64,000 nt of DNA from NCBI GenBank assembly GCA_029964075.1, contig CM057142.1, positions 325,770-389,769 on the forward strand. The letters are read 5' to 3'. This DNA comes from Patiria pectinifera (lineage: Eukaryota > Echinodermata > Asteroidea > Valvatida > Asterinidae). A program made the translations under genes and the position numbers. How positions within the stretch are numbered: the first letter of the stretch is position 1; each line of letters opens with the position of its first letter. This document shows, piece after piece, positions 1 to 64,000 of the stretch. The notes under the pieces were generated by a model. It made no database searches. It saw only the letters and a program-made list of their open reading frames with translations, and was not told the DNA's origin.

Positions 1-181
1 GGGTTCTTTAACGTGCATTACACAACACACGGGACCTACGGCTTTACGTCCCAACTGAAGGACGAAGCAATAATGGTAAACTGCCTTGCTCAAGAGCACA
101 AGCAACATGTTCCCACGGTCAGGCTTCGAACCCATGTACCACGGCACACGAGTCAAACACCATAACCATTGGACCACAGCA
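1..181 (-). mobile_element. tRNA-derived SINE, cut by window edge
   Basis: On the minus strand the sequence starts like a tRNA gene. An A-box-like stretch (TGGTCCAATGGTTATGG) is followed by a B-box-like GGTTCGAAGCC at about 126-136. A body then runs through 'TTGCTTCGTCCTTC..TGGGACGTAAAGCCGTAGGTCCCGTGTGTT'-type sequence (in pieces) into the window edge. The same body occurs in the SINE at 43826-44125, so this is a dispersed family. It is not a functional tRNA, because no acceptor-stem pairing was found. The distal end of the element is missing. Confidence 0.75.
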
Positions 182-402
182 CCCCACATAAAAAAAGTGG
201 TGGAGGTCTCAAAAAAGCATGGCTTGTAAAACTGAGATCCAAATGACACGTGATTATATTCAGACATTTGTGGCACACACCGTGGTTTTCCCACTGAAAA
301 TTGCCACCGACGATTGCTGGCATGGTTTTAGCGATATGTCCACAAATGATACACAGCAAATATGGCTGCCTGCAATGTCACTCGAGGATCTCCCTTCTCC
401 GG

Positions 403-408
403 TTTATT
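403..408 (-). promoter_or_regulatory. Candidate poly(A) signal of DNAJC17
   Basis: The minus strand reads AATAAA about 225 nt downstream of the DNAJC17 stop codon. It is the first canonical hexamer I see after the stop. The assignment rests on position and motif only. Confidence 0.45.
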
Positions 409-413
409 GGGGT

Positions 414-456
414 GTTTGTTTGTTTGTTTGTTTGTTTGTTTGTTTGTTTGTTTTTT
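414..456. repeat. (GTTT)n microsatellite
   Basis: About ten uninterrupted GTTT repeats ending in a T run. It lies in the 3' flank of DNAJC17, close to the putative poly(A) signal. Confidence 0.9.
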
Positions 457-516
457 CGTTGTAAAGCTGGAGATGCTTCCTCTTGAGTAGTAGCATCATG
501 TGGCTCTTGATACACG

Positions 517-632
517 GGCCGTTTTCCAAACCCCGGCTTCGGTTTTGTCTCCGTCTCCGGCTCCATCCCCATTGCCATACTGCATGAATGACGCCATAGA
601 CGGAGAACGAGACCGGGGTTTGGAAAATGGCC
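517..632. repeat. Small inverted-repeat element abutting the DNAJC17 stop codon
   Basis: The arms 517-536 (GGCCGTTTTCCAAACCCCGG) and 613-632 are reverse complements with one mismatch, around a 76-nt CT-rich middle. The right arm ends exactly at base 632, which is also the last base of the DNAJC17 TAG stop codon. The element therefore supplies the first part of the 3'UTR. It looks like a MITE; no target duplication could be assigned. Confidence 0.65.
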
Positions 633-3600
633 TATGACTCCTCAGCATCTTCTCTGGCCATCTGCTCTATCAACCTCTGCCTCTCTGCATTCTGCCTCAT
701 TCTCATCGATTCCAAACTCTCGTAATCCTTAGCCTGGGCTCCGCCCGGGTTGGAAGTCACAAAAGTTGAGCGACCTCTGTCGGCTTGCCCCTCTGTGGGG
801 ACGCTATCGTCCTCGGGACAGACTCTTTTAACTCCGCCCACGCTTGAGAGTAAATCCTCAGCCGTTCGTAAGTTCCTCAAATGCTGTTCCTCAGCTGCAG
901 ACGCATCAGTATGGTGGCCATCTTGTACGGTTGATTGTTCTACATATCTTTCCTCCTCGGCATGTTGTGGAGTGGCCTTTTTTTGCTGTCTGGCATTTTT
1001 CAACCTCTGTAGCACCATGGATTCAAAGTCGGCATCTGTTGTGGGGGTGGGCTGCTGTAAGAATTAAATGGTTGGTAACTGATTAAAGAAGAGAGGACCA
1101 TTACCAGTAGGCTATTTTGGGAAAACTTGTTATGTTTATAATAAACTCAAATTTGCCAGCAAGACAGAGTTTAACTTTGCATGTGATTGCAAGACAAATA
1201 AATTTGATGCAAGACGAAGTGGTATCTTTTGCTTGTGCATGACACCTATTTAGGGGGAATTACAGAGTAAGTACATGTACAACTGCTGGAATGTTAGCTG
1301 TTCAATCTCCAGCATGAACCAAGCTTGAATATGGAAAAAAAATCACTCATTTTATTTTGTGTAATTCACAAAAAATGACCTGGACAAAATAATGATAATT
1401 ATAGCTGTTTTCTTTAACTTTTTTTTTGATTGGATACAATTTACAGATCTTGATTCCGATTGACGTTTTCTTTTATGTATTTATTGATTTATTCAATTAT
1501 TAAAAAAAAAAGATAAAGGAAAAAGCTAAAAGCTAGCCAGCAATAACATATCAATGGAATGGTTCTCACCTGTGTTGATGAGCCTGATGTTGCTGTGGAT
1601 GGCTGGGGTTGACCTGACAGCCACGATAGCTCCAAGGGGTTGCTACTCAATCCCAACTCATTTCTGACTGCAAGTTCCTGTAGAGAACAATTAACATATT
1701 GAATTAAATGGGTTCAGGCAAATTCTTAACACATAAGCTACAGCATCAGGCAGTAGTAGCAGTCCTTCTGATGTAAAAATCTCAGGCGTGTGGAAAAAGG
1801 CACGCCTGGATTTTTCTAGGTGTGCGATTTTTCTAGGCGTGTGATTTGTTCAAAATTTGTTCAAAATTTGTTCAAAATTTGTTCAAAATTAATCACACTA
1901 GTAAAATAAAAAGGTAATCTCTGCGCCCAACTATACATAAATTAAAGTGAAGTATATCGATGAAAATCAATAGCTTCATCAAACAAGCAAAACAAAACAA
2001 CATATCAATAGCTTGGTTCAAACAGGAAGGAGTAAAATATAAAGAAAACATTTGCTCTAACGTTACATAAATTAAAAGTGAAAATCAATAAAAATACTGA
2101 TAACCCTACAGCCTTGAAACGACGTCCACTTGTACACACATGGGCAGTTTAATAATGTACATTTAGTGCGTAATTCTCTTCACGTGCTGAAACAAGGCTA
2201 CTGTTCACGCTGTCAACAATCAAAATGGCGTTCTGCGCTGCCCAGCTGTTTCGCTGGGAGAATTATAAACGATATGGTAGGCCTAACGTTTGACTTTTTT
2301 CTCTTCACCGAAGTACTTTTTTTCCCCCACAAACTATAGAGTATAATTATGCCGTAAATGTATGCGGAGGTGTGCGGTACAGAGGGATTCAGGCTTGTGA
2401 TTATTCGCACTTCTGGGGAAGCTTTTAGGCGTGCGATGGCGTGGGGTGCGATCGCACGCCTCAAATCAGGACGAACTGTACTAGCAGCTGCATCACCAAT
2501 AAATATACCAGCAATAGGGGCTCAAGGCTGTCACTTCCTAAACTATCACCCCAACCCCTAAAGACTTGCGAATGGAAAAGCAGTTCAAGAGCTTGAATCT
2601 GTACTTACTGCAGCCCTTGATGTACCAAACTCCACCACGGCACTCCCTCTCTTCTTGCTTGACACGAGCAAATTCGTAATTGAACCGTACTGTAACCAAA
2701 AAAAGGAGGCAAAATAAGAATATCATGTGGGGATAGGGAGTTCAAGTTATTAACACATATCTCAATTCACGAAGGATTATAATATCATATCATGAGCTTA
2801 TATAGAAACACAAATAAAAAACTCTTTCAAAAATCTCATTACTGGACCGAGCCCAGTCTAATGTGGCTTTCTTAGAGGTAGGTAGCTCTCCAGCGTTTAA
2901 CTGGTTCGTCACTCGTCACTTAAATTCTGATGGGAGGCAGGTGGCTCTGGACATAGCCTGACTGTATGATCATGGAGCTGTAAAAAAAGGCTCCACGGTA
3001 TGATCAAGGACAAACCATGCACTGCCGCCGTATGTGCGAACATATTTATGGTCGCTAACTGATTGAGAAGCCATTATCTCAGTGGGATGCTCATGAATAC
3101 CAACCCGGGAATCCCGGGTTGGCGAAAGCCACATAAGACTGGGCTTGGTCCAGTAATGTTGGATACCCAACATACTCCCTTACCAGAACTAAAGCTCAGT
3201 TTGATGGGGCTTTAAAGTAATACAGGGTAACAAATAGATACATATGACCCACAGCTAACAATTTACCCAAACATTACTCAGAGCAAGTTCAGGCGTGAAC
3301 TATAGTTATCCATAGTTTGACTAACTTCGCTTGAACAAAGGACGGTTAGACTACTCTAGTCGACTATTTTGGACTATACCACGGGGAAGGGTTCCATCGC
3401 TGGTGACCACTGATAAAAATAGCTGAAAACAGCTGAAAAAGGGGTCAAAAAGCTAGTTCGACTAACTTCGCACAAACAAAGATGGTTGGACTACTTTAGT
3501 TGACTATTTGGAACTATACCACGGGGAAGGGTTCCATCGCTGGTGACCACTGATAAAAATAGCTGAAAACAGCTGAAAAAGGGGTCAAAAAGCTAGTTCG

Positions 3601-6600
3601 ACTAACTTCGCCCAAACAAAGATGGTTGGACTACTTTAGTTGACTATTTGGAACTATACCACGGGGAAGGGTTCCATCGCCGGTGACCACTGATAAAAAT
3701 AGCTGAAAACAGCTGAAAAAGGGGTCAAAAAGCTGAGCTTTGAAAATCTCCTATACTTTTGTACACAGCAAGTGAGGGAAAAAAGCTACAATCCAAAACA
3801 AAAAAAGCTGAAATTAGCTTTAATGCTGAGATTTCACACCCCTGTGGTTCCCAATAGCTGTTGACATCACAAAGTACAATGGAAAGCTAGGGCCAACAAG
3901 TTTCGTGATGACGTTTTGACAATCGTTTGACTAGAGGCGTTCGCACGTTGCTATTAGTGCCCAGGCGTACTAATGGTTCTCACCAAAACTTGCTCTAAGG
4001 TGAAGTTCCAGTGGGATCATGGCCAGAAAAATTGTCAGGTAGGAAAGAAACCGTTTGACATAAAATATTTAAAAAACGCAAGTCAAATACAGCTTGGCTC
4101 AAAATTCCATGATTGGTAATTTAATGCAATTAGTTGATTTGTACCTTCTGGAGGGTTCTGTATAAGACATCATAGTTGTATCCTCCGTTTGTCTCGTCCG
4201 ATTTCTTGCTCTTCCACTTGACTTTAAGTCGGGGAGGTTCATCTTCAGAAGACAAAAAAAAATTATTTTATCAAAATGTTGCTTTTTTCTTCCAAGGAAT
4301 TCATAAGCGACTCATTTGATATTTTTATTCACTGCATGCCAGTGTTGTTAGCGAGTCCATCACAAGTCCACCACAAGCTCTTCATTGTTATTTAAAAATC
4401 ACAAGACATTTCGCAAGTCCAGTCACAAGTAACAGGAGGTGAAAAATAACAAAGGAATGCCTTTGTTACAATTCACTGGAATAGCTAGCGACTTGAATTT
4501 AGCCTGGAGATCTTGTGAGGACTTGTGATGGACTGGACTACTGGAAATCATACAGACCAGGCCAAAAAATGAATCTCAATTTTCAAGGAAATCAAGAAGT
4601 TTTCAACATTTTTTTCCGTAGAATTTGTAAATATGAAAGACATTATGTGTCTTTTTCCTCACTTAAACCTTTGCACTGTGGTCAGTAAATGATCTACCAG
4701 TCCTTCTGATTTGAGGCGTGCGATCACACCCCCACGCCATCACACGCCTAAAAGCTTCCCAAGAAGTGCGAATAATTGCGAGCCTGAATCCTTCTGTACC
4801 GCACACCTCAGCATGCGTTTACGGCATAATTATACATGTACTTCTGTGAGCTCTTGAAATGGCTTTACTGTAAACCAAGATGAATTTTGTAAAAAAAAAA
4901 TACCAGATTGTTCAGCCCCAGTTTGGACCACAGAATCGCACGCCTAGAAAAATCACACTCCTGGAAATCCAGGTGTGCCTTTTTCCCACACGCCTGTGAT
5001 TTTCAAATCAGAAGGACTGATCTACAAAACTAAATTTGGGCAGTCTCCTGGCAAACGTGCACCTTTCAGCTAAGTTTGAGACAAACAAGTGAAATCAAAT
5101 GGTGTGCTGTGCCAAGGCTTGTCATACAGAACTGACCTTCCCCCAGATGAGCCTGGCTGTCTTCCCGCTGAAGTTCCTCCTTTAAGAGTCTCTGCTCCTC
5201 AGCCAAGATACGAGAACCTTCTTCCTGGAGCCTCTTGATCTAAGAAATGTACAGAAGGAAAGAGGATATATCAGCATCTCCATTAGGGCTGTTCGTTTTA
5301 GAATAATTTAGTATTTGATTACTCGTAACTGCAATTGACCGAATAATCAGATATTCAAAAATGTCAGCTGCAACTGGCTGCCGGGCTGCTAAAGAGTTGC
5401 ACGAAGACGGCGCCAGTAAAAATATGCCTGTGGCAACTGATATAAGGCACATGAGTGTATTGCAATAAGTATTTTATAATTGTAAAGGGCTTCAACCTCC
5501 TAAAGGGATGTGAACAATGAACCACCGTTGACAAAAAGTAGCACCTGACATTATTAAAGGGCAGCAATTTTAAGATAAAATAACATCACAGTCATGTGTG
5601 TTTGTGCACAGTTTTTTTGTTTTTCGTATTTTCAAACCAGCAAAAAGCTATTTGGATATTTGGTTCATGGTCGAATATTGGAGTATTGGTTATATTTCGG
5701 ATAGCCCTGATATCCATCAGTGCACTCCAAGCATAACTGCACCCTCATAAATATGCATTATAACATCTCATACATATTCATGAACCAAATGCGCTTCTAT
5801 GATTGGACGATGTTCTAACACGTCTGGGAACTAAAAATAGCTAACTCGAGATTGGTTCCTAGACTCCCAACTATGCAATAGGTGGGAGGTTGCTGGCGGT
5901 GCCATACTAATACCGGCATGAAAGACAAACGATTGTATGGATTCTCCATGGATTTTTTGGAAATGAAATTACGGGGGCCTTAAAGCCCAATGACTCTAGG
6001 GGGCGCTGTTCAAAAATGTATATGCGCATGCAATTACAAGCACGCAGCATGTAATGCCCCTTCTCTGCTGTACATATTGTCGGAATTGTGAAAGAGGAGG
6101 TGGCCAAGTTAAGTAAAGGATACTATGGGGACCTTCTCAAATTTTGGTGGGTGCATATGTAACCGGCACACCCTCCCTGGGTGTGGGCCTGATAGATACT
6201 ACATGTACATTTATGTGTTCACAAAGTGCACTAAAAATAACTGCAGAGTGCCTATCTGAGGACATCATGGATGCCGTTTGTGCATTCATCTGACTTACCA
6301 CTTCCTGTAGTTGTTGCGCTGCATCTTTGCCTTTAGTCCTGTCTTGCTCATCTCGAAATGCTGCTTCTCTTGCCTCAAGATCTGCAAAGAGTATCCAGCG
6401 ACATCAACGTTGAAACTAACATCAAGCATTTATCGCTTTTCATAATGGCAAGGCACTACGGCCATGGCTGAAATGCACAACCAGACCTATAGCTATGTCT
6501 ATTGTCAGCATGTTCGCACGTACAATGAAGTTTGAATTGATGAAGGCTTAGGCAATAGCCCCACACGAGAAATGTGGACACAGCCTCACTTCAGCTTATT

Positions 6601-9600
6601 AATCTTTTCTTGTGCTAAGCTGGTGAGCCAATCTTTGAAGCTCTGGGTAGCAATCTGTATGCATGTATGTACATTCAATAAAACAGATACATGTAATATC
6701 TAAATCCAATGCAAAAACTATAAAGCACAAAGATTCTACAATAATGTTTACAGCTACTTCCTCGTTGGGAAGACCCTACAAGCAAACACATACATAAAGC
6801 CTCACAGCTTTGGTAACGTCTAATTGAGAATCAAGTGCAGCACGGTATTGTGATGTACCCTAATGTGGCGCTGCCCCTACCGTGGTGCACTTTTATTTTT
6901 TGCCTCTAGTGCCTAGCTAGAGCAAAAGTTTTAGCTGAAATTTTACAGAAAGTGAAAACTTATCAAGTTCTAAACACTCCCGTTCATAAATCATGAGTTT
7001 ATCTACCCGTTACAAAGTTAGAAGAAAATTGTGTTTCGGCGTGATTTTCCGATTTATTTCGGAGTGCACAGTGAACCCTTTGAATATGTCCCCTAAAAAT
7101 TAAAAAAATAATTTTCTGGCAAACTTCCAGTTGAGATAGAGATAATAACGGTTTATCAGAATTTATCAACTTTACAGAAATTCTTTAATGCTAATGTGGA
7201 CATTTTCCGAGATTTATTCAAGTGCGCCACGTTAGGGAACACTCAGCGGATTTGTGCCTAATTTCCGGATGCCACCTTTTTTGAATTTCAGATTAAATTT
7301 CATGTCACCGAAATTGTTCACAGAGGTTAAATAGCATTAGCAAGCATTAATAAGGTAAAAGTACCAGTATTTCAGTGAATGAATTTGAAGTTTGTCAACA
7401 AAGAAGTTTGGCAACACTGATGCGGAAAGTTGGGGTAAAACGTCTAAGTGCACAACGTTAGGAAACACCACTGCGCCACTATAGTAGAAAAGGGATGAAA
7501 GAGGGAATCAGTACCAAAGGGGAACATGACAGGGGGAACTGTGACAGAACTGGGCACAGGCCGCAGTGGAGAAACATGCAAAAAACTGAATGGGGTGAAT
7601 TGTTTTTTGATTTTCAAATTTAATGAAATTTGAAATCTATGATATGTTTAATACACATTTTTAAAGATAGAGTGTAAAAATCATGAAATGAAAGTGTTTT
7701 TTTAAGGAAAAACAATTGGCATCTTTCATTTTCAAAAAAAAAAACCTCTGAAACTTTAAAGGCCTTTTTCTCAGTATTTTACTTTTTTAACATGTCAACA
7801 AATGCAACCTTTAAACAGCCATAACGGAAAATCTGATTGAAGTGTATCAAACAGTATTGTAAGGTGAATTTTATTTTCTTTCCTAATATCTGCAAACCCC
7901 CATTTCAACCTCTGCCCAGTTCTGTCTCATTTTGCCAGAACAACTCATATTTGTGCTTAACTTGATACCTAATTAAAGTCTTAACACATGAAGCAACACC
8001 TTTACTGATGAAGAGCGTGGCTGAAACTGACCTTCTTTGACCTTTCTCCTCTTACTCTCAAGGGCTCGATTCCGGAGCTCAGTGGCTTTCTTGGCTTTCA
8101 AAACCTTGTCATAAGCAGCCTGTCACATGAGACAAAACATGAGCATAACTGGTTAGAACTCAATCCAATAAAATGTGTCTGAGGACAATACCGCACATCA
8201 CATCAGTTCCCGATTCCTGTGAAAGATTCCTGTGTGTCATTCGGTTTGAGAGGTACAATGCAAGTTGGGTTTTGCCTTTCATTTACAGCTAACATGGCCA
8301 TAATGCAATATCAATTAGAGACAAGACATTTGTGCCCCCTGCATCAGTAGCAGGCCTTTTAAATCCCAGCCAGTCTCCACAGTTGGACCAGGAAATGTTT
8401 TTGATGTGATATCTTTAATTATTGTCATTACACCGATAACATTCTGAATGTCAGCACATCCACTTGGGAAAGATTTCCATATACGAAGTTCACTCACAGA
8501 GATGAAACTGGCATATGGCCAAAAAATCGGAAAATATGCCGAGGAAAAATACGTGTCCGAAATCTGGGCCGCGCTGCATTACACACATGTACATGCATGT
8601 ACAATAACACTTCATGCCCAATTTCCGGACACCTACTCCTGCTTTATTTTCGATTCAAACAAAATTTTACAATAAAAAAATGGTCAGTGTTTTCATTGCA
8701 TAAAATGCCCGAATTGCGGTTAGAGTAATGGAGCCATCAATAAAGAAGTTCACTTCTTACTTGAGAAAGTCGAGGGAAAAGTCCGAAAGACAAGGCACCG
8801 TTCATGGTGCTTCAATCATGTCCATTCAACCACACAACTCCACTACTCCACTTGCATTCATACGTGGGGAAAAATCAGGTATTATTGTCTTTCTCTTCTA
8901 AAGCCCCTGTCACACTTTTGCGTATCCTAATTCCTTATGAGTTCCTTATCAAATTTTTTCAATACGCAGCCGTACGCTCAAAACGTCGAAATTGTTTGAA
9001 TACTTTGACTTATGTGCGACGCACATCTAGCGTACAAGTAACGAATTCAGCGCATCCATTGCGTATGAGATGCGTATGCCGTGCACAACATTATTTTTCG
9101 GGCTGCGAATAGGTCAGTATGCAGTGCGCATGCTGAGCGTATTCCGGACGCACCCGACTTATGCCGACCGCATGCCTGACGCAATACGTCGGCATTCGCT
9201 ATGAGTTCGTTCAGCGTGCGTTGTATCTGCGCTGCAAGTACGCTATGTATACGTCCAATATAGGCGGCTCATCATGCTGACGGGGTGCGTGCCGGGAGGT
9301 CAGCGTATTACTGCGTATGAACCGCTTATCCCCCACGAACGCATAGCGTACTCGTACCGTGCTCGACCGATGCGGGACCAATGCGCTGTGTATTTATAAC
9401 TTATGACCTGCGTAACAGTGTACGCAGCATAGTTTTGTGCATGCCCAAAACTATCCAGCGTACTGGGCCGTACCATGCGTATGCCTGCGTACATAAAACT
9501 TACACAAAACGATAAAGATGCATATGAGGTGCGTATTGTGCGTACGAATGCGTATGAAAAAAATGTCAATGCGCAACTCATAAGGAATTAGGATACGCTG

Positions 9601-12600
9601 AAGTGTGACAGGGCCCTAACAAAATGCCAGTGAAATGTTTCGCTAATGCTCTCTTCGCTATCCTCGAGATAATCATCACGATTTTTAAAGCATTGTACAT
9701 GTATTTTGTATAACTAAATTTGAAACCTCCGAAAATCGCACAACATAATGATTTTATCCACTGGATCGTTCACAAGGCTACCCGTTCCCGACCGGCCATG
9801 TGCTAGCAGACGGTACGGGTGCGGTACGTACGCTGGTATCATTGCGTTCAGTACATGCACGCACGTGCGACACAGTGATTTTTCCATGTCGCCTGTCAAT
9901 GTTTAACCTTTTGTCCAGCCGAAGAAGGCTCCGATTAGTGTTATGCCCTGTGTTTCTACCGTGGTGAAAGAGATTAAAACTACGTTCACGATGATTTTAA
10001 CGTGCCATTTCCATCGACTTTTCTTCGAAATTATGATTGAAATAAAATGACATTTTGTGAGAAAAATCCTTACAAAATCAAATTTTGTGGGACACACAGT
10101 AAAAAAATCGGAAATTTCGTTGGGAAATTTAAAAAGTCGGTTTTCCGATTAAAATCGGAAAAGTTTCATCTCTGCACTCAACACCCTGTGTACAAACCCT
10201 ATGAGATTGGACTGAAAAATTCTAAGTGTTTTCTAAGAAAATGCTTGTATTTTCTCACTGCTCAAATTGACTTTGATGACATGAAATTGCTATCTGGGGG
10301 CTTGTTAGTCAATACAGAGGAAAATTAGTGAACTTCTTATATGGAAATCTTTCCTCCACTTGTTCAAAAAATTATTTCATGTAATGTCAAAACAACACAG
10401 GGCTTCACCAGTTTAACAAAACTCGGGACAATCCTGACCCTGTTTTGACTTGACCTGATCAGAAATCAACAGTGAGGTCATGAGGTCATGCTCTCCTCAT
10501 TATGCTTTACTGAATTCAAGCACATACTGGTCACCGCACATGTGAGACAGCTGAATTTTTTTAAATAAACTGTGCGGGGATGTGATTGACAATTCGGGCG
10601 ATTCACAATGCAGTGCGCCACCAAGACTTTGCCATGGAGAGTTCATTTTTCCCAGTGCATTGTGGGAGATGATTGACAAACTCGCAGTGTGGGACATTTG
10701 AAATTGTTAGTTTTTCCGCTCAGTAGTTTCGTAAGCGTATGATTCGAGTATATATGTTTGCCCTTTTCTTTTCTTTTAATCAATATGGTGTTTTTTGTAA
10801 GGCGGCAGAACGCTATGCCCCAATCTATAACAAGTTAGCTCAAGTTGTCTACTGACTCATTCAAATGGGCCATGTCTTGTCAACTGTAAACTTGAAAAAT
10901 GGACTCTCCATGGCAAACTCTTGGTGGCACACTGCATAGTGAATCGCCCAAATTTAATAAAAACATGAAAATTTGATAACACGCAATGATTTTGAACTAC
11001 CCCCTGTACTTTCTATGCTCATTTGTTTTCCTTCGAATCACACAAAGTTTTCAAATTCAAAAAGTTAGATTTCAGTCTTAAGTCTGAAGATCTCATGCTT
11101 GACAGCAGAGTTTTCTTCTCTAGAACTGCTAACATAACCGTAGTGTGCCTTGACCATGAACTCATTCTATTAATCCTGACTTTTTTGCTGTAATGCAAGT
11201 GTGCTGAAAACAACTGACAAGATTTTTCCAGCCATATATGAACAATATTCTTATGAGCCTTGATCTGATCATATATTTAGCATTAATAAGGGAACAAATG
11301 TGTGCTTGGGAGGCTTTAAACACTCTGTTTAAGACCGGTTGGAGTCTGGATGCCGAAGCACATAATTATTCCCATTCGTAAATACCTTTTCGGTCAAAAA
11401 ATCAAAACCTTTTCGATCCAAAATTCAAAACAAATCAAAAATAAAAAGTTTGCAACGATTTTGTTCAACACTTTCACTTCATGTTTTTTTAAACACCCCT
11501 CTAGCTATATAATGGAGTGTCCAGCTCACAAGTAAGTCGTAAACAACTGCTTTTATGGAGATCGGCCTGTGCGTACTGAGCGATGTCGCGCAGAATGCAG
11601 CTGTGGCGGTGCGTTGTGAATTAAGACTATGAAATACTGACTGTCTGGTAGTATAGCACATGCCTACATGAGGATTGTGAACATTCAACAAAATAAAACG
11701 GTAAAATGCACCGGATTTCATGAGTCCAAATTTCATGTGACACTGGAAAAGTGTTTAAGACCAGCCGGCCGGTCTTTATCATCCGTTGAAGACCGTCCAT
11801 GTGACGGGCTCTCGACCAATAGGAATGGGTAGACTGTCTTAGGTATTTATGAATGTAATTTTGGCAAAAGATGCGGTGTCTTTTACCAAATGAAACTCAC
11901 CCTTGCTTCCGAGTCAGTCAGAATTTCAAGTGCTTTTGACAGTTCCTCCCATTCCTTTGCTGCATGGAAATCAATGGGACAAAAAAAGAAATCAATAGAT
12001 TATACACTGGGAAAATCATGTTGTAACCCTAACCGCCCTGAATCCTTCAAAATCCTCTTTGCCAAAGTGGAGGAGTTTGGAGGATTGAGGTTACATGGCA
12101 AAAGTGCAATACTGATTTTGTAGGATGCACTTTGTCAAGGTCTTGGGCCGGACCTTGTGTTGTTTATGCGCAGCTCATGTACAAGGTTTTGTTGGATACA
12201 GTACTGATATGTGTATAGCCCAGCCAACATTACTTCACATTGGGATCACATGCAATCATGAATGCCCAAAATATTAACAAAGGGAAGTGTCATTGGCCTT
12301 AATGTACAGTGATGTCAATTTCAGGATTCTGACAGTTTTTTATGTTTTTGGAAAGTGACAGATTTTGGTGGATTCTGCAAGTTTTCAAGAGAAGATTTCC
12401 AGGACGTTACAGTTAACCTCTGACCTGCTCTGGGGTTGTCTGGATTTTTGTCAGGATGGCATGTCAGCGCTTTCTTCCTGTAGGCTTTCTTGATCTGGAA
12501 AAAAAAATGGTTTGATAAAAAAAAGTCAAGTGGCCAAGAAGGGTATATCCACAAGAAGATACTTCAGCAATTTTAAAATTCTCAGTTGTGTCTGTAGTTT

Positions 12601-15600
12601 TTAATTGATTATAATAAGACATGAGTTCTTAATATATTTTTGTGCATTTATACAGACTTCACGGTGCATGGCGGTGATTCACTGCCATTTTTATTTTCGT
12701 TTTATGTTGCGTCGTCTTCACATGCTTCATTATCATCATTGTTTTACCCCAAATTGTCCCTTAATTTTCTTTAAAACTTGCCCTTTATCCATGACATTCT
12801 TGTTGGTTTTAAACACAACTGCTAACTGCATGTTGTTGGGCAAGTCCAATTGACCTACAAGTGGATTTTCGCTCTCTAGTCTTATTATAGGAACGAGGCC
12901 CGCCACTACATCAGAGATGAAACTGGTATATGGCAAAAAAATCGGAAAATATAGGCCGAACAAAATACGTGTCCGAAATCTGGGCCGCGCTGCAGTTAAA
13001 CACATCATGGAGGTAGGAAACACATGTACATGCATGCACAATACACTTCATGCCCAATTTCCGGACACCAACTCCTGCTTTATTTTCGATTCAAACAAAA
13101 TTTTACAATGAAAAAAAAAATGGTCAGTGTTTTCATTGCACAAAATGCCTGAATTACGGTTAGAGTAACGGAGTCATCAATAAAGAAGTTCACTTCTTAC
13201 TTGAGAAAGTCGAGGGAAAAGTCCGAAAGACAAGGGCACCGTTCACGGTGCTTCGATCATGTCCATGATTCAACCACACAACTCCACTACTCCACTTGCA
13301 TTCATCCATACGTGGGGAAAAATCAGGCATTATCGTCTTTCTCTTCCAACAAATGCCAGTGAAATGTTTCGCTAATGCTCTCTTCGCTATCCTCGAGATA
13401 ATCATCACGATTTTTAAAGCATTGCATTTTGTACAACTAAATCTGAAACCTCCGAAAATCGCACAACATAATGATTTTATCCACTGGATCGTTCACAAGG
13501 CCACCTGTTCCCGACCGGCCATGTGCGTGCTAGCGGACGGTACGGTACGGCGGTACCGCACGTACGCCACAGTGATTTTTCCATGTCACCTGTCAATGTT
13601 TAACCTTTTGTCCAGCCGGAGAAGGTACCCATCAGTGTTATGCCCTGTGTTTCTACCGTTGAAACACTCCAATAACGACTGGTGAAAGAGATTAAAACTA
13701 CGCGTTCGCGATGATTTTAACGTGCCATTTCCATCGACTTTTCATCGACTTTTCTTCGAAATTATGATTGAAATAAAATGACATTTTGTAAAAAAATCGT
13801 TACAAAATCAAATTTTGTGGGACACACTGTAAAAAAATCAGAAATTTCGTTGGAAAATTCAAAAATTCAAAAAGTTTCATCTCTGCTACATGATCATGGT
13901 CAGGGTTTTAATTTTTTGAGGGAAATTTGGGGGTAATGACGATGACAGCGCGGAGACAACACGCGACCCGAAAATAAAGATGGCGATCACCGTGCGATGT
14001 ACCGTGAGCACGCACGGCGCGCTGAATCGCAAGGCACAAACCGCGCAGGAAAATCGTGATTTCTAAGAATCTGTTCAAAATTGTAAAATGGGTGTCATTA
14101 GAATTGAGAAAAGTCTGCTTTTGATTGTAAAGGTGATTTTTGAGCAATAAAAAATATTTTTCACTCTAATTTGATCAAAACAAAACAGGGGGCCTACACT
14201 TCATGATCGCCAAAAAACCTCCCTGTACTGTGCCGAAACGCAACGAAGCTGCCTGGCCAATCATGCCATGCCAGTTGCAGACAAACGTACATACATCCCA
14301 TACAGTTCATGTACGTTGATGCTCCGTTGGTACGATGTCGCGCCACCACAACTTAGATTGGTAGCAATACGCTGTATTTATATTACTGCTGTATTTCCCT
14401 ATTAAATATCCAGGTTCACTGCCATGACTGCGGGCAGACAAGCAGAATCCCTGTACTGCATGGAAATTAGTTGTATGGTCTAGGTCCCAGACTTTTACAA
14501 AGCAAAAGACCGTGCCCGCTTGCAAGAGAATTAGACTAATTTTCCTGGGGAACTAGCCAAGTGCACACACAAACATGACAAAACGGGTGACTCATAAAGT
14601 CGTATTGTAAACTTTTTCTTGCAATCTGTGCTCCGTCTGTTCTTTGTTGTATTCCTGTCACAATCTCACATAGTGCAAAATGTTGTTGTTTTTTCTTATT
14701 TATGACACAGGTCTTGTAAAAATAGTTCAGGTCCAGTAAGATGCTTCAGTTACTACTATTAGTATTACTAAGTACTAGACCTGCAGCCTAGTAGGCCTAG
14801 GCCTAGCTTGAGTAACTCCAGCTGACATGCTCATATTCATTCACATGTAGCGCTGGAGGAATAACCTGTTCGTTTCCATGTGGTAGCAAGAGACCCCAAA
14901 AAAACGGCCTCTCCAAAATTGTCCAAATTTCACCTCTTTTATCCCACCCCAGATTCCTACTACCTACCTCATACCATTCGGCAGTCATTCACGAAGCTAC
15001 TAATCGACTTGACACCGACCAAAAAACTAAAATATGAACATTATTGATGATTTCGTTGACTTGTCAGTTAAATTCGTGCAGTACCAATGCTGTCGTCGCA
15101 TGATGATCGGTTAATTTTGTACTCATGTTACGCCCCAACTATGGTATCGGTCCCAACTATAGTTGGGCCTGTCCCAACTATAGTTGGGACTGTCCCAACT
15201 GTAGTTCCATAGTTGGGCTGGCCCAACTATAGTTGGGAGTCATCAAGGGGGCCCAACTATAGTTGGGAGTCATCAAGGGGGCCCAACTATAGTTGGGCCA
15301 CTCCAATCTTTTTATTTTGCGGTGTCCCAACTGTAGTTTACATTGATGTACAACTATAAAACGTTCCCTACAGCTCTGATACACGTCTGACTGTACTGGG
15401 GACCACTGAAATTAGCTATTGACAGGGCTAATCTATAGTTGGGCCACCCCAGTCTTTTTATTTTGCGGTCCCAACTATAGTGTACCTTGTTGTACGATTA
15501 TAAAACATTCCCTACAACTCTTATACACATCTAACTTGACTTGGGACCAATGAAATTATCTATGGGTGGGGCCCATCTATAGCTGGGCCACTGCAATATT

Positions 15601-16690
15601 TTTATTTTGCGGTCCCAACTATAGTTTACATTGATGTACGACTATAAAACATTCCCTACAGCTCTGTTACATGTCCGACTTTACTTGGGACATGGGACCG
15701 CTTTGACATTAGCTATGGGTGGGGCCCTATAGTTGGCCGGCCACGCCAATCTTTGAATTTGCAAAATGTTGCTGGACTAAAAAAAACCCAGCTGGACAAC
15801 TCATCCAATTAGGCAGTGCCACGTGGCAGGCCGGCCCTGTATGCAACACACATGCACGACGAATAGATGGTACCAGCATGCACCATGGAACTCCAGTCCT
15901 AGGGCCAACCTAACTATCGCACTATAGTTGGGACAGTCCCAACTATAGTTGGGCCGACCCAACTGCCGCACTATAGTTGGGACAGTCCCAACTATAGTTG
16001 GGACTGATGCGATAGTTGGGGCGTAACACTCACACGTGACCTAAACAATCGAAAAAAATCTGCTAAATCGGCTAGATCATCCTGATCGCCCTGCGCTCCA
16101 CTCGTGGGCACATGCAGTGTGCGCGATGCATGTGGGTACCATACCGCTTTCAAGCGCCGCTAGTGGGTTCCATTTTCGTCTGGTGCCATGTCGTGGATCA
16201 GGATGATCTAGCCGATTTAGCAGATTTTTTTCTGTGCTGCCTTTTTCAGACAGTCAGATGTCTTATTTTTGTGAAATTTCATGTTGAAATTTTGATACGC
16301 AAACATGTAAAAATGAATCTGGAAATTTCACGAAAATATACATCTGAAAAAGGCAGCACTTTCTGATTAGCCTATAAAGAGGGTGAGTAAGCAAAAAAAA
16401 CCTACAAACTAAGCCTAAATGCAAAAATCAAAATTTGGCAAAGTGCGACACGTATTTGTACATGTGGATGTGTGGCCAATGAAATTCGAGCCCTGGCCCT
16501 GTCACTCAGTCAAACATGTCACATGTAATGATGTATGATTCAGGAAAATTGTTAAACTTTTCGGACTATCGGCCCATGGACCTTTTTGTAAACAACTCAT
16601 ACAGAAAATACCTCTCACCTCAGGCACTGTCGCATCTTGTAAAACCCCGAGCACTTCGTACAAATCTTTCTCACTCAAGCCAGGCGCCAT
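632..16690 (-). CDS. DNAJC17: DnaJ homolog subfamily C member 17, complete, 10 exons
   Basis: A J-domain and RRM co-chaperone, a nuclear protein linked to splicing and transcription in other animals. Coding exons on the minus strand are 16619-16690, 12425-12494, 11901-11959, 8032-8119, 6299-6381, 5137-5239, 4145-4242, 2609-2689, 1570-1677 and 632-1054. All junctions are GT-AG and the reading phases agree, giving 394 residues. The J domain is about residues 8-75, with HPD at 37-39 inside CHPDKNPDNPRA. A charged coiled-coil-like stretch (about 76-158) follows, then the RRM (about 165-246, including SAVVEF). The C-terminal motif DYESLESMRMRQNAERQ sits near residue 364. The human protein is about 304 residues; the extra length is mostly in the last exon, which carries a second related DFES motif near 263. 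The start ATG at 16690 fits the family N-terminus. Introns are full of transposons. Identity is very secure; exon boundaries are inferred from splice consensus. Confidence 0.93.
1760..2478. mobile_element. 719-bp TIR element, CAGTCCTTCTGAT family
   Basis: The left end is CAGTCCTTCTGAT and the right end is its imperfect reverse complement (ATCAGGACGAACTG). Subterminal sequence carries repeated AGGCGTG(C/T)GAT motifs. The 6 bp flanks are TAGTAG on the left and TACTAG on the right, a 6-bp target duplication with one mismatch. It is a longer relative of the 322-bp element at 4698-5019. It sits in the DNAJC17 intron between exons 9 and 8 and has no coding capacity that I can support. Confidence 0.65.
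2837..3158. mobile_element. 322-bp inverted-repeat element (MITE)
   Basis: The ends are long inverted repeats. The left starts CATTACTGGACCGAGCCCAG and continues through GTGGCTTTC; the right is its reverse complement ending GGTCCAGTAATG, with about three mismatches over 34 bp. Near the right arm is an almost perfect palindrome, CCAACCCGGGAATCCCGGG, extended by TTGG (3100-3122). Intronic in DNAJC17. Confidence 0.65.
3315..3735. repeat. 140-bp tandem repeat, three copies
   Basis: A unit containing GACTAACTTCGC, CTATACCACGGGGAAGGG and GATAAAAATAGCTGAAAACA recurs with a 140-bp step; the GGTTCCATCGC block starts at about 3391, 3531 and 3671. Copies two and three are almost identical and the first is more diverged. 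Lies in the DNAJC17 intron between exons 8 and 7. Confidence 0.85.
4354..4534. mobile_element. Small inverted-repeat element, AGTCCATCACAAGTCC ends
   Basis: AGTCCATCACAAGTCC at 4354-4369 is exactly inverted at 4519-4534, with several further CACAAGT repeats between. A related copy lies at about 63298-63440 in the BBOX1-like gene, so this is a dispersed non-coding family. Confidence 0.6.
4698..5019. mobile_element. 322-bp MITE with 17-bp perfect TIRs and 6-bp TSD
   Basis: The terminal inverted repeats CAGTCCTTCTGATTTGA (4698-4714 and inverted 5003-5019) are perfect. They are flanked by the direct repeat ATCTAC at 4692-4697 and 5020-5025, so the target duplication is 6 bp. The interior repeats AGGCGTG-type motifs shared with 1760-2478. 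Non-autonomous; inserted in the DNAJC17 intron upstream of exon 7 (between exons 6 and 7). Confidence 0.85.
5284..5709. mobile_element. hAT-like MITE, 426 bp
   Basis: The ends TAGGGCTGTTCG and its imperfect inversion CGGATAGCCCTG are rich in AATATT-type sequence. They are flanked by ATCTCCAT (5276-5283) and ATATCCAT (5710-5717), an 8-bp duplication with one mismatch, as expected for hAT elements. Lies in the intron between DNAJC17 exons 6 and 5. Confidence 0.6.
6382..8031. other. DNAJC17 intron (between exons 5 and 4), no recognised element
   Basis: AT-rich intron sequence. Two short related stretches (CACGTTAGGGAACAC at about 7228 and AACGTTAGGAAACACCA at about 7457) suggest an old repeat, but I could not define its ends. 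No coding exon is supported here. Confidence 0.5.
8497..10174. mobile_element. TIR element (family CAGAGATGAAACT) carrying a nested insertion
   Basis: Starts CAGAGATGAAACT and ends AGTTTCATCTCTG, a perfect 13-bp inverted repeat, flanked by CACTCA at 8491-8496 and 10175-10180 (6-bp duplication). It matches the 974-bp copy at 12912-13885 along its length except for an extra block at 8902-9616. The body includes CCGAAATCTGGGCCGCGCTGC, which is also in the other copy. No intact transposase is visible. Confidence 0.85.
8902..9616. mobile_element. Nested PIF/Harbinger-like TIR element, 715 bp
   Basis: Long imperfect inverted repeats run from AGCCCCTGTCACACTTTTGC on the left to the inversion ending GTGTGACAGGGCCC on the right, and continue inward through TAAGGAATTAGGATACGC. 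The flank is TAA on both sides. The sister element at 12912-13885 shows the unoccupied site (CTCTTCCAACAAATGCC near 13345). The interior is a dense array of GCGTATG/CATACGC motifs. A TAA duplication plus GGGCC-type ends suggests PIF/Harbinger; superfamily is inferred. Confidence 0.75.
10591..10954. mobile_element. MITE with about 60-bp inverted arms
   Basis: The left arm from 10591 (AATTCGGGCGATTCAC, then CACCAAGACTTTGCCATGGA) is inverted with few changes at about 10894-10954 (CTCCATGGCAAACTCTTGG, then GTGAATCGCCCAAATT). Intronic in DNAJC17 between exons 4 and 3; non-coding. Confidence 0.7.
10955..11900. other. DNAJC17 intron, poorly defined repeat remnants
   Basis: TTTAAGACCGG-type sequence near 11328 and its inverted relative near 11754-11775 suggest an old TIR element. 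The segment from about 11797 to 11862 (GTGACGGGCTCTCGACCAAT) recurs at about 44150-44210. No exon apart from the DNAJC17 exon starting at 11901. Confidence 0.4.
12912..13885. mobile_element. 974-bp TIR element, family CAGAGATGAAACT
   Basis: Second copy of the family at 8497-10174, without the nested insertion. Ends are CAGAGATGAAACT and AGTTTCATCTCTG. The flanking direct repeat is CTACAT at 12906-12911 and 13886-13891, again 6 bp. It lies in the DNAJC17 intron between exons 1 and 2. No transposase frame could be supported. Confidence 0.85.
13886..15125. other. DNAJC17 intron 1, unannotated stretch
   Basis: No gene, tRNA or clear element recognised. The short open frames here show no family motif. 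Confidence 0.4.
15126..16028. mobile_element. 903-bp TIR element filled with a 16-bp palindrome
   Basis: The perfect 17-bp terminal inverted repeats TGTTACGCCCCAACTAT (15126-15142 and inverted at 16012-16028) are flanked by CTCA on both sides (15122-15125, 16029-16032). The palindrome CCCAACTATAGTTGGG occurs repeatedly near both ends and as variants inside. The middle holds about three tandem units of roughly 145 bp (each with TTTTTATTTTGCGGT and ACTATAAAAC), near 15295-15720. Non-coding. Confidence 0.85.
16052..16231. repeat. 36-bp perfect inverted repeat with 108-nt loop
   Basis: Bases 16052-16087 are the exact reverse complement of 16196-16231 (core GCTAAATCGGCTAGATCATC). The loop is not repeated elsewhere in the window. 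Probably a MITE or fold-back remnant next to the element at 15126-16028. Confidence 0.8.
16234..16359. mobile_element. 126-bp MITE with 16-bp perfect TIRs
   Basis: GTGCTGCCTTTTTCAG at 16234-16249 is exactly inverted at 16344-16359, and inverted similarity continues inward (GTGAAATTTC/GAAATTTCAC). TTTCT flanks both sides, giving a probable 5-bp target duplication. It begins 2 bp after the 36-bp inverted repeat described at 16052-16231. Confidence 0.75.
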
Positions 16691-16752
16691 GTTTTCATTA
16701 ATGAACAGCGCCCTCCAGTGTCGCAAAAACACATTTTTGTCTTCCTTTTTAT

Positions 16753-17222
16753 GGTAGCAGACCAGTAAATATACTTCCATTGACCCCAATGGTAAATGCT
16801 CCCACTTCAAAAATTCGGGAAAAATACTCACAACTCTCCAAGGTGTTCGAGACACACATCAAATTAAAGCTTATTTCATCATCTTTCATTTTCTTTTCAA
16901 TTTTTGGGGGGTCAACGGATGACTTTTAGGAGAAATTTCCATCTGAAGATGATCACCCCTGAAAATAGTCCTGAAGCCCATCGCCATTTTGAAAAACGAT
17001 GCCTACACTCCATTGCAAAGTAGAGCGCTTTTAGGGTCCAAATTACATCAAAATTACACAGAACTGCAAGCTCCAAGTCCTGTGCACGGTTTCCACCCAT
17101 ATTTTTTACAAACCCTCAAGTTCATGGCCCACAGCATGCTCAAATACCGAAGATTTTGAGGGCATGCAAATCGTGATTTGGCCGGCGCAGGCAATTTCGG
17201 ACCGATTTACTGGTCTGCACCC
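16753..17222. mobile_element. 470-bp repeat A, copy 1 (TIR-bounded)
   Basis: Begins GGTAGCAGACCAGTAAAT and ends ATTTACTGGTCTGCACCC, so GCAGACCAGTAAAT is a 14-bp perfect inverted repeat at its ends. It is nearly identical to 18873-19342. Related fragments lie at about 44590-44760 and 58020-58170. Its near edge is 62 bp upstream of the DNAJC17 start codon. Confidence 0.8.
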
Positions 17223-18872
17223 TATAGAGAAGCGAGGTTTTGAAAAATTTCTCCAAACCACTTGTACGGCACGAGGAAGGATGGATGACTCATATTTCAT
17301 CAAAAAATTGCGAAAAAAAAATCTCTGACTGCGATTTCTGGCCTGAAAACAAGCCCTCTGTTTGCGGCTACCTTACTGTAGGGCGCCCCCAACGGGCGTG
17401 AAATGAGTTTTTGCTCCTTCCGACCCCAAATTACCCCCAACCCTTGTTCGCTCGAAATTGCTGTGATTGGAGGACGGTCCATCGGCCCTATTCAGATTTT
17501 GGGCGCATTTGTTGCGGAACCGCCATTGGTGACCCCTTTTGAAATGCTGCCCCCCCCAGGTTCCGCCCCCCTGAAAAAAAAACACTCCGCAAACATTTGA
17601 CAACAAACAGTGGAAGACGCCATTTTGAAACTACAGAGAAGCGAGGTTTTGAAAAATTTCTCCAAACCACTTGTACGGCACGAGGAAGGATGGATGACTC
17701 ATATTTCATCAAAAAATTGCGAAAAAAAAAATCTCTGACTGCGATTTCTGGCCTGAAAACAAGCCCTCTGTTTGCGGCTACCTTACTGTAGGGCGCCCCC
17801 AACGGGCGTGAAATGAGTTTTTGCTCCTTCCGACCCCAAATTACCCCCCCCCCCCCTTGTTCGCTCGAAATTGCTGTGATTGGAGGACGGTCCATCGGCC
17901 CTATTCAGATTTTGGGCGCATTTGTTGCGGAACCGCCATTGGTGACCCCTTTTGAAATGCTGCCCCCCCCCCAGGTTCCGCCCCCCTGAAAAAAAAAACA
18001 CTCCGCAAACATTTGACAACAAACAGTGGAAGACGCCATTTTGAAACTACATATAGAGAAGCGAGGTTTTGAAAAATTTCTCCAAACCACTTGTACGGCA
18101 CGAGGAAGGATGGATGACTCATATTTCATCAAAAAATTGCGAAAAAAAAAATCTCTGACTGCGATTTCTGGCCTGAAAACAAGCCCTCTGTTTGCGGCTA
18201 CCTTACTGTAGGGCGCCCCCAACGGGCGTGAAATGAGTTTTGCTCCTTCCGACCCCAAATTACCCCCTTGTTCGCTCGAAATTGCTGTGATTGGAGGGCG
18301 GTCCATCGGCCCTATTCATATTTTGGGCCCATTTTTTGCGGAACCGCCATTTGTGCCACCCTTTGAAATGCTGCCCCCCCCCCAGTTTCCGCCCCCCTGA
18401 AAAAAAAACACTCCGCAAACATTTGACAACAAACAGTGGAAGACGCCATTTTGAAACTACATATAGAGAAGCGAGGTTTTGAAAAATTTCTCCAAACCAC
18501 TTGTACGGCACGAGGAAGGATGGATGACTCATATTTCATCAAAAAATTGCGAAAAAAAAAATCTCTGACTGCGATTTCTGGCCTGAAAACAAGCCCTCTG
18601 TTTGCGGCTACCTTACTGTAGGGCGCCCCCAACGGGCGTGAAATGAGTTTTTGCTCCTTCCGACCCCAAATTACCCCAACCGATCGTTCGCTCGAAATTG
18701 CTGTGATTGGAGGACGGTCCATCGGCCCTATTCAGATTTTGGGCGCATTTGTTGCGGAACCGCCATTGGTGACCCCTTTTGAAATGCTGCCCCCAGGTTC
18801 CGCCCCCCTGAAAAAAAAACACTCCGCAAACATTTGACAACAAACAGTGGAAGACGCCATTTTGAAACTACA
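17223..18872. repeat. Four tandem copies of an approximately 412-bp unit
   Basis: Units are 17223-17635, 17636-18051, 18052-18461 and 18462-18872 (413, 416, 410, 411 bp). Each runs from (TATA)GAGAAGCGAGGTTTTG to GCCATTTTGAAACTACA. They are almost identical; length differences sit in poly-C and poly-A tracts. Open frames on both strands recur once per unit and are by-products of the repetition. The array lies between the two A repeats. Confidence 0.92.
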
Positions 18873-19342
18873 GGTAGCAGACCAGTAAATAAACTTCCAT
18901 TGACCCCAATGGTAAATGCTCCCACTTCAAAAATTCGGGAAAAATACTCACAACTCTCCAAGGTGTTCGAGACACACATCAAATTAAAGCTTATTTCATC
19001 ATCTTTCATTTTCTTTTCAATTTTGGGGGGGTCAACGGATGACTTTTAGGAGAAATTTCCATCTGAAGATGATTACCCCTGAAAATAGTCCTGAAGCCCA
19101 TCGCCATTTTGAAAAACGATGCCTACACTCCATTGCAAAGTAGAGCGCTTTTAGGGTCCAAATTACATCAAAATTACACAGAACTGCAAGCTCCAAGTCC
19201 TGTGCACGGTTTCCACCCATATTTTTTACAAACCCTCAAGTTCATGGCCCACAGCATGCTCAAATACCGAAGATTTTGAGGGCCTGCAAATCGTGATTTG
19301 GCCGGCGCAGGCAATTTCGGACCGATTTACTGGTCTGCACCC
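18873..19342. mobile_element. 470-bp repeat A, copy 2 (TIR-bounded)
   Basis: A direct copy of 16753-17222 with only a handful of differences and the same length. TTAT precedes copy 1 (16749-16752) and also follows copy 2, consistent with the whole A-units-A block having moved or expanded as one piece. Confidence 0.8.
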
Positions 19343-19408
19343 TTATGGGTGCTTTCGTTTTCGCTGGTAACCCCCGCCCTGCAAACAGGACGCTGGGATA
19401 CTCTGATG

Positions 19409-19913
19409 CAACCTCGTCCCCAGTGCTTACTTTATTTCCAACCGCGTTTCCAATAGTAAACCCTGGATAGGAAACTTTCTTCCTGTATCCTGATTGGATA
19501 CCGCAATTGGCTAGTAATGGATTTTTATCGTGTACTTGGTGCTATATATTCACAACGTGCAGTACGTGTTTTCGCGATCATTCGTCCACGCCTTCTCGAA
19601 AATACTAATTTCCTTTCCAATTTGCTCATATTAATATGAAATATGATACTGCATGTTGTCTTGATAAGATCGTAACAGTTTGATTTCAAAAATCGTGTTT
19701 TCGTAACTCACGCCGTGCTCGCGCTGCTACGAATTGACTCTGTTTTTACCCCAGACACCGCATACAAAAACAAACGCTAATGTTAACGCATATCCAGGCA
19801 CCAGACTGTTCCTCATTTGCATACGTCTGCAAAAATCTTGCACATGCAAACGATCCAATACCAGAGCAGGTAGTGGTGGGCGCGTACTGCTCGACACCCT
19901 GGGGACGAGGTTG
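19409..19913. mobile_element. 505-bp TIR element with 9-bp TSD
   Basis: Starts CAACCTCGTCCCCAG and ends CTGGGGACGAGGTTG, flanked by the perfect 9-bp direct repeat ACTCTGATG at 19400-19408 and 19914-19922. A 9-bp duplication suggests a Mutator-like (MULE) non-autonomous element, though Merlin is possible. A related terminus (CAACCTCGTTTCCAGGG) appears at about 54458. Confidence 0.8.
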
Positions 19914-20206
19914 ACTCTGATGAGCTTCTCAGAATAGGAAGTGGCCTATGAGCTATGTATAAAGCATCTGACTGCAGCTGTTCAAGACCGCAGCTAGACA
20001 ATGTGCACAAATAAAATCAGAAAACTTTTTATAGAAATGCACACGTTCCATACCGGATGTGATTTCTGTTTCATTGCGGACCATGTGGACAAAATTTTGA
20101 GCGCCGCATAATGCAATCCGACCGTTTGTGATTCGAAACGGAGCTGAGCAAGTGAGGGGAATTGTAAATTTACAACACAGATAAGTTGTACATAATTTCG
20201 AGCGAA

Positions 20207-21024
20207 GCGTTCGTTTAGCTCACCGTACCCGGGTCGACACAGGCACGGGCGTCGCTGGAGGGGGTTGAGGGGGTGTCACCCCCTATGGTCATGCACCCCC
20301 CCCCCCATTAGTCAGTTTTGTCGGCAAAATTATGGTGCTGTCGGCAAAATAGAAAGTGAAGAATGGAGAAGGAAGGGGAAAAGAAGAAGGAAGAAGAAAA
20401 AAATGGAAAATGTAGGCCTAACTAATAAACACCGCTGCTCAAAACCCCGCGCCGCTAAAATCCGGTTTTGCAAAATGGCAAAAGAGTGTACATTTGTCAT
20501 GTCGGCATGAGCTGCATGCCTCGCGAGGTCGCTTTATATACGGCGGTTGACAGCTTCAGCTGTGCAAAACACAAGCACGTGCTCGCTCGCAGACAGTAAC
20601 GAATTGAGCTGCATGATTCTTTGTGACGATTCAAAATCATGGATCAAGCTAATTAAGAGGGTAAATCTCGAGTCAAGTTACAGTTTTGATGTGATGTTTG
20701 TGATGAAATACATTGTACATCTCCCTAAACTCGAGCAATTTCATTCAAAAAGTCAGGGGAAAGTGGCTAGGAAAATGCCTCAGATTGCACCACGTACAGA
20801 GCATCTAGAATCCAAAAATTTAAGCGGGCCCGGACCCCACGCCATCAGGGCTTCACGCTCTGCGCTCGCATATAAAAAAGTTCCACTTTAGGATTTAAAG
20901 ACCGCCATTCAGTCTGGGAGCAGGGAACAGGCTTGAACAACGTATGCGCACACGTACTGAGTGCGCATGCGCGTGTAGCCTGCCTTAACCCGTGTCGACT
21001 CGGGTGAGCTAAACTAACGCACCC
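20207..21024. mobile_element. TIR element, GCGTTCGTTTAGCTCACC family, copy 1
   Basis: The left end GCGTTCGTTTAGCTCACC followed by CCGGGTCGACAC is inverted at about 20985-21024 (GTGTCGACTCGGGTGAGCT and on). The same terminus bounds the element at 21797-22303. No convincing coding region inside. Confidence 0.65.
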
Positions 21025-21796
21025 TTTGTATAGGTGGGGCCGGTGAGGGACCGAAGGGGTGTGGATTTTGGAGGTGGTGAGATTAACCCTCATATCCGCG
21101 AGACCAAAAAAATTACGCGGAGTAACCACATGGAGAATTTTATCACCACACGTGTTTCTAGGTCAATAACCCCCTCATGCACAAGATATAGGGCAGTCAC
21201 ATGGCCTTTGTGTGGGCCGGGATTGTTTACGACCTGTCTGAGCTCTGGGCGGCACGAGGGGTTGACACAAAGAGATCGGCGGCACAAAGGGGTTGGCCAC
21301 TAAGATCTCCAATTACTGCACAAAGGCATTGGGCGCCTTGGGGCTGCTGTCTTTCAACACTCCTTACTCTGCAGTGGTTAGGGTCTGGCCAATGGGAGTC
21401 TACAGGCTTGTGGTGTATACCAGGGGTGAGGGTTACATGGAATCTTGGTCTTATTGGCCCATTGAAAAAAGTTATGACCATAATCTGGTAACATGTGGAG
21501 AATTTTATCAGCGCGTGGCCACTTCTCCGTACATATTACTAGTTTGTACCTTCTTCCTTTCATGATTTTCAGCCGATTACGTTGTGTGCGAATGTGAGGC
21601 GAAGGTTGATACGGACGTGGTATACCTCCAATTTATATAAGCACTCATGTTATTTGAAATTTTAAACGTCAGACCTCTTCTTGCTAGGACAGCTGTTTAT
21701 AAATTTCCTACACTGCAAAAAAGTCATGCGAGCGGTATTGTACCCGGCTTGAACTCTCGGCCGGCCCGCCCGCCGGGGAGATGAGTGTCCTATAAC
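21025..21796. other. Intergenic spacer, no recognised feature
   Basis: Overlapping short frames on both strands, none with a recognisable motif. Nothing further supported. Confidence 0.4.
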
Positions 21797-22303
21797 GGGT
21801 GCGTTCGTTTAGCTCACCCGGGTCGACACGGGTAAAGGCAGACGGGTCAGCCACGACAGCCGGGCTAATCGAACGCTCAAGCCATCACGATCCTCACGTG
21901 ACGCGTTAGCCTTGGCCGTAGCCACTGACAAAACGCCCGTTTCGGATTGGGTCTTAGTTTGAGATTTACTGCTTTTAAATTTAAGTCAGTTACAAAACTC
22001 AAAAAAGTTGGCCTGAAATTATAGCCTCAAAAGCCGCAATGAACTCAATAAAATAACGATTACCTTTAGACTTCAAATAAAGTCAACTTTTAAGTCCACT
22101 TGAGATTTCCGCTGTTCGGCCGCCATATTTGTCGGTTTCTAGGGAATGAACAACGCATGCGTGACGTACTTCCACCAGTGACTCTACTCCACGAGCAGGG
22201 TATGTGGTGGCTGACCCGGGTGAGCCCCAAGAATGACGTCAGAGCTAATTAAACGGCACGGGGCTGACCTGTGTCGACCCGGGTGAGCTAAACGAACGCA
22301 CCC
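21797..22303. mobile_element. TIR element, GCGTTCGTTTAGCTCACC family, copy 2
   Basis: Left GGGTGCGTTCGTTTAGCTCA, then CCCGGGTCGACACGGG, inverted at the right end finishing TGAGCTAAACGAACGCACCC. Inverted arms are about 35 bp. TATA lies close outside each end but the target duplication is not certain. Non-coding. Confidence 0.75.
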
Positions 22304-22568
22304 TATATGAATAAATTCGATAGACGCAGGCCTCCGATCTTTTCCTTCGACTATCAGATACAGACGTTTGAATTTTGAGGAAGGCACCATAGACGGGTCC
22401 GGGGGAGAGGCGGGGGCCGCAGCCATGCAATCGTAGAAAAGGAATGAAGACGTCTTTTCTTAAATCGACGCCATACTCATCCCCTTACCCCAAACGGATT
22501 TTTGACAATAATATTTTATATAAAAACCAGGAGATAAAGAAAAAAAAGAAGCGTCTCCTACTGTCAAA

Positions 22569-22763
22569 ATGAGGTCCCCGCCCCACTCTTCGGAGTTTTT
22601 GTGGAGTTGCGAATCCTGTGCGTGTTTATGGTGTAAATCGAGGACACCCAAGACTAGTGCAACATCAATCATCATCGATGAATCTATGACAGAAACCGAA
22701 TGGAGGACTCTTCGGTTGGATAAACGTCTAGAAAACCAATTAGAGCTGTTGCGAAAAAGTTAA
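22569..22763 (+). CDS. Small open frame, doubtful
   Basis: A 64-codon frame with CESCACLWCKS near the start and a charged helical tail (TEWRTLRLDKRLENQLELLR). The tail looks more protein-like than most frames in this spacer. Against it: no family is recognised, no splice partners were found, and a 17-bp inverted repeat (22624-22640 against 22806-22822, GTTTATGGTGTAAATCG) brackets most of it, as in a TIR element. Treat as an unproven exon or transposon fragment. Confidence 0.2.
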   Translation: MRSPPHSSEFLWSCESCACLWCKSRTPKTSATSIIIDESMTETEWRTLRLDKRLENQLELLRKS

Positions 22764-22912
22764 GGTACAAAGAAAGGAAAAGGGAAGAGGAACAAAAGAA
22801 ATCGTCGATTTACACCATAAACAAACGTGTCTGTGTGTGTTTGTGTGTCCCCGTTTCCTGCCTTTAGCAAGATTTAGAGGACAAGAAACCGATATAAGCT
22901 CACGCTACATTA

Positions 22913-23135
22913 GGCCCCCCCCCCAAGTCTCCGGTTTCTGTTCTGCGCTCGCGTCGCCGTAGCCTATGCGCGTCGGGAAAAAAATAATAATTTGTAAGAT
23001 GATGTCGTAAAACCGCCAAACTCAATGGTTTGACTGGAATCCTGCTGCTGCACAATTTTAACGTGTTTTTAGATGGGGTTATGATCGAGAATAAGCTTTA
23101 TGTGGCCTCTCTGGGTGTTGTCATTTTATAAGTGT
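22913..23135. repeat. Partial PIF-like element copy (matches 56564-56770)
   Basis: AGTCTCCGGTTTC, CCGTAGCC..TGCGCGTC, AAACCGCCAAACTCA and TTTTTAGATGGGGTTA occur in the same order as in the left part of the element at 56564-57179. The right end is missing. Sequence from about 23135 to 23720 holds no recognised feature. Confidence 0.65.
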
Positions 23136-23719
23136 GCGTCTGGAAGCCGACTAAGGGAGCGATGGTTGTGTATCTGGAGCCTGTAAACGCCTTTTAAAGG
23201 GAATGTACAACATTTGCTTTTGCTGCAATTTTCAGAAATAAATGGATTTGGAGGATTAGTATGTAATATAAAATATTGTTAAACTGACTTGTTTCATGTT
23301 TTGGGCTTGTACATGCTGGAAAAACCAAGAAAAACCTATCATGTTCTTGTAGTCAGGTTCCCTTGACCCCACTTAAGATGAAACGAAGCAATTCTTTAGA
23401 ATATGTAGTGACAGACTGTTTGCATCAAATTTTGTGCAAGTGGCAAATGATTTTTGCCAAACTTCTGGGGTTAACTCCTCTCTGCTGTCATTCACGGAAA
23501 AAATCCATTTTTTTTAATGTCCATGCATGTAAAAAAAAAAAATAATTTCTTCACAGATCGTCACTATGTATTTTTTTTTTTCAAATCGTATCAGGAATCT
23601 CTGTAAATTGAATTTCAATAATGTATACTCTCAAGGTTGTTTGCTTTTGGATAACAAACTTCAGAAAAATGTGGCTCTCGAAATATGATTTTTAATAAAT
23701 CATTAAACATTCATCGAGC

Positions 23720-23950
23720 GCTTGAACTTTTGAGGAATTTTTATACTGGGGTGAACCCCTGAATCGTTCGCTTGGAGGATTTCTCAAATGGAAAATAGCG
23801 CCCTCTTTTCGATCCTCCCCGACTCGCTCCTACTCTGTATCCCCTACATTGGACTTAGGGGTCCTACCTAATAGGCCAAAAATCCGTCCGCCGAGCTCAT
23901 GAATACAAGTTATACACTCAAAATCTGCTATATTAGAGAGTTCTGACAGC
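23720..23950. repeat. Duplicated block, partner at 58165-58390
   Basis: About 230 bp, including TGAATCGTTCGCTTGGAGGA and CCGTCCGCCGAGCTCATGAA, is nearly identical to 58165-58390. It lies just beyond the 3' side of the secreted-peptide gene 1 locus. Confidence 0.8.
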
Positions 23951-24458
23951 CATGGAATTGGGGAATTGAAGACACTATTTAGCCATATTGTGGCGGGGCC
24001 CTTGTTCAAGATGGCTACTTTTCCACTTTGGAAAACATCACTTGCCTACAACTTTGAAACTTTGAAAGATAGCATACGGGATTGGCTTAGATGATTAGCG
24101 CAGAAGTTGTGTCTGCATGAGAACTGAAAAAGAACATCTTTTACATGTCACTTCTGCATATATATTAACTAGCTATCGATAGATGAGTCGCATACTCAAG
24201 AAGCAAAATCCAACACAACTTATACGTTTTTCGATCAATTTTATTCATTGCTGAGCTCATGCATTGTATTTTGAAATCAATTTAAAGCGGAAATCAAAGA
24301 TATCTTGACAAATAACTTGTTCAAATTTTGGACTCTTATAGAATATGGATGTTGTTTACCTAAAGGTTTTTTGGTTTGGATATTTTTTTCATCAGCATTT
24401 CAGGTATAATTGTGTAACGTGAAGTGTTTTGTTTCATTCCATGAAATTCATATCCTGT

Positions 24459-24781
24459 CAAGGGCGGATCCAGAACACAATTTTGGAGGGGGCCCAAAAA
24501 TTTTTTGGACCCCCCCCCCAAAAAAAGTGGGTCCAAAAATTACGGCGTGGGGTTCGGGGCCCGCTTAAGGGCCCCGAAATTTTTTTTGGATTCTAGATGC
24601 TCTGTGGTGCAATCTGAGGCAATTTCTGACCACTTTAACCAATGTTTTTTTTTGAGGAAAAGATGGTGGTGTACTCATTGCCTGCCTTTATTGCGATGTC
24701 ACATAAAACAAAAACAAAATTGGTCTCATTTGGGGGGGGGGCATGGCCCCCTTTGGCCCCCCCCCCCTGGATGCGCCCTTG
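24459..24781. mobile_element. 323-bp hAT MITE with proven empty site
   Basis: The TIRs CAAGGGCGGATCCAG (24459-24473) and CTGGATGCGCCCTTG (24767-24781) match at 14 of 15 positions. They are flanked by TATCCTGT at 24451-24458 and 24782-24789. The duplicated locus at 45714-45721 carries a single TATCCTGT with no insertion, so this is a direct filled and empty pair. An 8-bp duplication and GGGCGGATCCAG ends fit hAT. Confidence 0.93.
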
Positions 24782-24852
24782 TATCCTGTTGAGAATATAA
24801 ATTTCATGCCCACTGTTGTTACATCCAGTCAGTGACGCGTTTCTAATTGTCT

Positions 24853-24858
24853 TTTATT
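24853..24858 (-). promoter_or_regulatory. Candidate poly(A) signal of peptide gene 1
   Basis: AATAAA on the minus strand about 110 nt beyond the TGA of the terminal acidic exon frame. Position and motif only. Confidence 0.4.
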
Positions 24859-24969
24859 GCCGAAATTGTGAGGGACATATCTGATATTTTTGTGGAAAAC
24901 AACAAATAAATTGTTTCGATAAAGAGAGTAACATGCATCCCACCACCAGAAACAAATAAATACTGTCGG

Positions 24970-25004
24970 TCAAAACTTCAGATCAGCCTCTGACTCATCA
25001 GTAT
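24970..25004 (-). other. Acidic terminal exon, peptide gene 1
   Basis: After a TTTATGTTCACAG acceptor the exon reads, in phase 1, TDESEADLKF and stop. The same exon is at 45901-45938 (TDESDEADLKF) and 46793-46827 (TDESDADMKL). In gene 1 the upstream exon arrives in a different phase, so the protein would end after two codons (stop at 24998-25000) and most of this exon would be 3'UTR. Confidence 0.6.
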
Positions 25005-27064
25005 CTGTGAACATAAACATAAGAAAATCACCTTTAATTAAAAAAAAAAAAAAAATTGTTGAGATTATTCGATGATTATTATGATATACAAAATATGCGC
25101 GGCCAAATTAAAGGCCTTTTTTTTTGCAAATATTGAAGTGTTTTGGAGAGTGAAGCAATGCAAGGGATGGCAGGCCTACCATACCAGTATGAAACTGATT
25201 TCGAGCGGTTCATAATCATTTATAGCTGGTCGATGAGTGATATTCTTTGAAAATGATTTTCAAATCCGAGAAAATTTGAGAGCAATTTGGCGTTCCTGAC
25301 GGTTTTCAGAAAACAAGGCTCGAAAAGCGGGTCCCTGATCCATTTGGTTTAAAGGGTCTAGGTGGCCGTCTGAGTCAAAATGTTTGGCCAAGGTGAGTCT
25401 TAATAAGTGTAATTAGCAAGTGACAGTCAGTCGGGGAGTCAGTCGGTCAGTCGGTTAGTCGGTCGGGGAGTCGGTCAGTCGGGGAGTCAGTCAGTCAGTC
25501 GGTCGGGGAGTCAGTCAGTCAGTCGGTCGGGGAGTCGGTCAGTCGGGGAGTCAGTCAGTCAGTCAGTCGGGGAGTCAGTCGGTCAGTCGGGGAGTCAGTC
25601 AGTCAGTCAGTCAGTCGGTCATTCGGTCGGTCAGTCGGGGAGTTGGTCAGTCGGGGAGTCAGTCAGTCGGGGAGTCAGTCAGTCGGGTTAGTCAGTCAGT
25701 CAGTCAGTCAGTCGGGGGGGGGAGTCGGGAGTCAGTCAGTAAGTCAGTCAGTCGGTCAGTCGGGGATGGAGTCGGGGAGTCAGTCGGTCAGTCAGTTGGT
25801 TGGTCAGTCAGTCGGGGAGTCAGTCAGTCAGTCAGTCAGTCGGGGAGTCGGGGAGTCAGTCGGGGAGTCAGTCAGTCAGTCGGTCGGTCGGTCGGTCCGG
25901 TCGGTCGGGGATTCGGGGAGTCAGTCAGTCAGTCGGGGAGTCAGTCAGTCAGTCAGTCGGGGAGTCGGGGAGTCGGGGAGTCAGTCGGTCAGTCAGTCGG
26001 GGAGTCAGTCAGTCAGCCATTAAGATAAGTCGACAGAAAACTGCGCAGGTTGAGCTTCGGGGACAAGCAAACATCACGATATAACTACTTGGAAGGTACT
26101 TACCGATATTCAATAATAGGCTTGCACTGAAACCATTCGCAATATTGAAGTTGAGGGCAGGCATCCAAATAAAGACAGACTGAAAGGAGAATAATATAAA
26201 AAAGTAAGGAGTCATCTCAATCAGCATCCAGGACATGATGTGGAGATGTGTGTCCGACTCAGGCTCATCGTATCGGGTATTAAATGGATTCCTTCCGCAG
26301 TGAAGTTACACGCAAACTTCGCCACTGGGGCAATTTGAAACATTTGAAATAATTTGATTTCAATTGCTGCAAACGGGCTGCTAACTGAAAACAGGGAATA
26401 TTCTGCAATATTAGTGTGATGGGTATGGCTACACATCATACCAAGGACATAATACCCGCCTGAACAACCCGCATTAGGGGCGGATCTAGCTTTCAGGAAT
26501 AGCATGGAGACCGGGGGCGTGGGGTTGATATTTGAGTGAACGCTTGCTCCTGCTATAGGGGGTGTGGGGGAATGCCACATTCCCCATTCTGAGGAAAGTT
26601 CAGAATAAATTGAGAAACTTTGAGTTACTTTTCATTTTTTTGGCCGCATTTTACTGTTATCATGAAAATAGTTTCAGCGGCTGAACGGGGTTGGGGTGTG
26701 CAACACTCCCCCTCGATCCGCTACTGCACATTCGTTTCACAAAATAATATTCTTAAAGGGTATGGCATGGCAGTGAACTGCTTAAACAAACAAACGAAAT
26801 CTTACATCGTCCACGGGGCTCAAGATCGTCAATTTTCTCATGAAGTGCCCGAGGAGATTCTGAAATAAAAAAGTGTTCATTTGAATAACTTGCAATGTCG
26901 TGGTGTAATTTGTAAGATCAAAGAAAAACTGATCAGGTTGCAACAATATCACTTCAAGACGTTGTCGGTTTTGTTTTGTGTTTTTACAAATTACCTGGCT
27001 TGGCTGCGTCTGCGAAGACGACACCCAGGCACACCAGAAGAACCAAAAAGGTAAAAGCCTTCAT
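24998..27064 (-). CDS. Small secreted four-cysteine peptide precursor, gene 1
   Basis: A predicted 68-residue secreted precursor, minus strand. Coding exons are 26995-27064 (signal peptide, begins MKAFTFLVLLVCLGVV), 26806-26859 (acidic pro-region ending DDLEPRGR), 26104-26179 (mature region with four cysteines, spacing C-x5-C-x5-C-x4-C, containing ACPQLQYCEWFQC) and 24998-25004 (last codons). Splice sites are GT-AG and phases agree. Gene 2 at 49710-51252 has the same plan and length. The layout (signal, acidic pro-piece ending in basic residues, short disulfide-rich mature peptide) is that of antimicrobial or toxin-like host-defence peptides, and starfish cysteine-rich antimicrobial peptides have a comparable plan. 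Function is inferred. The 5'UTR exon appears to be at 44288, across a 17-kb intron. No family identified with certainty. Confidence 0.62.
25425..26020. repeat. GTCAGTCGGGGA-type minisatellite (about 600 bp)
   Basis: A simple array of AGTC steps in which GTCA, GTCG and GGGGA blocks alternate irregularly. The long Ser/Gln/Val open frames it produces are artefacts of a 4-nt repeat. It sits in the last intron of peptide gene 1. A second array of the same type is at 46355-46680, and only a stub (TTAGCGAGTCAGTGAGCCAG at about 49180-49199) exists in gene 2. Confidence 0.95.
26474..26727. mobile_element. hAT-like insertion in peptide gene 1 intron
   Basis: Left end TAGGGGCGGATCTAG and right end CTCGATCCGCTACTG form an imperfect inverted repeat. 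Gene 2 has uninterrupted intron sequence at the matching place (about 50880-50900, AACCCGAGGTCATTTCACAA). The exact target duplication is unclear. Confidence 0.6.
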
Positions 27065-27332
27065 CTTGACTCTAAGTGTCAAAGGAAATGAAAATCGTGA
27101 CGAAAACCTGAAACCGGGTTTGGCCATAACTTTTACAAATCTCAATGAATGAATTTAAACGTAAGCACTATTTTAAACAGAGAGAAGGCGTTGAAATGGA
27201 AACCATCAAAACATATACCGGTATTGATTATATGCCGAGGGTAACTCGACCCTGGGCGATAAAGTGCTAAATAGTTCGACCCCAAACCTTCTCTTTTAAA
27301 CACGTGCTGGTATGAAAGAAAGATGTCTTTCA

Positions 27333-29028
27333 GTCATTTCGTGTAAATACTTCATAAGTGTCAACGCTAAAACCAAAACAAAAAAGGAGACTTTTTTAAT
27401 ACTTTGTCGATGAAAGGACTTGGGGAGTAATTTACCAGAATATAATTTTTAAATCCACAGCAGGTCCGTTGCCTTGGTAACAGGCCACTAAATGTTCTGG
27501 TGATTTGGGGCCAATTTTGAGGCGGTAAAAATTCATTCTTCGAGTTATTTTCAAAGGTCATCAGGTCAAAATGCAAAGTAATGTCACAAAGTAACTATAT
27601 CGTGACAAAGAACCATCCCTACCCTAATACCAGAAAAATAGAAACATTTTGAAAATTCACCTTTATATTACTTTTAGGCCCTACAATGCAGCATGTTTTT
27701 GCAACCAACAAAATTGCCTTTTTTACCCCATTTCTAACCCTCCAAAATGCCACTTGCCAGGGCACTCAGAATAATTTCCTTTTGCCTAAGGCTAGTTCAG
27801 ACATTCGTGTTTTCATATCTGTTGAGATTTTGGGACATTGTATACCTTTTGTGCAGTAGCTGTCCAAAAATGGTGATTTTCACCCTCCCCCCCAAAAAGT
27901 CTATTTTCATTTTTTTCTTTGTTTTGAGTAATACACGTATAATTGGAAGTGTTCCTGAATCTAGCACATTTTCACAAACAAAAACACCCTGTGTATCCCT
28001 GTCAGACAAATGGATGAGTAGTGGGAGCCATAGTCCCGCCCCCCAACACCGTGCTAGGCCCAGCCCAATCCCCCCGTGCCAACGAATTTAGATCTTGTCT
28101 TTTTATATATGTATAACGAAAAAAATGTAATAAATATGTTTTCAAGTGAACACTTTAAATTACACATACTGCCTTTTCACAACCTCCCCTGCCCCCATCA
28201 GGTGCATTGTTTGGAGTTGAGGGTGGGGTGTGATCACCCATCATATAAAAACCAGTAATTGTACCGACAAAACCAAGTGATTGGTGGACGGTCATAACCC
28301 CAGTCTCAAACCCAAGCAATACCGCTGGGAGCAGGGGAGGCTGTAAAAATGCAGACTGTGTAATTTGTGGACTGAAAAAGTATTTATTTACATTTTTTTG
28401 TAATGAAAATAACAGACAAGATCTGAATTCGATGGCACGGGGAGTGGGCGGGCCTATTCAGGTATGGGGGGGGGGGGGTTGGAACTATACGACCTACTCA
28501 TCCACTGGTCTAACAATGATACACAGTGTGGTTTCGTTTGGAAAATATGCTAGATTCAGGAATGATATTACTCAAAGGAAATAAACCCCTGAAAATACAA
28601 CTTTTAAGGTTTTTGTAATAATCATCATTTTGGGAGCGATACTGCACAAAAGGTATACAATGCCCAAATATTTTCTCACTATAGATGAAAACATCAATGT
28701 CTGAAGTAACCATATAGCCAAACGGATATTATTCTGAGTGGCATTTTGGAGAGTTGAAAATTGGGTTAAATATGCAATTTTGCTAGTTGTACAAACATGC
28801 TGCATTTTTTCATTTTATTCTGGTAAGGGTAAAATGATTCTTTGTCATAATATAATTACTTTTGTGACATTACTTCGCAAGTTGGCTTCATGGCCTTTGA
28901 AAATAAAGCCAACAATTAATTTGAGCAGTCAAAATTGGGCAAAATATTAATTTAAAAATGCTGTATAAATTAATTCGATTTTATAAGCTTGGACACTTAT
29001 ATGAAGTATCTACACGAAATGACTCTTA
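27333..29028. mobile_element. Fold-back element with long inverted arms
   Basis: Sequence from about 27333 (CATTTCGTGTAAATACTTCA) inward is matched in inverted orientation by 28500-29028 (ending TGAAGTATCTACACGAAATG). Internal landmarks such as TATACCTTTTGTGCAGTA (27839) and TACTGCACAAAAGGTATACA (28641) correspond. The arms are several hundred bp, diverged, around a middle near 28260-28470. It lies inside the first intron of peptide gene 1. Confidence 0.7.
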
Positions 29029-29049
29029 AATGCCGTGAGAAGAAACGTA

Positions 29050-29690
29050 ACAGGCAAGTCGTATGTATATATAGTGGAGCTGCTTAGGTCAATTTTTGGC
29101 CCAAATCGTGCACTTTTTGGTAAAAGCATGAAATGTGGCAGGTGGGGTCCAAATGGGCTAGAATTCATTTTAAGATCGGGACCCATCCTGGATCTTGCCC
29201 ATTTTGGGGGCGGAGCTTGATTTTTTTTAAAGGGGGTGCGAACAATACAAACTCATAAAAACTGTATTTATCATCCATTTTCCTTGTTTTTCTATGGTTT
29301 GAAATAAACTTAAACATAAAATATAACATTCTAGCATTCGAACACCAGTTAATTTCCACCCATTTTGTGGGCGTGGTCTAAATGTACAAAAGAGGCGGTA
29401 TATATTAGCAGTTTAGTTCTAATATGGAAAACATTATTCGGTTTGGTAGTAAAATCCTGAAAATAGGCAGGTCCAGTTAAAATGGGCTGAAAATAATTTT
29501 AAGAGATGAACACATCTTGGATCTTGCACAATTTTGGAGGGCGGAGCTTGATTTTTCAAAAAGGGGAGTGCAAAAAATAAAAAACTCAGAAAAACTGTAT
29601 TTAACATCCATTTTCCTTTGTTCTTCATGCTTGAAATAAACTTAGACATGAGAAATAAGTTTATGAGAAGTAACACGTTAAAATTGTGCA
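29050..29690. repeat. Left inverted arm bounding the satellite block
   Basis: Contains two tandem relatives of an approximately 310-bp unit (GATCTTGCCCATTTTGGGGG, GCGGAGCTTGATTTTT, CTGTATTTATCATCCATTTT). The whole arm is inverted at about 43010-43665. Its outer end reads AGTGGAGCTGCTTAG, matching CTTAGCAGCTCCACT on the right. Confidence 0.75.
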
Positions 29691-32106
29691 GCAGCAGGAT
29701 TCCAGTCGAACCAGTGAGTTTGGTGGTTTAAGACATCATCTTACATTGAAAGACATCACCTTATATTGCCGACGCGCATGGCTATGGCGACGGCGACGCG
29801 CGCGCATACCAGAAACTAGAGCCTTTTTTGGCCTAATAATCGTTTACTTCGTTTCGTATGAATAAAAAGGAGTAAATGCTTCAGATTTCAAATATGCACT
29901 TGTCATTTGCAAGGCTGGGTTGGGGCAACCTAGAAATTATAAAGCAAAATAATTCTGCGCAAAAACTACTGCATTTATTAAAGTTCATTAATGATACCAT
30001 GTTTGTATGAATAAAGCATGGCATTTGCTTTTTCTACCACTTTCGAAGCATTTACTCGCATCTGTATGAATGAAAATTAAGCAAACACTGTTACTAAAAA
30101 CCATTTGCTCTTGAGTAAATGGCCTGCAAAATGTAAGCTTTACACGTTTATAGGTTTGCAGAAAATAAAACTATCGTAACCGAAACGGAAAGCGGCACTG
30201 GGGAGGGTCACGTGCTGGAGGACAGATACAAAAAAGCGCACCAAACGTGACGAACGCAATGCCGTTTATGCGCACAATGCGCTGTGCATCGGCACCCATG
30301 GTCTACATGTGGATTGGGTTTTCAGTCCCTACCTGATTCCGTGGGTTTTCCCCAGACTATTCTTCTGGGGTTTTCCTCCCACCTCTAAAACTGTAATTTC
30401 TTCTCACTGTCTTCTCTATACGTTTTTTTTTTCGGGGTTTGCGAGCTACAGTGCCTGGGGCATGCACTTTTGAGGAATCGTTGGTTTCATTACCAGAAAA
30501 AAATAATTTATCGTTTATATTTCGTTTCGTATGAATAAAGAGGAGTAAATGCTTCAGATTTTAAATATGCACTTGTCATTTACAAGGCTGGGTTGGGGCA
30601 ACCTTGAAATTATAAAGTAAAATAATTCTGCGCAAATATTACTGCATTTATTAAAGTTCATAAAGTACAAATGATACCACGTTTGTATGAATAAATCATG
30701 GCATTTGCTGTTGCTACCACTTTGAAGCATTTACTCGCATCTGTATGAATAAAAATTAAGCAAACACTTTTACTAAAAACCGTTTGCTCAATTCTGAAAA
30801 TAATTACTTTTTACCTTTAAGCTTTTGCTACACTATAAGCGTTTACTTCGTTTCTTATAAATAAAAAGGAGTAAATGCTAAAATTTTTAAATATTTACTT
30901 GTCATATTTCAAGGTTGGGTTGGGGCTACCTTCAAAATACAAAAGCACATAATTCTGCGCAAAAATTACTGCATTTATTAATGTTAATCGCGAAAAAGTA
31001 CAAATAATACCATACGGTAGTTCGTATGAATAAAAACTGGCATTTGCATTACTCCCGTCTGTATGAATATAAATTAATCAAAGGCTTTTTCTAACAACCA
31101 TTTGCTCTTGAGTAAATGGCCTGCAAAATGTAAGCTTTACACGTTTATAGGTTTGCAGAAAATAAAACTATCGTAACCGAAACGGAAAGCGGCACTGGGG
31201 AGGGTCACGTGCTGGAGGACAGATACAAAAAAGCGCACCAAACGTGACGAACGCAATGCCGTTTACGCGCACAATGCGCTGTTCATCGGCACCCATGGTC
31301 TACATGTGGATTGGGTTTGCAGTCCCTACCTGATTCCGTGGGTTTTCCCCAGACTATTCTTCTGGGGTTTTCCTCCCACCTCTAAAACTGTAATTTCTTC
31401 TCATTGTCTTCTCTATACGTTTTTTTTTTCGGGGTTTGCGAGCTACAGTGCCTCGGGCATGCACTTTTGAGGAATCGTTGGTTTCATTACCAGAAAAAAA
31501 TTATTTATCGTTTATATTTCGTTTCGTATGAATAAAGAGGAGTAAATGCTTCAGATTTTAAATATGCACTTGTCATTTACAAGGCTGGGTTGGGGCAACC
31601 TTGAAATTATAAAGTAAAATAATTCTGCGCAAATATTACTGCATTTATTAAAGTTCATAAAGTACAAATGATACCACGTTTGTATGAATAAATCATGGCA
31701 TTTGCTGTTGCTACCACTTTGAAGCATTTACTCGCATCTGTATGAATAAAAATTAAGCAATCACTTTTACTAAAAACCGTTTGCTCAATTCTGAAAATAA
31801 TTACTTTTAACCTTTAAGCTTTTGCTACACTATAAGCGTTTATTTCGTTTCTTATAAATAAAAAGGAGTAAATGCTAAAATTTTTAAATATTTACTTGTC
31901 ATATTTCAAGGTTGGGTTGGGGCTAACTTCAAAATATAAAAGCACATAATTCTGCGCAAAAATTACTGCATTTATTAATGTTAATCGCGAAAAAATACAA
32001 ATAATACCATACGGTAGTTCGTATGAATAAAAACTGGCATTTGCATTACTCCCATCTGTATGAATATAAATTAATCAAAGGCTTTTACTAACAACCATTT
32101 GCTCTT

Positions 32107-34457
32107 ATTATTATTATTATTATTATTTATTCGGCATTAAAAACACAAACAACAAACATTCACATATAGAGAAAACCAAAAACCAAGAAAACAAAAACGA
32201 ACATGACGAAAGCCAGGGGCATATGCCCGGAATTAAAAAAGTTTACCTAAAAACTGTGGCCCGAAGGCCTTCAATTCCAATACCTCTGGCTACACAAAGA
32301 ATATATATAAATCTATAAAAATCTATAAAAATGTGTTAACAATAAAAGCATATATTAAAAATGGCAGAGGTATAAATGCTAAAAAGTTATCGTCCCCTAA
32401 AATTAACATCAAAATACCACGTTGAGAAAAAACAAGATAAAAAGCAAAAAACAAAACCAAAAAAATAGTCCAACAAAAAGAACAGGCAAAAAATGTCCCC
32501 CCCCCATTATAGTTCAAAGACCCAATTATTGTGGATGTCCACATTAAACATTAAAAAAGTTAAAAAGTTTCAATACACGCAATAAAAAAAAACAAATATT
32601 AGAAAAAATAAGGAAAATCATTCAACAAAACATGAGAAAAAAGCCACCCCCCCCCCAGTAAAAAAAGTTTCGTTGCAAGTAAAAAGACGTAATATTACCC
32701 TGGAGAAAAAAAAACAGTTGAGAATTAGCAAAAGCAAAACAAAACAAGCACGACAAGTTCTTTTCAGAACTAAACATCTGCTGAGCAGCAGTTATCACCA
32801 CATGGTGTTACTGCAAACCGAAATGATACAAAAAACCCCTATTAAACAAACGATATACGCCTTGAAGCTATGCATGGCAGCTGGCATTAAAGTGGACAGA
32901 ATCACGGGCAATGCCATGTGGAAAGAAATCTCTTCCTGGAAGAAGTATGGTTCTGAAAAGAACCGGTTTTCAAGAAGAAGAGATCTCCCTCCACACGGCG
33001 CCATCCGAAACCCTTTCCACTATAAAGCAAGAGATGAGAAAAAATGTCACCCCCCCCCCCAGTTAAAAATACACAAAGAACTAAAAGGACCCAGTACAGT
33101 TACTGTGGTCGGCAGAGGTGGCATCTTAGGGAATTGATCCAGCTATTTAATGACATTTCAACGACGCCAGACCTCAGAGATTCCGGTAGCTCGTCCCATT
33201 CACGAGCAAACACATTCACTGCAGAGCCGTGAAGTCTTTGTGTGCGAGCTCTAAGATGACAAAACCGCACTGTTTCAGTGTGTCGACCGTTGACCACAAT
33301 GCCGTGTCTAACAATGTTACAAGTAATGTGGCCATACAGTGCTTTCATGACATACGAGATTAAAAGGAACTTGCGTCGTGCCACAAGAGAGGACCAATTT
33401 AAAAGATTCAGTCGGTCAGTGTAGTTCATTTCCATTCTTCTCTGTTTTAAGATCATTCTTGTAGCGCGACGCTGAACACTTTCAATCTTATCAATGAGAT
33501 TATTATTATGAATGCGCCACACTGGCTGACCATATTCTAAAATGGGTAAAACCAAGGCCTTGTAGAGTGCTAATTTGGCCTCCTAAGATATGTCCTTGGC
33601 AACACTAAATATGAAGCCCAACATTTTGTTGGCCTTAGAAACAACATAGTTCACGTGCTCATTCCAAGTCAATTTACTGTTTAAAAAAACACCCAGATAT
33701 TTGTAATTTGCGACAACATCAAGAGGAGAATTATTAATATTATACGTAGGAACACCGGGATTTCTAGAACAAGTTATACGCATAACTTTCGTTTTCTTAA
33801 TATTTAGATTCATCCTGTTGTCTACACACCACCTGTGGATTTGATTAAGATCCTCCTGTAAAATACGTTCATCCTGTTGGCAAGATATAGGTCTGAATAA
33901 TAATGTATCATCTGCAAACAACAGACAGGCAGAAGAAGTACATGAGGGAAGGTCATTAATAAACAAGTTGAACAAAAGCGGCCCTAAGACACTACCCTGG
34001 GGTACTCCTGATGATACTGGAAGCCAGGGTGAAAAGCTACCTTTGTACAGAACCCGCTGATAACGACCTGAGATGAAAGACTTAATCCACTTCCAAACAT
34101 TGCCAGTAATATTGTATTGACAAGCTAGCTTTTGAAGTAGAATGTCATGAGGCATTACATCAAAGGCCTTTGCAAAATCGAGAAAAAGGGCATCAATTTT
34201 GGGTGGACTAGGTTTATCAAGAATGGTTAGCCAATTGTTGGTAACATTCAGAAGCTGAGTCACACAGGATCGCCCTTTTACAAACCCATGCTGCTTGGAT
34301 GACAAAAGCAAATGATTTGTGACATGGGAAGTTATGGCATTGGCAATAGTGGATTCCATGATTTTACAAACCACCGAAGTCAATGCGATGGGACGGTAGT
34401 TACAGATCAAGCCTGTGTCACCAGACTTAAAAATTGGGGTGATATTTGCCCTTTTCC
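32107..34457 (-). mobile_element. 5'-truncated non-LTR retrotransposon (LINE)
   Basis: It interrupts one satellite unit; the extra length (2353 bp by landmark spacing) agrees with these limits. The 3' end is an (AAT)n-type tail on the minus strand (TTATTATT.. at 32107-32128), typical of several LINE clades. It encodes only the reverse transcriptase and downstream part; the endonuclease end is missing at the junction near 34457. The residue pattern suggests a CR1/Jockey-like clade. Confidence 0.88.
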
Positions 34458-34460
34458 AAA
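33100..34460 (-). pseudogene. LINE reverse transcriptase, truncated, one stop codon
   Basis: RNA-directed DNA polymerase of the LINE at 32107-34457. Reading from 34460 downward shows YRPIALTSVVCKIMES, then HGFVKGRSCVTQLL, DFAKAFDV, the GVPQGSVLGPLLFNLFINDL block and the catalytic FADD motif (LLFADDTLLF). The frame is broken by one TAG at 33583-33585. It then continues in the same frame to 33100 with VLPILEYGQPVW and a terminal WDELPESLR region. The N-terminal endonuclease domain is absent. The copy is dead through truncation plus this nonsense codon. Overlapping plus-strand frames are shadows. Confidence 0.9.
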
Positions 34461-37400
34461 GAGTAAATGGCCTGCAAAATGTAAGATTCACACGTTTATA
34501 GGTTTGCAGAAAATAAAACTATCGTAACCGAAACGGAAAGCGGCACTGGGGAGGGTCACGTGCTGGAGGACAGATACAAAAAAGCGCACCAAACGTGACG
34601 AACGCAATGCCGTTTACGCGCACAATGCGCTGTGCATCGGCACCCATGGTCTACATGTGGATTGGGTTTTCAGTCCCTACCTGATTCCGTGGGTTTTCCC
34701 CAGACTATTCTTCTGGGGTTTTCCTCCCACCTCTAAAACTGTAATTTCTTCTCATTGTCTTCTCTACACGGTTTTTTTTTTCGGGGTTTGCGAGCTACAG
34801 TGCCTCGGGCATGCACTTTTGAGGAATCGTTGGTTTCATTACCAGAAAAAAATTATTTATCGTTTATATTTCGTTTCGTATGAATAAAAAGGAGTAAATG
34901 CTTCAGATTTTAAATATGCACTTGTCATTTACAAGGCTGGGTTGGGGCAACCTTGAAATTATAAAGTAAAATAATTCATAGGTTGGGTTGGGGCTACCTT
35001 CAAAATATAAAAGCACATAATTCTGCACAAAAATTACTGCATTTATTAATGTTAATCGCGAATTAATAATACCATACGGTAGTTTGTATGAATAAAAACT
35101 GGCATTTGCATTACTCCCGTCTGTATGAATATAAATTAATCAAAGGCTTTTTCTAACAACCATTTGCTCTTGAGTAAATGGCCTGCAAAATGTAAGCTTT
35201 ACACGTTTATAGGTTTGCAGAAAATAAAACTATCGTAACCGAAACGGAAAGCGGCACTGGGGAGGGTCACGTGCTGGAGGACAGATACAAAAAGGCGCAC
35301 CAAACGTGACGAACGCAATGCCGTTTACGCGCACAATGCGCTGTGCATCGGCACCCATGGTCTACATGTGGATTGGGTTTGCAGTCCCTACCTGATTCCG
35401 TGGGTTTTCCCCAGACTATTCTTCTGGGGTTTTCCTCCCACCTCTAAAACTGTAATTTCTTCTCATTGTCTTCTCTATACGTTTTTTTTTCGGGGTTTGC
35501 GAGCTACAGTGCCTCGGGCATGCACTTTTGAGGAATCGTTGGTTTCATTACCAGAAAAAAATTATTTATCGTTTATATTTCGTTTCGTATGAATAAAAAG
35601 GAGTAAATGCTTCAGATTTTAAATATGCACATGTCATTAACAAGGCTGGGTTGGGGCAACCTTGAAATTATAAAGTAAAATAATTCATAGGTTGGGTTGG
35701 GGCTACCTTCAAAATATAAAAGCACATAATTCTGCGCAAAAATTACTGCATTTATTAATGTTAATCGCGAATTAATAATACCATACGGTAGTTCGTATGA
35801 ATAAAAACTGGCATTTGCATTACTCCCGTCTGTATGAATATAAATTAATCAAAGGCTTTTTCTAACAACCATTTGCTCTTGAGTAAATGGCCTGCAAAAT
35901 GTAAGCTTTACACGTTTATAGGTTTGCAGAAAATAAAACTATCGTAACCGAAACGGAAAGCGGCACTGGGGAGGGTCACGTGCTGGAGGACAGATACAAA
36001 AAAGCGCACCAAACGTGACGAACGCAATGCCGTTTACGCGCACAATGCGCTGTGCATCGGCACCCATGGTCTACATGTGAATTGGGTTTGCAGTCCCTAC
36101 CTGATTCCGTGGGTTTTCCCCAGACTATTCTTCTGGGGTTTTCCTCCCACCTCTAAAACTGTAATTTCTTCTCATTGTCTTCTCTATACGTTTTTTTTCC
36201 CGGGGTTTGCGAGCTACAGTGCCTGGGGCATGCACTTTTGAGGAATCGTTGGTTTCATTACCAGAAAAAAATAATTTATCGTTTATATTTCGTTTCGTAT
36301 GAATAAAAAGGAGTAAATGCTTCAGATTTTAAATATGCACTTGTCATTTACAAGGCTGGGTTGGGGCAACCTTGAAGTTATAAAGTAAAATAATACTGCG
36401 CAAATATTACTGCATTTATTAAAGTTCATAAAGTACAAATGATACCATGTTTGTATGAATAAATCATGGCATTTGCTGTTGCTACCACTTTGAAGCATTT
36501 ACTCGCATCTGTATGAATAAAAATTAAGCAAACACTTTTACTAAAAACCGTTTGCTCAATTCTGAAAATAATTACTTTTTACCTTTAAGCTTTTGCTACA
36601 CTATAAGCGTTTACTTCGTTTCTTATCAATAAAAAGGAGTAAATGCTAAAATTTTTAAATATTTACTTATCATATTTCAAGGTTGGGTTGGGGCTAACTT
36701 CAAAATATAAAAGCACATAATTCTGCGCAAAAATTACTGCATTTATTAATGTTAATCGCGAAAAAATACAAGTAATACCATACGGTAGTTCGTATGAATA
36801 AAAACTGGCATTTGCATTACTCCCATCTGTATGAATATAAATTAATCAAAGGCTTTTACTAACAACCATTTGCTCTTGAGTAAATGGCCTGCAAAATGTA
36901 AGATTTACACGTTTATAGGTTTGCAGAAAATAAAACTATCGTAACCGAAACGGAAAGCGGCACTGGGGAGGGTCACGTGCTGGAGGACAGATACAAAAAA
37001 AGCGCACCAAACGTGACGAACTCAATGCCGTTTACGCGCACAATGCGCTGTGCATCGGCACCCATGGTCTACATGTGGATTGGGTTTGCAGTCCCTACCT
37101 GATTCCGTGGGTTTTCCCCAGACTATTCTTCTGGGGTTTTCCTCCCACCTCTAAAACTGTAATTTCTTCTCATTGTCTTTCCTTATACGTTTTTTTTTCG
37201 GGGTTTGCGAGCTACAGTGCCTCGGGCATGCACTTTTGAGGAATCGTTGGTTTCATTACTAGAAAAAAAATATTTATCGTTTATATTTCGTTTCGTATGA
37301 ATAAAAAGGAGTAAATGCTTCAGATTTTAAATATGCACTTGTCATTTACAAGGCTGGGTTGGGGCAACCTTGAAATTATAAAGTAAAATAATTCATAGGT

Positions 37401-39967
37401 TGGGCTGGAGCTACCTTCAAAATATAAAAGCACATAATTCTGCGCAAAAATTACTGCATTTATTAATGTTAATCGCGAATTAATAATACCATACGGTAGT
37501 TCGTATGAATAAAAACTGGCATTTGCATTACTCCCGTCTGTATGAATATAAATTAATCAAAGGCTTTTTCTAACAACCATTTGCTCTTGAGTAAATGGCC
37601 TGCAAAATGTAAGCTTTACACGTTTATAGGTTTGCAGAAAATAAAACTATCGTAACCGAAACGGAAAGCGGCACTGGGGAGGGTCACGTGCTGGAGGACA
37701 GATACAAAAAAGCGCACCAAACGTGACGAACGCAATGCCGTTTACGCGCACAATGCGCTGTGCATCGGCACCCATGGTCTACATGTGAATTGGGTTTGCA
37801 GTCCCTACCTGATTCCGTGGGTTTTCCCCAGACTATTCTTCTGGGGTTTTCCTCCCACCTCTAAAACTGTAATTTCTTCTCATTGTCTTCTCTATACGTT
37901 TTTTTTTTCGGGGTTTGCGAGCTACAGTGCCTCGGGCATGCACTTTTGAGGAATCCTTGGTTTCATTACCAGAAAAAAATTATTTATCGTTTATATTTCG
38001 TTTCGTATGAATAAAAAGGAGTAAATGCTTCAGATTTTAAATATGCACTTGTCATTTACAAGGCTGGGTTGGGGCAACCTTGAAATTATAAAGTAAAATA
38101 ATTCTGCGCAAATATTACTGCATTTATTAAAGTTCATAAAGTACAAATGATACCATGTTTGTATGAATAAATCATGGCATTTGCTGTTGCTACCACTTTG
38201 AAGCATTTACTCGCATCTGTATGAATAAAAATTAAGCAAACACTTTTACTAAAAACCGTTTGCTCAATTCTGAAAATAATTACTTTTTACCTTTAAGCTT
38301 TTGTTACACTATAAGCGTTTACTTCGTTTCTTATAAATAAAAAGGAGTAAATGCTAAAATTTTTAAATATTTACTTGTCATATTTCAAGGTTGGGTTGGG
38401 GCTAACTTCAAAATACAAAAGCACATAATTCTGCGCAAAAATTACTGCATTTATTAATGTTAATCGCGAAAAAATACAAGTAATACCATACGGTAGTTCG
38501 TATGAATAAAAACTGGCATTTGCATTACTCCCGTCTGTATGAATATAAATTAATCAAAGGCTTTTACTAACAACCATTTGCTCTTGAGTAAATGGCCTGC
38601 AAAATGTAAGATTTACACGTTTATAGGTTTGCAGAAAATAAAACTATCGTAACCGAAACGGAAAGCGGCACTGGGGAGGGTCACGTGCTGGAGGACAGAT
38701 ACAAAAAAGCGCACCAAACGTGACGAACTCAATGCCGTTTACGCGCACAATGCGCTGTGCATCGGCACCCATGGTCTACATGTAGATTGGGTTTTCAGTC
38801 CCTACCTGATTCCGTGAGTTTTCCCCAGACTATTCTTCTGGGGTTTTCCTCCCACCTCTAAAACTGTAATTTCTTCTCATTGTCTTCTCTATACGTTTTT
38901 TTTTCGGGGTTTGCGAGCTACAGTGCCTCGGGCATGCACTTTTGAGGAATCGTTGGTTTCATTACTAGAAAAAAAATATTTATCGTTTATATTTCGTTTC
39001 GTATGAATAAAAAGGAGTAAATGCTTCAGATTTTAAATATGCACTTGTCATTTACAAGGCTGGGTTGGGGCAACCTTGAAACTATAAAGTAAAATAATTC
39101 ATAGGTTGGGCTGGGGCTACCTTCAAAATATAAAAGCACATAATTCTGCGCAAAAATTACTGCATTTATTAATGTTAATCGCGAATTAATAATACCATAC
39201 GGTAGTTCGTATGAATAAAAACTGGCATTTGCATTACTCCCGTCTGTATGAATATAAATTAATCAAAGGCTTTTTCTAACAACCATTTGCTCTTGAGTAA
39301 ATGGCCTGCAAAATGTAAGCTTTACACGTTTATAGGTTTGCAGAAAATAAAACTATCGTAACCGAAACGGAAAGCGGCACTGGGGAGGGTCACGTGCTGG
39401 AGGACAGATACAAAAAAGCGCACCAAACGTGACGAACGCAATGCCGTTTACGCGCACAATGCGCTGTGCATCGGCACCCATGGTCTACATGTGAATTGGG
39501 TTTGCAGTCCCTACCTGATTCCGTGGGTTTTCCCCAGACTATTCTTCTGGGGTTTTCCTCCCACCTCTAAAACTGTAATTTCTTCTCATTGTCTTCTCTA
39601 TACGTTTTTTTCGGGGTTTGCGAGCTACAGTGCCTCGGGCATGCACTTTTGAGGAATCGTTAGTTTCATTACCAGAAAAAAATTATTTATCGTTTATATT
39701 TCGTTTCGTATGAATAAAAAGGAGTAAATGCTTCAGATTTTAAATATGCACTTGTCATTTACAAGGCTGGGTTGGGGCAACCTTGAAATTATAAAGTAAA
39801 ATAATTCTGCGCAAATATTACTGCATTTATTAAAGTTCATAAAGTACAAATGATACCATGTTTGTATGAATAAATCATGGCATTTGCTGTTGCTACCACT
39901 TTGAAGCATTTACTCGCATCTGTATGAATAAAAATTAAGCAAACACTTTTACTAAAAACCGTTTGCT

Positions 39968-41403
39968 TGTAAGAAGTTTTCGTGTATTTCCCCCCTTTTC
40001 GCGAAATGGTATAGTCTCAAAAGTTTCTTCCAATAGCACTAACTGCATTATCCCAGAACCGGTCTTTGTTACTCTGTGCGCGTTATGTAACCGTTTTTTT
40101 TGCAGCAAGCTTTTTCGGTAGTTGTGGGTTTTCTCTCCAGCAGCATTACAAAAGCCATGGTTGTGTGTAAATTAGGTGTTTGCAACACCTTTGGTGAATA
40201 ATAGAATTCAGGTGTTTAAACAAAAGTTACTAGGGAGTTGCTTTGCCAACAGTGAAGGAACAGTGGAGTGATTGGGTGTGTGTGGGTTTCTGACGAAAAA
40301 GTGAGAGTGATCATGAAGGAATCAGATCAGAGCAGACCAGATCGTGGTAGAAAGCAGATGTGATTTTGAAGAATTGTCTTGTGTGTGTCACTGCATGAAC
40401 CTGAGCCAACAGGCATAGCAAAGCTATAGCAGGCAGTTAGTTTGTGTTGACTAGTTGAGAGCCTATTTGAGGCAGTAATATTTGGGCTTGAATTTCAAGG
40501 CCCCAGTGAGCAGTTTTGTGCTCAGTTAAACACACCAAGGAGATCTGGGATTTCAAGAAACCACACAACCGTAAGTGTTTATAGCTAAACTATCCACTTG
40601 TAAATTTATCATTTTGTTGAAGAAAATAATAGTATTGTTGCTCCGATTTTATGAAAACCAGTAGTAATCTTTGAAAGGTAGACTGATGTTAAGTACCTTT
40701 GATTTATGTTGATTAAGCATACTTTAAAGCATGATTAATATTAGTTTGAAGATCAGACTGATGTTTGAAATAAGTGTTGGATTTTTATGATGAAGTTATA
40801 CCTTTCGATAAGACAGCTGATATTTTGAATATAAGGTGTAGAACAAGATAACTGATGGATCATTGATTTGTAAATTACTGATGTCAAGTGAAAGATATTT
40901 ATTGTAAGGATCACTTGAATATTTTGTAAATAGATGGCTGTCTGGTGAAGGACAAGGAACGAGCTGTAGCATTAGCCAAGGGCATCGAACTGTTGCGGCT
41001 GTAGGACACCCAACCCAGGAGGCGGTGTCTCCAACGATCAACCGGCATCAGACGATTCAAGACAGTACCGTGGGCTTGATATCCTTAAAACGCCTGCTCC
41101 TCCCATTTAAAGACCCTTGTATAGAGTAAAATAATTTAAAGTAACTGCAGAGTGGAAGTTTGTTTAAAGATTAATTGCTTTTTATTTAAAAGGAAACACG
41201 AAGGACATAATATGATCTAGAAGTGAATTAATGTAACAAGTGAAGAAATACCGGCCTACCACAGTTGTAAATAAGTGTAAATTGTTTGTAAATAGAACAG
41301 ATATACTGAAGAAAAGCTTATTGTGTTTAGTGTGTTTCTTTCGTTGTTGAGGAAATAAATAGTTGTAGACTATTGGACACGAATTTAGGGAATAATCCTA
41401 ACA
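39968..41403 (+). mobile_element. Solo LTR, 1436 bp
   Basis: Inserted within a satellite unit. It begins TGTAAGAAG and ends CCTAACA, giving the canonical TG..CA ends. The 5-bp direct repeat TTGCT (39963-39967 and 41404-41408) flanks it, and other satellite units show the uninterrupted TTTGCTCAATTC. No internal coding region and no second LTR are present, so recombination left a solo LTR. An AATAAA lies near its right end (about 41354), suggesting plus orientation. Family not determined. Confidence 0.82.
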
Positions 41404-42560
41404 TTGCTCAATTCTGAAAATAATTACTTTTTACTTTTAAGCTTTTGCTACACTATAAGCGTTTACTTCGTTTCTTATAAATAAAAAGGAGTAAATGCTA
41501 AATTTTTTAAATATTTACTTGTCATATTTCAAGGTTGGGTTGGGGCTAACTTCAAAATATAAAAGCACATAATTCTGCGCAAAAATTACTGCATTTATTA
41601 ATGTTAATCGCGAAAAAATACAAGTAATACCATACGGTAGTTCGTATGAATAAAAACTGGCATTTGCATTACTCCCATCTGTATGAATATAAATTAATCA
41701 AAGGCTTTTACTAACAACCATTTGCTCTTGAGTAAATGGCCTGCAAAATGTAAGATTTACACGTTTATAGGTTTGCAGAAAATAAAACTATCGTAACCGA
41801 AACGGAAAGCGGCACTGGGGAGGGTCACGTGCTGGAGGACAGATACAAAAAAGCGCACCAAACGTGACGAACTCAATGCCGTTTACGCGCACAATGCGCT
41901 GTGCATCGGCACCCATGGTCTACATGTGGATTGGGTTTGCAGTCCCTACCTGATTCCGTGGGTTTTCCCCAGACTATTCTTCTGGGGTTTTCCTCCCACC
42001 TCTAAAACTGTAATTTCTTCTCATTGTCTTCTCTATACGGTTTTTTTCGGGGTTTGCGAGCTACAGTGCCTGGGGCATGCACTTTTGAGGAATCCTTGGT
42101 TTCATTACCAGAAAAAAATTATTTATCGGTTATACTTCGTTTCGTATGAATAAAAAGGAGTAAATGCTTCAGATTTCAAATATGCACTTGTCATTCACAA
42201 GGCTGGGTTGGAGCAACCTTGAAATTATAAAGTAAAATAATTCTGCGCAAAAATTACTGCATTTATTAAAGTTCATAAAGTACAAATGATACCATGTTTG
42301 TATGAATAAAACATGGCATTTGCTTTTGCTACTACTTTGAAGCATTTACTCGCATCTGTATGAATGAAAATTAAGCAAACACTTTTACTAAAAACCGTTT
42401 GCTAAATTCTGAAAATAATTACTTTTTACCTTTAAGCTTTTGCTACACTATAAGCGTTTACTTCGTTTCTTATAAATAAAAAGGAGTAAATGCTAAAAAT
42501 TTTAAATATTTACTTGTCATATTTCTGTCCACGTATCACAAACAAATGGTGTGTGTTCTT

Positions 42561-42622
42561 TCAGCAAAACGAAAACAATTCCAGCGCATCCCCCTATATG
42601 TGAATTGTTTTCGTTTTGCTGA
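42561..42622. repeat. 21-bp perfect inverted repeat, 20-nt loop
   Basis: TCAGCAAAACGAAAACAATT plus C (42561-42581) is exactly inverted at 42602-42622. It starts 30 bp beyond the end of the satellite block. Confidence 0.85.
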
Positions 42623-43009
42623 CAGAACTTTTCAGACGGTGTTTGTGTTTAAAATTCTGTAACTTGAAAAGTACATAAGTGATTTGAATGATTCTTGTAC
42701 TAAAACAAAGCTTATAAATTGGGCTTTCATATCTTGATTTTGATAGTGCTACATGCAGAACTTCATTAAAAAAAATTGTCCTGCCATTTGGGTTTCCTTT
42801 TTTTGACCCTGTGTAAGTTACTTGTAGACAATCATACCAATTTAGATATGATTTTTTTTTATAGCCGCCTACTTTAAAATGTAGCTCCACCCCTAAAGGG
42901 CAACAATTAGTCTTGCAACCGTTTAAACTTATCTTTATAGTGTATGGTAAACATAATTAACCGATGGAAAAGTTGTGTATTTACCAGCAAAAAATGATGA
43001 TTTCCCCTC

Positions 43010-43665
43010 GTTTGAATCAAGCTGCTCTAATGTACCGCCTCGGTCACGCCCGCAATAGGGTGAAAATAACACGTGTTAGAATGTTAGAATTTACATCCAC
43101 TTTGTATCAAAGCATGAGAAACAAAGTGGATGTAAAATACAGTTTTCTGCGTTTTCTTTTTTTGCACTCCCCTTTTTGAAAAATCAAGCTCCGCCCCCCA
43201 AATGGGCAAGATCCAAGATGCGTTCACCTCTAAAAATTATGTTCAGCCCATTTCAATTGGACATGCCAATTTTCAGAATTTTACCACCAAACTGAATGAT
43301 GTTTTCCATATTAGAACCAAACTGCTAATATATACCGCCTCTTTTACCATTTAGACCACGCCAACAAAATGGGTGGAAAATTAACAGGTGTTAGAATGCT
43401 AGAATGTCTTATTTCATGTTTAAGTATATTTCAGGGCGTAAACAACCAAGGAAATTTGATGTTAAATACAGTTTTCATGAGTTTGTATTGTTTGCACCCC
43501 TTTTTTGAAAAATCAAGCTCCGCCACCAAAATGGGCAAGATCCAGGATGGGTCCCGATCTTAAAATAATTTTTAGCCCATTTTGACCCCACATGCCACAT
43601 TTCATGCTTTTACCACAAAGTGAACGTTTTTTCGCTTAGCAGCTCCACTAATACGAGTATCGTAA
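43010..43665. repeat. Right inverted arm bounding the satellite block
   Basis: The inverted counterpart of 29050-29690, again with two approximately 300-bp sub-units (AAAATCAAGCTCCGCC occurs in each). A local 15-bp stem (TTACATCCACTTTGT at 43091-43105, inverted at 43121-43135) lies in the inner unit. The two arms and the satellite between them form a 14.6-kb fold-back structure. Confidence 0.75.
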
Positions 43666-43825
43666 AGAAACCAAGTCAATTTGTAAAAACATATGGAGAA
43701 ACCTTTTTTTGCACAGTGTTTTATGCTATGAAATCTAGTCAAATACTGATTCCTTTTTTTTCAAGAAGACAATTAGTTTTGCTGAATAATTGATCATCAA
43801 GCAAACTTGGGTTTCTCACCAGTGG

Positions 43826-44125
43826 AGTGTCATGGCCTAGCGGTTAAGAGCACCGGACTCATGTTCTGGTGTTTCAGAGGCGACAGTGGCGTGGGTTCGA
43901 GCTCAGGTGGACACTTGTGTCCTTAAGCAAGGCACTTCACCATTATTGCTTCGTCCTTCGGATGGGACGTAAAGCCGTAGGTCCCGTGTGTTATGTAAGG
44001 CAATGCACGTACAAGAACCCAGTGACATTTATCGCTAAGAGAAGGGGTTTGCCCTGGTGTTTTCTGGCCTCCTGTTAAAACTCCCATGCGGAGTATTTCG
44101 GAGAAGAACCAACCAAGAACCAAGA
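43826..44125 (+). mobile_element. tRNA-derived SINE, full length
   Basis: An A-box-like TGGCCTAGCGGTTAAGAGC (about 43832-43850) and B-box-like GGTTCGAGCTC are followed by the body CTTAAGCAAGGCACTTCACC and TTCGTCCTTCGGATGGGACG, with a simple AAGAACC tail. ACCAG precedes and follows the insertion. The paralogous locus reads straight through (TTTCTCACCAGAATGC at about 51670), giving the empty site. It lies in the first intron of peptide gene 1. Confidence 0.88.
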
Positions 44126-44287
44126 ACCAGAATGCCGTTTAAGACTGGCCACGTGACGGGCTCTCGACCAATAGAAATGGGTAAACTGTCTTAGGTATTT
44201 ATGAATGAATAATCAAATATACGGCAAGCTTAATAAAAGCATCTTAAGCTAAAAAGGAAAAGGTGTTTAAAATCAAATGATACTCAC

Positions 44288-44357
44288 ATTGCGCTGTTCT
44301 CGAGAGCAACTTGGTCGGTCGGAATAACGGCGAGAGGACGAACACATGGCTTTTATA
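44288..44357 (-). promoter_or_regulatory. TATA box and 5'UTR exon, peptide gene 1
   Basis: On the minus strand TATAAAAG (44350-44357) is followed about 60 nt later by a splice donor, GCGCAAT|GTGAGTATC (exon end 44288). The gene 2 copy at 52143-52251 has the same arrangement (TATAAAAG, then GCGTGAT|GTAAGTG). Homology with gene 2 resumes on the far side of the satellite, which makes this the first exon of the gene at 24998-27064. Transcription start is inferred. Confidence 0.55.
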
Positions 44358-44589
44358 AGATTGAGGCAGCCCTAAACAGTGTAGTGGCGAAACTTCGGAG
44401 GGGGGCGGAGCCTAAGTCATGATGGATCAAAATGTTTTACATAACTGGCTCGCGTGACATATTATCCTTGATGATGAAATATGGAATGGAACTGCAAACT
44501 GATAAAAGAAATATTGAGTATGGACATTTTTTACTAATAAATTCATAATTATGCACGCATGCGCATCAAAAGGCCTATATCGCGGGTTA

Positions 44590-44760
44590 GAATTTTTTGA
44601 AAAGTCAATGGTCAACCCACCAAAAATTGGAAAGAAGATGAAAGATGACGTGTCGATCATCATTATCCTATGTAACCTGAATACCTGTTAGAGTTTTGAG
44701 TATTTAAAAAGAATTTTGAGGTATGGGCAAAGCACTGGTGTCCATGGGAATTTTTATCCC
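44590..44760. repeat. Fragment of repeat A family
   Basis: GTCAATGGTCAACCCACCAA and the following GATGAAAGATGA stretch match 58030-58090, and in reverse orientation the middle of the 470-bp repeat at 16753-17222. Confidence 0.55.
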
Positions 44761-45279
44761 GGGTGTACCCTCAATTTTTTTTGTTGTAATCTCCTTTGAC
44801 TGCGTAGCCATTGATTTCTAGTAGGTGGTTTTGGAGTGGAGGGGGTGTTTTGCAATTACCCGGAAAACAGTAGTTTGCACGTGAAACAAAACATACCAAT
44901 TGAAAATTTGTTAGGAGAACAAAGAGCTTTTTTTTGAAGAGCACGGGGTATATATGCATCTTTAAGTTGTATAATAACTATTTCTCACCAAATCTTTTTA
45001 AAAACCTTAGAATGACAATGACAAAGCAACATGTCGCCAATAAAGAAGGCCTAAGCATTCGGATTGAAGCTCGAGATGAATATTAATGATAGGACTATAC
45101 GTTAATGATAGGCCTATACGGACATGACCGTTATCTAAGGTCGTCCCTTTCCAACAAGCTTTCAACATGGGCGATATATTAGGATTTTCACCCGAAAGTA
45201 GGAAGGGGGTGGGGTGGGGGTGGGGTGGCGGTGGGGAAACGTATTTGTGGCGTAAGAGAAATCCGTCTGAGAAATTATC

Positions 45280-46690
45280 TTCACCTAAATGGGATTGTCA
45301 TTTTACTGCCTACAACTTTGAAACTTTGAAAGATAGCATACGGGATTGGCTTAGATGATTAGCGCAGAAGTTGTGTCTGCATGAGAACTGAAAAAAGAAC
45401 ATCTTTTACATGTCACTTCTGCATATATAGTAACTAGCTATCGATAGATGAGTCGCATACTCAAGAAGCAAAATCCAACACAACTTATACGTTTTTCGAT
45501 CAATTTTATTCATTGCTGAGCTCATGCATTGTATTTTGAAATCAATTTAAAGCGGAAATCAAAGATATCTTGACAAACAACTTGTTCAAATTTTGGACTC
45601 CTATAGAATATGGATGTTGTTTACCTAAAGGTTTTTTGGTTTGGATTTTTTTCATCAGCATTACAGGTATAATTGTGTAACGTGAAGTGTTTTGTTTCAT
45701 TCCACGAAATTCATATCCTGTTGAGAATATAAATTTCATGCCCACTGTTGTTACATCCAGTCAGTTACGCGTTTTTAATTGTCTTCTATAGCCGAAATTG
45801 TGAGGGACATATCTGATATTTTTGTGGAAAACAACAAATAAATTGTTCGATAAATAGAGTAACATGCAAACCACCACCAGAAACAAATAAATACTGTCGG
45901 TCAAAACTTCAGATCAGCCTCATCAGACTCATCAGTATCTGTGAACATAAACAGAAGAAAATCACCTTTTATTAAAACAAAAACAATTTTTGTTGAGATT
46001 ATTCGATGATTATTATGATATACAAAATATGCGCGGCCAAAATACAGGCCTATTTTTGCAAATATTGAAGTGTTTTGGAGAGTGAAGCAATGCAAGGGAT
46101 GGCAGGCCATGCACCCAGTATGAAACTGATTTCGAGCGGTTCATAATCATTTATAGCTGGTCGATGAGTGATATTCTTTGAAAATTATTTTCTAATCCGA
46201 GAAAACTTTAGAGCAACTTGGCGTTTCTGATGGTTTTCAGAAAACAATGCTCGGAAAGTGGGTCCCTGATCCATTTGGTTTAAAGGGTCTAGGTGGTCGT
46301 CTGAGTCAAAATGTTTGGCCAAGGTGAGTCTTAAGGAAGTGTAATTAACAAGTGACAGTCAGTCAGTCAGTCAGTCAGTCAGCCGGTCAGTCGGGGAGTC
46401 GGTCAGTCGGGGAGTCAGTCAGTCAGTCGGTCGGTCGGTCAGTCAGTCAGTCAGTCAGTCAGCCGGTCAGTCGGGGAGTCGGTCAGTCGGGGAGTCAGTC
46501 AGTCAGTCGGTCGGTCGGTGGCAGTCAGTCAGTCAGTCAGTCAGTCAGCCGGTCAGTCGGGGAGTCGGTCAGTCGGTCAGTCAGTCGGTCAGTCGGTCGG
46601 TCAGTCGGGGAGTCAGTCAGTCGGGGAGTCGGGGAGTCAGTCAGTCAGTCGGTCGGTCAGTCGGGGAGTCGGAAAGTCAGTCAAAACTAA
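45280..46690 (-). pseudogene. Duplicated 3' part of a peptide gene
   Basis: Matches the gene 1 3' region (about 24045-25445) in order and orientation: the 3' flank, the hAT empty site at 45714, an acidic terminal exon (45901-45938, TDESDEADLKF) and the minisatellite-bearing intron (array 46355-46680). It stops at the array and joins sequence like the gene 2 3' end. No mature, pro or signal exon belongs to it, so it is a gene fragment. Confidence 0.75.
46355..46680. repeat. GTCAGTCGG-type minisatellite, second array
   Basis: The same 4-nt-based composition as 25425-26020, including GGGGA blocks, and preceded by the same single-copy sequence (TTTGGCCAAGGTGAGTCTTA). A longer period of about 84 bp (CAGCCGGTCAGTCGGGGAGT block) repeats within it. 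Its Ser/Gln/Val frames are not genes. Confidence 0.92.
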
Positions 46691-46792
46691 CTTATTTTGT
46701 TCTGTAGCCGAAATGTCGAGTGACATAGCTGAAATTGTTCCATAAATAGATTAACATGCATCCCACCACCAGAAACAAATAAATCCTGTCGG

Positions 46793-46827
46793 TCAAAGCT
46801 TCATATCAGCGTCTGACTCATCGGTAT
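46793..46827 (-). other. Acidic terminal exon, likely of peptide gene 2
   Basis: Acceptor TTTATGTTCACAG, then TDESDADMKL and stop in phase 1. It is the nearest such exon downstream of gene 2. The gene 2 cysteine exon ends in phase 1, so the frames join, but gene 2 has a stop codon before that junction. As spliced this is 3'UTR unless the stop is bypassed. Confidence 0.55.
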
Positions 46828-46930
46828 CTGTGAACATAAACATAACAAATCACCCTTTATAACAAAAAAATTAAGAAAAAATAAAGCTTTATTTTGATTA
46901 TCCGATGATTACTATGATACAGAATAGGCG

Positions 46931-47639
46931 TGGCCAGCGGGGGGTAATATTTTGTAAAGACTGCACTTTTCTATTCAAATACCCTTTTTTCACCCGCGCA
47001 CCCCCCTCCCAACATTTTGTAAAGAGTGCCCTTTTTTCAACAAGTGCCCTTTTTAAAAGTATGCGGTTGCCTTTTTGGTGCCATCGGCCGTTGCGGTGCC
47101 TTTTTTGTTAAATTCCCGCATGTATCTCCGTTAGAAGCACCATATATTGTCAGTTAGTGTGCATAATCGTCGGTTTTGAACAGCGCCACCTTCGACAGAT
47201 GGTACAAGCTTCCCCCCCCCTCTCCCCCCCCCCCCCACACTATTTGATTTTACGGAGGCCAAGTGTCCGGGGAAAAAAAGTGTCTACATTTCAGCACGTA
47301 TGTGCAAGTGCCCTTTTCAAAAAAATTATCCCCCTCCCCAATAAAAATGACCGTGCTACGCCACTGTATAGGGCCTACACAACTTTGCTTGGCCAAAATG
47401 CAGGCTTAGTTTTACCTTTTCTTTTCGATTAAGGGTTTTTATACTCTGTGAAACTGATTCCAAACTGTGGTCGCAGGGGCGGATCCAGGAATTTTCGCTG
47501 CGGGGGGGGGGGGAGGGGGGTTTCATCATCAAAACATTCTGAAATGTAGTCAGGTTTTATTCTCCGGACACTTGGCCTCCGAAAATCAATAGGTGTGTTT
47601 GCGTGTACAAACACTGCCTTATGGGGTACCGGAACAATG
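46931..47639. other. Repeat-rich spacer with poly-G/C runs
   Basis: Contains hAT-like ends (CAGGGGCGGATCCAGGA at about 47474; GCTACGCCACTGT at about 47355) but no complete pair of termini that I can define. No coding sequence supported. Confidence 0.4.
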
Positions 47640-48115
47640 TGAGGTACCCCACAAGGAAAGCCCACCGACTTTGGTACCCCACAAGTTTTTCACGAAATAG
47701 ATATATGGATTTTATTCAAAACTAGGAATTTCCAAGGTGGGTTGATCCGTCGCAAATGGAAGAGTTTTAGAAAAGGGATATTAAGTCCGAATTTTAGCCC
47801 AGGAAATTAATTCTGGTTAAAATAAGAGCATTTTGACATTAGTGTGCGACATTGCAAAATTTTAGTAAACGAGAACAAAGGAAGTACCCCACTTCTATGC
47901 CGTGTAGTAAAGTGTTCAATTTTGAAAGTGAATTTTCAAAATGCTCTTATTTTAACCAGAATAAGTTTCCTGGGCTGAAATTTGGAATTAATATCCCTTT
48001 TCTAAAACTCTTCCATTTGCGACAAATAAACACACCTTGGAAATTCCTAGTTTTTGAGTAAAACCCATATATCTATTTCGTGAAAACCTTGTGGAGACCT
48101 ATTCATCTATAGAAA
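47640..48115. mobile_element. Fold-back repeat, GTACCCCACAAG type
   Basis: Sequence such as AGAGTTTTAGAAAAGGGATA (47761) is inverted at 47990-48020 (TATCCCTTTTCTAAAACTCT), and CACGAAATAGATATATGG is inverted at 48065-48083. The arms are about 230 bp. A single arm occurs at 53005-53290. Confidence 0.75.
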
Positions 48116-48240
48116 TTGCCCTGTGGAGACCTTTACAATGTTTTGTTCACTATTGTGTGTGAGTCTCCACAAGGCAGCGAATTTGTGGTCACAGGGAACA
48201 AAGAAATGTCTCCACAAGGATACAAATTTTGGAATGTGTG

Positions 48241-48300
48241 TAAGGGTGTGTGTGTGTGTGTGTGTGTGGTTGGGGGGGGGGTAGGGTTAGGTTTAGGGTT
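48241..48300. repeat. (TG)n microsatellite with two telomere-like hexamers
   Basis: A TG run followed by poly-G and GTAGGGTTAGGTTTAGGGTTA. Two TTAGGG-like motifs alone are too few to call an interstitial telomere array. Sequence from 48301 to 49000 shows nothing else recognised. Confidence 0.7.
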
Positions 48301-49202
48301 AACTATATGAATTCCTTTGGGGAACTAACCCACCGGGCCGGTTTTTATGTGCAACCTCTATGAGAGAACGCGGCGAAAAATCATTAAAAACGGGCCTTTT
48401 TTCACATCTGTCGCCACAACTTCATTATTCTACAGGGAATACCTTAGATCTCACTACAGTGTGACCCTAACAATATACTCTTTCAGAAAATGAAAGAAAA
48501 ACTGAATAAAACACTGAGTTTCACTCGCGTATTGATGTTAAACATTGCATTTTTAGTCAAAAATCTCCCTGTTTTGTGTGTAAACCACGCGTTCAGCCAA
48601 GAACTGGCCCATTAACATCATCATAACGTTAAATAGCGCCACCTTGGAGCTTAGATCTCTCGAGTCATTTTTCTTCGTCTCGTCAGCTTTCCAACAATAT
48701 AACCCTTATTGTGATTGGTTAAGGTTTAGGCTCGCGTGTATTCATTGACTAAAGAATTGTACATCTAAACTCCAATAAAATTTGCCGTTGCTCAATGGCT
48801 CAGCGCGTAGGGTCTGTTTATTGTACACGTGCTAGGCAGTGCTACTGTATATACACAGAGCCCGGGAGCTCTTATCTCTCTGTGTCCAAGGTCATCTGGC
48901 TGTGCGCTTTGGCCAGTTTACATGGGGTCCTTTTGACCACAAAGGATTTGATATATACCCCCCTCTGGATCCGCACCTGGGTCGCTCAGTGGTATTCTGT
49001 GAAAACGATCTTCAAATCCAAATTTGAGAGCATGTTGGCGAGCAAGGTTTTTTTTATTTAGAAAACTTAAGACTTAAAAAAGAGGTTCCGTAATCCATTT
49101 GGTTTATGGAGGTCGTCTTAAAGTCAAACTGTTTGGCCAAGGTGAGTCTTAAGCACGCTTAACTACAAATGACATTCAGTTAGCGAGTCAGTGAGCCAGT
49201 TA

Positions 49203-49572
49203 AGCCCGACGCACACCTGTCCGTTTTTGCCGGTTCACCGGATCTTCGGGTCATCGTACGGAGGTGTGCGCTAAACATTTGGACCGATCCGACCCTACAT
49301 CGGGCGACCGGATGATTTTGTTCGCATCCGATTTCACCGGATCCGATTTCACAGGACGCAATATTTATGTTAACCAATCAGATTTTACGAAGGACGTCAC
49401 ATGGTTGTCATCATGTGACTGGTCATCATGTGACCGATTTTTGGACGGAATCGGGCATGTGTGCGGGTAACGTTGTGGTCTAATACCTCCGGTGAAAAAC
49501 AATAGGCCTATAGGCCTACCGGTGATGCGGTGATCCGGAAACCGGTAAAATCGGGAAAGTGTGCGCCGGGCT
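49203..49572. mobile_element. PIF/Harbinger-like MITE, 370 bp
   Basis: Begins AGCCCGACGCACAC and ends GTGTGCGCCGGGCT, inverted with one mismatch. The flank is TTA on both sides (49200-49202, 49573-49575). It is inserted in the last intron of peptide gene 2, where gene 1 has its minisatellite. CCGGAT/ATCCGG motifs fill the interior. Confidence 0.78.
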
Positions 49573-49709
49573 TTATAGTCAATAAGATAAATAGAAAGTA
49601 GGCCGAGCTTTCGGGATCAACCAAAATCACGATATTACTATGTGGAAGGCATACACTTACCGTTTTTTTTTGTTGGCGGCCATCGACGCACTTTATGCAG
49701 ACGACGTGT

Positions 49710-51252
49710 TTAATCATATTGGCGACCGCAGAAGCCAGGATGGTTGCAAACAAGGGGGTAAGGGCAACTATGTGGATTCCACGGATCACACGCTAAAATG
49801 GAAAAAAGAGAAATGGAATCAACAGTCATCTCAATAATTAAAGTACGCAGAGTTGTAACGAGTCACTGATTTTTGTGACTCGAGTCGAGTCGAGTCATTT
49901 TAAAGAAGTGACTCGAGTCGAGTCGAGTCATTAGGTCAAGAAGGTCGAGTCGAGTCGAGTCACAGTGTGTAGTCCAGTCGAGTCGGGTCGACCCAAAAAT
50001 TAAGCTCGGGTCAATTCGAGGCAAGAAATATTTGAACACTATAATAACAAATAAAGACAAGAGAGAATTTGTATCACTTACAGTCAACAAGAAGTGAAAC
50101 TTCGGTCTGATAGGCTATATCTGGTTTGGCTTTGGGTATAGAATTGTTTTCCTTTTATGAAAGGTCTGACCCAAATCATGAAATCCAGAATGTTTTTAAT
50201 TTATTTTTGAGCCAACAGCAGACAAAACAATACCAAAACAAAACCCAGCAGGAATAATTCAATAGGTCTCAAGAAAGAGCATGTGCATGTGCACAAAGAT
50301 TAAGAAATCAATTTCAGGGGGCCTAAATCCTCAAAATAAAAACAAACACTAAATGTGAGTCTTGGATTTGTAAAAATTGTGTGTAATGCTATATACCAGT
50401 TTGTTAGGCCTAGGGCCCATAGCCACTCTAAACAAACTACCCCCCCCCCCCAAAAAAAGCTAATAAATAAAGAAAATCTGGGGCAACTCGGTCAGGGGGC
50501 GACTTGACACTATCATCTCCAGACATGCTTTTTCTTCATCGTTTTCGTCCGATAAATCCCCATGAATATCCGAATTATTCATTATTCACCCAAACACATC
50601 AGCTACAGAAAGCCTACCTTTATACCTGCTACTGAAAACCAGAAGTGGAAAAATCATCAATTTTGCGCAAAAAAAAAAAAAATCAAGGAACATGACGGGG
50701 AAAAAAAGGTTGCAATCTGACGCCACTTTTTTTTCATTTCAAATAGTTCGAAGTATTTCAACTAAAGGGCTGCAAGCTGAAAACAGGAACAATTCTGCGA
50801 TTTTACTGTGATGAGCATCGCTACCTAGTTTTACGAAAAACATAAATGAACCAAAACCATCAACATACCACCTGGAAAAACCCGAGGTCATTTCACAAAA
50901 CATTCAAAAAAGGAATAGTATGGCCAGGAACTGCTTAATGAAACAAAGACCAGCGAAAATGGCGGCAACGGTATCTTACCTTGACGGGACTCAAGATCGT
51001 CAGTTTTCGCATCATATTGCCGTGGAGACTCTGAAATAAAATAAAAAGGCTATCTCTCGTGACTGACGGAGGCAACATGCTACTCTCAATACCGTGATTA
51101 TGAAACAATCAAAGAAGACCCGATCTAGCTGCATCAATGCCAATTCTATTTTCTTCGGTTTTGTTTTGTTTTTAAAAATTACCTTCCATGGCTGCGTCTC
51201 CGAAGACGACACCCAGGCACACCAGAAGAACCAAGCAGATAAAAGCCTTCAT
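49710..51252 (-). CDS. Small secreted four-cysteine peptide precursor, gene 2
   Basis: Predicted 67-residue paralog of the gene at 24998-27064. Coding exons are 51183-51252 (signal peptide, begins MKAFICLVLLVCLGVV), 50980-51030 (pro-region, ends DDLESRQ) and 49710-49792 of an exon that runs to a donor at 49661. The mature part has four cysteines, C-x7-C-x5-C-x5-C, with SCPYPLVCNHPGFC, and ends GRQYD at TAA 49710-49712. Signal exons differ at only three residues before the pro-region, and intron flanks align, but the mature exon is almost unrecognisable between genes apart from CP-x4-C. After the stop the same frame stays open through a basic stretch (RRLHKVRRW) and joins the acidic exon at 46793-46827. 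Likely an extracellular defence-type peptide; function inferred. Confidence 0.62.
49876..49998. repeat. GAGTC pentamer microsatellite
   Basis: Repeated CGAGT/GAGTC blocks interrupted by single-copy stretches. Lies in the peptide gene 2 intron just upstream of its cysteine exon. Confidence 0.9.
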
Positions 51253-51740
51253 CTTGACTCTAATTGTCAAAGAAAATAAAAACCAAGACGATTAAGCAGC
51301 ATGGTTTGGCCACAATATCCACAGATCACAAAAAATACATTAAAGCGCAGGCACTATACAAAAAGAGAAGGCATCGGAAGTACTAAACATTTCGCCCAAA
51401 CCTTCTCTTTTAAACACGAATGGTATGAAACCAAGAAGAGCTTGAAGCAAGTCGTGTGTGTATTCGAGTATCGTGAAAAAACGAAGAAAATTTGTGAAAT
51501 TATCTATATAAGTAATGATAGGCCTAACTTTAATGTAAACCTAAGGAGGAAAGGTATGGCACAGTGTTCCATGCTATCAAATCTACCCTACCTGATGGTC
51601 TGAACTGCAACAGACGATTGTTTTAAGTAGACAATTTGCTGAAATGTGGATCATCAAACAAACTTGGGTTTCTCACCAGAATGCTACGTTGGGCGATGAT
51701 AATGCATAATCAATGGTTTGCTTTTTAAAACACATCTTAA

Positions 51741-52105
51741 GGCCAAAAAAAAAAATAAGTCGGTCTCTGGTCTGCGCGCGCGTCGATTTTAATCATGCGC
51801 GTCAATCTTTTTCTTTTTTTCTAAAATGTTCCGCGGTAGCTCCAACAGCGCCCTCTATTGCCGCACCTCCTCATTTTTTTTTTTTACCAAAGAGCACCAA
51901 GGAATGGGAAATTGCACCAAGGCAAATGATCGAGAGCACCAAGGCAAATTATGGAGGACAACAATGTACACGATGACACCAAAAAAGCAACATAGTACCC
52001 CACCTTGTCTGTACAATCCAAGCTTGAAGATAAAAAAAAAAGCCGCGTCCCCTCGTCAATTCAGGAACTTTGATCTGACCAGAGACCGAATATTTTTTTT
52101 TGGCC
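51741..52105. mobile_element. PIF/Harbinger-like MITE in gene 2 first intron, 365 bp
   Basis: Ends are GGCC plus an A run and its inversion (T run, then GGCC), with GGTCTCTGGTC and GACCAGAGACC just inside. TAA flanks both sides (51738-51740, 52106-52108). The gene 1 copy reads CATCTTAAGCTAAAAAGG near 44240 with no insertion, giving the empty site. Confidence 0.82.
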
Positions 52106-52142
52106 TAAAGTAAGAGGTGTTTAAAAATCGAATAACACTTAC

Positions 52143-52251
52143 ATCACGCTGTTCTTGAGACCACGTCGGTTTGGAAGAGGAAAAATATATGTGGCTTTTC
52201 AGTTGTCGACGGTCGGAATATTGGAAAGCGGACGAATCCGCGGCTTTTATA
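52143..52251 (-). promoter_or_regulatory. TATA box and 5'UTR exon, peptide gene 2
   Basis: TATAAAAG (52244-52251, minus) lies about 100 nt upstream of the donor GCGTGAT|GTAAGTG (exon end 52143). The matching acceptor is CAATTAG|AGTCAAGATG at 51260, 7 nt upstream of the start codon. Intron length is about 883 bp. The gene 1 copy is at 44288-44357. Confidence 0.55.
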
Positions 52252-53004
52252 ATTCGAGGCGGCACTGAACAGTGGCGTGACTGGGGGGGGGGCAAAGTAA
52301 CGATGGCTCAAATGTTATGATAAAAGTATCATCTACTTGTAAAACTAATAATATGTCCAATTCTGGGCTATCACATAACTGACTTGCATGTCATGTTATC
52401 CTTGATAATGAAATATGGAATGAAACTGCAAACTGATAAAAGAAACAATGAATGATATATTGCCCTGGCGTGAGGTATGCATGGGCGTATAGTAAATTTT
52501 CACCAAAGTTGCCCACAGTGGCGTATGCAGGATTTTGTCAACGGACTTCAAACTTTTCGTGCCGCAGGGGGGGGGGGTGTAGGTGGGGGGATTACCATTA
52601 CCGAAATGTAGACATGTTTTTTTCTCCGGACACTTGCCCTCCCTAAAAAAACTCATTATTATGCATAATGCAAATTATATACCCATTTTCAAGGCGCGTT
52701 GTAATGGTTGTATGAGCGGGTTTTATTTTGTGGATTGATGTCAGAACTCTCTTACCATTTTATTAAAATAATTGCAGAAAAAATACGTGTCAAAAAATCC
52801 GTCAGGGAGGGGGGTGGGGGTGGGGGTGGGGGAAGTGTCCCCCTGCCCCCTGGATAACGACAGCTCTCATTGGTTTTGTACACGATTTGAGATCATGGAC
52901 GTTCGGTCAATCGTGGACGTATTGTTTGCGCCCACATTCGTTTGCCCTACATCCACGATTACCGGTGTTTACACACGCACCCACGCACACGGTTACATAG
53001 GCAT

Positions 53005-53290
53005 AGAAGTGGGGTACTTCCTTTGTTCTCGTGTACTAAAATTTTGCAACGTAGCACACTTGTGCCAAAATGCTCTTATTTAACCATAGTTAATTTCCTG
53101 GGCTGAAATTCGGACTTAATATCCCTTTTCTAAAACTCTTCCATTTGCGACAGATCAACCCACCTTCGAAATTCCTAGTTTTTGAGTAAAATCCATATAT
53201 CTATTTCTTGAAAATCTTGGCAAGTCGGTGGGCATTCCTTGTGGGGTACCTCCCATAGTTCCGGTACCCCACAAGGCAGTGTTTGTACAC
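53005..53290. repeat. Single arm of the fold-back repeat at 47640
   Basis: GCTGAAATTCGGACTTAATA, CCCTTTTCTAAAACTCTTCC and GTGGGGTACC follow in the order seen at 47880-48115. The block from 52480 to 53000 is poly-G rich spacer with no gene. Confidence 0.7.
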
Positions 53291-54097
53291 GCACGCACCC
53301 ACACGTACGGCAGCACAGCCACGTCTAGCTACGCCCGTACAGACAAACATTATGTGCTACACTTCCTGGGGGCTATGGTGCCATATATGCCCTAAACAAG
53401 CTGATTTACCCGATCATAGATCGGGTAGGGCGTAGTGTTGGGGATGAAAATGTGGGGAGTTAAATGTGAATGGAGGATATAGTTGGGGAGACATGCAGTT
53501 CAGAAAAGCAATTTCTATGGTGTGATCTGAGGCAATTTCTGACCACTAAAACCAAAGATCATCTTTTAAAGTTTTCAGTTTGGAGTAATTGAATCAGCTA
53601 CATATATTCTGAGCAATAGAATCATTATTGTAGGCTACAATATTTTTATTCGGGGAAGAAAAAGTGGGGGGGGGGGACCAAACAATGCCCCCCGCCTCAA
53701 AATGTGTGTGTGTGTGTGGGGGGGGGGGGTCCCCCTGTCCCCCGTTGATTTACGCACATGATAATTATGTACCGTGGCCACTGTCTGTAAAATTATGTTG
53801 CCGTTGGTCTGTTAAATTGGCTTTTGTGAGGCAGTCGCATTTGGAAAACGTAGTGAAAAGGTTACTGCAGTGCACAGGCGAAGGCTGGTTTAAATCATAA
53901 TGCAATAAAACGTGAAGGTGTCATTTGAAATGAAAATGTTGAGTGTTACCATAAAATTACAAACGGTGAATCATGGAGGAAGGTCATAATTAAGTTTCAG
54001 TATTGGACTCTTCAACAAATGTAAACTTGAACTTCTTACAATTTGCGAGACCGTCTGCGAGGAAAAAGTCGGTAACTTTTATTGAAGTTGGTTCAAC
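53291..54097. other. Spacer, no recognised gene
   Basis: Contains a short (TG)n/G run at 53703-53730. No coding or element boundaries supported. Confidence 0.35.
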
Positions 54098-55075
54098 CAT
54101 CTATATAACAGCAAGTTTTACTCGGCCTCCGAGAAATGTTTGCTCCTGAAAGGACCGCAGCTTCACGTCCGTGGAAAAATGTGGGTGTCTTCCGCCGGGT
54201 CGGACACTTTTTTCCGTCGATTTTTTTGTGACTGCGTTTAAGATCGCGATATTTGAAGCAATGCATCGATCCTTCGCTGACCCCAAACAGGCCCCCGAAA
54301 TTATAACAAAACACTGAATTATACGTGGCGTGCAGCGAACTCACAACGCTCAGCCTTGGTGGTGGAAGCATGGAGCTGTAAACACATAATGGAAGCAACA
54401 GCACTCTATCACGCGACGTCACATGCTTGCGCTTCAAATAGCGAGCACCGTAGACCCAACCTCGTTTCCAGGGTGTGGAGCAGGCTGCAGTACGCGTTGC
54501 CATCGACAGTTTTGCATAGCCCGGAAATACTACGCAGTGTAGACTTTCGATTGGTCAGACCGCGCAAGGCATACTTAATGTGTAGTCCTTCTGAGTATTC
54601 GTTGCACTCGGCGCAGGGGCGGCAAGCGAAGCATATGAAACAATAGGGGCACTTGGTGGCCACGCACCATGGAGAAAAAATATTTTACCAAGGTCACCCC
54701 ATACTACAATTTGGTGAACGCTTTTGCAAAACGGCCGAGTAGAAAACGTAAACGGAACCCCTACGTCGAAAGCCGCTGACCTCGCACAGTCTAGACACGC
54801 AGAAAAGCCAGCACAGGGGGCGGCCAGGCAATCAACGTGAAAGCGCACACGACGGCAAATTCCTGCGCAAAATGCAGTCACGAAAAATAGACGAAACGGA
54901 TCGCCGGTCCGTACGGGAAAATCAGGACAACCCGAAGTGTCCGACCCGGCGGAAGACACCCTCCGCATTTTTCCACGGACGTGGAGCGATTTTGGCGCCG
55001 CGGGAGCCCGCGGTCTCGGATCCTTTCATGAGCAAACATCGTCTCGGAGGCCGAGTTAAACTCTCTCTTATATAT
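54098..55075. mobile_element. TIR element with about 110-bp inverted arms
   Basis: The left arm (ACTCGGCCTCCGAG at about 54120, CACGTCCGTGGAAAAATG, then TCTTCCGCCGGGTCGGACAC) is inverted at about 54938-55060 (GTGTCCGACCCGGCGGAAGA, CCACGGACGTGGAGC, CTCGGAGGCCGAGTT). The interior includes a CAACCTCGTTTCCAGGG stretch like the end of the element at 19409. Open frames on either strand have no recognised domains. Confidence 0.75.
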
Positions 55076-55718
55076 ATAGATACGCTAGCTGTTAAAAGTA
55101 GTGAAAACAAAACGTATACATTGTAATGGCAATGACAACGTAATATATCACCACAGCAACCATTTTGTTGTCATATTCAGTTTCATATTCAAATATAGGG
55201 CCCCCGTGAAAACCCCAGTGAAAAAAAATATCTGTTACCATTTAATGGGCCATAACCCTTGACTTGGCTTGTCACTAATGTTTCAGTGAGCATGCGCGAT
55301 ATAACCAAAATGGTCTTGAGTAGTGGGGTCCAATGACCGATGTGTTTGCAATTATGTTGGCATAGTACTATAGAAGATACATTGATGTTAAGTGTATACA
55401 CAAAGTTTTAACTGAATCAAACGAATTGTTTTGTGATAATGATGGTCAGTAATATTCCACGCATCCATCCGAGCAAGAGCGGACTTTCGTATACGCACCG
55501 TCAATAAAGAAAAAAGAAAAAAAAAAGAGGATTTGTCAGTGCAGTACGCCGGGTCGAAAATTCGACATTTTGCATGAACGATACGAACAATTTATTCTTA
55601 TGTTTAACCATATACATGAATATTACACAATTGACCTTTGAAATAAACTGTTGCCACTTATCTGAATGATGACCTATAGGCCTATATGTCAAGGATGTGA
55701 TACTTTAGGTGGCTTTAA

Positions 55719-55984
55719 AAGGGACATCACACATATATATTGACGCCAATATATATTGACGCCAATATTCACTACATGGACCCAAGTCGCAAATATTGGC
55801 GTCAATATTGGCGTCAATATTTGCGACATGGAGGCCATGTCGTGAATATTGGCGTCAATATTTGCGACTTGGAGACCATGTCGTGAATACTGGCGTCAAT
55901 ATTGGCGTCAATATTTGCGACATGGAGTCCATGTCGTGAATATTGGCGTGAATATTGGCGTCAATATATATGTGCGATGTCCCT
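55719..55984. mobile_element. GACGCCAATATT-rich TIR element, copy 1
   Basis: GGGACATC..CACATATATATTGACGCC at the left is inverted at the right, ending GATGTCCC. The interior repeats AATATTGGCGTCAATATT with GCGACATGGAGGCCATGTCG. A near copy is at 58509-58774. Confidence 0.85.
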
Positions 55985-56105
55985 TTAAAACCACCATAGA
56001 TACTAGCTCTATAGCCTATGATAGTCTGTAGAAACGCATTTATTTGGACTTAAGTCATGCCTGATGCTCATGAAATGGTATAGAAAACCTCGACTGTATT
56101 TCCCT

Positions 56106-56520
56106 CCATAATAGCTATCGCTAGACGAGTTGCATACTCAAGAAGCAAATTATAACACACCGGGTGTGTCTATCAATGATCAATGTTCTTATTCATTGCT
56201 GAACTAATGCATTGCGTTGGCAATCAGCTTTAATTGGAGTTCCAAGAACCCTTGACAGTTTCCATTTAGGACTCGTGTATAGTTTGGATGAAGTGCACCT
56301 ATGGCCTGACTTGGGGGGGGGGAGGGGTGGCGCCAAGTTCACGATGGATCGAATAAGTTTCATAATACTGGTAAAACTAATAACGTGTCCATTTCTGGGC
56401 TATCACAACTGACTTGCATGTCATGTTATCCTTCATGATGAAATATGGAATGTAATTGTACACTGATGAAAGAGACAATGAATGATATATTGCCCTGGTG
56501 TGAGGTAAAATAGGGATGAA
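56106..56520. pseudogene. Relic of a third peptide-gene unit (flanks only)
   Basis: The first part (TTGCATACTCAAGAAGCAAA, TTATTCATTGCTGAACTAAT) matches the 3' flank of peptide gene 1 (about 24170-24330). The second part (GTAAAACTAATA, TATCACAACTGACTTGCATG, TGATATATTGCCCTGG) matches the 5' flank of gene 2 (about 52340-52475). The gene body between them is missing. Confidence 0.6.
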
Positions 56521-56563
56521 ATTCCTCAAGACAGATGGTATATATTTTCTTTTATTGGCATAA

Positions 56564-57179
56564 GGCCAAAAAAAAGTCTCCGGTTTCCATAGCCATGCCG
56601 TAGCCATGCGCGTCTGCAAAATCAACTATTTTTTTTTTCAATGTAAGATGGTGTCTCAAAACCGCCAAACTCACTGGTTCGACTGGAATCTTGCTGCTGC
56701 ACAATTCTAACGTGTTTTTAGATGGGGTTACGATCGAGTATAAGCTTTATGGGCCTCTCTGGGCTCCCATATATTTTAAACTAAATTTAGTCGGGCACCA
56801 TTAAGGAGACGGGTGTTTTAATTTTGTAATTGTGCATCTGGAAGCCAGACTGAGGGGCGGTGGTATGTCGCTCCATGGGCATACGTAAATACCATTTTCT
56901 CTGATTTTTCTCTTGACTATCCAAATTTACTGAAGAACGTTCGTGAGCGGGTGAGATCGTAAGTGGATGCAGAATTATCAAGCCTTATGGCCTTGTGAGG
57001 TCACCTCAAGCTACATCGTGAAGGACATTTTTTTGAGAGTTTTAAGGAGATCGAAGCGCCATCTGCAACATCAGCTGACATTTGAAGAAAAAAAAAGTAA
57101 GAGAAAAAATACAGCCGCGTCGCCGCACCACTTTTGGGGCAAGCTCCATACCACAAACCGGAGACTTTTTTTTTGGGCC
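56564..57179. mobile_element. PIF/Harbinger-like element, 616 bp
   Basis: Starts GGCCAAAAAAAAGTCTCCGG and ends with its inversion CCGGAGACTTTTTTTTTGGG plus CC. TAA is on both sides (56561-56563, 57180-57182). Partial copies are at 22913-23135 and 59225-59515. No full transposase; the open frames are short. Confidence 0.8.
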
Positions 57180-58160
57180 TAACAGTAACTTCTCACCAAA
57201 GTTGTCCAGTGGGTACCCATGCAGAAGTTTGTCCACGGGGAACCAAGCAGACTTTTCGTGGCACGGGGGTGGGGGTCTTAACCCTAAAAGGGCCGGGTTA
57301 TTTTGACCATCTCTCAGCCGGGGAGGGGGCGGATTCCGCTCCCCCTAAGATCTCGGCCATCGAGTGACGAACATTTTTTAAACTCGGTACATGCATAGAG
57401 CAACTCATCATGAACATACCCAAGAAATTTCGTGACTATAGGTCAAAGGGTTTTGGAATTATGGCTAATTAATTATTCATATTTACGAATGGTAACTCTG
57501 CTCTGTGCACACGACGTATATGGGGAAATTCAGTTTTCACGGCACGTAGCGCCGGACATTTTTTTTTCAAAGCTATCGCGGAAAAAGTTGGGGGGGGGGC
57601 GGATTCTGCCCCGTCCCTTTTAGGGTTAACATCATCTGACTATTAGGAGCGATGATGATCTTGGACACTATCGAACAATAGGTGGCGCTCTTCGTTAGGG
57701 CATACACAGTTAGTACTGAGGATCCACCCCGGCAAATAGGACAAATCCGTCCGCCGAGCTAGCTCATCAATAATGTTATACACTCGAATTATTCTATACT
57801 AAAGAGTTCTTATAGAGCCAGCGAATTGGTGAATTTAAGAGATATAGTAATGCACCACTGGCCCGGAATTTTGGCTTCACAATTCCGAGCATTTTGGATG
57901 CAATTGGGCCCGACAGTGGCGCTATTTAGCCAGGTTGTGGAGTGATCCTTTTTCAAGATGGCTAGACTGTTCCACTTTGGATCACGTCACTCGTTTAAGG
58001 GGTTGTCTTTTTTGGGAGGTGAGAATTTCTGGAAAAGTCAACGGTCAACCCACCAAAAATTAAATTGAAAATGAAAGATGATATTTTGATCATCATTTCT
58101 CTGTGCAGCCTAAACACTTGTGAGAGTATAACAATTGTGAAGTATGGGCATTTGGCATTG
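57180..58160. other. Spacer with repeat A fragment
   Basis: 58020-58160 resembles repeat A (GTCAACGGTCAACCCACCAA). The rest has G-rich runs (57255-57330, 57585-57600) and no gene. Confidence 0.4.
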
Positions 58161-58164
58161 GTGT

Positions 58165-58390
58165 CTCAAGGAATTTTTATACTGGGGTGAACCCCTGAAT
58201 CGTTCGCTTGGAGGATTTCTCAAATGGAAAATAACTCCCTCTTTTCGGTCCTCCCCGACTCGCTCCTACTCCGTATCCCCTACATTGGACTTAGGGGTCC
58301 ACCCTAATAGACCAAAAATCCGTCCGCCGAGCTCATGAATACAAGTTTTACACTCAAAATCTGCTATATTAGAGAGTTCTGACAGCCAAG
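58165..58390. repeat. Duplicated block, partner at 23720-23950
   Basis: Near-identical to the segment beside peptide gene 1, including TTTTTATACTGGGGTGAACC and CGTCCGCCGAGCTCATGAAT. Confidence 0.8.
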
Positions 58391-58440
58391 GGAAATACAA
58401 TCGAGGTTTTCTATACCATTTCATGAGCATCAGGCATGAC

Positions 58441-58843
58441 TTAAGTCCAAATAATGCGTTTCTACAGACTATCATAGGCTATAGAGCTAGTATCTATGGT
58501 GGCTTTAAAGGGACATCGCACATATATATTGACGCCAATATTGGCGTCAATATTTGCGACATGGAGGCCATATGTCGTGAATATTGGCGTCAATATTTGC
58601 GACTTGGAGACCATGTCGTGAATACTGGCGTCAATATTGACGTCGACATTTGCGACTTGGAGACCATATCGTGAATATTGGCGTCAATATTGGCGTCAAT
58701 ATTTGCGACATGGAGTCCATGTCGTGAATATTGGCGTGAATATTGGCGTCAATATATATATGTGCGATGTCCCTTTAAAGCCACCATAGATACTAGCTCT
58801 ATAGCCTATGATAGTCTGTAGAAACGCATTTATTTGGACTTTA
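58441..58843. mobile_element. GACGCCAATATT-rich TIR element, copy 2, with extended arms
   Basis: The core 58509-58774 matches 55719-55984. Here inverted similarity extends further out, so AAGTCCAAATAATGCGTTTC to TCTATGGTGGCTTTAA (58441-58508) is mirrored at 58775-58843. The TTAA next to the core is therefore part of the arm and not proof of a TTAA duplication. Confidence 0.75.
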
Positions 58844-59224
58844 CACTTTGGGGAATTGTAAGGTCAGATAATCAGTCTAGCAGGCTTGGAACCCTTCACA
58901 GGTGTGTGATCAATAATGCAAAGAAAAGTCACAATAACTAAATATGAAAAATTAAGAACAGTTTTTGAAAAAAGCCAGTTTGGAAAAATACAGTTTTTCT
59001 TGAAAATGTCAGCCCACCAGGAGCCACGATTTTAAAGGATGCTTTAGACAGTCAGTCCCTAACAATTCAGTAAGGTATTTCGTGGTAATTTGATCATTTC
59101 GTTTTTTGATGTTTACAAATGTTGTATTTTCCCTTTAATTAGCGCAATATGTAAGTGAGCAGACTAATAACCAGCCTGATATCTCATGCATGCACGATCG
59201 ATGTCACTGTATGGTCTGACGTTA
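58844..59224. other. Spacer, nothing recognised
   Basis: AT-rich single-copy-looking sequence without supported features. Confidence 0.35.
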
Positions 59225-59515
59225 CCGTTTTCTCTGATTTTTGTCTTGACTATGATCCAAATTTCCCGAAGAATGTTCGTGTCGGTCGAGATCGTTAAGT
59301 GGGTGCAGAATTCTCACGCCTTAATTATGGCCTTAATGAGGTCACCTGAGGCTCCACTCTGATGGATATTTTTGAGTGTTTTAAGAGGATCGAAGCGTCA
59401 TCATCAACATCAGCCGACATTGAAGAAAAAAAAAGGAGGGGGTGTACCCGCATTGCCGTAACCACATTTGGGGCAATTAGCTCCATACCCGAAACCGGAG
59501 ACTTTTTTCCTTATT
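59225..59515. repeat. Partial copy of right half of the 56564-57179 element
   Basis: TTTCTCTGATTTTTGTCTTG, AAGAGGATCGAAGCGTCATC and GAAACCGGAGACTTTTTT follow in the order seen at 56895-57170. A frame starting MDIFECFKRIEAS arises here and is repeat-derived. Confidence 0.7.
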
Positions 59516-59971
59516 GTACCCAGCACGAACTTAAGCCGACCATGCATACCATGCCGGGATTCAGAAGGGAATATGGAATCTTCACATTTTTATGTTTTAT
59601 ATTGTCCTGGCCACGTGGTAAACACACCCGGGGCCATCTATCACCAGATCCTAGTATGGACCATAGTACGTCCTTCAGAGGGGGTGTCAGTCTTGTGATC
59701 CTACTGGAGGGGTTGGAATTGGCGGGAAAACCCTGTGTGCTTGTGCACATTTACATAGGCTTGTGTACAAATGCACTATAAACATTGGGATTAGTTCGAT
59801 CACCCCTGTGACCAAAATGGAATGTCTAATGGGGTTATGTCTGTGGTTTTAACAGCTGTTTGGGGCCTGAGAGATACTCCAGACATGCCAGGGGTGAATG
59901 GGCTGGTTGTGAGGGTCGCGTGGCTCAAATTACATGTGGTGAAGTTGACATTCCATACAATCACTGCATAG

Positions 59972-60034
59972 TAAACATTAAAGGTGCTCGCTCCAGCAAG
60001 AGTCTCTTGCTGGAGCGAGCACCTTTAATGTTTA
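59972..60034. repeat. Perfect 31-bp palindrome arms with 1-nt centre
   Basis: Bases 59972-60002 are the exact reverse complement of 60004-60034, with only T60003 between. The core is GGTGCTCGCTCCAGCAAGAG. This is the tightest hairpin in the window and lies about 320 bp upstream of the BBOX1-like start codon. Confidence 0.95.
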
Positions 60035-60356
60035 AGATAAGCCTTCTTCGGTGTATTGTATTGGTGCCACGGTGAAGTTGCCAGTGACCTTCGGCAGTGA
60101 CACTATGCGTACCTTAACCTCGGGCACAACTCCGCCTTTGCCTTGTGAGTTCGTTGTGTGTACTGAACCGTGAACGTTGATCATTGGTACAGAATTGGAA
60201 TACCCATCAAGCTAACTTTGTCATTCGAATCCGGGGAATTGACACCATATAACAAGCAGTAATCTGTTTGAAGTTGCATATTTCAGTTAGCTGTCTGGTG
60301 AAAGATAACTGCATATAGGCCTATTGCTACATCAGATAAACGTTTGCAATCTCAAT

Positions 60357-63300
60357 ATGGAACCGAATCCACGACTGACAAAAATTACAAAGGACGACTC
60401 TGCTCGTTGGTACCGTGTGTGTACAGACAACGGCTTTGAAGGCACCTATCCTTACGTATGGCTGAGGGATAATTGCCGCTGTTCAGAATGCTTCTATCCC
60501 TCCGCCTCGCAGCGATTGATGAAGATGACTGACTTGGATCCCGATGTGATACCGTCATCCGAGACAATCCTGGACGACGGTCAAGTCTTGCGGGTCATCT
60601 GGCCCGACCAGCACCGCAGCGACTTCCAGGCAGCCTGGCTCAGTCGCCAGCATTTCTCTGACAGGCCGAGGGACGTGGTGACGGATCCGGAGCTGCAGTC
60701 GTGGGGAGCCGAGCTGAACGGCAACATCCCGACCTTCGACTTCCAGAAACTTTTGGAAGACGGCGCTGAGTTGTACAACTGGCTGGATGTCTTGAACACC
60801 AAGGGTTTGGCCTTGGTGAAAGGGGCACCGGCTAAGAAAGGAACTCTCCGCCAACTGGCTGAGAGGGTTGCTTATTTCAAGAAAACGCTGTGGGGGTAAG
60901 ATTCGTAATCTTAAAAAGGTAGACCTATTGTATACACGGGTACCACTTCGCCATGCAGTAGCCAACAGAGAGCGTAATTATCACTTTCTGTGGGTTTTTT
61001 TGTGTGTGTGAACCTGAAACATGTAAATATGTCTACCGTAATTTGACTCAGTGTTTCGTACAATAAAATAATGTAAATTGGAAATATCACAATGATGTCA
61101 CGCTTTGTTGATAGGTGTGCGCTATCCCATAGGAGCCAGGTGGTATGGTGTTCTATAGACGCCAAATCTGCGTCGCGTCGTGCTTTCACGTCGTGCCGTC
61201 GCGTCGTACCGTCGCGTCGTACCGTCGCGTCGTGCCGTCGTCCGTCCCGTCGTGCCGTCGCCCGTCGCGTCGAGCCACCAAGCTCCCATGTAGGAAAGCG
61301 CACGGTAAAAAAACTTGACGTCATTATGTCACATGTGTACTTGATGGGACCAGGAAGGCTGCACCTATAAACGAATGCGTCAACAAAATGAGACTGCTGG
61401 AGGTGGTGTCACGATTGTGCAGTTCTTGCATGTTTCTTCAAGGTGCGCATTTACCAAGAATGTAAACACCCCATTGGTCGAAGGAGTACGAGTGCGCGCG
61501 TACGAATTGCGCAAGACCGTGGTGCCACCTATGTAATGATTTTGTTTTCATATAAAGCAGCCGGTACCGCGACCAAACTATTCATAAGATGGAACTTTAA
61601 GAATTCCTTTGCAAACCATTTCCGATGAAATAAGTAAGGTTGGCAATCAAATTATCTCTTAACCTTACCTTACCTTAAGTTTTGTGTTTGGTACATTATT
61701 TCTGTCTTTTCTAGTGAGGAGTTTCAAGTTGTAAGCCAACCAAACGCTAGCGACCTGGCCTACACGGGGAAGACTTTGGGATTCCACGTCGACCAGCCAT
61801 ACCTGAGTTACTATCCAGGTGTACGTGAAGATTTATTTGGGGAACATTTTGTAATCAGAGAACTTTTAAGAGGGACGTTAAAGAATTAGAAAGAAATGTT
61901 TCTTTAAATATAGGTTTTCCCGGCCAATTTCCTAACATATTCATTCACTTCTGAAAATCGGTCTTTCATTTTCGTCTGAATGTGAGAATCGCTCTGAACA
62001 CGAGTTTCGTTTTCGCTACAAGAGCATTCGATTCCATTTCAGTTCGTGATTGAGCAGCACCTTTCGTTTATAACCATTCAGATTCGTAATACAAGACTTC
62101 TTGTTCGCTTTTAGAGGGCCATTTCAAACAGTCACCATTCTATTTCACTTTTAGTTTAATGCCATCGGCACCAGATAAAATTAGGGGTTTCTTTTTCATT
62201 AACCGTCATCAAATTAGCTATACCTGAAATCAATTTAGAAAACTAGGTATGCTTGCGTAAATGAATGCACAGATAGCATAATTCGGGCCATCTGTTTCTC
62301 AAAACCGAATGCACGGACAGTGAAAACGATTGAACGTTCGTTGAATTGAAATGGGAATAAAGACGGGCATTCAAATTCAGAAGAAAATCAGTAGCCGATT
62401 TTCAGCAGTGAATGAACATTTCGCGAAATTGGCCGGGAAAACCTGTACACGTATTGCTTTCAAATGAAGGTGCCGATTATACTTGAAATATTTAACGTAT
62501 TCAGCGCGAAAAAATGTATTTATAAGCATATGGTGACATCATTAAAAACAAACTTAGAAAGCAATTTTTGCATGGAATTTCGCAGATTCAGATGCTTCAC
62601 TGCCTTCGAAGGACGGTGGATGTTGAAGGCGGTGAGAATCAGTTTGTAGACGGTTTACACGTGGCCCAACAAATCCAGAGAGAGTTCCCTGAGGCCTACA
62701 AAACCCTGACTACACAAGACGTAGACGTTGCGTGCGCCACTTTCGAAGATCATCGTCAACTGCGCCTGAAACGCAGATCACCGACCATAAAGTAAGTATA
62801 TAGGCCTACACATTACATCTTCACCACATCAAAATCAACTTCGCTACATTCTCAATGAGTTTATATTGATTCAAGCACAAGACCATCACTGTTTACATTG
62901 CAAGTCAAACCACAGGTCAGGTCCGGTAATAAATAATGACAACAGAATGTCACTGTCACATGTGTCATGAGTTGACTTGTGATCGTGGGATTGATTTGTG
63001 ATGAATTGATGTCTGCTGTGTCCTTCCTCCAACAGTTTTGATAAAAATGGTAGGTTCCGAAGCATTAACTATCACGACGGCTCGAGGGCGCCCTACCAAA
63101 CCCAAGTTGCAGTGGAACAGGTTACCGGCCTTTACAGAGCCTTGAAGCTGTTCAGTAATGTGATGTATCGGCCGGAAAATGTGGTGCGCCATCAGCTGGC
63201 TGAAGGTTTGTTCAAATATCGAATGTTTCGCTCGTACCAAGCGCCCTATCCAACTTGAAGGCCAGAAGGCTGACTTTGAGCTCATGTACATGTAGTCAAG

Positions 63301-64000
63301 TCCATCACAAGTCCCTGCAAGTCCATCACAAGTCCTCCAGTCCAAATTCAACTCTAAAGCTATTATTCATCCACAGTTACTTGTGAATGGTCTTGTGAAC
63401 TTGTGATTTCCTTGTGACAGAACTTGTCATGGACTCAACTGCATCTCTGGAGCTCACGTCGTCAAGTAAGAGGGCTCTACTTTTCGATTCTCGCAAGACA
63501 TTTCCTCAACTGAAAATGAAGGGAAAGAAACACACTAGCACGGATAAAGTGAAAAGCAATTGATGAGGGAAAGTGGGGAAAGAGCGTGTGTTGTGGAGAG
63601 ATGGATAAGGCATCTGGTGAATGTTCCGGAATGAGCATTAGTTTTATGAAAAAGGTGATTTTTAGTCAAATAATGCTTTGAAATATGATGCCTTAAAACA
63701 TGTGATCAAAATTAAGTGGCAATACAAAGAGTTCCTTCTTAAAACTTAACTTTTTTTTCTCTGACTGAGCAAAAATACCTGATACCCCAAAATGCTGTAC
63801 TTTTATTAGTCCCCCCCCCCCCCCTGCCCCCCCCCCCCTCCATCAAAAATGGATTTACTTTTGTGAATCACTGTATTATAGACTCTATATAAGATCTACT
63901 TTTCTTTTACAGGGGAGATAGCTACTTTCAATAACACCCGCATCCTTCACGCCCGCAGCGCCTTCACTATTACTGGCGATGGAGGACGCCATCTTGAAGG
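60357..64000 (+). CDS. BBOX1: Gamma-butyrobetaine dioxygenase-like, 5 exons, 3' end outside window
   Basis: An Fe(II)/2-oxoglutarate oxygenase; BBOX1 makes the last carnitine synthesis step, gamma-butyrobetaine to L-carnitine. Exons are 60357-60895, 61715-61820, 62586-62791, 63036-63205 and 63913 to beyond 64000; all splices are GT-AG and phases agree. The N-terminal zinc-binding domain shows WLRDNCRCSEC (Cys40, Cys42, Cys45) and His86 in VIWPDQHRSDFQAAWL. The catalytic domain has the iron ligands His204 and Asp206 (GFHVDQPY) and a distal His353 (RILHARS). PGIQMLHCLRRTV matches the family. Positions equal to the human trimethylammonium cage show Trp for Tyr177 and Phe for Trp181, with Tyr196 kept. 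The closest alternative is trimethyllysine dioxygenase, but the CxCxxC and H zinc pattern favours BBOX. An invertebrate paralog with a different substrate remains possible. Confidence 0.9.
61171..61275. repeat. CpG-rich GTCGCGTCGTACC minisatellite
   Basis: About eight imperfect 10-15-bp units of CGTCGCGTCGT(A/G)C type in the first intron of the BBOX1-like gene. The Arg/Ser/Val-rich open frames here are repeat artefacts. Confidence 0.88.
61912..62444. mobile_element. 533-bp MITE with 20-bp perfect TIRs
   Basis: AGGTTTTCCCGGCCAATTTC at 61912-61931 is exactly inverted at 62425-62444, and further inverted similarity (TTCATTCACT..CTGAAAATCGG) follows inside. Lies in intron 2 of the BBOX1-like gene. 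No clear target duplication. Confidence 0.82.
63298..63440. mobile_element. AGTCCATCACAAGT-type MITE in BBOX1-like intron 4
   Basis: AGTCAAGTCCATCACAAGTC on the left and ACTTGTCATGGACTCAACT on the right are imperfect inverted ends, with repeated CACAAGTCC between. Relative of 4354-4534. Further along, 63809-63840 is a poly-C run. Confidence 0.6.

Follow-up and report, generated by a model that had tools for sequence, protein, structure and literature searches.

The question raised by this locus of the sea star Patiria pectinifera is what two sets of very short minus-strand exons, lying within the 64,000-nucleotide stretch of DNA analysed here (the window), encode and what their products do. 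An earlier note had claimed a pair of paralogous genes encoding small, cysteine-containing secreted peptides and had called them an immune or defence cluster. The claim of two such genes is supported by paralogous exons and by the spliced frames. The genes, A and B, appear from their sequence to encode small secreted disulfide-linked peptides, with a layout typical of defence peptides. We favour, with moderate confidence, the reading that they are two tandem paralogues from a family of small secreted sea-star peptides that work as proposed below, and that a third member survives beside them as a 3' remnant. Our best account is a small tandem family whose secreted peptides, each with two disulfides, are diverging and probably serve host defence.

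Exon anatomy and duplication of the two genes

Four exons are common to the two genes: a TATA-proximal 5' exon, the signal exon, the pro exon and the last exon. The exons claimed earlier are present where the note placed them; the earlier gene models missed the last exon of B and an orphan third copy of that exon, here called C. In gene B the TATA box (52251) and the 5' non-coding exon occupy 52143..52251, followed by a donor GT at 52142-52141; in gene A the TATA box (44357) and 5' exon occupy 44288..44357, with a donor GT at 44287-44286. The 5' exons, which end at 44288 in A and at 52143 in B, each lie shortly after a TATAAAAG, a sequence present in two minus-strand and seven plus-strand copies. 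Over nearly the whole of the TATA and 5' exon stretch, A and B share 53 of 68 aligned positions. The 600 nt upstream of each TATA box contain GATA-type sites and no κB or AP-1 consensus site. At the 3' end, gene A has an AATAAA 112 nt beyond its TGA, and gene B has neither AATAAA nor ATTAAA within 499 nt of its last exon.

The signal exon of B (51183..51259) is made up of 7 nt of 5' UTR, 23 codons and one further nucleotide, and that of A lies at 26995..27071. They are identical at 70 of 77 nt (91%), the introns at 79-86% of aligned positions. The 23-residue signal had been described as nearly identical: the exon is indeed shared, but only 18 of the 23 residues are the same. Its acceptors are weak: among AG sites, that of A ranks in the top 5.7% and that of B in the top 7.8%. 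The acidic pro exon follows at 50980..51030 in B (51 nt, ending DDLESR-Q, with a segment charge of about -3.5) and at 26806..26859 in A (54 nt, ending DDLEPRGR). It is of phase 1-1 in both, and introns 1 and 2 are both in phase 1. Its splice sites are in the top 0.1% of the strand in B, and its donor in A is in the top 2.3%. It is acidic, as had been claimed, but it ends in a single Arg (R-G-R in A) and not in a dibasic site; dibasic cleavage was considered and rejected, since the pro region has single Arg only.

The mature exon of B (49661..49792, 132 nt, phase 1-1) encodes four cysteines and a TAA at 49712-49710; that of A (26104..26179, 76 nt) also encodes four cysteines, contains no stop and leaves in phase 2. 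The last exon of B (46793..46827) lies 3' of B's stop codon and has an acidic frame, TDESDADMKL-stop, and in the last exon of A (24970..25004) the spliced frame stops at 24998 (Arg-Tyr-stop). The predicted spliced precursors have 68 residues in A and 67 in B. The count of exactly four cysteines is correct after the signal, but not for the whole precursor, because the signal adds C12 in both genes and C6 additionally in B.

The loci are a tandem duplication, with 11 collinear paralogous blocks running from upstream of the TATA box into the 3' UTR. Alignment scores that none of 300 shuffles equalled were obtained for the signal and pro exons, for intron 1, for the 5' portion of intron 2 and for the beginning of intron 3. 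The last exons of A and B are identical at 31 of 35 nt, with the same acceptor. The orphan copy C (45901..45938) carries an in-frame 3-nt insertion, and its intron 3 end and 3' flank are 93-94% identical to gene A. One CAGT tetranucleotide array (25424..26016) lies inside intron 3 of A; a second (46356..46662), between B's last exon and copy C, marks the duplication junction. A GBBH exon in the window is 96% identical to P. miniata.

We infer the following for the peptides of A and B, from transcription, cleavage and disulfides through to a defence role and mode of binding. A TATA promoter would give a transcript in which one non-coding exon precedes three or four coding ones, the signal peptide would take the precursor into the secretory pathway, and the acidic pro segment would be cut off on the C-terminal side of the lone Arg in DDLE-[PS]-R. 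The four-Cys exon would then yield a peptide of 23-28 residues with two disulfides. In B this may carry an N-terminal pyroglutamate, and possibly a C-terminal amide at Cys-Gly-Arg, a sequence that precedes three further residues; A has no Gly beyond its last Cys. Released onto epithelia or into coelomic fluid, the peptides would bind varying foreign targets through their fast-changing loops.

Reading frames of the last exon

The acidic frame of the last exon (TDESEADLKF-stop in A) is open in all three copies. Since the mature exon of A is 76 nt long (3n+1), A completes an Arg codon across the junction and takes a single Tyr from the last exon before stopping, out of phase with this frame. The 132-nt mature exon of B keeps phase 1 into the last exon, with the TAA stopping translation before the tail. 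After the TAA the frame is open to the donor, with 7 K/R among 16 residues and no D/E; 63 of the 29,137 open 16-codon stretches of the strand are as basic, by a criterion chosen after seeing it. A and B may both be truncated copies relative to the shared last exon, and because their frames look truncated in this way, they are possibly pseudogenes.

This leads to a rival explanation in which both copies are decaying from an intact precursor that was longer and comprised a signal, an acidic pro segment, a four-Cys core, a basic segment and an acidic tail. The TAA would cut B before the basic segment, the length of A's mature exon would lose the tail frame, and live members would be found elsewhere in the genome. 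We consider it rather unlikely. The phase kept by B, the basic stretch (chosen post hoc) and the open tail frame in three of three copies, one of them with its in-frame 3-nt insertion, all fit such a history, and myticalins, in the available part of their description, have a comparable layout together with nonsense pseudogenes (PMC5577615); but conservation of the tail exon (89%) does not exceed that of its 3' UTR (93%), an 11-codon open run is common by chance, and the cysteine frames are intact up to the stops in both genes. The A-B changes in the tail exon also speak against it (1 synonymous, 3 nonsynonymous). These and the signal-exon changes (1 synonymous, 6 nonsynonymous) are too few for a proper dN/dS test, and are not mainly synonymous.

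Divergence of the mature exon

With consensus splice-site weights and minimum scores of 3 for the acceptor and 4 for the donor, a scan of the interval between the pro and last exons gave each gene a single phase-1 candidate exon with three or more cysteines, and no further one at these thresholds. The splice sites of the mature exons are in the top 0.1-0.6%. The first Cys codon is at the same distance from the acceptor in A and B, and the Cys codons are TGT-TGC-TGC-TGC in both, a match that is weak alone because its chance is 1/16 with two codons used equally.

The spacing of the cysteines is C-x5-C-x5-C-x4-C in A and C-x7-C-x5-C-x5-C in B, and the mature exons cannot be aligned, in contrast to the introns close by. 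Their nucleotide score is reached by 190 of 300 shuffles (782 of 1000 and 857 of 1000 in another test), and the protein cores have no similarity, their score being reached by 1888 of 2000 full and 1982 of 2000 Cys-fixed shuffles. BLAST similarity ends at 26341/50735, within intron 2, and returns 8-12 bases beyond the mature-exon donor. There is a slight signal in the last 100 nt of intron 2 (12 of 300 shuffles). The proposed contrast of a conserved signal with a fast-changing core holds in its direction, with the signal exon above the introns and the core not alignable, as seen in two genes only. However, the mature exon sits in a block without detectable nucleotide similarity, so that replacement of the whole block is no less possible than rapid point change.

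It may be, then, that the mature exons are non-homologous, a block made up of the exon and the last part of intron 2 having been swapped by phase-1 exon shuffling while signal and pro were kept. We regard this as doubtful. The break in similarity and its return just past the donor, and exons and cores no more alike than shuffles, are consistent with a swap, and in the available part of a paper on cone-snail hairpin toxins a signal is described as having been joined to a new peptide by phase-1 shuffling (PMC10501145). It is set against this that the Cys count, the Cys codons and the distance from the acceptor to the first Cys are all equal in A and B, and that a slight signal persists at the end of intron 2.

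More speculatively, and with little probability in our estimate, A and B could belong to a sea-star cassette family with constant 5', signal, acidic pro and acidic tail exons, in which phase-1 mature exons are swapped as blocks and CAGT arrays in introns serve for crossover. The two loci would be two cassettes and the orphan last exon a crossover scar, and the result would be a germline repertoire of hypervariable disulfide peptides with a logic comparable to that of conotoxins. Conotoxins combine a conserved signal with a variable core, and their Cys codons are kept.

Known peptide families and the likely role

The earlier label of an immune or defence cluster is tentative, being drawn from gene architecture; the cores are slightly acidic, and the protein search gave no relative. 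The encoded cores have net charges of -1.3 and -1.1, and a charge of about -1 speaks against the usual cationic antimicrobial mechanism. A search with both precursors, in a database that includes P. miniata and A. planci proteins, returned one candidate and none at E ≤1; the control, a neighbouring reverse transcriptase, found named animal proteins among the best 120 of 7977. There was no match in Pfam or NCBIfam up to E 10, and none in Rfam at gathering thresholds within the window. In the PDB, the A precursor had no match, the B precursor one at E 1.9 (a topoisomerase), and the B core one at E 3.2 (Ac-AMP2). Hevein-like chitin binding, suggested by Ac-AMP2, was rejected, E 3.2 being chance level. 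Among the best-ranked papers listed, in a collection with few subscription papers, none was recognisable as a description of the pair, which is a weak negative. In favour of the preferred reading we count the exon coordinates and frames, the collinear blocks, the shuffle tests, the single phase-1 Cys exon of each gene with its matching Cys codons, the strong splice sites of the mature exons, the polyadenylation signal of A, the occurrence of PpCrAMP in this species and the comparable layouts of mussel myticalins and ranid frog peptides. Besides the lack of a relative, we count against the favoured reading the core charge, the last-exon frames, the missing polyadenylation signal of B, the unlike cores, the weak signal acceptors and the nonsynonymous changes.

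PpCrAMP, said to have been described by Kim et al. in 2018, is reportedly a cysteine-rich antimicrobial peptide of P. pectinifera with four cysteines and an intron-split coding region. It is also said to be cationic and C-terminally amidated, its Cys segment being preceded by a positively charged one. By this description A and B match it in species, in being small, secreted and Cys-rich, in their four cysteines and in an intron-split coding region, but they differ in the acidic segment before the core and in the core charge. The one sea-star antimicrobial peptide named in the available part of a 2025 review comes from P. pectinifera.

The other comparisons draw on the available parts of the papers cited. 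Mussel myticalins have a 5' UTR exon, an intron before the ATG, a conserved signal, a very variable mature part, Gly-Arg amidation, and a phase-1 intron before a final exon for the anionic end; this layout is comparable to that of A and B, but myticalins are linear and strongly cationic, with the mature part in the signal's exon (PMC5577615). Ranid frog antimicrobial peptides share the conserved signal, acidic propiece and hypervariable mature part, but are generally cationic and α-helical, and are likened by layout, not sequence (PMC7106915). Among echinoderms, the centrocins of sea urchins also have signal and pro regions more alike than the mature chains, and lose a C-terminal Gly-Arg, but they are two-chain and cationic, whereas A and B have one core per precursor (PMC4805251). 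Strongylocins are cationic, with six cysteines and a mature part kept at least as well as the pro region (PMC4805251); A and B, with four cysteines after the signal, lack this six-Cys pattern. Cone-snail contryphan and hairpin genes have phase-1 introns and a signal exon shuffled onto another peptide, but belong to mollusc venom, and again the likeness is one of layout, not sequence (PMC10501145).

The products might instead be secreted signalling or reproductive peptides, of hormone, sperm-egg or pheromone type, which we think improbable. The slight acidity of the cores, with the two disulfides that they may form, would suit this role, as would the single-Arg cleavage site, the possible amidation of B and the tandem pair. 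Reproductive peptides can evolve fast too, so a reproductive role would be compatible with A and B. Against it, a paper on signalling peptides states that in these it is the peptide that is conserved and the signal and spacer that diverge, the reverse of A and B.

Finally, chance open frames within non-coding paralogous repeats are very improbable: four cysteines alone are weak evidence, four-Cys exons numbering on average 0.67 and at most 2 in 30 shuffles of one 64-kb strand (three phases), and 5, then 17, in the real window at laxer splice thresholds (A and B included), but each exon lies in the one interval and phase set by an independent paralogous frame, where the shuffle rate predicts about 0.006 (A) and 0.014 (B).

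Genes with coding exons of 35-132 nt and a first intron of up to 17 kb are easily missed by annotation, and further sea-star effector peptides may therefore be uncounted. The signal, pro and tail exons provide search handles for counting the family, and the A/B pair allows selection to be tested against exon swapping as the cause of change in the mature exon.

Gene anatomy and the break in similarity

Genes A and B, two minus-strand paralogues predicted to encode small secreted four-cysteine peptides, share one exon order. In gene B, the TATA box is at 52251, the non-coding 5' exon ends at 52143, and there follow a signal exon (51259-51183), a pro exon (51030-50980), a mature exon of 132 nt (49792-49661), which encodes the predicted peptide core, and a last exon (46827-46793). 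The counterparts in gene A are a TATA box at 44357, a 5' exon ending at 44288, and exons at 27071-26995, 26859-26806, 26179-26104 (mature, 76 nt) and 25004-24970. In both, the signal exon has 7 nt before its start codon, and introns 1 and 2 are in phase 1; intron 3 is in phase 1 in B and phase 2 in A.

Blast identified 11 collinear blocks with 72-89% identity, from upstream of the TATA box through the 3'UTR. In global alignments, counted over aligned ungapped positions, so that the intron values are flattered, identities were 127/150 upstream of the TATA box, 140/178 at the end of intron 0, 70/77 in the signal exon, 101/124 in intron 1, 41/50 in the pro exon, 76/93 at the start of intron 2, 44/51 at the start of intron 3, 31/35 in the last exon and 56/60 in the 3'UTR behind it. 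The most similar blast block (88.6%) is a 79-nt stretch upstream of both TATA boxes (52373-52451 and 44439-44517), with GATA-type sites close by.

None of 300 shuffles equalled the score for the signal exon, pro exon, intron 1, the 5' part of intron 2 or the start of intron 3, which bears out the aligned introns described in the earlier note. For the mature exon there was no similarity above chance, with 190/300 shuffles equalling the score (782/1000 and 857/1000 in the two forms of a further test); the figures were 48/300 for the last part of intron 2 and 12/300 for its last 100 nt. Alignment therefore fails from the middle of intron 2 as far as the mature-exon donor. The core peptides are likewise no more alike than shuffles (1888/2000, or 1982/2000 with cysteines fixed, reach their score).

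By Nei-Gojobori, with counts too small for a test, synonymous and nonsynonymous differences are 1 and 6 in the signal exon (17.0 and 52.0 sites), 2 and 10 in the pro exon (11.8 and 39.2), and 1 and 3 in the acidic TDES frame of the last exon (6.3 and 26.7). The signal exon is more similar than the introns, yet its few differences are mainly nonsynonymous.

The mature and last exons

Between the pro and last exons, only one acceptor-donor pair in each gene encloses an exon in phase 1 with 15 or more codons and at least three cysteines, under consensus splice weights and thresholds set by us. Over the entire window, both strands and all phases, the same thresholds gave 25 pairs and two four-cysteine exons, namely the mature exons of A and B. 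Looser thresholds raised the number of four-cysteine exons to 5 and then 17, and 30 one-strand shuffles averaged 0.67 of them per 64 kb, with a maximum of 2, so four cysteines alone are weak evidence, and the argument is carried by position and phase. The first cysteine codon is equally distant from the acceptor in both genes, and the codons run TGT, TGC, TGC, TGC in each. The signal-exon acceptors are weak (top 5.7% in A, 7.8% in B).

The last exon has a third, orphan copy (45938-45901), flanked on both sides by A-like DNA of 93-94% identity. One frame is open and acidic in all three copies, to a common TGA, a 3-nt insertion in the orphan keeping the frame. The mature exon of B would lead into this frame, but a stop codon at 49712-49710 comes first. 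Beyond it no further stop occurs before the donor, and the encoded residues are strongly basic (7/16 K/R, none acidic), a composition matched by 63 of the 29,137 stretches of 16 open codons on that strand, for a feature picked after being seen. The mature exon of A enters another frame, ending Arg-Tyr-stop. That the tail frame is open in three copies, with B stopping before it and A out of it, hints at a longer ancestral precursor, A and B being either shortened or decaying; against this, the tail exon is kept no better than the 3'UTR behind it.

Duplication and surrounding DNA

CAGT arrays lie within intron 3 of A (25424-26016) and where the 3' end of B joins the orphan copy (46356-46662), and these positions fit unequal crossing-over at the arrays. 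Within its first intron, A carries some 16.3 kb (43651 to 27323) in place of about 25 nt in B (51462 to 51436); in this extra DNA lie a reverse transcriptase and an array resembling satellite DNA. The former, a minus-strand open frame at 33583-34518 (RVT_1, E 7.7e-33), is probably of LINE type, and the open stretch next to it (33100-33582) matched nothing in Pfam. The array (29845-42525) repeats at intervals near 710 and 997 bp, with 5 to 16 copies per family among the 20 listed of at least 60 repeat families, with no such stretch in the first intron of B.

Elsewhere, the plus strand at 60309-60899 carries the first exon in a gene for gamma-butyrobetaine dioxygenase. Across all 178 residues of the query region it matches a Patiria miniata protein at 96% identity, against 69% for the best hit in Acanthaster planci and 66% for the best in Asterias amurensis; P. 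miniata has several close copies. A 278-nt stretch occurs three times in 17544-18651 (spacing 420 and 410 bp, 76-97% alike), and two short-repeat clusters 2.7 kb apart occupy 55744-58815 (spacing 41/12/53 nt). A 143-residue minus-strand open frame near the window edge (632-1063), without Pfam match, might be a gene exon. The available text of PMC10511450 gives the Patiria pectinifera assembly 22 pseudochromosomes of 15,291,986 to 54,886,374 bases, a QV of 31.77 and 5.16% heterozygosity.

Predicted product and role

With cleavage assumed after the last Arg of the pro region, the encoded cores have 27 and 28 residues and net charges of -1.3 and -1.1. The pro segments have charges of -1.1 and -3.5, in agreement with the acidic pro exon noted earlier. 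Membrane lysis, the usual mode of cationic peptides, is not favoured for these cores because their net charges are negative. No relatives of the precursors were found in a protein database that includes P. miniata, in a search able to detect only predicted proteins sharing short words.

In A and B the peptide varies and the signal is kept, the opposite of usual hormone precursors as described in the accessible portion of PMC10501145, whereas the layout resembles that of the defence peptides of ranid frogs and the myticalins of mussels, in the portions available of PMC7106915 and PMC5577615 respectively. By these analogies, an effector role would be favoured. Of the immune or defence cluster proposed in the earlier note, the paralogy holds up: this is likely to be a real pair of genes for secreted four-cysteine peptides in a sea star, for which a defence role is plausible from the layout.
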